Assembly: GCA_013151775.1 (NCBI GenBank)
Contig: JAADHO010000213.1
Location: forward strand, 1-42,312
Reading direction: 5' to 3'
Source: Deltaproteobacteria bacterium
GTDB taxonomy: Bacteria > Myxococcota_A > Polyangia > Polyangiales > Houyiibacteriaceae
DNA length: 42,312 bases
Shown in pieces: positions 1-42,312 of the stretch (position 1 is its first letter; each line of letters opens with the position of its first letter). A program made the position numbers and the translations under genes. A model generated the notes under the pieces. It ran no database searches and was not told the origin of the DNA. It was given only the letters and a program-made list of their open reading frames with translations.

Positions 1-3000
1 GTGCGAGACGTCCCCGCCCAAGTCGATGGGGAAGCGTCCCTCGACGGTCGGCGCGTGGGCGTCTCGCGTGTCGATCAGTGTCGCCTCTCCAGCGGGGTCC
101 AACGCCAAGAGATCGCCCGCCAGGGTCAGCAGGCGCTCCCCAGTGACTCCAAGGGGAACTGTCTGGAACGGCACTGCGTGGTTCGCTCCGTACCAATTGG
201 CGGGCGTGTGACTGAAGCGCAGAAGATCGCCGTCGGCCGTGAGCGCGAAGAGCGCGTCGCGCTCCACGGCGAACGCCGTCACGACCCGATCGGTGAGAGG
301 GAAGATCCGAGGTCTCCACAGACCCGAATCGGGCTCCGTATAGTCCTGATAGAAGAACAGACCCTGATCGGTGAGCAGGGCGAAGCCCTCGTAGCGGGTG
401 TCCGGAAGGGTGCCGTACTGATACCAGCTCGCGCCCCCGCGTAACCCTGTCAGCGCGCTCCCATACACCGAGAGCGGCGCGCTCGCGGCGCCGAGAGCCA
501 TGCCCAAGACATCGCGGTGGACGATGACACCGTCGACTTCGAGCAGCAGCTCCTCTTCCCGGACGACCATCGCGGTGACGTTGCCAACGGACTGCTCGGA
601 GACCACACGGTGACCATCCTGCGGGTCGAGGATGACGAGACCGAGAGGACCCAGGCCGACGGCGACCCTCCCCCCGAGGTAGGCCAACGCAGTGATGTCG
701 GCGTCGAGCCGTGCCACCTCGGTCACGACGCCTGCACCGTCCGACAGGAAGAGGCTCCGCCCTTGGGCGAAGTAGGTGCCGCCCACACCCGGCAGCGCGG
801 AGGTGAAGGGTAGCGCTGTGGGATCAGGCGCAAGCGTTAGCGCAGGCACGACCTCGACGCGCCGCTCGGCCGATCGGGTCGCGCCGAGCCCATCGAAGAA
901 GGTCGCGGTGACCCGAATGTCTGCCGTGGTGGCAGGAACCACGAAGGGTGCGGAGGTCTCCCCGGTGGCGAGGAGCACGCCCGTGTCGTCGCGCACTTCG
1001 ATACGCGAGAAGGCGGCAGCCGGCGGATTGAGCACGACCGGAACCAGCCGAGAGCCCAGCATCACGCGGTCAGCCACGCCACCAATCGCGGGCTCGGGTA
1101 GCCTGTCCCCAGGTCGCACCTGAACCGGCACGGGAACCGACTCCAGCCAGTCGAGGCGCGGCCCGTAGTAGGCCCGCACGCTGACGCCATAAGCTTCCGC
1201 GGCCACCACGGGCGGAGCGGAGAAGCTGAGGAGTGCAGCGGGGGAGGTGACCAGGTGGCGCGCCACCACGGCGCCAGCGGAATCCGTCAGCCGGACCTCT
1301 GCGAAGCGGAAGGGACCGACGGCTGCCGCGGGCGCGTGGAAGTCCACGCGGATGGGCGCACCCTCGACGAACTCCTGCGCGATGGTCGGCTGGTCGAGGA
1401 GAACGACGCCGGATCCCGGAGCGTTGGGCGCCACCGTGACGGCGCCCGAGGCCACCACCACGCCATCCGCCGTGACCGCCAGCGCCGCGGATGAGGAGGC
1501 GGCCGGCACGTCGAACCACATCGCCGCATCCTCCGGCGCTAGAGCCATCGTGGATGGCGCGGATCCGTCGAAGCTCGCCTGAGCATCGGTCACTCGCGTA
1601 GCGGGCCCGAACACGACGTGCACCGGCGCGAGGGCCCCCTGCGCGAGGGTCTCGCCTGGCGCCGGGGTGACTGTGACGGGTGAGGTCACGGAGGAAGTGT
1701 CGTAGGGCGTCGTCGCCGTCTCCCGGATCCCGCCGCGGTCATGTCGATCGACCAGGATCTGGCCTCCAGAGAGGACGGCTCGCGTCACGAACCACTCGGC
1801 ACCGCTCGGCGTCCACACGGGCGCTGCCGGCAGGCGCGAGCCGTCCGGAGCACGCAGGGCGTAAAAGTCTCCGCCGAGGGTCGCGCCCGGCGTCTCGACG
1901 ACGACGGCCACACCGTGGGCGTGCTCCTCTGGAATGATCGAGAGTGCGTCTCCAGACGATTGCGCGGCGAGCGAGTGGGCGACCAGATCGCCGGTCGGCG
2001 TTCGCTCCAGCTGACGCTGGGCTCCCCACACCAGAAGATCACCGGCGCCGCTGCGAAGCGCCACGAGCTCGTCGCCGCGCAGCACGTGCCAAGTGTTGCT
2101 GCCGCTGGCGGCCTGAATCCGGACCCAGAGCAGGTCGCCGTCGAAGAAGGCGTCCCGAATGGTGCCGCCAAGCTCCACGCTCCCGAGGTCGAGGAGCTCT
2201 CCCTCGGCTCCGCCGCCCGCTGCCGTCAGCAAGCGGAAGCGACGCAGCGTGCCACCACTGAATGACACGAGCTGCTCGCCCGAGACGCGGAACCCGGTGG
2301 CCGTTCCGAGGTGGCTGTGGAAGATCGGCTCGAGGTGAGGGACATCGGTGAAGGACACCGAGAACGCTGACAGACCGCCGAGCGTCGAGAGCACGAAGAG
2401 CCGATCGCCGTCGACCCAGAGACTCCCGGGCTCCGCGGCGAGTGCGGCGCCAGCGAGCGCGACTGGCGAGACCGCTCCGAAGTCCACTCCGTCCACGACG
2501 TGGCCGTGCCGGGTGAACGCCACGCTCCCGCTGCCTCCCAGGAGTTCGCCATCGAAGGGCGTAGTGCGCGCAGGACCGAAGCCGCTCGCCGTCATGGGCC
2601 AGTAGCAAAGGGTCGTCCCGCCCGAGCCGTCGTCCACTTCGGCGAGGAGCCCGGAGCCAGTGAAGGAGAGGCGCGCGATGGATCCCGTGGGGGCCGAGTC
2701 GATGGCGCCGGATTCTCCGAGGAGGTCCCAACCGCCAGCGATTCGCTGCGTGGCCCAGACGGCCTCATCACCCGAGACGACTGCGGGCACCGTGACGGCA
2801 CCGATGACTCGCTCACCGACATCAGGCGAGGTGACGGTCGTCGTGGCCCCCGCAAGATAGGCCAACTTGGTCAACGACTCGGTCGTGACGTTCTCGTTGC
2901 CAGAAAGGTCTCGGAGCGTCGCCACAACGTCGACGGTGGCGGCGCCGGGCGCGAGGTCGATCTGCTGAAGCCCGACGCCGATGGCCACGGAGCTGGGCAT

Positions 3001-6000
3001 CGATGTCCCAGCGGGGTCCTCCACCTGCACAGTGGAAGCGTCCGAGAAGTCCTCCATCCCGTCGGGAGCCGTGGCGGCCACCCACAGCTCGCTCCCTCCG
3101 AGAACCGTCGCGGCCGGAGTCACGGTCAACGCCATGGCCTCCGACACGCTCTCGTCATTCAGGATGTTGACCAGTCGCCGCGCGACAATGGGTGGACCTG
3201 AACCCGGAACGTAGGTCAGTCGAAGCACGAGGGTGCCATCGGTCGGGACGCTCGGGAGCGTCACGGGCACGAGCATGCGCTCGGGATCGGTATCGAGACG
3301 GCTCAACGAGATGGGCGCGGGGTTCAGTGGATTCGCTTCGTCGCCACCGAGATCCAGGGCGAGCTCCGCGTCGAGGATGGCCGACAGCTCGACCTCCACC
3401 TGAACGCTCTGACGCTCGCGCAGCGTATCGCCGTCGCCGGGGGAGAGGATCGCCAACCTCGGCGCCTCGCCGTCGCCGTCGAAGGGCGAGAGGGTGATGG
3501 TGGTGCTGCCGCGATTGCCGGCTGGATCGTAGGCGGCGACCTCGATGCTGACCGGAGTGGTCGTCGCCGGCGTGAAGGCGAAGAGCGTCGGATCGCTCAG
3601 GACGACGGGCGCCGCACCATCCACGGCCACCTCGACCCGGTCGACCCCATAGGCATCGAATGTGCGAACGCGCAGGTCCACGCGCTCACCCACTGGCACC
3701 GCAGCGCCATCCACAGGAGAGACCACCGCGACCGTGGGAGGCGTCGTGTCGAGATGAACGGTGAAAGTGTCGCTCCGGGTGAGGGTTCCCGATGAACCGT
3801 GGAAGAGCGTGACGGTGACAGGAATGTCACTGCTGCCCAGGGTCGCGGCTTGGACGTCGGCCAGCGTGGGCACCTCATAACGAAGCCAGTAGTCCCGGGT
3901 CGCCGGATCGACCGTGGTGACCTGAGCAGCATAGGTGTGCGAGAAGATCCGCATCTCCGCCCGGGTCACCAGATTCACGTCGGAACCGGTCGCTCGGTAC
4001 GTGAGCGTCGTGCGCGTGCGCTCCTCGACCGCAGCCGGGTCAGTGCCGAGAGCTGCGACCGAGATGTCCGGCGCCGATACGGGCAATGACACATCCTGAC
4101 TGGCGACGTTGCCGGCCGCATCGCGCGCCTCGACGCGGAAGACAAAGCCCACGTCCGATTCCACGACGTCCACGCTCAGCGTGCCCGAAGTGCTCGGCGG
4201 ACCGAAGGACAGACCGAGGTCCCGCGATACACGGACGCTGAAGGCGACGGGTCCTCCCAGATTCTCGTTCGCGGTGGCGACGAGGTCGTAGTGACGACCC
4301 ACGACCAGGCTCGACACGGGCTGCCCCGGCCCAACGCGAACACCAAGGTCGGTCAATCCCACGTCGCGCGGCGGCAGCGTGTCTCGCCCTTGATAGGTCG
4401 TGACGATGGGTGTCCCACTGTTGGCCAGGTTGCCGGCCAGATCGGCGACCCCAGCGACGGTGAAGGTGTAGAGGTGGTTGTCCTCGACCAACTCGCCGGG
4501 CCGCAGGGCCACACGGACAGTGTCCCCGGCCTCGGTCAACGCGAAGCGCGACGTGACATCCTGGGGAGCGGCCGGGAGATAGTCTTGGTTGAGCGCACTC
4601 ACCGCGAGGGATGCGCCAGCGACGAGTTCGTCATAGCGCAGCGAGAGGGGCCATGTGGGACGGAATGCGGTCTGCTCGATCAGCCTCGGCGGAGAGTCGT
4701 CCTGACAGGTGATGGCGGCCAGCTCGGACACCGAGTCGCCGGTTGCCACACGGTTCACGACGACGTCGTAGGTCGCGCCGGCAATGCAAGGAGGAGAGGC
4801 GAAGCGGAGGCCATCCGAGAGCGGCGTAAACTCGGCGACGCGGTTGATCGCCGACGGTGACGACCCCGTGATCGGCAGGTAGAGTTCGAGCTGTCCTTCG
4901 ATGCCCGCGCCCGCCACGCTCACCTGGGTGCCGCCGGCGTCGCTGATCACCCGGGGACCGGCGGGGCTGTCCGTCGTGATGGAGGAGATGGCAACCGGAG
5001 CCGTCACCACCAGCGCCGCCGGTAGGTGGACGAGTTCGGCCCCACCCGAGACGGTTGCGGTGAACACGCCAAGCGTCGGCATGGTGACGACGAAGCTGAT
5101 CTCCGTAGCGTCGGCGTTGAGCGCGAAGCTGGCCGGGGATACGCCTCCGATGTCCACCGCGGTGACGGCGTCCAGGCCTACGCCTCGCATGGTGAGGGAG
5201 GTGGGTGCGCCCTGAACCACCGTGGCAGGGCTGAGAGTGGCAACCTCGAGGTCGGCGACTCCGAACAAGGGCGCGCTGCGCACGATCCAAGACAAGTCGT
5301 GCGTCAGCGTGCCTCCATCGATCCGCGAAGTGGGAGGCGTACCCACGGTAACTTCGTAGGTCGCGTCGCGCTCGAAGCTCTCTCCGACCGGCGCGAAATC
5401 CAGGCTGTCTGCCCCGAGGGTCGCGCTCCCAGACACGACGTGATCCATGGAGACCTCACGCACAGAGAGAGTGGCGCCTGCGAAGGCCGTTCGATCGCCA
5501 GCAAGGCGCGCGCGCACTCTGCCGGTCGGCGACTGAATACGCGTGGGCGTCACCTCATGCACGAAGGAGAGAGGCAGCGACAGGCTCTTGCAGACCGTCG
5601 GAGTGCGCCAGCTCAGCCAGCCCCCCGTCATGTGGACTTCAGAGGCATTGTAGGAGTCCAAGCGCGCGACGGGCTCTAGGCTCACGGAGCTTGCGCCACG
5701 ATTGACGTCGTAGAGTTGGAGCTGTCCACCACCCTCTTCGATCGTCGCGAGCAGCTCCCCGGACATGGAAGCGTCAACCAGGCCGGTGAATCCGGACGCG
5801 GTGCCGAGGGGCGAGAGCTGTCCGCCCGCTGCGAGGTTACCGGTGAGGAAGATCTGCACAGCCGCCTCACCCATGACGACCAGGCGCTGAGGCGACACGC
5901 TCAGTGCCTTCGCGTTCACGATGTCGAGCGTCACCGGAAGAGCTATGGAGGTCGACGGATCATGCAGATCACGTGCTTCCAATGTTCCGTCGGCGAGCAG

Positions 6001-9000
6001 CAAGTAGAGCACGTCTCCTTCGACCGCATGGTCGATGAGCCCGGGCACGGCCAGGGTCTCCCAGCCCGCACCGAGGATTGAGCCGACATGGATCTCGTCG
6101 GTGCCTCGGGTGACGAAGGTCGTGCCCGAGAGCACCAGGCCAAGCTGCGGGGTGGCAAACGCGTTGACCACGCGGTTGACTTGCTCGGGCGCGTAGAGGT
6201 CCGTCAGGTCGTAGACGACCAGCTCCTCCCCCTCGAGCCGCGCAACGAGGTACCCCCCCTGGAGCGCGACCTCCCGTGCCAGGCCGGGAAGGTCGATATG
6301 TGCGAGCAGCGATGGCAACTCCGAGTCACGCGCCGAGGCCAAGTCGAGGGACGCTCCCGACCCGGTGACGACCAACCCCCCGTCGCGCGCGATCAAGCCA
6401 CAGGCCGTCGCCTCCCAATCGGGCTCGAAGACGACCTGCATCTCGCGATTCTCGGCGACCGCGCCGGCGCCGTTCGAGACCTCGATGGTCAAGGAGCCGA
6501 TGGTCTGGCCCGGCGTCGAGAAGACCAGGAGATCGGGTCGGACCAGGGCCACATCGGAAGCCGCATGACCGTTCACCGCGACCGTGGTCAGCGGACCGAA
6601 GCCCTCGCCCTCGAGGCCAATCAGCTCACCGCCATTGTAGCGAACGGTGCGACGCCAACGGCGGAAGTAGGACAGGCTCGAATCGTAGACACCGACGGTG
6701 TGAATGAGCGGATCCGAGACATAGGTGAAGGCAGCGGGCGCGAAGTCGCTCTGCTCGCCATTGCTCACCTCGACGCCGACGAGGCGGTCCGCAGCCTCTG
6801 CCGAAGCGAACTCCGGGGTCACTACCGTCAGGCTGTTGGACGTGAAGCCTCGCACCTCCGCCACCGGCACGCCGCCGATGGACGCCGTGGTACCCGCACC
6901 GAAGCCACTGCCGGAGAGGATGACCTCTTCACCGCCTCGCCAGGAACCGAAGCGGGGCGTCACTTCGTCGAGGACGGGGGTGGCGTCGAGCACCACGCGG
7001 AAGGGGAAGGTGTAGTCGGCAGACAGGCGGTCTCCCCGCAGGTCGGCGAGCGCCTCAGACACACGCACGGAATACGCCCCCACGGCGAAGGCCGAGGCCG
7101 GCCGGAAGACGAGGCGCGTCCCCTCAGGCGTCACGCGGCCCGACACGAACCCGGCGATGGGTACGTCCCCGCGACTGACCACGAAGAGCTCGTCGCCCCG
7201 GAGGCTGACCATGTCGGGGTCGAGGATGCGGTTGAACTGAACCTCCACCGTCCCATCTGGTGAGATGGCTGCGCCAGGGCTGGGGCTCTGGTCCACGATG
7301 GCCAACTCCGTATCCCCAAGCGTGACGATCGCCCCATCGATACCGCTCGCGCACGAGTCCCCGCTCGCACAGGACAACGGGTTCTCGCGCGGCGTCGGGT
7401 CCGTACCCGCCACCACGTAGGTGGTGCCCGCATAGACGGCACCGCGCCCGAGGGCGAGCGCGTGGACGGCGCCGGGGACGGCGAAGTAGTTGCGCAACGT
7501 GGGGGCTGTGGCGAAATCGTCGGCGAGCCACGGGCTCACGTCGAAGACCTGCACGTCGCCATCACCGCTCGCCACGTAGAGCGTCTGCCCGGTCAGTTCG
7601 AGCTGTCCTGCGTTGATGTCCGTGCCCGCGGTGAGGAAGACCAAGGCAAGCTGGGCGACGGGGACTGTGGGCGAGCCCGGGCGACGCTGGAAGGCGACGA
7701 CGGACGCGCCCTGCCCGCTCGACACGAGCAGCAGGTCGTCGCGCGCCACCAGGTGACTCGGTCGAATCGGATTCCCAGCGCGATCGGTCGTGGCCACCCT
7801 CTCCACGATGCCGAAATCACCGTCGACCAGGTCGATGGCGACCATCTGGTTGGCCTCTGGCACGGCGGCCCAAAGCACATCACCGCTGAGCGCCAGCTGG
7901 CCAGGGACACCCCCGAGGCTGTCGGCTGGAACGAGCGCAAGCTGCTCGAGACGCGCTTCGGGGCCGAGGCGGTAGATGCGGACGCCCCGACCGGCGGACA
8001 CGAAGAGGAGGTCGCCCGAGGCAAGCAGCCCCGTGCCCACGTCGGGCGTGCCGCTGTCTGTCAGGAAGAGGCTTGTCTCCTCGATGACCGTCGGCGCCGT
8101 GGGCACCGTGATGTCGATGTTGAAGAGATGGCTTCCTCCGAGGAGGTAGAGATGATCGCCGGCCAGGGAAAGCGCGCGGAACCCGTCGGGCGCCAGCGGC
8201 ACCTCCAAGTGGTAGGGCTTGGGCGAGTCGCCTCGCGTGTCTTCGACGAGCGTCGGGCGGACGGGGTCGGAGAGATCACTCAACACCAGGCGGGCCGTGG
8301 TAGTCGTCAGGGTCTGGACCACCTCTCCGGCGGTGTTCCGAACCTCGTAGCTACCGCCCGTCACGGCGAAGAGCAGCTGATTGCGAACTGCGATGGCTGC
8401 AACGGGGCTGCCGTCCGGCGTGTCCACCGATCCTGTCTCGGGGTTCGTGTAGAAGTAGGCCCCTGGGAGCACGCTCCCTTCGCCCTCGAAGAGCGTGCTC
8501 TCCAAGGCGACATCCACGGCGCCGAGGGAGCCCGCTGGCGCACGAACTCGAAGGTGTCCAGCGCTGAGCGCCTCGAGGTCGCCGGCGACGGCGCCTCCGA
8601 ACGTGACTCGCACGTTGTCGCTCAGCCCCTCACCGAAGAGGTCCACGCGGTTGCCCCCCGTGGGCGGTCCGGTCGCGGGATTCACGACCTGCAATAGCGC
8701 CGCCGGCTGAATGATGACGGCTCCATCCAAGGTCGCCGGCACGCCATCACGCAGAATGGTCACGTCCAGCACAGTGGTCCGCAGCGCCAGACTCATCGCC
8801 GGCATGGTGAAGTGCAGCTCCGCGTCAGATACGAGCGCCAGGGACGCGGACGGAACCAGGACATCACCGACGACGATCGAGAGCGCCGATGCATCCGCGC
8901 CGAAGTTCGCGCCGAGAGCCACCGCGGTCTCCGAGCCGTCGGCGTGGAAGAGCGGCACGGCGCCATCCCGCAACACGGCCGTGAGGCTGGGACGGACGCC

Positions 9001-12000
9001 ATCGGTGACCTCGTAGTTCGCGTACACGGGCTGATGCAGCGGCTCGCCGGTGAGCCTCTTCATCTCCGAAGTGACCGCGAGACGCAGCGGCCCTCGGTAG
9101 GCGATGGAGTCACTCAACGCGACGTCGACGTAGCCACCTTCGAGGGTGTTGTTGGCGTCGAGTGTGTACTCGGTCGCGGGGAGGGGGGCGTCTGACGAGT
9201 CGAGGAGCTGGACACCTGCCGCGACGCGCCCCGGACTCGTGTCGATCAGCTGATTGAAGCGCACCCGAATGGTCTCGCCAGCCACCAACGTCGTCCCGGA
9301 CGGCGGGCTCACACGAGTGACGACGAGGTTCGGTGTGGGGATGGCGTGCATCCCGCCAGCATCGGCAATGAAGGCGGCGCCCTCCTGGGCGATGAGCTCC
9401 GCCAAGGGCGAAGACGACGGCAGAACCTGATCGCGCCAGTAGACTTCGTCGTAGCCGCCATCCGCGTTGCGCTCGAGCACGACCAAGCTCTGCTGCGCGC
9501 CGTCAGGCGTGACATGGCTGGATGTGATCACGATTTGGCCGTGCTGAACCAGCATGGAGAAGTCGCCCGAGGCGTCCACGCTGACGCGGCCCGCGTGGCT
9601 CACCTCGTAGAGCGCATGGCCGGGCGTCCCCGGGAAGCCACTGAACACGGCCAAGCGCAGCGCCCCAGCACCATCCACGAAGAGGACATAGAGTTCCCCG
9701 TCGAGCCAGGCGACATCGACGGGCTGGCCCGCGAGATCTCCGCTCGAGAACGATATGGTGCCGTACCCCATCGGTGGATCGAACGCGGGGTTGCTGGAGT
9801 CGAAGAACCGGACGAAGCCACCGCCCACACCGTCGACCACGGAGAGTGCGATGATGTCCGATCCTCGGTCGAACGCGAGGTCCGTGGCCGACCCTCCTGG
9901 AACGGCGAAATTCGCAATGCGCAAGGGACGCGTGACGTCGTGCGCCGCGACCACCACCAAGCCGTCGGCGCCGCTGGCCAAGTACACCATCGGCCCGTCA
10001 ACCGCGATGCCCGTCACGGGGTACTCCATCGGCAGTTGGGCGAGGCGCAGCGGACGGTCCCATATGGACACGTCGTAGATCTCGAGGCCAGCCTGCATCA
10101 GGAAGCGGTTCGACGACGTAGGCGCGGCGCCGGACTTCACTCCTACGTAGAGCAAGTCGCCGGAGAGTTCGGCTGCGCCGATGGTCATGGGGGGGTAGTT
10201 CGGCAGGTCGATGCTGCGCCCCTCCGACAGCGCGTAAGAGAAGCTACCGACGGGCACCTCCTTGCCCGCCATGGAGAGGAAGACGTCGAAAAGATCGGGT
10301 TCGGCGACGCCGGGGAGGAGGAACGAGAAGCTCGTCAACGACTCGACGTCGTCTTCGAGGTTGCGGATGAACGTCCCGGCCGAAGCGAACTCCGTGCGTA
10401 GCTCGAGGGCGCTCGAGTGGGCGCGCAGGATGACCTTTGCGCCGGGCAGAATGGCCGGACCGCTGGCCTCGATGGACACGCGAACGCCACCCTCGACCGG
10501 CCCGGAGTCCGTGGGCAGGGAGAACTCGACCGCAGACGGATCCTCGCCCACGACCACGGCCCCGGCGCGCCGCGCCACCAGCTCTTGGTCGACTACTCGC
10601 AGGTGATGCGCCCCCGGCTCCAGGAGGTCGAAGGCGCCAGCGGGCAGAGTCAAGGTGTTCGCGTCGACCCAGACATAGGAGAGCTCGAGTCCATCTACGA
10701 AGACGTGGACATCGGGGGAGTCGCGGAAGCCCGCACCCTCGATGTTGATCGCTGCGTTGTCGCCACGATGCGTCACGGCGGGCACGGCCCGATGGATGAC
10801 TGGACGTTGGGCTGCGGGAGTGGCCGCTCGCACGTGACCCAAGAAGGGAACCCAGAGCGAGCCGCTGCGCAGGGTGCGCGCGGCGGTGACCCGTATCTCG
10901 TACTCGACGAGTCCCTCGCGAGCGAAGTCGAGGGAGAAGCGCTGAGCGGATCCGCTGGTCGAATCGAGAGGCACGAGGGAGAACGCCACGTCCTCATCCG
11001 TGTCGAGGCGTCGCACAGTGACGGCACCTGGCTCAGCCAGCGACGCCTCGGTCACGGCCTCACTGAAGGTGAGTTCGTAGGCCTCGGCCTCGTCCATGAA
11101 TCCACGCTCGGGGATGGAGCGGTCGGCCACGAACGCGCCGGGAAGATCGAGGGTCGTCAGCCCGTCGCCGGATACCGTCAGCAGACGACCGTTGAAGTAG
11201 TCGAGCCCTTGAACCTGTTCGGTGTTGCCCGCAGATACGAGGCGGGGCGCAAGCGGATCGCTGAGGTCGTAGACGGCGAAACTTCCGCCGAGCGAGGATG
11301 CGAAGAGCGTGCTCCCGAGCAGGCGCAGGCGAACTATCGGCCCCGCGTTGGCCTGAATGGCAGGCGTGAGTCCGACCTGGGCTCGCACCGAAGGATCGTC
11401 GCGGCGCACGACGACGAGGCCCTCGGCGCCGAGTGCGACGATCAGATAGTCGCCATAGGGAACGAGGTCCAACACGTTGCCCGCGCCAAACGAATACTCG
11501 CGCCGGAAGTCCGGCTCGAAGAGGTTGATGGCCTGAAGCGAACCTGAGAGTCCGGCTGCGGCATCGGGATGGAGGGATGGCGACGGATGGTAGGCACACG
11601 CACCATTGTTGTTGCGGTTCCACCCCGCGTTTGTGCCGCCTGCATAGGCCCAATCGCCGAGGACACGTACGGCCGTCGAGCCGGCGATGGTCTGATCGTC
11701 GGCATCTCGGAAGTCGGGCAGGAGGACAGGGTCGTCCGCATCGAGCATGGACAGATAGCGCACGCGTGCTGTCAGCACGGGATTCCCGCAGATTTCGCAG
11801 GAACGCTCGATACGGCAAGACCCCAGGTTGGAGCCTTCGGCTGCGAGGAGCAGGTCGCCACTGCGGTCCAGATCACCCACCATGGGCCCTCCACCGAGAG
11901 CGCTAGACAGGAAACGCAGACCATTGGCCTCATCGAGGTTCAGCCGAACGACGCCCTGATTGCCGCTGGCCACGTAGAGGCGCTGACGCGGCACCCCGTC

Positions 12001-15000
12001 CTCGATCTCCGTGTACGGCAAGACGCCCACGGAGTCCCCATAGAGCACCTCGGTGTTGTCCAGATCCACCTCCAACGCCGCTAGCTCCTCAGGCGTCTTG
12101 CGCAGCATGCCCGCCGCTCCCACGAAGAGCGGCCTGAGCGGATCTTGAACGTCAATCGTCGCTGCGCTGAATCCGCTTGGGAATAGGAAGTTACCTTCGG
12201 CATCAACCCCCACCCTCAGGCCCTGCGCCTCCAGACTGCCGCCGCTCGTCACGGCCACGCCCGCCTGCTGGTCGACTACGATGTCATTCGGCGCGAAGGG
12301 CAAGCTGAGTTGGCCGAGCGCCCGCAGGCCATAGCCAAAGCCCTCCCCTACGCTCAACTCGGCTTCGTTGCCGTAGCGGTCGCTGCCACGCACCGCGTTT
12401 CGACCCACCCTACCGCCTGGAGTCTCGACTTGAAGGCGGGTGGTAGACAGCACGCGAACGCTGCGCACCGGTGTATCGCCGATCAAGATGTCGAGGGCCT
12501 CGGAGACGGTCGTCCCCGGGTCGAATCCCTCTCCGAGAATGGTGGCCACCGTGCCCCCACGCTGCGGTCCCCACGCTGGCGTGATGGAGCCAAAATGCAG
12601 CGGGGCGTCCACCACGAGCCCACCCGAGAGCGTGTCCTCTTCCCAGACTCCAGCGTGCAAGGCGCGCACGGTGACGTCGTATTGACCCGCCGTGGGCAGC
12701 GCGGGCAAGTCCGCGACGAGTACAGCGCTGCCCGTCCCGGTCGACGTGGACTCCACATGCCTCACGCTCGCCTCCACGGCGCCGACAAAGACGCGAATAG
12801 CCGAGGCGTCGAGCGGCAGGCCTGCGGCCGATATGGAAACCAGTGCCCTATGACCGCGCAACACGCGCCGGGGCACGACGGAGTCGACGACCAGCGGAGT
12901 CGGTCGCGCGCCACGATAGGTCAGCTCGAACTGCTGAGCCTGGGGCAGGGTGTAGAGCGTGATGTGCTCGGTCGGGCTGATCAGCTTGACCGACTCGACT
13001 CCGGCATCGACTACGACCTGAAGCGCATCGCCAACGTGGAGAGCGTGGCCACTGTCGAGCGTGAGGATGGCGTCGTTGTTGATGATCTCGACCGTGGCCG
13101 AGACCGCGGCGCCTGCGGCGTCGAGCAGATGGAAGCGCGGGATGTTCGCGGGCCAATCATCGATCGCCTTGTTGAAGCGCACGATCACTCGCTCACGGTC
13201 GAGCGCGTCGCGGTCTACGATGCGATTCGTGGGGTCGACGCGGAACACCTTGAGCACCACATCGGGGCTGACCTGGACCGCTCCGTCGCCTCCGCCGATC
13301 GCAGCGTAGTCACCCGCAGCCACCGCCCGAACATCGTTGCCCACCGACTCCATGCCCCCAATCACGCTCGGCCGGGCTGGGTCCGTGACGTCGAGGGTCA
13401 CGATGCCGCCCGCGCCGAGGGCCACGTAGAGCGTGTCGCCATTGAGCGCGACGTCGTAGATGGCGCCAAGATCATCCAGGCGGCGCACGATGACGGGCTG
13501 CGTCACATCGCTGATGTCGACCACCACGAGACCGGCCAGGCCGGCGGCGAGGTAGGCGAAATCTCCGCCGATGGCCACCCGGCTCGCGGGTACGGGAACG
13601 GATCCGGTCACGACAAAGCCAGCACCCGGCCCATGCTCGAGCAGATAGAACGCGCCGGTGGATGGGTCGAGCTCGCCGACCAGAGCATTGGCCTCGAAGT
13701 CGAAGCCGCCGCTGGTGGCCGCGTAGCGCTCCCGCGTTCCTGCGGGCGTGTCCAGGCGCACGACGTCGAGGGCATGGTGACCAGCGGGCAAGGGAGTGTG
13801 GCTGGTGAGATAAGCTTCGCCGGGCAAGTGGATGTCGACCAGGCCAACGCCCGCGTCGCCCATGGCCACGAGGGCGCGTCCGTTGTCCGCGTCCACGCCG
13901 CGAGCGAACGTCCCATCGAGAGCGAGACTGTCCACGACGCTGGTGCGGGTGATGTCGAGAGGGTCAAACGCCAGAACAGCGAGACGACCACCGGCCTCGC
14001 GTCCGGGGCCACCTGCGGCACCGGCAACGATCACGCGATCCACGCCGCGCTCGAAGTACGTGTCCACGCCATAGGCCGCCATCCCCGGCACGGACACTTC
14101 GGCAACGATCCGATCGTCTTTGTGGTCCCCGTCTTCGTCGATGAAGGTGCGCCGATCCTCCTCGGTTGCCAAGGGGTGGCTCGACGGATCGATATCCCAG
14201 ATCACGACGCCCGCGGCGCCGGACGCGGTGACCAAGTAGGCGCCGCTGGGATCGACCACCATGTCGTAGACGCGCCCACCGGCTCCGTGAATGGAGCTCT
14301 GGAGAGGCTCCTGGAACTGGAACGCATTGGGCAACACACCAACCTGTCCGCTCGTCAGCTGGACCGTGACGTCGACCGTTCCGAGGATGCCGGGGGGCGT
14401 CAGGACCTCGAGCGTCTCGCCGTCGATGACGTGGATATCCTCCGGGGGCACCGAGAAGGCACCGAAGCTCACGCTGACCTCGCCAACAGTCCCGCGGAAA
14501 CCCTCGCCATGAATGGTCACGAGCAAGCCGCCGTTGACGGATCCGCGCTCGGGCGCAAGGGATGCCAGCCTCAGGGGGGCCATGTAGCGGAGCGCGCCCA
14601 AGCGGTCCGCACGCCCACCATTCGGGTTCAAGACGCTGACAGCCGCCGGGCCGGCGAGGTTCGCCGGGACCGCCAGTTCGAAGCGCGTGGCGCCAGCTCC
14701 AAGATCAGTCGAGGCGACCACGGGCGCATCCACGCCGGCCACGAGGAACACAGGGGATGCGTCGGCGTTGCGAACCTCGACGAATGCCGTGCCGCCGGTG
14801 ACAGGAATAGCGCTGGGCGAAACGCCGACGATCTCGGGCCGGGGCGAAGCGTCCGTCGCCGTGGTGAAGGCGATGCGATGGCTGAACAAGCCCGCGGCGC
14901 GGCGACTCGCGGGCTCTGGCCGCAGGCGGAGTTCATAGGTCTCGCTCGCGAGCAGCGTGCTCGATGGCGTCACGACGAGGACTCTGCTGTCGGCGGGATC

Positions 15001-18000
15001 GACCTCGACGGTGTGGGCCACTGCGACGCCAGCAGGCGTGCCGTCATCGCGGATGAAGTCGATGTAGGACGTGACCGGAGAGAGGTCGCCTGGATCGAGG
15101 GGGCGCGTGAACTGCAGGCGAACGGGATCGGTCGTCGGGACGCCGACGTCTCCCGGAGCGGGGCTCGATCCGGCGAGGTCCTGAATCAGCGTGTCGACGA
15201 AGAGCACGCGGTCATCTGTCGCGCCCACGAAGACACCGTCGTCGCTCAAGTCCGACGCACGCAGGACATCGGCGCCAGACGCTCCCGCTTCGATGCGCAC
15301 GGCGTCGAGGAACTGGGGCTCCGCCGGATCGCCGATGCCAAAGAGCGTGACGTAGGACGGGGGTCCAGACCCGGGATCCGACGACACCGTCGCAGAGAGG
15401 CCACGGAGGGTGACGATCTCGAGCGCATGGGCAGGCCGAGCAAGCGCGAAGCCGCGGGGCTGGAACTCCCCAAGTGGCCTCCCCCCCGCCGGGGGTTGGA
15501 CCTCTTCTAGCGACAGGCTGGGCACGCGCCCCGCGCTCACGACGACATCCTGATCGCGCACGAGGGCCTGCGCGGTCGCCCGGTCCGAGGCCCCCAAAGT
15601 CGCGGTGGCCACAAGCGGCATCGTCGGGCGACTGATGTCGAAGACCACGTGGTTCGTGTTGCCAACACGGCCCACGTGAAGCAGCGATCCGTGCACGTCC
15701 AGACTGAGTGGGGAGAGGCTCTGCCGGCGACCGTCGAGCAGAATGTCCCGGATCACCCGGATCACGGCCGGTCGGGCAGGATCCGCCAAGCTGATGACCG
15801 CGAGGCCCTCGCCGGGATCCGCCGCGAAGAGCAAGTCGTCCTTCACGACCAGGTCCGTGGGAGCCTCCGCAAAGCTCAGCGGGAGGGCGTCGATGAACTG
15901 CCTGTCTTCTCCTCCAGGCACCGCCGTGTCGGTCTCTCTATCGTACGTTAGAATCCAGGTGCGTCCCTCCATCGGCGTGGAGATGTCGTCTAGGTCCTGG
16001 CCCCGGGCGCCCACGTACACGTGCGACGCTCCGAGGGTCATGGCGGTCGGCGCCAGCTCGACGGGCGTGTTGTAGTAGCCCAGGGCGTGGCGCGGGGCCG
16101 CGTTCCCCAGGACAGCCGGATCGTACTGAACGAGGGTGAGGTAGCCCGGGAACCCAGGCTCTGGCCCCTGAGCGAGGACGTAGACCAGCCCCAGGTCCGA
16201 ATCGACCTCGACATCCATGATTTGTCCAGGCGGCAGCCGATTGGCGTCCGGCACCCAACCGGCGATGAACGCCTCGTCTGGCTCCTCGTCGATGACGCGA
16301 TCGATGACCAGCCGCCCGTAGAAGAGCGCGTTGGGACGAAGGAATCGCCCCCCCTCCAGATCTCGAATCTCGACGTCGACGAAGCCACGGTAGGAACCGC
16401 CGAAGTCCGGCACCGTCCACGCCATCCGCTCCCCGCTAAAGAGCGAGAGCCCATCGCCGGCCGTGAACTCGAGGTAGGTATCAGGCTGGCCCGACTTCCA
16501 AGCCCGCAGGGAGGTTCCCGGCGTGAAGCCGTAGCCGACCACATCGACGGTGTCTCCGGCACCGAGTTGAGCGACGCTGACAACCGCTGGATCGAGGAAC
16601 GAGATCTCCAGTAGATCCGCGTACACGAAGGCGCCAAGTGCGGTGTCCGTGAGTCCCGCGGCCGTGGTGACTTGCACGGCTGCGGGCCCGGCCTCGTTCG
16701 GCAGGGTCGAGACGTGGAGTTCGTCGCAGGCAGGGACCCCAGGGCCCTCGCTGCCTGCGGGGACGATCTGGTCGATGCGGTGACGCTGCCCGCCAATCGT
16801 CAAATCGGGGTCCGGTCCGAAGTCGTGTCCGCACACAACGACAGAAGTGCCACCGGCGACACTGCCAGAGGCCGGCGACACGCTGATGATGTCGGGCTGA
16901 ACAGCGCTGCCGGCGCGAGAGCTGATGAAATTGAAGACGTAGTCGTTGGCGAGCGGCAGGCCGGTGAGAGGAGCGAGCCCACCGCGCAGCGTCACGAAGT
17001 ACTGCATGTTCGATTCGAGTTCGATGCCCGGTTTGCGACGCAACTCGATGAAGCGCCGGTCGGGCGATCCAGCCCGCTGCAGGAACGCGACATCGAAGAA
17101 GAGGTCGGTCACGTCCTCTCCGAGCGTCGGGTCGATCTCCTGAACCATGACCCAGTCCCGCAACGTCGTAGCGTCGGGCAGGGCACCGGAAAGTTCGATG
17201 GTGACGCCGTCGAGTGCAGTCGAAATGCCGTCTTCACTCGCTCCCGGATCGGTGGAAAGCACAGTCAGGCTGGGCAGCTCGAATCGCGCAAGCCCCTGCC
17301 GCCCACCCGCCACGTAGGCGCCGCCGCGCGCCAATACGATGCCACGAGCGCCAAAGTCCTCGGCCGTCGCGGCCTCGTGCACGAGGCCCGGCTCGCTCGC
17401 ATCCAACGTCGGATCCTCACTGCCGACGAGGTCGATCACCTCGAGCACGGATTGGGAGGGTTGGTCCTCTTGATCCGAGTAGTGAACCGTGACGTAGGCC
17501 TTGCCGCCGCTGACGAGCACGTCGTACGCCCCATCAGCCACGTAGTCGGGACGCGCCGGACGTACGTCGATGGTGCGTAGAAGCTCAGGGCGGAAGGGAT
17601 CCGTCAGGTCGATCACGCTGACCTGGGACACGCGCCCGGCGCCCGCCATGTCCGTGACGAACGCGAGGTTGCCCTCGATGCTGATGCGATTGGCGATGCC
17701 CAGCGTGTCAACACTCGCAATGATGGGCATGGACGGAGTGCGAAGATCCGCGATGACGACGCCCTCAGACGAGGCTGCGATGACGGCGTAGTCGCCGTGC
17801 ACGACGACGTCTCGAGCGAATCCAAAGGGCTTGATGAAGCCGACATGGTAGGGCGAGGAGAGGTCGCTGAGGCCGATGACCTGAACGCCACCATTGCCGT
17901 TCGCGACCAGCGCCAGATCATCCTTGCGAGCGACGCCGTAGACATCCGGGTACGGCATGTCGATGCGCCCGCGCAGCAGGTAAGCAACACCGAAAGAGCC

Positions 18001-18903
18001 GGGGCCATCCTGATGGGTAAAGACGAGCAGCTCTCCCGAATCGTTCAATAGATGCGCGGATGCGGCGGCGTTCCCGTCGACCAGTATCTGCATCTGGCTG
18101 ACGTAAGGGGACACGGCCGAACGGGGCGCCCCAGGCAACACACCGCTCTTGGACGCCAGCACGAAGTTTTCGTCGGAGTAAAGCTCGGTGATGGTGCCCA
18201 CGAAGATGTCGCTCAAGGCGTCGGCCGAATCGAGATAGCTGTTGCCCGCGCCGTCCGTGACAGTCGCGCTGCTCGCCTCGGCCAGGAGCAGGCCCGTGAC
18301 GGGCGCCACCCGTTGAGCCGGCGCGACGCGGAGCACGTCCTGCTCCGCGGTCGTGAGATTGCCGAGGCCACTCTCTAGGCGCATCGGATCCTGCGTCGAC
18401 CAGGCCCCGACAAGCGCGCCTGTTCGAGCGGGTGCGCGGTCTTGGTCGGCGGCGCCGTAGTAGACGTGACGAGCGGCATCCTGGATTTCGGGAAAGGCAG
18501 GATCTCCAGCCGCCCAATAGACGTGGGTCGCGACCGGCATGCCTATCTCGTGCGTGGTCACCTCTTCCACGGTGTGGGCCTCGGTCGTCACGCGAGTCGT
18601 AATGCGCACGCGCTCGTTGCGCATACCCTCGCGCACGAAGAGGGACCCATCCGCGAGTAGGCCTGAGTACTCGTAGTAGAAATTGTCAGGATCACTCGCG
18701 GCGCCGTCCAACGCGAGCGCCGGCACGTCGGTCGCAGCGAGTTGCACCCACTCCCCAGTGCTGTCGTCCTGGAACTCGCGAACGAGGTGCGAAGACACGA
18801 CGCGCTCGGCGAGCACACCCACGTCCCGTACACCGATGCGCAAGGTGACGGCCTCGCCGGAGGTCAGGATCGCCCCGTCGGCAGGGGAGAGAACCTGAAT
18901 CCG
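1..18903 (-). CDS. C-terminal part of the giant protein, with propeller/Big_5/IPT supermodules (segment 3 of 3, partial)
   Basis: This is a single open frame of about 6,300 codons with codon starts at positions divisible by three. It runs from the seam at 18,903 to the left edge with no stop, so the C-terminus lies outside. It begins with an Ig domain (RIQVLSPADG), then a spacer of about 250 residues. Seven supermodules follow between about 18,050 and 4,700, each an LVIVP-type beta-propeller, a Big_5-like Ig domain and two IPT/TIG domains. From 4,680 to 2,850 there are more Ig-like domains, from 2,840 to 1,900 a degenerate propeller, from 1,880 to 860 Ig-like domains, and from 840 to the edge another propeller-like stretch. 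Cys pairs occur near 11,800 (CRIERSCEIC) and 7,350 (CASGDSC). No sorting motif is visible because the end is missing. An extracellular binding or structural role is inferred. Confidence 0.85.
4700..18050 (-). repeat. Seven tandem ~2-kb protein supermodules (propeller + Big_5 + IPT + IPT)
   Basis: Approximate right-to-left starts of the units are 18,050, 16,290, 14,290, 12,310, 10,220, 8,420 and 6,420; the last ends near 4,700. In each, LVIVP-like blades (patterns such as 'A-x-G-x-x-G-L-V-V-x-D-x-x-D-P-x-x-P') are followed by a Big_5-like domain (for example VRLQFTRPLD, VEVQFNRILD, IRVRFNQLID). Two IPT/TIG domains come next (for example SLAPERGSVNGG, VNPATGPPTGG, VTPRFGSWRGG, each followed by a GxGF-type motif). 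Sequence identity between units looks low, so these are old duplications rather than recent DNA repeats. Boundaries are good to about 50-100 bases. Confidence 0.75.
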
Positions 18904-21900
18904 GCACGACGGTGTCTTCGACAGTCCCGACGGTGATCGTCTGTGACCGTCCCGATTGACCCAGGCGGTCGTAAGCGACAGCGTAGATCTCGAAGCCACC
19001 CACCCCATCTGGGGGGAAGATGTCTGCCTCGTACCAACTCTCCTGCGTCGCCAACCCGGAGGTCACGCTGGCCGGATCGTAGGCGGTGTAGATCGGCGTC
19101 CCAGCCAAGTAGAAGACCACGCGATCGATGCCCTCGGCGCCGAGGTCATCGCGCGCGTCCACCACGATGCGCAGGTCTTCGCCCTCGATCAGCGCCGACT
19201 CGGTCGCGGCGGGCAGTATGATCGAGGCCGTGGGCGGTTGGTCGGCAGTGATCATCAGCCGCTTCACGATGGATGGCGCGGACACCTTGCCATCGACATC
19301 CGTCGCCTCGGCCCAGAAGCGCAAGGCCTCGCCGACGCGGCCGGCAGGGACCGTGTAGTGGAACTGGAAGGGCGCGGCGACATCCTCACCTTGCAGGGTG
19401 AACGAGTCGATGGGCACGTCATCGCCGAGCGCGATGAAGAGCCGAACCGCATCGACGCCGACCTCCAAGTCACGCGCCACGACGTTCACGACGATGCCAC
19501 GCCCCTCCGTGATCTCAGCGACCGAGGAGCCAAGGTTGAATCCCCGCGAGTCGAGGACTTGCATGTCCGTCACCTCGGGAGGCTGATTCCGCACGAGAGT
19601 CACGGGACGCCGGGCGGTGACGGTATTGCCCGCGCCGTCCCGAGCCGACATCTCCACGCGCATGGCAGCCGTGGAGGACGTATTCTCCGCTCCAAGGTAG
19701 TTCTCGAAGGTATCTACGCGGAACGTACCCGCGTAGGGAGGCTCCGTGAGGAAGCGACGTGCCACCTCTTCGTCCGGCGTGAAATTGCCATCCTCATTTG
19801 CGTCGACGTAGAGCACGGCCTGGAAGGTCGACACGCGCACGTTGTCCAGCACCTCCGCCGCAAAGCGCAGCTCGCGCTGCTCGACCGCCGTCGCACCGGT
19901 CGCAGCCGGAGCCAGCACCGTCAGTGTGGGGGCCTGGTCATCCAGTTCCACGTGCACCACCACGGCAGAGCTCGTCATCGAGGTACGCCCATCGCCGAGC
20001 CCACTCGACTCCGTCGCACCCGCGGTCAACGAGAGATCGGCACCGGCCTGACCGTAGGGCACTGGGACCAGGAACTCGAAGGGATAGGTCGTATCGACGA
20101 AGGTGCGATCACCGGTGATGAGCCCCGCCACGTTCAGCGCGACGCGATTGATGCCGACGTCGTCGATGGCGTTGGCTTGCACCAAAAGGTACTCGCCCTC
20201 GGTGATGAAGGAGTCGTTGGCGGGTCTGCCGATGCGGACCGTGGGGGCTTCGTCGCGCACGATCTCGACGCTGACGGTCTCGAGGGCTCGATGAGCGTCG
20301 AGATCGCCCGTGACGACGCCATAGGAGTCAACCGCCTCGACCGAGACGACCACGATGTTGTTCTCTGGGGCGGCAGCGTCGAACGCGGGCACGTCCAAGC
20401 GAAATTGATAGGGCGCCGTCCGCAGAGTGAGATTGGCGATCTCGGTCCCTGACACGCCATGCGTCGCCACGAGCCGCACGTTGTCCACGGCAACGTCGTC
20501 GAAGGCGTGTACGAGCACCGACAGCCCGCTGCCCTCCACGGTCGTTGCACCGGGGAGAGGTGAGACGACGTCGATCACGGGGCGCTCATCGACCCGGATC
20601 GGGAAGCTGACCTGGCGCTCCCGGCGGTTGCCAGACGCATCGACGGCGGTGAGGCGCAACCACACGTCGAAGCGGGTGCCAGTCTCCACGGGGATCGTCG
20701 GGAACAGCGCGGCGAGCTCGGCCAGACGCGGCACAGGGACGTTCTGCGTGTACTCGGGCGTGTCGATGTTTATGGTCGACAAGGGCTCGAAGTCGGCGCT
20801 CTCGATAGCCGCAACCGTGCGAATCGGAGCGCCGTAGGCCTGCTGGACGTAGCTGCCGTCAGGCGACCGGATGGCAAAGGTCCGAGAAAGCTCCATCCGC
20901 TCGACCTTCACGTTGTCGTAGCCCCGGAACCGCACGGGGAAAGTCGTGTTCTCGTGGGGCGCGAAGCCGAGAGCTGGCTCCAAGAAGGCGACCTCGGGGT
21001 TGATGTCGTCCGGAGCGCTGAAGAAATGAACTTCATCGCGCCCGATCACTCCTTCAGCGTCCTCGACCACCGCCACGAGGGTGATCTCCTCGCTGCCGGT
21101 CACGAGATCCGAGGGCATGGCGTAGGGCAGTACGAACCGCGTCAGGTGCTCATAGTCAGGGGCAGAGAGCCTAGCCGCCACGTCGGGATCGTACTTGGCC
21201 TCGAGCGCGTCATGGATCTCGCCCAGCGCTTGGGTCACGGCGGCAGCATCTGGTGAAGCAAATGTGCCAACGCCAGCTATGGGCTCGAGGCGCACGCCAT
21301 TCGCGTAGATGGTGATGTCACTCGACGAGAAGGAAGCGTCGTCGGTCGCGACCACACCGACCTGTATGTGGAACGTTCCCGCTGCCACCAGCGCAGCGTC
21401 CGAGGGCGTAGTGATGCGCAGCTCCGGCGCCAAGTTGGCGACCGGATGCACCAAGAATCGCCGTCCCGTCTCCTGACCCAACGAATCGCTGACAACAGCC
21501 TCATACTGCGTCGCGTCGAGCCGGTCGAAGACGAACTGAGCGGTGATCAACGCACGGCGCCGATTCGCTTCGGGACACGGTGTGAGGAAGTCCCGCGTGA
21601 AGATCGCCCCCCCCACACGCGTCCCCAGCGCGTCGAGCTGGAACACCTGCACTCCGGCTAGCGCGGCGTCGTCGGAGGCGTCCACCGCGAGCCGCAGCTC
21701 AGCACCTTGGCGAGCCCAGAACTCGGATCGGTCGAGCCGCGTGGGCGAGGTGATGATGGAGTCGGCAGCCCCGAGTGGGCCGGAGGCGAAGCTCTCGAAC
21801 GAGAGTTGGGGTGGAGCGTTGGGGTGAATCGGATAGGCCACCGTGGTGCTGCCACTCGCACCGGCGAAGTTCCGCGCGACCACAGAGAGCCTCAGCTGCC

Positions 21901-24895
21901 CGCCAGTGAACGCCGCGGGAACGTCGTACACGAAGGTGTGCTGTCCTACGGTGAAGCCGGGGTGGGTGACGTCTAGGACCGTGCCGTCGTCGCCAACCAG
22001 CGAGAGCGTGTCGAGTGCGCCCGTGTCCTCGATGACGCGAACGTCCAGGAGGAGCCGCTGGCCAGGTACGACCTCCGTGCCACCCTCGGGTGAGACCACG
22101 TCGACGCGCGGCGCGCTTCCCTCCGCCTGGACGATTCGTTGAGACAATACGTCCAACGCCCGAGGCGGGCGCTCCGGCGAGAACCGATCGACGGCCACAG
22201 CCAGGACACTGAGCTCCTGGACGTCGTAGTTTCCAGGAACGGGGACGGCGTAAAATGAGCTGTGTTCGCTACCGCCGGACACCTCCCTGACAGCATGGGC
22301 GCCGACAACCGATAGTCCGCTGCGGGCGTCGTCACGCACCAGGGCGGCGATCTGGAGTTCGGGTAAGCCGAGCGAGCGAGTTCCGTCAACAGCCTCATAG
22401 GTCGTGGGTCGGTCGAGAGCGTGGAAGTAGAGTCGGAGCGACTGCAGATACCAGTCGACCTCCACTCCGCTACCATCCAGGACTCGGATCGCTACGTCGG
22501 CGTAGACGAGCCGCTCGTCGGCTTCCAGTGGCGCCAAGTCGACTCCAGCCGCGTCGGTCACAGTCGAGGTCGACACCGAGTCCGAGCAGCCGCACCCCGC
22601 ACACGTGCGACGCTGGGTGACATCGTACGCCACGGTGTACCCGGTGGGCACGGCGAAACGCAGAGAGGTGCCATCCGACGACGTGGAGACCGGGTGCACG
22701 CGGAGGTTTCCGTCGCCCGTGGTCTCGAGGTAGACGTGCCCGTGAACGAAGAGCTGACTGACCGCGCCACCGGCCTCTGGATAGCCCGCGGTCAAGACCG
22801 GCACGACGCCTGACGCCGTATCCACGCCCTCCCCTGTCGCCGATCGCGTCGCCGAATCCGCGATACCGTCGAGCGAAGTGTAGACGGAAAAGTATCGAAG
22901 TGGATCTGCCGGCCCAATGAAATCATCGGTGACGCGGAGACCGTGAAACGCCAGCCCGCCCCGGGCGACCTCGGTCTCGGGGACAGGATCGACGAGCCGA
23001 ACCTCGGGGGCGTCATCGGAGACGATCCGGACGCTGGTCGAGCTACGGGCGTCATTGCCTGCAGCGTCCGTCGCCTCGGCGACCAAGACGAACTCGTTCG
23101 CCGCGGGATCGGTGGCGTTGTATGCCCCGATGGGCAGCGTAAACGTCGGCGCAGCAGAGTCGGAGCCGGTCACGGCTTGATCGACGAGGTCGACCGCATC
23201 GCCCTGCAAGAACACACGTACGTGGGCCAACTCGATGTCATCGGAGAAGCGCACCCTTGCGAGAAGGTCTTGCCGCTCGACCACCATCGGTCCCGGCTGC
23301 ACGAAGCTTATGGTCGGCGACACCTCGTCTCCGACCACGGTAACGGCGACCGGCGAGGACTCGGCGCTGTTGACGCCGCGGTCTCGAACCTCGATGACGA
23401 GGTCGTACGTTCCACCCACAGCGAACGCCGTGGGCATCTCCAAGGTACCGGTGAAAGTCGTGGCGAAGCGCTGCGCAGTGACCTCAGATCCGAATCCGCC
23501 CGGGCTCGGCACACTCGTCGTCTCAACGCGATCTTCGCGGCGGAGAGAGGCCCACGGGACCTCAGTGCGCGTTCCGTCCGACGCCACAAATACGGCGGTG
23601 AGCGCATCGACGTAGCGATCGTCGGAGGCCTCACCGACGATTCGCAGGGGGTCGCCGACTCGGAGCTCTTGCGGTCCTGACGGCTCGTTCAGAGTAATGC
23701 GGGGAGGTTCGAGATCCTCTAGGATCGTCAACTCGACGAGCGCTTCGGTTTCGGAGCCGCCGCTATCCGTCGCTCGAACGCCGATACGAACCGGATCTTC
23801 TGGACCTTCGGATTTGCGCGGGACCCGAATCGAATGGGAGAATCGACCGCCTGCGGCCATTCCACCCGCCACGGTCGCGCCCGTAAACGCAAACTCGTCG
23901 ATCGGCACACCGCCTCGCTCGACGAAGAAGCGAACACCCGTCACGGCCCGGTCGTCACTGATCTGAGCGGTCGCCGTGAAGGTCTCACCCTCCGCGAGGC
24001 GCTGCCCCGCTGGCGGGGATGTGATCGTCACCTCCGGTCCTGCGTCTACGCTCACCGGATAGACCCACTCGGTCGTGCGCTCCTGCCCGAACGAGTCGCG
24101 CGCGGTGAGCGACAGCCTGAGCTCCGTAGCCCCACTCGGCACGGGCAGTCCGAACGCACCGCTGGCCTCCCGCAGCGTGAGGTCCTGCGTGAAGACAACG
24201 CGGGTTCCGTCAGACACCTCGACGTGCTCGAGAGGCGATTCGTCGTTGGCGCGCCACTCGAAGGTCGCAGTCGTTCCCGAATAGAGCTCAGTGCCGGCGA
24301 TGGGTGATGTGATCGCTGCGTGGGGAGCGTTGGAGTCGGCCGCCACCGCGATCGCCTGCGTCGTAACCGGCGCGGCGTCCGTCGAGCTCTGACCGCGCGT
24401 GTCTCGCACGACTACCTCGGCCCGGATGGCGTGGGGCGCGTTCGTCAGGGCCAAAGCCGCGAGGTCGAGGTGGAAGGTGTGGGTGACGTTGGCCGCAGCT
24501 GGCGAAGGCGTGAACGTCTCCTGGCTGGCCGGTGAGCCCGCCGCGTCGACGAAATACGACACGGTCATCGAAGCAACGCCAACATCATCGATGCCTTGGA
24601 CCGCGAGCACCACGTCGTCCCTTGGGAAGTAGAGGTCGCGGGCGACGTCGATGACGCCGACCCGCGGCGCGACGTCGCGTTTGACGGCCACGGTCACCGA
24701 GGTGGTGGAGCTATTTCCAGCTCCGTCCGTTGCGACAACCTCGAGGGGATAGCGCTCGTCAGGCACGGCTGCCGCGCCGCTGAACACGGGAATCGTCAAC
24801 AGCTTGATGGCCGAGAACGCGTGCAGCGCTCCCGGTATCGGATCGGGTGTCAGCTCGGCCTCGGGGAGCTCGTCTGCGAGGTCGCCTGTCAGCAC
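18692..24895 (-). CDS. Middle segment of the giant Ig-like protein (segment 2 of 3)
   Basis: About 2,000 codons continue the Ig-domain array of segment 1 in a frame shifted by one base. The formal GTG at 24,895 is probably not a true start: no ribosome binding site precedes it, and the coding sense extends upstream to the seam near 24,940. At least 15 Ig-like repeats can be counted by their opening motifs, for example PPRITLNEPSG, APRVDVVSPEGG, PEVTITSPPAGQ, RPVIDVVSPLPG and PPTASIILPAA. Most are followed by a DD-x-x-V element. A Cys cluster, TCAGCGC, sits near 22,590. Sense is lost after EDTVV near 18,903. The last ~70 codons of the formal frame are Arg-rich nonsense, while the next frame reads RIQVLSPADG, the start of another Ig domain. 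I read this as one gene with segments 1 and 3. Confidence 0.82.
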   Translation of the reverse strand: MLTGDLADELPEAELTPDPIPGALHAFSAIKLLTIPVFSGAAAVPDERYPLEVVATDGAGNSSTTSVTVAVKRDVAPRVGVIDVARDLYFPRDDVVLAVQGIDDVGVASMTVSYFVDAAGSPASQETFTPSPAAANVTHTFHLDLAALALTNAPHAIRAEVVVRDTRGQSSTDAAPVTTQAIAVAADSNAPHAAITSPIAGTELYSGTTATFEWRANDESPLEHVEVSDGTRVVFTQDLTLREASGAFGLPVPSGATELRLSLTARDSFGQERTTEWVYPVSVDAGPEVTITSPPAGQRLAEGETFTATAQISDDRAVTGVRFFVERGGVPIDEFAFTGATVAGGMAAGGRFSHSIRVPRKSEGPEDPVRIGVRATDSGGSETEALVELTILEDLEPPRITLNEPSGPQELRVGDPLRIVGEASDDRYVDALTAVFVASDGTRTEVPWASLRREDRVETTSVPSPGGFGSEVTAQRFATTFTGTLEMPTAFAVGGTYDLVIEVRDRGVNSAESSPVAVTVVGDEVSPTISFVQPGPMVVERQDLLARVRFSDDIELAHVRVFLQGDAVDLVDQAVTGSDSAAPTFTLPIGAYNATDPAANEFVLVAEATDAAGNDARSSTSVRIVSDDAPEVRLVDPVPETEVARGGLAFHGLRVTDDFIGPADPLRYFSVYTSLDGIADSATRSATGEGVDTASGVVPVLTAGYPEAGGAVSQLFVHGHVYLETTGDGNLRVHPVSTSSDGTSLRFAVPTGYTVAYDVTQRRTCAGCGCSDSVSTSTVTDAAGVDLAPLEADERLVYADVAIRVLDGSGVEVDWYLQSLRLYFHALDRPTTYEAVDGTRSLGLPELQIAALVRDDARSGLSVVGAHAVREVSGGSEHSSFYAVPVPGNYDVQELSVLAVAVDRFSPERPPRALDVLSQRIVQAEGSAPRVDVVSPEGGTEVVPGQRLLLDVRVIEDTGALDTLSLVGDDGTVLDVTHPGFTVGQHTFVYDVPAAFTGGQLRLSVVARNFAGASGSTTVAYPIHPNAPPQLSFESFASGPLGAADSIITSPTRLDRSEFWARQGAELRLAVDASDDAALAGVQVFQLDALGTRVGGAIFTRDFLTPCPEANRRRALITAQFVFDRLDATQYEAVVSDSLGQETGRRFLVHPVANLAPELRITTPSDAALVAAGTFHIQVGVVATDDASFSSSDITIYANGVRLEPIAGVGTFASPDAAAVTQALGEIHDALEAKYDPDVAARLSAPDYEHLTRFVLPYAMPSDLVTGSEEITLVAVVEDAEGVIGRDEVHFFSAPDDINPEVAFLEPALGFAPHENTTFPVRFRGYDNVKVERMELSRTFAIRSPDGSYVQQAYGAPIRTVAAIESADFEPLSTINIDTPEYTQNVPVPRLAELAALFPTIPVETGTRFDVWLRLTAVDASGNRRERQVSFPIRVDERPVIDVVSPLPGATTVEGSGLSVLVHAFDDVAVDNVRLVATHGVSGTEIANLTLRTAPYQFRLDVPAFDAAAPENNIVVVSVEAVDSYGVVTGDLDAHRALETVSVEIVRDEAPTVRIGRPANDSFITEGEYLLVQANAIDDVGINRVALNVAGLITGDRTFVDTTYPFEFLVPVPYGQAGADLSLTAGATESSGLGDGRTSMTSSAVVVHVELDDQAPTLTVLAPAATGATAVEQRELRFAAEVLDNVRVSTFQAVLYVDANEDGNFTPDEEVARRFLTEPPYAGTFRVDTFENYLGAENTSSTAAMRVEMSARDGAGNTVTARRPVTLVRNQPPEVTDMQVLDSRGFNLGSSVAEITEGRGIVVNVVARDLEVGVDAVRLFIALGDDVPIDSFTLQGEDVAAPFQFHYTVPAGRVGEALRFWAEATDVDGKVSAPSIVKRLMITADQPPTASIILPAATESALIEGEDLRIVVDARDDLGAEGIDRVVFYLAGTPIYTAYDPASVTSGLATQESWYEADIFPPDGVGGFEIYAVAYDRLGQSGRSQTITVGTVEDTVVPDSGSLPCRRGDPDLRRGRHLAHRCTGRGCARRARRVFAPRSRVPGRQHWGVGATRCDRRAGARVGRRRE
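18898..18910 (-). other. Frame break 2 in the giant gene
   Basis: The minus-strand sequence GTC GTG CCG GAT loses sense, while the frame CGG ATT CAG GTT CTC begins a normal Ig domain (RIQVLSPADG). Skipping one C restores the frame. A missing 2-base unit giving VPRIQVLSP would also restore it and would match the 'PR-hydrophobic' opening of sister domains (APRVDVVSP, PPRITLNEP). The shift is in the same direction as at the first break. Confidence 0.75.
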
Positions 24896-26300
24896 GTAGC
24901 CCGCAGCACCACGGACAACCCCCCGGAGCTGTAGGCGCTTTGTCGTAGCCCGTGATGCGCAGCGTCACGTCGGTCTCTTCTGTAACGTCAGCAATGTCCG
25001 CGCCGGCCTCCGTCCGGGTGATCGTGGGAGAGACGAGGTTCACAACCGGGGGCTGGTCGTCCCGACCGAGCGTCACGGTGACGTCGGCGCTGCGCGCGCT
25101 GTGGCCGACGCTGTCGGTCGCAACAGCGTGGATGGTCAGCGGCTGCTCGTCCACGACGCCACCCGGGCTGCGGAAGAAGTAGGAATATGGAGCGCTCGAA
25201 TCCGCCCCGACGAGCGACCCATCCACAAAGAAGTCGACCCGGTTGACGCTGATGTCGTCGACCGCATCCGCGCGAAGTTCGACCAAGCTACCGGAGACGA
25301 CGCGGCTGCCGGCGACGGGGTGGGAGACGGAGACGGTGGGAGGCTGGTCTTCCTGGACGAGCAAGCGCACTTCGCCTGAAAGCGCGCGCTCGGAGTGGAA
25401 GTCCGTCGCCCGCGCCTGGAGCGTTAGCGTCGTCCCCAACCTGGAGGCGGGCACCGTAAGGAAAAAAGTGTGACGCGCGCGAGCGAGGACTCGTGATCCA
25501 CGCGTGCCACCGCTGGAGTCGCCCACGCGGAATGACTGATTGGCGACGCCATCGAGCAGCAGGTCAACGTCGACGCCCGCTCCAAGCGTGTCATCGGCAA
25601 CCTCGACTTCGACCGCGAGGCGCTCCCCTGCCGTGATCGAATCACCCGTGGCGGGTGACAAGACCACCGCCAACGGCTCCTGATTCGCAGCCACGACGAA
25701 GGGGCGACCGGTCCCCGGAGTGGAGGTCCCGCCAAAGCCGTGCGATACAGCCTGAAGGACACGCGTTGTCTCTCCCGTGGACACGTCTCCGACGAGCCCC
25801 GTCACACGCCACACTTCAAAATAGCATGGGACCTCTACGGAGCATCGGTTCTCGAATATCGGATAGCGCGACTCGCCGACGGGAGCGCCATCGACAATGA
25901 ACTCCACGAAGGCGACCGTGGTTCGACTCGGCTCAGCACCCACCGGGCTGGACGCCTGGTAGCGGATGGCGCTGCCCTCGATGTAACGCTCCATGAGCTC
26001 AGGCACATCGATGGTGACGGCCGGCACGGTGATGTGGCTGGTGTCGCTGACACGAACGACGGACTCGTCGGGGTCTGCGACTCCGCCTGCGGTGTCGGTC
26101 GCTTCAGCCCGAATTCGCAGCTCACTATTCCGCATGGACTCGTCGATATCCAAAGAGACCGAGAAGGGAGCGGCGTTGCGGACGCCGATGAGTTCGCCGT
26201 TCAGGAAGAATCGAACCTCCGCGATGCCCACGTCGTCGCGTACGGTCGGGGCGATGTCCAGGGTCTCACCAACGCCGATGGTGGACGCCAACGAGAGGCT
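19000..26300 (-). repeat. Tandem array of about 20 bacterial Ig-like domains
   Basis: Repeating segments of roughly 90-120 residues open with a Pro-rich 'P-P-x-V-x-x-x-x-P-x-x-G' motif. They continue with 'E/A-G-x-x-L-x-V-x-x-x-A-x-D-D-x-x-V-x-x-V' and often reach 'F-F-V-D-G' and 'D-x-x-G'. The pattern matches the Big_7/Big_9-like Ig superfamily. The repeats are diverged at DNA level. The array spans both frames either side of the break near 24,940, which supports a single ancestral gene. Confidence 0.75.
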
Positions 26301-27692
26301 CACCGTCGGCAACGCGTCACGGGCAACGAGGGGAACGGTCGTTGCCACCGTCGGCGAGCTGTGGAGAGAGATCGTCACGTCGACGGGCGCTCCATCGCCG
26401 ATGGCCGCCATGGACAGCACGCCCGTCTCTGCGTCGAGGTCCACGATGCCTGCACCGGCAGGGTCGACGACTACGTCGAGCGCGAACTGGCTCCCGACAG
26501 CCGCCTCCGTGCCGTCGTCGAAGATCCCAATCACGGAATGGATCGGGTAGCGCCGATTCAAGCTCGGGAGGACCCAGCGCCCCGCCGTATCGAGACCATC
26601 CATGCGAAGACCCACGAGCGACTTGCTGGTGTTGACCTCGACCGGAACGTCATCCGAGAACGTACCGTAGGAAGCCGTGATGCGAACGTCCACGACGGCG
26701 GTCTCGGCCAGCGGGTAGACAAGACCTGATGACGTGACCGCTACGATCTCCGGGTGGTTCGACGTATAGCGCACGCCGCTCCCGGAACCTGGCAGGGGCG
26801 TGGGCCCCCGGAACTGAAAGTCCACCGTTGGAACGATGGTGGCCATCTCGAGCAGATTCGTGAAGAGGATGCGGTCCGGGAGTGTGCTGAGACTACTCAC
26901 CGCCTCGTCGAGGTCGCCCCCCGTGAGCACGATCTTGGACAACGACGTCTGATTCCCTGACGCGTCGACAGCATGGGCCTCGACCAGCACGAGCCCGTCC
27001 GAGGAGATGGCGTCGGGATCGAGCTCCCCGATCACGTCTCCAGCCGCCGTGAGAGTGCCGACCGGCACCACCAACTCGAACGCGCCACTACCGTCGGTGG
27101 GCGGGAGTCGAAGGAAACCGCCGGTGTCGGCGAAAGCGCCCTGGCGCGCCTGGTCTACGATGCCACCGGCTGCCCGCAGCTGGGACGCCCGCAGACCGAC
27201 GACGGACACAGCCACATAGGAGATGTCCGTGTCGTCGGCAGCCTGGAGGCTCACTACCAAGTGTTGCCGGCCACCGAGCTTAGCGAAGCTGACGCCCTCC
27301 AGCGTGAGAGATGGCGGCTCCTCGTCCACCGCAAAGGTCTCGGTGTGCGTTTCGAACGTGCCATCAGCGTAGTGAGCCGTGACGGTAGGTGTGAGGCGTG
27401 ACGCACCAGTCGCTTCGAAGGTGAACTCGCAAGCAGCGTTGTCCGAGGTCGAACTCGCGTCCTCCACGCCGCGCGTCTCCGCGGCGGAACCTGAGCCGAT
27501 CACGACCGAGACCAGACTGGTGCAATCTGCGACCCGAACGACGTAGCTCGTCCGATCCTGCCCCGATACGAGCAGCCCGCTGACGCGAATGTCGAGGGCC
27601 GCATGGGCGCGAGGAAATGCTCCGATCGCGACGCCCAGGAGGGAGATGAGCACGAGAGCCGCCGCGACGAGTTTTCCCCTCAGCCGCCTCAC
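24759..27692 (-). CDS. N-terminal segment of a giant exported Ig-like multidomain protein (segment 1 of 3)
   Basis: This segment opens the giant locus. The GTG start at 27,692 is preceded by GGGGGAG four bases upstream. Residues 1-32 form a Sec signal peptide: basic MRRLRGK, a hydrophobic stretch, then AHA before ALD. Residues about 33-420 are Ig-like, including a Big_2-like domain near 26,600-26,850. From about 26,300 leftwards the frame holds repeated bacterial Ig domains of the form 'P-x-V-x-x-x-SP-x-x-G...A-x-DD-x-x-V...V-x-F-F-x-D-G'. Reading sense is lost after GYDK near 24,940. The last ~60 codons are Arg/Gly/Pro-rich and unlike the rest, and the domain continues in the next frame as KRLQLRGVV. 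The role is inferred as a cell-surface or secreted adhesin or scaffold. No enzymatic motif was seen. The family call is firm; the function is not known. Confidence 0.85.
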   Translation of the reverse strand: MRRLRGKLVAAALVLISLLGVAIGAFPRAHAALDIRVSGLLVSGQDRTSYVVRVADCTSLVSVVIGSGSAAETRGVEDASSTSDNAACEFTFEATGASRLTPTVTAHYADGTFETHTETFAVDEEPPSLTLEGVSFAKLGGRQHLVVSLQAADDTDISYVAVSVVGLRASQLRAAGGIVDQARQGAFADTGGFLRLPPTDGSGAFELVVPVGTLTAAGDVIGELDPDAISSDGLVLVEAHAVDASGNQTSLSKIVLTGGDLDEAVSSLSTLPDRILFTNLLEMATIVPTVDFQFRGPTPLPGSGSGVRYTSNHPEIVAVTSSGLVYPLAETAVVDVRITASYGTFSDDVPVEVNTSKSLVGLRMDGLDTAGRWVLPSLNRRYPIHSVIGIFDDGTEAAVGSQFALDVVVDPAGAGIVDLDAETGVLSMAAIGDGAPVDVTISLHSSPTVATTVPLVARDALPTVSLSLASTIGVGETLDIAPTVRDDVGIAEVRFFLNGELIGVRNAAPFSVSLDIDESMRNSELRIRAEATDTAGGVADPDESVVRVSDTSHITVPAVTIDVPELMERYIEGSAIRYQASSPVGAEPSRTTVAFVEFIVDGAPVGESRYPIFENRCSVEVPCYFEVWRVTGLVGDVSTGETTRVLQAVSHGFGGTSTPGTGRPFVVAANQEPLAVVLSPATGDSITAGERLAVEVEVADDTLGAGVDVDLLLDGVANQSFRVGDSSGGTRGSRVLARARHTFFLTVPASRLGTTLTLQARATDFHSERALSGEVRLLVQEDQPPTVSVSHPVAGSRVVSGSLVELRADAVDDISVNRVDFFVDGSLVGADSSAPYSYFFRSPGGVVDEQPLTIHAVATDSVGHSARSADVTVTLGRDDQPPVVNLVSPTITRTEAGADIADVTEETDVTLRITGYDKAPTAPGGCPWCCGLRADRRPRRRAPRGRADTRSDTGSAARVLGHQAVDDSRVQRRGSRA
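24933..24945 (-). other. Frame break 1 in the giant gene
   Basis: On the minus strand the reading GAC AAA GCG (frame 1) becomes sensible again as GAC AAG CGC CTA CAG if one A of the AAA run (24,939-24,941) is skipped. This gives GYDK-RLQLRGVVRGAAGY without loss of domain sense. A sequencing or assembly indel is the simplest reading; a real mutation is possible. No shift-prone slippery site or in-frame stop is positioned as in known programmed +1 shifts. Confidence 0.75.
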
Positions 27693-27710
27693 GCAACTCC
27701 CCCTGAGGGG
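27676..27710 (-). promoter_or_regulatory. Hairpin enclosing the ribosome binding site and start codon of the giant gene
   Basis: On the minus strand CCCCTCAG (27,710-27,703) and CTGAGGGG (27,683-27,676) are perfect reverse complements. They enclose a 19-nt loop that contains GGGGAG, a four-base spacer and the GTG start. The 3' arm lies in codons 3-6. Such a stem would present or occlude the translation start. A regulatory role is inferred only. Confidence 0.45.
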
Positions 27711-28082
27711 GCCAGCCAGCGCACCCGGCTAGGCGCGATGATGCCGGCCCCGTAACCACACTTCGAGAGTCTCGCGTCGCCGAGTGGGCAACTTGGGCGG
27801 CCAGGCGCGACCGATCGGTGAGCGTAGTTCGACACGGCGCCTACCCAAGCACAGACTGAGGCGGCTGTGTATGGGATCGATCTGGGAGCTACAAGTGTTC
27901 AGTTGCACTGCATCCCGGAGACGCATAGCCTGCTTTTCGGCGCGAAGGTGCATCGCTGCATGCGATAGATTTCGATATTTGAACACTTTTCCTGCGACAG
28001 CGGCAGCAATAAATCTGCGTTTAGTTGCGCAAGCTCAACGCAAGCCGCATGCGCCCTGACAGTCGGAGGAGAGGAGCCAAAA
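27711..28082. other. Intergenic region between the giant gene and the small ORF/LuxR pair
   Basis: About 370 bases contain no convincing gene. The part from 27,960 to 28,025 is clearly poorer in GC than its surroundings and is a likely promoter zone. AAGTGTTCA at 27,893-27,901 is repeated inverted as TGAACACTT at 27,980-27,988, but a 9-base match in this span is close to chance. No -35/-10 pair could be assigned with confidence for either direction. Confidence 0.4.
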
Positions 28083-28190
28083 ATGTGGGGAATCGAGGAA
28101 ATGACGCAACCGCCAAGCTCGCTGGCCGAAAAGCAGGCTGACGTGAAGATCACGCGTCAGCTCCCCTACCCGATCGGCCACAGCACATGA
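28083..28190 (+). CDS. 35-residue small protein or leader peptide, translationally coupled to the LuxR-type regulator
   Basis: The ATG at 28,083 is preceded by the purine-rich GGAGGAGAGGAG, the strongest Shine-Dalgarno-like sequence in this neighbourhood. The frame encodes 35 residues, beginning MWGIEEMTQPP and ending IGHST, and stops with a TGA at 28,188-28,190. That stop overlaps the ATG (28,187) of the next gene as ATGA, the classic arrangement for coupled translation, and the next gene lacks a good ribosome binding site of its own. The peptide is hydrophilic with no membrane segment and no recognised family. It could be a real small protein or a leader that meters translation of the regulator. 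It is too short to judge by composition, and the call rests on the start signal and the overlap. Confidence 0.6.
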   Translation: MWGIEEMTQPPSSLAEKQADVKITRQLPYPIGHST

Positions 28191-28888
28191 ATTTCGCGCA
28201 AGTCCCCTCTCCGCACCATGTCGCTCACGGAACGAACCCGCCACGGGGCTCCGCCGACTGCTCGCACGCGTTCCTGCTGGTGGTGGACCCGAACGAAACC
28301 AGCCGCAGTGCCCTCGAGGCTGGCCTGAGCAACGGGCTGAGCAAGCATCGAGGCCGGGCAGCGCTCTCCGTTGAGGCGGGAGCCACCGCGACATGGGCGC
28401 GGGACAAACTCACCCGCGGACCTCGGTGTGCAGGACTGGTATGCGCCGCGACCGTGGGGACCCAGGAGGCGCTCGAGGTGATCGACGCGGTGAGGCTCCA
28501 CCACAACGCGGCGCTGTCCATGCTCATCGGACCGATTTCGGACCACGGGCTGGTTCGGGCCTGTGCGCAGCGGCTTGCGCTTTACAGTCCCAGCCCGGCA
28601 GATTCGATGACTTTGGCCGCGCTAGCCTCCAACGCCGCTGCCCGGCTACGCGCGGAAGCCATCGATGCCCAACGGACCGTCGTAGCCGCGCGCGCGGCTG
28701 AACTCGACCTCACCCGCCGTCAGGCCGACGTCCTCGATCTTCTCGCCCAGGGGATGGCAGGGCGACAGGTCTGCGCACAACTAGACGTGACTCGGAGCAC
28801 CTACCGGAAGCACGTGGCCACGATTCTGATGCGCACGGGCTACCGGCGAACGGCCGATTTGCTCGCGAGCTGGGACCTGGAGATGTAG
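28187..28888 (+). CDS. LuxR/NarL-type transcription regulator with a degenerate receiver-like domain
   Basis: This is a 233-residue cytoplasmic regulator. Residues ~28-140 resemble a response-regulator receiver: FLLVVDPNETS (D34) looks like beta-1 with part of the acidic pocket. The beta-3 position reads CAGLVCAATVG without the phospho-accepting Asp, and the beta-5 region reads LALYSPSP where Lys-Pro is expected. Residues ~174-228 are a LuxR/GerE helix-turn-helix: LTRRQADVLDLLAQG, then QLDVTRSTYRKHV and a final helix. The recognition region differs from the common 'TVKxH' form. The domain layout and missing residues suggest phosphorylation-independent action (inference). It is transcribed divergently from the giant gene and starts inside the stop of the 35-codon ORF. 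No partner histidine kinase is nearby. It could equally be called a stand-alone LuxR-type regulator. Confidence 0.78.
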   Translation: MNFAQVPSPHHVAHGTNPPRGSADCSHAFLLVVDPNETSRSALEAGLSNGLSKHRGRAALSVEAGATATWARDKLTRGPRCAGLVCAATVGTQEALEVIDAVRLHHNAALSMLIGPISDHGLVRACAQRLALYSPSPADSMTLAALASNAAARLRAEAIDAQRTVVAARAAELDLTRRQADVLDLLAQGMAGRQVCAQLDVTRSTYRKHVATILMRTGYRRTADLLASWDLEM

Positions 28889-29098
28889 GCGAGCGGCGAG
28901 ACCCTCGATCGGGCAAGCCGGACCGAACGGGAAATAAAGGTCGTGGCGGGCGCGGAGGGGCGAACCCGGCGTGTTTCAGCGGGCGGGCAGGACTCCACGA
29001 GGAGCGCGGACGGATCGCGACCTGTCTGCCCTCACTCCCCAATCAGGTCTGAACCCAGGCGGACTGTCAATCAGAGCCTCGAGTGCTATCATTGGCGC

Positions 29099-29740
29099 AT
29101 GCGGGGGATCCTGTGGCTGATGTTGCTGTGCTGTGGGGGCTGCTACCTCTCCCACGGTATCGGCGAAGACTCGCGCGACGCAGGGCTGATGTCGGACTCG
29201 AGCATCGACGCCCCGTCGCCTCCGAGGGACACGGGCGTGCGCGACGCGCGAGGCGACTCCAACATCCTCGATTCGCGTGTGCGCGACTCGGGCAGGCGCG
29301 ACACCGGGAGACCGGACACGGGCGTCCTCGATTCGGGCACGCCGCGCGACGCGGGCGACTGCGTGCTGCCCGTCGAGGCCTACCCCGAGAGCGACGTGTG
29401 CCGGCCCGAGACGGGCGCCTGCATCACCCGCTGCGGAACCAACCAGGCCTGCATCGTGATCTGTCTGAGACGCGACCCGACCTGCCAAGCCTGCGCCGTG
29501 CGCAACGCCCTCGCCTGCTTCAACAGCACGCCCTGCGCCCCGCTCTACCCGGCGGTCTCCTGCTGCGTCGTCAACATGTGCTCCCTCGAACGCGTCGACG
29601 AGATCCTCAACGTCTGCACCGCCCTCGCCTGCGGCGACGTGATGCAGCCCTACGTCGACTGCGCCATCGCCGACTCCCGCGCCCGCTGCCGACGCGCCAT
29701 CGCCGACTGCGGCCTACCGCCGACCCTGCTCGGGTTCTGA
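29099..29740 (+). CDS. Cys-rich putative outer-membrane lipoprotein with an Asp-rich linker
   Basis: The 213-residue product starts at the ATG at 29,099. The frame is open further upstream, but that part reads as non-coding sequence and lacks a signal peptide. Residues 1-15 (MRGILWLMLLCCGGC) look like a lipoprotein signal ending at Cys15, although the -3 residue is Cys rather than Leu, so the lipobox is imperfect. Residues ~20-85 are a low-complexity linker of DAG/DTG/DSG units, typical of myxobacterial lipoproteins. Residues ~86-213 carry many cysteines with spacings suggesting disulfides (for example CITRCGTNQAC, CQAC, SCCVVNMC). No known family was recognised. Lgt and LspA, which would process it, are encoded 3-5 kb away. 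Confidence 0.72.
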   Translation: MRGILWLMLLCCGGCYLSHGIGEDSRDAGLMSDSSIDAPSPPRDTGVRDARGDSNILDSRVRDSGRRDTGRPDTGVLDSGTPRDAGDCVLPVEAYPESDVCRPETGACITRCGTNQACIVICLRRDPTCQACAVRNALACFNSTPCAPLYPAVSCCVVNMCSLERVDEILNVCTALACGDVMQPYVDCAIADSRARCRRAIADCGLPPTLLGF

Positions 29741-29831
29741 GCGCGGCACGACGCTGAGCGTGTCTTCGCCAGCAGTGGGCTCAGGCACCGGGCCAGATGC
29801 CTCCCGCGCGCGGCGTGGTACATAGCGGGCC

Positions 29832-32800
29832 ATGTTCGAGCCCGTCTCTCCTCAGGTCTCCTTCCCCGCCCTCGACGAGCGTTGCCTCACGCTCTGGAAG
29901 GAGCAGGACGTCTTCGCCAAGACCGTCGCGCGCGGCGAGGGCAAGCCGAGCTTCGTCTTCTACGAGGGGCCGCCCACGGCCAACGGCATGCCGCATCCGG
30001 GTCACGTGCTGACGCGCGTGATGAAGGACGTCTTCCTGCGCTACCGCTCCATGTGCGGCTACCACGTGCCGCGGCGCGCCGGTTGGGATACGCACGGGCT
30101 GCCCGTCGAGGTCGAGGTCGAGAAGGCCCTCGGCATCAACGGCAAGGACGCCATCGCCGAGTATGGCGTCGAGGCCTTCAGCCAGGCCTGCATCGACTCC
30201 GTCTTCCGCTACATCGACGAGTGGCGGCGCATGACCACGCGCATCGGCTTCTGGGTCGACCTCGACGACGCCTACGTCACCTTCCACCGCTCCTACGTCG
30301 AGAGCGTGTGGTGGGCCCTGTCGCAGCTCTTCGAGCAGGGCATGCTCTACAAGGGCTACAAGGTCGTGTGGTGGTGGCCCCAAGGCGGCACGGCGCTGTC
30401 CGCAGGCGAGGTCGGACAGGGCTACAAGCAGGTCGACGACCCGAGCGTGGTGGTGCGCTTCCGCGTCGTCGGGGAGGAGCGCACGAGCCTGCTCGCGTGG
30501 ACGACCACGCCCTGGACCCTGCCGTCGAACATCGCCCTCGCGGTGGATCCGAAGCTCGACTACGCCTGCGCGAGGCTCGAGGATGGTGAGCGCGTGTGGC
30601 TGGCCGCCGCGCGCATCGAGGCCGTGCTCGGCGAGCGAGAGTACGAGGTCGTCGCGACCAAGACGGGCGCCGAGCTGGTGGGCCTGCGCTACGACTCCCC
30701 CTTCCACTACGCCGAGCCCCAGGGAGGTCCCGCCCATCAGGTGATCGTCGCGGACTTCGTCACCCTCGACACGGGCACGGGCATGGTGCATCTGGCTCCC
30801 GCCTTCGGCGAGGACGACTTCCGCGTCTGCAAGGCGCAGGGGCTCGGCTTCCTGCAGCTCGTCAGACCCGATGGCATCTTCCCCGAGGAGGTCACGGACT
30901 TCGCCGGGCGCTTCGTCAAGGACGCCGACCGCGACATCGTGAAGCTGCTCGACGAGCGCGGTCTGCTCTTCGCGCAGGAGACCTATCGCCACGACTACCC
31001 CTTCTGCTGGCGCAAGATGGACGACCCCTTGATCCAGTACGCGCGGCGCTCGTGGTTCATCAAGACCACGCGCGAGATCGAACGCGTGAAGGCCAACAAC
31101 CAAGCCGTGCATTGGGAGCCCGCCCACATCAAGGACGGGCGCTTCGGCCAATTCCTCGAGGGCAACGTCGACTGGGCCCTCTCCCGCGAGCGCTTCTGGG
31201 GCACGCCCCTGCCGATCTGGGTCAACGACGAGACGGGCACAGTCGAGGCTGTGGGCTCGGTGGACGCGATCCTCGAGAAGAACGCGGACGCCTTCGCCGA
31301 GTTCGACGCCGCCAAGGCGGACAATCCCGAACTCTCCGAGCACCTGCGCGTCCATAAGCCTTGGATCGACAACGTCACCTGGACCAAGCCCGGGGAGCCC
31401 GGCACCTATCGACGCGTGCCCGAGGTGATCGACTGCTGGTTCGACTCGGGCTGCATGCCCTTCGCCCAATGGGGCTATCCGCATCAGAACAAGGACAAGT
31501 TCGAGGCGGCCTTCCCGGCGGATTTCATCACCGAGGCCGTGGATCAGACGCGCGGCTGGTTCTACTCGCTGATGACCATCAGCACCTTGATGTTCCCTGA
31601 CGCGGAGCTGCCGCATCCCTTCAAGAACTGCTTCGTGATGGGCTTGGTCACGGACGCCAAGGGCAAGAAGCTCAGCAAGCGGGACAAGAACTACACGGAT
31701 CCGCTGGTGCTGATGGACGAGGTCGGCGCCGACGCCATGCGCTGGTCCCTCTACACGGGCACGGTGCCCGGCCAGAACACGCGCTTCGGCAAGGCCGCCG
31801 CCGAGGGCGCGGCGCGGGAGTTCTTGCTCAAGCTCTGGAACGTCTACAGCTTCTTCGTCACCTACGCGCGCATCGACGGCTTCGAGCCGAGCGCCGACGC
31901 GCCCGATCCGAGCGAGCGCAGCGACATGGACCGCTACATCCTCGCGGAGCTGGATCACACCATCCGGCGCGTGCGCGAAGAGCTCGACCAATACCGCAGC
32001 CACCTCGCCGCGCGGGCCCTCGGCGACTTCGTCGACGCGCTGTCCAACTGGTACGTGCGCCGCAGCCGCGCCCGCTTCTGGGCCGAGGGAGACAGCGTCG
32101 ACAAGCGAGCCGCCTTCGCGACGCTCTACGAGGTGCTCTCGGAGACCAGCCTGCTGCTCGCGCCCTTCGTGCCCTTCATGGCCGAGGAGATGTTCCAGAA
32201 CTTGGTGCGCGCACAGCGGGATGACGCGGAGGTCTCCGTGCACCTCGAAGGCTTCCCGGAGGCGCGCGAGGAGCGCCGAGACGACTCGCTGCGAGAGGCC
32301 GTGGAGGCCACACGCGACGTGGTCGCTTTGGGTCAGCGCGTGCGCAACGAGACCCGGCTCAAGGTGCGTCAGCCCCTGAGTCGCGCCATCGTCGTCACGC
32401 ACGGCGAGGCCGAACGCGCGGCCATTGCTCGCTTCGCACAGGCGATCCGTGAGGAGCTGAACGTGCGCGAACTCGAGTTCACGAATGAGCCCGAGCGCTA
32501 CGTCGAGTACGTGCTCGTGCCCAACTTCCGCGTCCTCGGGCCACGCGTGGGTCGACGCGTACCGGCGGTGAAGGCGGCGCTCTCCGCGGCGGATGGCTCC
32601 GCCCTGCACGCCGAGATGAGCGCGCACGGGAAGGTGACGCTGGACGTCGAGGGGGAGACGCTCGAGCTCGGCCCCGAAGAGGTGGAGGTGCGGCTCACGG
32701 CCAAGCCCGGCTTCGCAGCGGCCGCCGAGGGCGAGCGCGTGCTCTTGCTCGACACGGAGATCACGCCGGAGCTCAAGCGCGCCGGGCTCGCGCGCGAGGT

Positions 32801-33035
32801 CGTGAACCGCGTGCAGCGCGCTCGCAAAGAGCTCGAGCTCGCCTTCGAGGCGCGCATCGACCTGCGCTACCAGACCGCGGACGCGGCCCTCGCCGAAGCC
32901 ATCGAGGCCGAGTCGAGCTTCATCTCGGAGCAGACGCTCGCGGAGTCCCTCGTGCACGAGGGCGGCGGCACGCACGCCATCGAGGTGAAGGTTGACGGCG
33001 CCGAGCTGCGCCTCTGGATCACGCCTCGGGAGTAG
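29832..33035 (+). CDS. ileS: Isoleucyl-tRNA synthetase, type 2 (eukaryotic-like)
   Basis: This 1,067-residue class I synthetase charges tRNA-Ile in the cytoplasm. The ATP-binding HIGH motif appears as HPGH at residues 55-58 within EGPPTANGMPHPGH. The KMSKS loop is KLSKR at 613-617, followed by DKNYTDP, which together with the length is characteristic of the type-2 (eukaryotic-like) enzymes; type-1 enzymes have KMSKSLGN. The editing domain (CP1) lies between, with WTTTPWTLPSN near residue 220. The C-terminus has an anticodon-binding domain (SNWYVRRSRARFW) and no zinc-ribbon Cys cluster, as expected for type 2. Type-2 enzymes are known to be poorly inhibited by mupirocin. The 3' end overlaps the convergent lgt by 17 nt. 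ileS and lspA are neighbours in many bacteria; here they face each other. Confidence 0.97.
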   Translation: MFEPVSPQVSFPALDERCLTLWKEQDVFAKTVARGEGKPSFVFYEGPPTANGMPHPGHVLTRVMKDVFLRYRSMCGYHVPRRAGWDTHGLPVEVEVEKALGINGKDAIAEYGVEAFSQACIDSVFRYIDEWRRMTTRIGFWVDLDDAYVTFHRSYVESVWWALSQLFEQGMLYKGYKVVWWWPQGGTALSAGEVGQGYKQVDDPSVVVRFRVVGEERTSLLAWTTTPWTLPSNIALAVDPKLDYACARLEDGERVWLAAARIEAVLGEREYEVVATKTGAELVGLRYDSPFHYAEPQGGPAHQVIVADFVTLDTGTGMVHLAPAFGEDDFRVCKAQGLGFLQLVRPDGIFPEEVTDFAGRFVKDADRDIVKLLDERGLLFAQETYRHDYPFCWRKMDDPLIQYARRSWFIKTTREIERVKANNQAVHWEPAHIKDGRFGQFLEGNVDWALSRERFWGTPLPIWVNDETGTVEAVGSVDAILEKNADAFAEFDAAKADNPELSEHLRVHKPWIDNVTWTKPGEPGTYRRVPEVIDCWFDSGCMPFAQWGYPHQNKDKFEAAFPADFITEAVDQTRGWFYSLMTISTLMFPDAELPHPFKNCFVMGLVTDAKGKKLSKRDKNYTDPLVLMDEVGADAMRWSLYTGTVPGQNTRFGKAAAEGAAREFLLKLWNVYSFFVTYARIDGFEPSADAPDPSERSDMDRYILAELDHTIRRVREELDQYRSHLAARALGDFVDALSNWYVRRSRARFWAEGDSVDKRAAFATLYEVLSETSLLLAPFVPFMAEEMFQNLVRAQRDDAEVSVHLEGFPEAREERRDDSLREAVEATRDVVALGQRVRNETRLKVRQPLSRAIVVTHGEAERAAIARFAQAIREELNVRELEFTNEPERYVEYVLVPNFRVLGPRVGRRVPAVKAALSAADGSALHAEMSAHGKVTLDVEGETLELGPEEVEVRLTAKPGFAAAAEGERVLLLDTEITPELKRAGLAREVVNRVQRARKELELAFEARIDLRYQTADAALAEAIEAESSFISEQTLAESLVHEGGGTHAIEVKVDGAELRLWITPRE

Positions 33036-33957
33036 CCGCGGGAGGCGTCGCCCTCTTCTTCAGCTCGCCCCAGAGGTAGGCCACGACGCCGAGGATGCCG
33101 ACGCCTATGAGCTGCGACGTGCTCATGCCGAAGAGCCCGCCGCGGTCGTCTGCGCGATAGAACTCGAGCACGAAGCGCAGGATGGCGTAGAGGGCGAGGA
33201 AGACGAGCATCACCTGCCCGTCGAAGCGCTTGCGCGGGTGCACCCAAAGCATGCAGAAGGCCGCGATGGCCAGGCTGCCAAGCGACTCGTAGAGTTGCGT
33301 TGGGTAGACGGGCAAGGAGGCGAGGTTGGGCGAGCTGAGGAGTCCGAGCTTCCACTCGGCCTCGCTCGCCGGCGAGCCTCCGGGGAAGACCACGGAGAGC
33401 ACACCCTCGTGCACGGGCTGACCGAAGCAGCAGCCACCGAGGAAGCAGCCGAGGCGTCCGAAGAAGAGCCCGAGGGGGACCACCATGCCCACCATGTCGG
33501 CGCCCTTGAGCAGGGGGAAGCGCTCCTTCTTCAAGAAGTAGACGCCGAATATCGTCGCCGCGACCAGGCCTCCATAGTACGCGAGGCCGCCGTTCCAGAA
33601 CTCGGCCCAGGCGAAGCAGTCGCGGGCCGCAGGTCGGCAGACGTTCGCCGCCGCATCCCACAAGCCCTCCACCGCGCTGCACTCCGCGTGCGTGATCTGC
33701 CAACCCACCTTCGAGGGATCGGTGCAGAGGTGGACGTAGTCCCAGAAGTAGCCGTCGGCGATGACGTGCAGGATGCGCGCGCCGCCGACACCGAAGATCA
33801 GCGCGTAGAGGCCCAGGTCGATGACGGTGTTGTGATCGAAGCCGCTGCGCTTGGCCCAACGCGAGCCCACCAAGGTTGCCAGGGCGAAGCCCAGCATGAG
33901 CATCGTGAAGTAGGCGGGGACGGGCTCGCCAAAGAGATCGAAGAGGCGGGAGTGCAT
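33019..33957 (-). CDS. lgt: Phosphatidylglycerol--prolipoprotein diacylglyceryl transferase
   Basis: Lgt is the inner-membrane enzyme that attaches diacylglycerol to the lipobox Cys, the first step of lipoprotein maturation. The 312-residue product has about seven hydrophobic segments. Family motifs are WNGGLAYYGG (~121-130), GRLGCFLGGCCFG (167-179, the essential-Arg signature, with Cys where Asn is usual), PTQLYES (219-225) and RFVLEFYRADDRGG (261-274). A Cys-containing periplasmic-loop insertion at ~75-118, with Cys at 78, 93, 107 and 114, is not in the classical enterobacterial protein. It lies 54 bp downstream of lspA in the same direction and probably shares its transcript. Its last 17 nt overlap the end of ileS. 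Confidence 0.95.
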   Translation of the reverse strand: MHSRLFDLFGEPVPAYFTMLMLGFALATLVGSRWAKRSGFDHNTVIDLGLYALIFGVGGARILHVIADGYFWDYVHLCTDPSKVGWQITHAECSAVEGLWDAAANVCRPAARDCFAWAEFWNGGLAYYGGLVAATIFGVYFLKKERFPLLKGADMVGMVVPLGLFFGRLGCFLGGCCFGQPVHEGVLSVVFPGGSPASEAEWKLGLLSSPNLASLPVYPTQLYESLGSLAIAAFCMLWVHPRKRFDGQVMLVFLALYAILRFVLEFYRADDRGGLFGMSTSQLIGVGILGVVAYLWGELKKRATPPAATPEA

Positions 33958-34011
33958 GGTCAGGGACGCTCGCTCGAGCGCTGTGGTTGTAGCGCAGGCT
34001 GAGCCGAGGCG

Positions 34012-34632
34012 TCAGGCCTTGTCGCGAACCTTAGCCTGGGCTTCGGCTCGTTTCTGCCGCTTGGTGTCCAGCATGCCGTCGATCAGCAGCAGGCCGACGC
34101 CGACCACGATGGCCGCGTCCGCTACGTTGAAGGTGGGCCACTCCCAACCGCTCGGTAGGTGAAAGCGCACGAAGTCCACCACGTAGCCGTAGCGCAGGCG
34201 ATCGTGGATGTTGCCCGCAGCGCCCGAGATGACAAAGGGCACGGCGGCGGCGAACGCCCGCCCGCCACGCCCGCGAACGAACATCAGGCCCAGGAAGATC
34301 ACCGCGCCTAGGGCCGCCACGCCGAAGACCGCCGAGCGCGCGACCGCGCTCGAGCCGCGCATCAGACCGAAGGCCGCGCCACAGTTCTCGGCGTAGCGAA
34401 GCTCGAGGTAGTCGTCCACGAGCACCACCGGCGGCTTGCGAGCGCGCTGAAAGGAGATGCGCCCGAGGTCGTCTGACTCGCAGAGGGGAGGCGGCTCTCC
34501 CACACGCGCCTCGGACAGCTCCGACAGCGCCCAGGACTTGCTGCCGAGGTCGGCGCCCACCAGCGTCGCGGTGGCGAGGAGCGCGAGCAAGAGGGCCTTG
34601 TTCGTACGGCGAGTGTCTGCAGCGTGAGTCAT
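34012..34632 (-). CDS. lspA: Lipoprotein signal peptidase (signal peptidase II)
   Basis: LspA is an inner-membrane aspartyl protease that cleaves the signal peptide of diacylglyceryl-prolipoproteins after Lgt. The 206-residue product has four hydrophobic helices. The conserved Asp/Lys region is VGADLGSKSWA (25-35), the NxGAAFG motif is NCGAAFG (83-89), and the catalytic aspartates fall in AGNIHDR (D144) and FNVADA (D172). An extra segment of about 30 residues separates helix 1 from the NxGAAFG motif, making it longer than the ~165-residue E. coli enzyme. It begins only 40 bp after the stop of the CusA-like gene and precedes lgt by 54 bp, so co-transcription with the efflux genes is likely. 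Confidence 0.95.
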   Translation of the reverse strand: MTHAADTRRTNKALLLALLATATLVGADLGSKSWALSELSEARVGEPPPLCESDDLGRISFQRARKPPVVLVDDYLELRYAENCGAAFGLMRGSSAVARSAVFGVAALGAVIFLGLMFVRGRGGRAFAAAVPFVISGAAGNIHDRLRYGYVVDFVRFHLPSGWEWPTFNVADAAIVVGVGLLLIDGMLDTKRQKRAEAQAKVRDKA

Positions 34633-34672
34633 CGGGGAGCGCGGATGCTACCAGCCGCGGACGGTCGGTCAA

Positions 34673-37600
34673 TCACGCGCTCGCCGGCTCCGCAAGCTCC
34701 GAGTCCGGGGCCTCCGAGCCGGAGTCCTGCGAATCCGCCTGCTCCAAGCCGGAGTCCTCCGGCCCGGGCTCGTCGGACTTCGTCGGATGACGCGTGATCA
34801 CCGAGTACAGCACGGGCAACACCAACAGGGTGAGCAGGGTCGTAGAGACCATGCCTCCGATCATCGGCGCGGCGATGCGCTTCATCACGTCGGCGCCGGC
34901 TCCCGAGCTCCACATGATCGGCAGCAATCCGAAGATGATCGCGCAGACCGTCATCACGATGGGACGTACGCGCTCGGATGCTCCGTCCACGATCGCCCCT
35001 TGCACGGTTCCCCCGTGTCTCTCGATGTCCTGCATGGCGTGTCTCAAGTAGAGCACCATCACCACGCCCGTCTCCGATGCCACACCCGCCAAGGCGATAA
35101 AGCCCACCCCAACGGCGACGCTGAGATCGTAGTTGAGGACATACAGCAGCCACACACCTCCGATCAATGCGAAGGGAAGCAGGCCCATGACCAGCCCGGC
35201 CTCCTTGAAGGTGCGGAAGTTCAAATACAGCATGAAGAACACGAGCAGGAGTGTAATCGGGACGATCTTACTCAGCTTCTCCGATGCGCGCTGCATGTAC
35301 TCGAACTGCCCACTCCATACGATGGAGTATCCCGGAGGCAGGTTGATCTCGGTGCGCACGGCTTCCTGCGCGCGCTCCACGTAGCCGCCGATGTCGCTGC
35401 CGATCACGTCTACGTAGATCCAGGCCGTTGGGACGGCGCCCTCCGTTTTCACGACCGGAGGACCCTTGGAGAAACTCACATGTGCGATCTGTCCCAGGGG
35501 TACAGAGTGTCCCATGGGCGAATGCACCAAGACGCTGCGAATCCCGTCGAGCGACTCGCGCAATTCACGAGGGTATCGGACATTGATCGGATAGCGCTCC
35601 AAGCCCTCCACGGTCTCGCTGACGTTGATCCCTCCGACAGCGCTCATGATCACCGACTGAACGTCATCGATTTGAATGCCGTAGCGCGCGGCCGCTTCCC
35701 GGTCGATGTCCACATCCAAGAAATTGCCGCCCGTGACCCGTTCGGCGTACACGCTCGCCGTGCCGGGAACCTGACGAATGCGTCCCTCGATCTGCTCCGC
35801 CAAGTCGGCCAAGACGCTCAAGTCGGGCCCCAAGATCTTGATCCCCACCGGCGTCTTGATGCCCGTGGCGAGCATGTCGATGCGGGTCTTGATCGGCATC
35901 GTCCAGGCGTTCGTCACCCCCGGAAGCTGGATCGCCTCGTCGAGCTCCCTGATGAGGATCGCCTGGGTCATGCCCTCGCGCCACTCGCTCTCGGGCTTGA
36001 GCCTGACGATGGTCTCGACCATGTTGAGCGGCGCCGGATCGGTGGCCGTCTCGGCGCGCCCGACCTTGCCGAATACACTCTCCACTTCCGGGAACGCGGC
36101 GATGATCTGATCGGTCTGCTGCAAGACCTGGCGCGCTTCGGTGATTGAAATCCCCGGCAAGAGAGACGGCATATAGAGCAAGTCTCCCTCGTTGAGTGGA
36201 GGCATGAACTCACTGCCGAGACGCGACATGGGGAACCAGCTCGCGACCAGCACCGCCAGAGCCACGAACAACGTCGTCTTAGGCCAGCGTATCAGACGCC
36301 CGAGGACGGGACGGTAGACCGCGAGCAGGGCCCGGTTGATCGGGTTGGCCGCCTCCGGGCGGATCTTGCCACGGATGAAGTATCCCATCATCACAGGTAC
36401 GATGGTGATGCTCAGGAGAGACGCGGCGATCATCGCGTAGGTCTTGGTGAAGGCCAGGGGCTTGAACAGTCGGCCTTCCTGGGCTTCGAGCGAAAACACT
36501 GGAACGAACGAAATAGCAATGATCAAAAGAGAGAAAAACAGGGATGGACCAACCTCTTTTGTTGACTCCGCAACAATTTTCCAGCGATCGGGGTTCGGCC
36601 CCGCACGCTCGAGATGTTTGTGCATATTCTCGATCATGACGATGGCCGCATCGACCATGGCCCCAATCGCGATCGCTATCCCTCCCAAACTCATGATGTC
36701 CGCAGACATCCCCTGCGCACGCATGGCCAGGAACGCCAGCAATATGCCACCGGGAAGCAGCAGGATCGCCACCAAGGCAGACCGGAAGTGGAGCAGGAAG
36801 AAGATGCAGACGAGCGCGACGATCACGCACTCCTCGATGATCTTCTCCTCCAAGGTATCGACGGCACGCTCGATCAGCCCCGAGCGATCGTAGGCAGGGA
36901 CGATCCTCACGCCCTCGGGCAATGACGTCTGCAGCTCCGCCAAGCGCGCTTTTACGTCCTCGATGACCTGATAGGCGTTCGCGCCATAGCGCGCGATCAC
37001 CACGCCGCCGACCACCTCGCCTTCGCCATTCCACTCCGCTAGGCCGCGGCGCAGCTCGGGTCCGATGCTGACCGAGGCGACGTCAGCGAGACGTACGGGG
37101 ACATGGTTCTCATCGACGCTGAGCGGGATACCTCGTAGGTCGTCCAGGGATTTGATGTAACCACGGCTGCGGACCATGAACTCGGTCTCGGCGAGCTCGA
37201 TGACTCGCCCACCGGTGTCGTTGTTGCTTCGCCGAATCGCCCGACGAACGGTCTCGAGCGAGACATCGAAGGCGTCGAGCTTCTGAGGATCGACCGTCAC
37301 CTGATACTGTTTGACGAAGCCGCCAACGCTGGCGACCTCCGACACACCATTGACTTGCTGTAGCGCGTATCGAAGCTGCCAATCTTGAATGGAGCGCAGC
37401 TCCTGAAGATCGTGATTGTCGCTCTGAAGCGTGTACTCGTAGACCCAACCTACGCCGGTTGCATCGGGCCCCAATGCGGGATTGACTCCATCGGGAAGCT
37501 GACTGTTTGCGTAGTTCAGGTACTCGAGCACACGGCTTCGTGCCCAGTACATATCCGTGCCGTCTTCGAAGATGATGTAGACGAAGGACAGACCGAAGAA

Positions 37601-37858
37601 CGAGTAGCCACGCACCACGCTGGCCCCGGGGACCGAGAGCATGGTGGTCGTGAGTGGATAGGTGACCTGATCCTCCACGACCTGCGGAGCCTGTCCGGGG
37701 TACTCGGTGAAGACGACTACCTGAACGTCGGAGAGATCCGGCACCGCGTCTAGCGGCATCGTGCTGAGGGCGTAGGCGCCCGCTGCCATGGCCGCCAAGG
37801 TCAGGCATATGACCAGGAAGCGGTTGCGAATGGACGCGTCAATTATGCGATCGAGCAT
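34673..37858 (-). CDS. cusA: CusA-like Cu(I)/Ag(I) efflux RND transporter
   Basis: This 1,061-residue heavy-metal RND pump drives monovalent copper or silver out through an adaptor and outer-membrane channel using proton motive force. It tracks E. coli CusA closely: MPLDAVPDLSDVQV, YPGQAPQVVEDQVTYPLTTT, FEDGTDMYWARSRVLEYL, GGIAIAIGAMVDAAIVMIEN and AGVASETGVVMVLYLRHA. The three methionines of the E. coli metal site (M573, M623, M672) are present as M563, M613 and M662, each offset by ten, in DLLYMPSLLP, LNMVETIV and TRIDMLATG. This favours Cus over Czc specificity. The C-terminus carries an extra acidic low-complexity tail (Ser/Asp/Glu/Ala, ~35 residues) absent from E. coli CusA. The start lies 28 bp after the cusB-like stop. 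Confidence 0.95.
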   Translation of the reverse strand: MLDRIIDASIRNRFLVICLTLAAMAAGAYALSTMPLDAVPDLSDVQVVVFTEYPGQAPQVVEDQVTYPLTTTMLSVPGASVVRGYSFFGLSFVYIIFEDGTDMYWARSRVLEYLNYANSQLPDGVNPALGPDATGVGWVYEYTLQSDNHDLQELRSIQDWQLRYALQQVNGVSEVASVGGFVKQYQVTVDPQKLDAFDVSLETVRRAIRRSNNDTGGRVIELAETEFMVRSRGYIKSLDDLRGIPLSVDENHVPVRLADVASVSIGPELRRGLAEWNGEGEVVGGVVIARYGANAYQVIEDVKARLAELQTSLPEGVRIVPAYDRSGLIERAVDTLEEKIIEECVIVALVCIFFLLHFRSALVAILLLPGGILLAFLAMRAQGMSADIMSLGGIAIAIGAMVDAAIVMIENMHKHLERAGPNPDRWKIVAESTKEVGPSLFFSLLIIAISFVPVFSLEAQEGRLFKPLAFTKTYAMIAASLLSITIVPVMMGYFIRGKIRPEAANPINRALLAVYRPVLGRLIRWPKTTLFVALAVLVASWFPMSRLGSEFMPPLNEGDLLYMPSLLPGISITEARQVLQQTDQIIAAFPEVESVFGKVGRAETATDPAPLNMVETIVRLKPESEWREGMTQAILIRELDEAIQLPGVTNAWTMPIKTRIDMLATGIKTPVGIKILGPDLSVLADLAEQIEGRIRQVPGTASVYAERVTGGNFLDVDIDREAAARYGIQIDDVQSVIMSAVGGINVSETVEGLERYPINVRYPRELRESLDGIRSVLVHSPMGHSVPLGQIAHVSFSKGPPVVKTEGAVPTAWIYVDVIGSDIGGYVERAQEAVRTEINLPPGYSIVWSGQFEYMQRASEKLSKIVPITLLLVFFMLYLNFRTFKEAGLVMGLLPFALIGGVWLLYVLNYDLSVAVGVGFIALAGVASETGVVMVLYLRHAMQDIERHGGTVQGAIVDGASERVRPIVMTVCAIIFGLLPIMWSSGAGADVMKRIAAPMIGGMVSTTLLTLLVLPVLYSVITRHPTKSDEPGPEDSGLEQADSQDSGSEAPDSELAEPASA

Positions 37859-37886
37859 GCTCGGGCTCCGTGTTCAGCGCTGTCGA

Positions 37887-39236
37887 TCATCGACCTTGGC
37901 CCGTGGCCCCGTCGGCTGCGGCGTCGGCTGCGGCGTCGGCAACCCCCGCGTCGCCTCCATCCCGGACGGCGGCGTCCCGGACCCCGGCCTCTCCTGCGTC
38001 CGCCCCCGAGGTGTAGTTGGACCCGAGCATGTCGAGCGCAACCTGTCGAAGCCGGCTCTCGCTGTCGAGCAGGAACTGACCGCTGATCACGACCTCTTCG
38101 CCCTCTTCGAGTCCCGACAGAACCTGATAGCCCTGCTGCCCCGAGACGCCGAGCGATGCGTCCCGTGGCTCGAAGCGGCCATTGCCGAGGGACACGAAGA
38201 CGACGTTTCTCTCGCCGCTGTGGATCACAGCCTCCGACGGCACGACGAGCGTCTCACCCACGGGCTCCGAGTGAATGCGCACCGTGGCGAACATCCCGGG
38301 GCGCAACGTGACCTGAGGATTCGGGAGCACCAAGCGCACCTGTAGTGTGCGGGTCCGCTCGTTCAAGGTCGGGTAGACGTAGTCGACCCGAGCGGTCTGC
38401 ATCTGGCCCGGGAGATAGGTCAACTCGATGGTCGCCTCTTGCCCCGCGGCGACCCAAGGCGCGTCGAACTCGTACACCTCGGCCATCACCCAGAGCGCGT
38501 CCATCTCTCCGAGGGTGAAGAGGTTCGCGCCCATGCGGACGAAGGTGCCTTCATAGGCCGACTTCTGGATCACGTAGCCGCTGCGTGGAGCCGGTATGGA
38601 GATCCGCCGCTGGGCGCGCCCGGTGCGTTCGATGCGTGAGATGAACGAGTTCGGGACGTCGAAGAGCGCGAGGCGCTGACGCGCCGCCTGAATCAGGTGC
38701 GCGGAGTGGGGTCCACCCGCCGTGCCGCGAAAGATCTGCAAGTACTCCTCTTGACCGGCCACCAACTCGGGACTGTAGATCGCGAAGAGCGGCTGGCCAG
38801 CGCGCACATACTGTCCAGTTTCAGTGACGTAGAGCCGTTCGATCCAGCCGTCGAACTTCATGTTCACGGTGGTGACACGAGACTCGTCGAATTCGATGCG
38901 TCCAACCGCGCGGATCACGCGCGTCAGTCGCTGCTTGGTCAACGCCTGTGTGCGAACGCCCAGGCGTTGGATGGTCGCGCCATCAATCTGCAGCGAGTTG
39001 AGGTCTGCGCCGGGGTCACCTTCGTGCACCGCGACCAGGTCCATCCCCATGGCGTCCTTGCCGGGATTCTGCGACACGAAGGATGGATTCATCGGACTAC
39101 GATAGAAGAGAACGGCGCCCTCGCCGTCGTCCGAAGTCGCCGCCGGAGTGTCCTCAGCGGCGCCGGAGCACCCACCCAACATGAGAAGAGCCGCTCCCAA
39201 GAGGGCCCATGCATTGGAGTTCGCGATAGTGTTCAC
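37887..39236 (-). CDS. cusB: CusB-like periplasmic adaptor lipoprotein (membrane fusion protein)
   Basis: The 449-residue adaptor links the CusA-like pump to the outer-membrane channel. The lipoprotein signal ends in LMLGGC (Cys23), so it depends on Lgt and LspA, encoded downstream. Residues ~44-72 form the Met-rich N-terminal heavy-metal-binding region (YRSPMNPSF, then GKDAMGMDLV). Met49, Met63 and Met65 correspond well to the copper-binding methionines of E. coli CusB (M49, M64, M66). Then come the lipoyl/barrel-sandwich and hairpin parts (DGWIERLYVTETGQYVRAGQ, LFAIYSPELVAGQEEYL) and a beta-barrel ending LRPGMFATVRI. The C-terminus ends in an Ala/Asp/Gly tail encoded by a 12-bp-unit repeat (37,911-37,942). 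The start codon overlaps the upstream stop by 4 nt. Confidence 0.93.
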   Translation of the reverse strand: MNTIANSNAWALLGAALLMLGGCSGAAEDTPAATSDDGEGAVLFYRSPMNPSFVSQNPGKDAMGMDLVAVHEGDPGADLNSLQIDGATIQRLGVRTQALTKQRLTRVIRAVGRIEFDESRVTTVNMKFDGWIERLYVTETGQYVRAGQPLFAIYSPELVAGQEEYLQIFRGTAGGPHSAHLIQAARQRLALFDVPNSFISRIERTGRAQRRISIPAPRSGYVIQKSAYEGTFVRMGANLFTLGEMDALWVMAEVYEFDAPWVAAGQEATIELTYLPGQMQTARVDYVYPTLNERTRTLQVRLVLPNPQVTLRPGMFATVRIHSEPVGETLVVPSEAVIHSGERNVVFVSLGNGRFEPRDASLGVSGQQGYQVLSGLEEGEEVVISGQFLLDSESRLRQVALDMLGSNYTSGADAGEAGVRDAAVRDGGDAGVADAAADAAADGATGQGR

Positions 39237-40612
39237 TGCCCTTGCCTTTCGCTGGTGTTCTCACCCAGAAGGGCATGAAGTATGGCGCTTTGTCTGGCAC
39301 GCAACGCGCGCAGACGCTCAAATTCTAGGCGGGTGGTCAAGTCGACCCGCCAGTTCTCCAGGACGGTGTTCAAGGTGACGCGCCCAAACTGATAGTCTTC
39401 GATGCTGGCGCCGAGGGCGGCGTCGGTCTCTGGCAGGAGCTCGCCTCGATACAGGCTGAGCTGTGCGTCGACACGCCCTATGGCATCGAGCGCGCGCTCG
39501 AGGGCGGTGCGCACGTCGAGGATGGTGTCGTCCAGATCCTCACGGGCGGCTTCGACGGAACTCTCGAGTTCTCGTACCCGGGCGGCTTGATTGCGACTCA
39601 GAAACACGGGGAGAGTGATGCCCAGCGACACGCTGAACATATCTGCGCCTTGGGTCGGATCGCCGTTGACCTCGCGGCGGAAGCGGTAGCCCGCGCCGAT
39701 CATGAAGTCTGGATACTGCTCCCGGTGGGCGGAGGTCAGCTGCGCACGACGTGCCTCGACCTGCGCGCGCTGCAGACGCGTCTCGGGGTTGTCCCTCGCG
39801 AGCCGCTCGCGCAAAGCCGTGGCGTCCACTGCGTCTAGGGGAGGTTCACTGGACGAACGGACCTGACCCGCCGGATCGAGCCCGACCGTGCGCTCCGTCG
39901 CCCGCGCCGCGGACAAGAGCCTCTGACGAAGCTCGATCAGCGTGGAGCGGATCGAGCTGTGGGCGGCCTGAACCTGCAGCGCGTCCTGCTGCGCCGCCTC
40001 TCCCACCGAGAAGCGCGCGACCACGGCGTTTGCGAGCTGGTCGAGGACTCGCTCGGTCTCGGAGATGATGGTCAGCGACTCTTGGGCGAGCCAGAGATCC
40101 CAATAGGCGCGCTCGACGCTGAGCGCGACCCGCGCCTGCTCGCTCGTGAGCACGCGCTCGAGCACGGCGGTCGTGGCGCGGGCGGCCTGCGCCCGCAGGC
40201 GAAGCTTTCCTGGGAAGGGGATACCCTGCGTGAGCCCGACCGTGATCCCGCTCATGGCGGCTGCGTCGAGACCCGGATCGTTGAAGCGCAGGTTCGAGGC
40301 GCTGGTCATCAACGTCGGATCAGGCGGGCTCCCGACCCGAGAGGGGACCTCCTCGGAGGCCTCGATGTCGGCTTGCCTGGCGTGAAGGTTCGCCCGCTGC
40401 CGAAGCGCCGTGGCGATCAATTCCTGCAAGGTCTTGGGGGTCGTGTCCGGCTCCCCAGCCGAGGCGTCCTGCGGTCCGGGAGGGGTCTCCTGTACCTGCG
40501 CTCCGGTAGAGGTCTCCTGCGCTCCGGTGGAGGTCTCCTGAGCAGCGCCCTGCTGGGCGTGCGCTCCGGCAGAGACGGCGCAGACGATCAGAACCAGCAG
40601 CGGGCGGCTCAT
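39233..40612 (-). CDS. TolC/CusC-family outer-membrane efflux channel
   Basis: This 459-residue outer-membrane factor is the exit duct for the CusB/CusA-like proteins. I chose the ATG at 40,612 rather than the upstream in-frame start at 40,780. It is preceded by AAAGGAG at a nine-base spacing and begins a clean Sec signal (MSRPLLVLIVCAVSAGAHA). The extra 56 residues from the longer start would cross the regulatory region. After the signal is a short repeat-rich linker (QETSTGA twice). Two helical OEP repeats follow, with ERAYWDLWLAQESL, QQDALQVQAAHSSI, FPGKLRLRAQAARATTAVLER and later LGITLPVFLSRNQAARV. It is the first gene of the efflux operon, and its stop overlaps the cusB-like start by 4 nt. 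No lipobox is seen, unlike E. coli CusC. Confidence 0.9.
   Translation of the reverse strand: MSRPLLVLIVCAVSAGAHAQQGAAQETSTGAQETSTGAQVQETPPGPQDASAGEPDTTPKTLQELIATALRQRANLHARQADIEASEEVPSRVGSPPDPTLMTSASNLRFNDPGLDAAAMSGITVGLTQGIPFPGKLRLRAQAARATTAVLERVLTSEQARVALSVERAYWDLWLAQESLTIISETERVLDQLANAVVARFSVGEAAQQDALQVQAAHSSIRSTLIELRQRLLSAARATERTVGLDPAGQVRSSSEPPLDAVDATALRERLARDNPETRLQRAQVEARRAQLTSAHREQYPDFMIGAGYRFRREVNGDPTQGADMFSVSLGITLPVFLSRNQAARVRELESSVEAAREDLDDTILDVRTALERALDAIGRVDAQLSLYRGELLPETDAALGASIEDYQFGRVTLNTVLENWRVDLTTRLEFERLRALRARQSAILHALLGENTSERQGQ
40484..40548 (-). repeat. Short in-frame tandem repeat in the channel gene
   Basis: Two near-identical 21-base units (GCTCCGGTAGAGGTCTCCTGC and a one- or two-base variant) plus a partial third unit encode QETSTGA-type heptads just after the signal peptide. 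The repeat lengthens a flexible linker and keeps the frame. Confidence 0.6.
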
Positions 40613-40744
40613 CGAGGCGCGCTCCTTTGGCGGCCCTGGCGCGAGTCCGTCGAACACTGGGCCCATGGTATCAAGTGACGATGCATGCGCTACCGGTAGC
40701 CGAACGTTCGTCGGAAGACAAGCCCGTCGACTGCTGATATTTTT
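40613..40744. promoter_or_regulatory. Divergent control region with two abutting perfect palindromes
   Basis: The region holds the signals for the minus-strand efflux operon. GCTACCGGTAGC (40,689-40,700) and CGAACGTTCG (40,701-40,710) are perfect palindromes lying edge to edge, preceded by ATGCATGC. On the minus strand a weak -35-like TTGTCT (40,721-40,716) lies 17 bases before TACCGG (40,698-40,693). In that reading the second palindrome sits in the spacer and the first overlaps the -10, as expected for a regulator acting on the promoter. The promoter reading is tentative; the palindromes are certain. Confidence 0.4.
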
Positions 40745-40807
40745 GTGACACATGGTGATACGCTCTTGACGTCGTGTCACGCCGTGTTACATATCACTTC
40801 GTGACAC
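40745..40807 (+). promoter_or_regulatory. Three 17-bp operator-like sites over the promoter of the RHH gene
   Basis: Three sites match GTGWCACNNNGTGWTAY: GTGACACATGGTGATAC (40,745-40,761), GTGTCACGCCGTGTTAC (40,774-40,790) and, on the minus strand, GTGTCACGAAGTGATAT (40,807-40,791). Sites 2 and 3 abut as an imperfect 34-bp palindrome matching at 13 of 17 positions. Each site has two half-sites 10 bp apart, so they fall on one face of the helix. They flank and cover the probable -10 element and the start codon of the ribbon-helix-helix gene, suggesting autoregulation. Confidence 0.65.
40766..40793 (+). promoter_or_regulatory. Probable promoter of the RHH gene (leaderless start)
   Basis: TTGACG (40,766-40,771) is a near-consensus -35. 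After 16 bases, TACATA (40,788-40,793) is the best available -10 but matches the consensus only at three positions. Transcription would begin about 40,800, at or next to the GTG at 40,801, implying a leaderless message. Moderate confidence only. Confidence 0.45.
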
Positions 40808-41343
40808 ACGAAGAACATGCCGACGACGCCCCCGAGACTCCTCCCGAGGAGGCTCCCAAGAAGACCAAGTCGAAGAAGGAGCGTGTGCTCCACACCCGCG
40901 TCCCCGCGGTGCTCGAGCAGGAGCTGAAGCGCTTGGCCCAGAGCTGGCGGGTGCCGGTCTCGAACGTGGTCCGCACGATCCTCGAAGACGCGGTGGAGAC
41001 GGTGGATATCGTCGGCCGCCGCGCCGAGGGAGAGCTACGCGGAGCGGCCGAGCGGCTGGCGGTCGAGCGGCGGCGGCTGCGAAAGATGGGCGGCCGGCCG
41101 GCGCAGGACGCCCCCGACTCCAGCGAAGACGAGGCGCCCCGCGGAGGCGAGCCCGACTCCGACCCGCTGGAGGGCGCCCTGGGGTTCACGCCCTTGGTGT
41201 TGGCGTCCGAGGCCCGCTGCGCGCGCACGGGTCGCACGCTAGCGGCCGGAGAAGAAGCGTATCTCGTGCTCTTTCCAGAGCCCGGGAGGAAGGCGTTCGT
41301 CGCATCGGACGCCTTGCCAAAGAATGGAGAAGAAAAGTCATGA
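40801..41343 (+). CDS. Ribbon-helix-helix DNA-binding protein with a C-terminal accessory domain
   Basis: The product has 180 residues from the GTG at 40,801. A GTG at 40,774 would add nine residues, but it lies between the apparent -35 and -10 elements, so the shorter form is preferred; neither start has a ribosome binding site. After an acidic/Pro then Lys-rich leader (EETPPEEA-type, KKTKSKKE), a ribbon-helix-helix fold is visible at ~28-70: a strand RVLHTRVP, a helix VLEQELKRLAQSW and a helix VSNVVRTILEDAVETV. A charged Arg/Glu helix and an acidic linker follow, then a compact C-terminal piece (GFTPLVLASEARCARTG ... EEAYLVLFPEPGRKAFVASDALP). It is probably an autorepressor given the three sites over its promoter, and it may also act on the divergent efflux operon (inference). 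It is not NikR-like: no His/Cys metal-binding ACT domain is seen. Confidence 0.75.
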   Translation: MTHEEHADDAPETPPEEAPKKTKSKKERVLHTRVPAVLEQELKRLAQSWRVPVSNVVRTILEDAVETVDIVGRRAEGELRGAAERLAVERRRLRKMGGRPAQDAPDSSEDEAPRGGEPDSDPLEGALGFTPLVLASEARCARTGRTLAAGEEAYLVLFPEPGRKAFVASDALPKNGEEKS

Positions 41344-41555
41344 ACACTGAAGAGACCACCACAGATCCGCAGCCCCCCATCTCGGAGACCGCATCGGAGG
41401 CCTTCGACAACCTGCTCTCCGTGGGCCGGCTATGGGCCGCCCATGGCTTGGGCATCGGTCGATCCGCCCTGCGCGCCTCGGCCCGAACCCTGGAGATGAC
41501 CGCGGAGACCCTGTCCGAGCTGGAGTCGCGTTTCGAAGAGCGCGACGCCAAGTAG
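41340..41555 (+). CDS. 71-residue helical protein, phasin-like, coupled to the RHH gene
   Basis: The ATG at 41,340 overlaps the TGA of the RHH gene (ATGA), so the two are translated together. The product has an acidic N-terminus and then a predicted amphipathic helical region (EAFDNLLSVGRLWAAHGLGIG, then ALRASARTLEMTAETLSELESRF). It has no signal peptide, membrane segment or Cys. The heptad-like pattern and small size recall phasin-type or coiled-coil proteins, but I cannot assign a family. It ends 2 bp before the end of the convergent ScsD-like gene. Confidence 0.7.
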   Translation: MNTEETTTDPQPPISETASEAFDNLLSVGRLWAAHGLGIGRSALRASARTLEMTAETLSELESRFEERDAK

Positions 41556-41557
41556 CC

Positions 41558-42085
41558 CTAGCGCGCCCACCACTGGCGCGTCCACAGGCCCAGCGCCGTC
41601 ACATACCCCACCTCCGTCGTCGCGATCTGCCCTTGGCGATCGACGAAGAAGGAGGTGGGGAAGGCGGACACTCCCCAGCGCGCGGCGAGCGCTCCGTTGG
41701 GATCGTTGACGAAGGTGATGCGCGCTCGCTCCACGCCTCGCTGCTCGAGCACCGCGAGCACCTGCGCCCGGTTGCCCGAGCGGGTCGCCACGGCGAGCAC
41801 CTGTCCGTGGTTCGCTGCCGACTGAAGGTTGTCCTCCATGGCCTGGCAGACGCCGCACCATGTGGCCCAGAAGTGCACCAACACGGGCCCCTGGCGGCGC
41901 ATCTGCGCCAGGCTCACGGGCTCGCCTTCGAGCGTGGTCGCACGCAATTCCGGAGCGGAGCCCGTAGGGGTGTCTCGCGTCTGATAGGCGCGCACTCCCC
42001 ACACCACGGCCACCACCAGCAGCGCCTGAGCGCCCCAACTCCGCAGGCGTGCCCAGCGCCCGGGCGCCGCCGAGGCGTCAGCCAT
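41558..42085 (-). CDS. scsD: ScsD/TlpA-like membrane-tethered protein disulfide oxidoreductase
   Basis: This 175-residue thioredoxin-fold protein is anchored by one N-terminal membrane helix (~19-33), with the domain facing the periplasm. The redox motif is WATWCGVC (Cys77 and Cys80) and the cis-Pro loop is FPTSFF (Pro143). The pattern HFWATWCGVC, then VATRSG, FVNDPNGALAARWGVSAFPT and a C-terminal LWTRQWWA matches ScsD (suppressor of copper sensitivity D), a reductase-like protein linked to copper tolerance in enterobacteria. Its neighbourhood with a Cus-type efflux operon fits that role. The start overlaps the upstream partial gene by 8 nt, so translation may be coupled. TlpA/ResA/DsbE-type is the wider alternative. 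Confidence 0.85.
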   Translation of the reverse strand: MADASAAPGRWARLRSWGAQALLVVAVVWGVRAYQTRDTPTGSAPELRATTLEGEPVSLAQMRRQGPVLVHFWATWCGVCQAMEDNLQSAANHGQVLAVATRSGNRAQVLAVLEQRGVERARITFVNDPNGALAARWGVSAFPTSFFVDRQGQIATTEVGYVTALGLWTRQWWAR

Positions 42086-42312
42086 CCGCCTCGCCCTCGG
42101 CGTCCTCGCTGCCGGCGCGCGCTGCGGCGCCGGGGAAGAAGCCGTGGCTGGACAGGGGCTGACCCTCGGGGGGGGCCTTGTCGCCGCCGGGGCCGAAGGC
42201 CTCCAGGGTAGCCAGCAGGGTCTCGCGATCCTTGGGGCTCCGGACCGCGGCGGGCTCTGGCGCGGCCATGGACTCGATGTGCAGCGTCTGGGTCGGGAAG
42301 GCGAAGTGTACC
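42078..42312 (-). CDS. C-terminal end of a probable MscS-family mechanosensitive channel (partial)
   Basis: Only 77 C-terminal residues are inside the window; the gene continues past the right edge. The first residues, VHFAFPTQTLHIES, match the conserved ending of the cytoplasmic domain of MscS-type channels ('iPFPTQTLHL'-like). A disordered Pro/Gly/Glu-rich tail follows. The stop overlaps the start of the ScsD-like gene by 8 nt, so both are likely in one transcript. The family call rests on a single motif. Confidence 0.55.
   Translation of the reverse strand, partial: VHFAFPTQTLHIESMAAPEPAAVRSPKDRETLLATLEAFGPGGDKAPPEGQPLSSHGFFPGAAARAGSEDAEGEADG

Follow-up and report, generated by a model that had tools for sequence, protein, structure and literature searches.

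The left 27.7 kb of the analysed DNA (the window; 42,312 nucleotides, comprising the whole of contig C301 in a genome of 460 contigs and 6.05 Mb) is almost certainly a single minus-strand gene, as judged from its coding signal and from uninterrupted relatives. This gene is among the longer known bacterial genes. According to the alignments it is conserved end to end across several Myxococcota families; the stalk of the predicted protein is conserved and its C-terminal end differs between relatives. We give an even chance to the explanation that the product is an adhesive surface fibre supplied with its own export foldases.

Reading frame and start

Three minus-strand open reading frames overlap head to tail in the window: 27692–24759 (977 aa), 24895–18692 (2,067 aa) and 19008–1 (6,336 aa, with no stop before the contig ends). 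They share one coding signal, in which the codon-position GC shifts phase only at ~24.9 and ~18.9 kb, and in shuffled versions of the 27.7 kb (n = 20) no stop-free run exceeded 389 aa. Joining the three frames yields ~9,225 aa of the giant protein. The start codon is a GTG at 27692, preceded by GGGGGAG and followed by a hydrophobic core and an A-H-A site, in agreement with the signal peptide proposed in the preliminary description. An exported N-terminus is likewise present in the orthologues and the signal peptide is the sole strong hydrophobic segment at the protein ends; Sec export is the simplest reading of these sequence features. The features, all on the minus strand, are as follows.

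1..27692, minus: giant gene, N-terminal ~9,225 of ~11,620 residues; the remainder, past the left contig end, is on C43, another contig of this genome (G000:C43, L018, minus, 9280 to 2255)
27597..27692, minus: GTG start and signal peptide; GGGGGAG upstream, hydrophobic core VAAALVLISLLGVAIGA, A-H-A cleavage-like site
26358..27596, minus: conserved N-terminal region; no confident Pfam domain, poor structure prediction
24938..24942 (~24940), minus: frame break 1; compared with the intact relatives, 11 nt appear to be deleted between direct repeats of CAA
18906..26357, minus: ~19–20 bacterial Ig domains (Big_7 type), residues ~446–2924 (Pfam, own profiles)
18900..18904 (~18902), minus: frame break 2; compared with the intact relatives, 2 nt appear to be deleted within a conserved Pro-Asp
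16312..18363, minus: supermodule 1 (beta-propeller, Big_5, IPT, IPT; Pfam, own profiles)
14308..16311, minus: supermodule 2; AlphaFold mean pLDDT 77.7, pTM 0.80, propeller fold confirmed
12328..14307, minus: supermodule 3 (own profiles)
10264..12327, minus: supermodule 4, in which one IPT domain of the pair does not reach the threshold (own profiles)
8443..10263, minus: supermodule 5 (own profiles)
6427..8442, minus: supermodule 6 (own profiles)
4699..6426, minus: supermodule 7 (own profiles)
1..4698, minus: more Ig-type domains and propeller-like stretches in alternation, continuing past the end of the contig (Pfam, own profiles)

Intact relatives and the two frame breaks

Relatives were searched for using the first 923 residues of the giant protein as the query. 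Single uninterrupted frames were found in genomes G007 (11,656 aa) and G063 (12,305 aa), each on one contig and from a likely start codon. By BLASTP the joined window product aligned to each as one colinear piece, over window residues 18–9222 for G007 (49% identity) and 13–9219 for G063 (39% identity). The G112 frame (41% identity) ran for 11,245 aa without a stop to its contig end; the next contig overlaps by 87 nt and supplies the C-terminus, giving an intact protein of ~11,820 aa. In G223, a genome outside the class, pieces of 5,242 and 7,929 aa (~13,170 aa together) lie on two non-overlapping contigs and align to the G007 protein with almost no gap between them; these contigs show no exact end overlap and their join is based on homology. 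A further copy, on contig C19 of G557, extends for 11,279 aa and runs off the contig. Two other apparent open frames, in G560 (14,028 aa) and on contig C466 of G557 (11,278 aa), run through masked N stretches and their lengths were discarded. The genome of the window and G007 belong to the same family; IleS identities of 69% to G007, 43% to G063 and 31% to G223 serve as a yardstick of relatedness that cannot separate vertical from horizontal descent.

The preliminary description had proposed one coding unit bearing a signal peptide and had named beforehand a continuous homologous frame in relatives as its test. Such a frame was present, end to end or nearly so, in G007, G063 and G112, and together with the codon-position signal it upholds the proposal. 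The opposite outcome, homologues always split at the breaks, was not encountered: none of the proteins from G007, G063, G112, G223 and G557 (C19) is divided at either site. The window has three frames because two lesions interrupt one gene. These had been described as 1-base breaks, a detail that the comparison corrects: in the assembly as given they look like small deletions of 11 and 2 nt, both moving the frame in the same direction. At break 1 the relatives with an intact frame read GYDxVGVxxLxLRG, where the window joins GGCTACGACAA straight to AGCGCCTACAGCTCCGG with 11 bases fewer.

Two other accounts of the breaks were considered. Three independent abutting genes, as the assembled window would have it at face value, are ruled out for practical purposes by the intact relatives, in which one uninterrupted frame spans both break points and the sequence is conserved on either side of each. 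A recent pseudogene in the strain of the window, with the giant protein made by the relatives only, is quite possible although not favoured, and is compatible with any functional reading. Two lesions shift the frame, the neighbouring genes are intact and an 11-nt loss between direct repeats is atypical of a homopolymer sequencing error; since the frame is broken twice in the assembly, this strain might make a truncated product only. Against decay, ~11,550 codons contain no premature in-frame stop apart from the two breaks, the codon-position signal is undisturbed throughout and strain variants may be mixed in a metagenome-type assembly.

C-terminus and total size

The C-terminus, undelimited in the preliminary description, was located on C43, which was found using the corresponding segment of the G007 protein as the query. 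The frame enters at the contig end and encodes 2,341 aa up to a stop at 2255. The alignment leaves ~56 residues, or ~170 nt, between the window edge and C43; there is no exact end overlap between the two contigs and the join is homology-based. With the gap filled by average residues, the full protein has ~11,620 aa and a mass of ~1.2 MDa. It contains 736 prolines, and 54 of its 77 cysteines lie beyond residue 10,700.

Extension to the left had been advised in order to find the stop and any sorting signal, and it delivered the stop alone: Pfam and NCBIfam scans revealed no recognized sorting signal in the tails from this genome, G007, G063 and G112, and hydrophobicity analysis of the first three revealed no anchor. 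MYXO-CTERM (TIGR03901) is a C-terminal motif with an invariant Cys followed by a transmembrane helix and an Arg-rich end (PMC11980579); NCBIfam gave no match to it at E 0.01 in the same four tails. No C-terminal hydrophobic segment was present in the proteins from this genome, G007 and G063, and no T9SS sorting domain was matched in the C-terminal parts (NCBIfam and Pfam scans).

Domain architecture and structure models

Big_7, LVIVD, Big_5 and TIG all scored above the curated Pfam cut-offs, as expected for a modular extracellular protein, and Pfam scans matched no enzyme domain in the giant protein. The estimate of about 20 Ig domains held, with 20 Ig-type matches in residues 126–2924, and the further Ig and propeller stretches expected after the supermodules were present. 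The count of seven propeller/Big_5/IPT/IPT supermodules held as well. IPT domains occur at seven places with ~650-residue spacing; a propeller region comes before each of them, as does Big_5 where it was detected. Six of these places hold clear pairs, and at the fourth only one member passed the threshold in each of the four proteins examined. The late-round counts of an iterated Big_5 profile were excluded, since it had drifted into the Ig domains.

The part of the chain beyond the shaft carries Big_1, TSP3, DUF4215/TIGR02232 repeats rich in cysteine, and a pair of RCC1 propellers. The tail encoded on C43 has 14 RCC1 repeats in two sets of seven (RCC1_2, E 1.4e-40), consistent with RCC1-like propellers; the RCC1_2 model matched 14 times in G007 (one match outside the tail) and 20 times in G063. 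The tips are otherwise diverse. An additional RCC1/cysteine-rich block is found in G063, LamG (E 6e-19) with a fibrinogen-like motif under the curated cut-off in G112, TSP3-containing repeats without RCC1 in the C-terminal part of G223, and TSP3 repeats followed by sequence without an assigned domain at the end of the C19 copy in G557.

The supermodule 2 model re-aligned to solved propellers (Sec12, YncE) with Z ~26 over ~280–310 residues, within residues 1–379, and its top Foldseek matches were MET and plexins. These results support the propeller and IPT parts of the supermodule, the PDB re-alignments probing chiefly the propeller. The N-terminal region was modelled poorly (mean pLDDT 59). 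Plexin and MET ectodomains, like the supermodule, carry a propeller followed by tandem IPT/Ig domains; identity is ~10%, and the supermodule differs in having Big_5 between propeller and IPT and in occurring as seven copies per chain. The resemblance to plexin, semaphorin and MET is one of fold only, with no Pfam match to the Sema domain in the giant protein.

Distribution

A profile of the N-terminal region matched four of the 184 genomes of the order. At class level (318 genomes) G556, G557 and G560 were added with strong scores, together with three weak Ig-only matches; G557 carries two copies that are 57% identical. In a phylum sample (379 genomes) G223 also scored strongly, and other large proteins gave weaker, partial matches. 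The gene was not found in the genus neighbour G001, an absence that carries no weight since this genome is only 81% complete.

The linked PPIase genes

Two PpiC-type genes, ppiC1 and then ppiC2, lie immediately downstream of the giant gene. Their domains (PF00639, E 6.7e-27, in ppiC1; PF13145, E 2.4e-11, in ppiC2) are those of parvulin-type PPIases, and we propose that the products are periplasmic or lipoprotein PPIases. On C43 a possible start codon of ppiC1 overlaps the stop of the giant gene (TGATG), and the order giant gene–ppiC1–ppiC2 recurs in five genomes (this one, G007, G063, G112 and G223). With thresholds fixed before the result was seen, the ppiC1 and ppiC2 profiles each matched exactly the four of 184 order genomes that carry the giant gene; the naive chance of such an identical pattern is 2e-8, a figure which ignores relatedness. 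Three of these four genomes were used to build the profiles, so that the independent cases are G112 within the order and G223 outside it. The three genes are probably co-transcribed, and the two PPIases would act as foldases with the giant protein as their client.

G556 and G560, whose assemblies are fragmented or masked, yielded no clear orthologue of the PPIases, and the ppiC1 homologue of G557 (E 3e-86) sits behind an Rhs-like gene; the foldases may therefore serve clients besides the giant protein. PpiC2-like matches in G195, G203 and G211 (E ~1e-18) were set aside: the G203 neighbourhood is mfd–ppiC–surA, apparently a housekeeping locus, and no giant gene was present at this locus or in the G211 stretch that was read.

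A third gene, encoding a lipoprotein that appears beta-solenoid-like by eye, follows in G007, G063 and G112 (three of the five genomes). At the corresponding place on C43 there is the start of an RTX-type lipoprotein.

Proposed function

In the proposed mechanism a single Sec-exported protein of ~11,620 residues and ~1.2 MDa would begin with a stalk of Ig domains, continue through seven plexin-like propeller/Big_5/IPT/IPT units and then more Ig domains and propellers, and end in an exchangeable tip. The two neighbouring PPIases would fold this chain, with its ~740 prolines, during passage through the envelope; it would then be displayed on the cell as a surface fibre, a few hundred nanometres in length, the tip of which would bind other cells, prey or particles. 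The length is our own estimate for the extended chain from domain sizes (~4 nm per Ig domain). An outer-membrane export partner was not identified. We infer a surface location and an adhesive role: adhesion is favoured by tips that change, and are in part lectin-like, on a shaft that is conserved, and LamG, found in one tip, also occurs in giant ORFs proposed as adhesins (PMC10066038). More tentatively, the locus could form a conserved export cassette in which a surface fibre of >1 MDa is served by a dedicated PPIase pair, often with an adjacent lipoprotein, through a private folding route, with exchangeable tips on a fixed multi-propeller shaft.

A structural role, in which the chain polymerizes or packs around the cell to form extracellular matrix or a layer of the envelope and adhesion is not its main task, is rather unlikely. 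The protein consists of repeats without an enzyme domain in the Pfam scans, the solenoid-like lipoprotein gene adjoins in three of five genomes and a 39,678-aa Omnitrophota protein has been proposed to form a coat (PMC10066038); however, variation of the tip on a conserved stalk is more readily explained by binding than by a lattice, and the gene is rare, occurring in only four of 184 genomes of the order. A contact device that catches prey, like the grappling hook of Aureispira, is unlikely. Myxococcota include predators (PMC11980579), and a fragment of the hook protein GhpA (PDB entry 9flw), also a giant bacterial surface protein with Ig-like parts, was among the Foldseek matches to the supermodule (E 5.6e-8). 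The match is weak, however (rmsd 64, low TM-scores), pointing to shared Ig-like units only; GhpA comes from a different phylum with no demonstrated homology, and the present host is known from an uncultured genome alone.

The roles of giant bacterial genes are hard to study because such genes are often confined to a strain or conserved poorly. The present gene, with its constant shaft and variable tip, is open to comparison, dating and testing, and since two PPIase genes are linked to it, the export and folding of a megadalton protein can be tested directly.

Comparison with known systems

As a giant modular surface protein the product would be of a known kind; what appears to be new is the combination of a multi-propeller shaft and linked foldases, of which a partial literature search returned no report in Myxococcota. 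Large Gram-negative RTX adhesins of the LapA/SiiE/BapA type are likewise very long Ig-repeat surface proteins, which have signals for type I secretion at the C-terminus and no Sec signal at the N-terminus. The giant protein differs from them: it has a signal peptide, its tail showed no match to RTX, and there was no Pfam HemolysinCabind match anywhere in the protein. PrsA, SurA and PpiC foldases have PpiC-type PPIase domains, as do the ppiC1 and ppiC2 products, and PrsA proteins are known to act as secretion chaperones after translocation (PMC12826049); the present pair is distinguished by two divergent copies directly behind one giant client, with the same phyletic pattern in the order. The giant ORFs of Omnitrophota, for example that of 39,678 aa in V. 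archaeovorus, are predicted to be extracellular and have been proposed to act in adhesion or predation (PMC10066038). They resemble the giant gene in being very long and single-frame, some with LamG, but often have many transmembrane helices, few recognized domains and poor conservation. The giant protein, in contrast, has no clear transmembrane anchor beyond its signal peptide, and shows recognizable domains along much of the chain and colinear conservation across families.

PPIase genes downstream of the giant gene

The gene for the giant exported protein is directly followed, on another contig of the same genome, by the following feature.

L018:340-2276 (contig C43): two PpiC-type PPIase genes, ppiC1 and ppiC2

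Across the order (184 genomes searched), orthologues of these PPIases occur in precisely those genomes that carry the giant gene. The start of a lipoprotein gene with RTX-type repeats, truncated by the contig end, lies at L018:2-307 and occupies the position of a different lipoprotein in relatives (G007, G063 and G112).

In G557, another genome of the same class, the giant gene is present in two copies (loci L072-L075) with 57% identity across ∼8190 residues, one copy being masked in parts. A ppiC1 homologue (E = 3e-86) is also located in this genome behind a gene for a 2658-residue Rhs-like protein (L086, G557:C63), which suggests that the ppiC1-type PPIase may have a wider role, serving large exported repeat proteins generally.

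Other features of the window

A divergent LuxR-type HTH gene (28187-28888) adjoins the start of the giant gene on its upstream side and is a candidate regulator. In the right part of the window ileS and lgt are convergent with a 17 nt overlap (33019-33035); next to them lie lspA and then a CusA/CusB/OEP-type efflux operon extending to 40780. Antisense open frames of more than 1000 codons were observed opposite real genes at 12310-15510 (+) and 29781-32975 (-); a coding role for these is unsupported and they were regarded as a by-product of high GC content.
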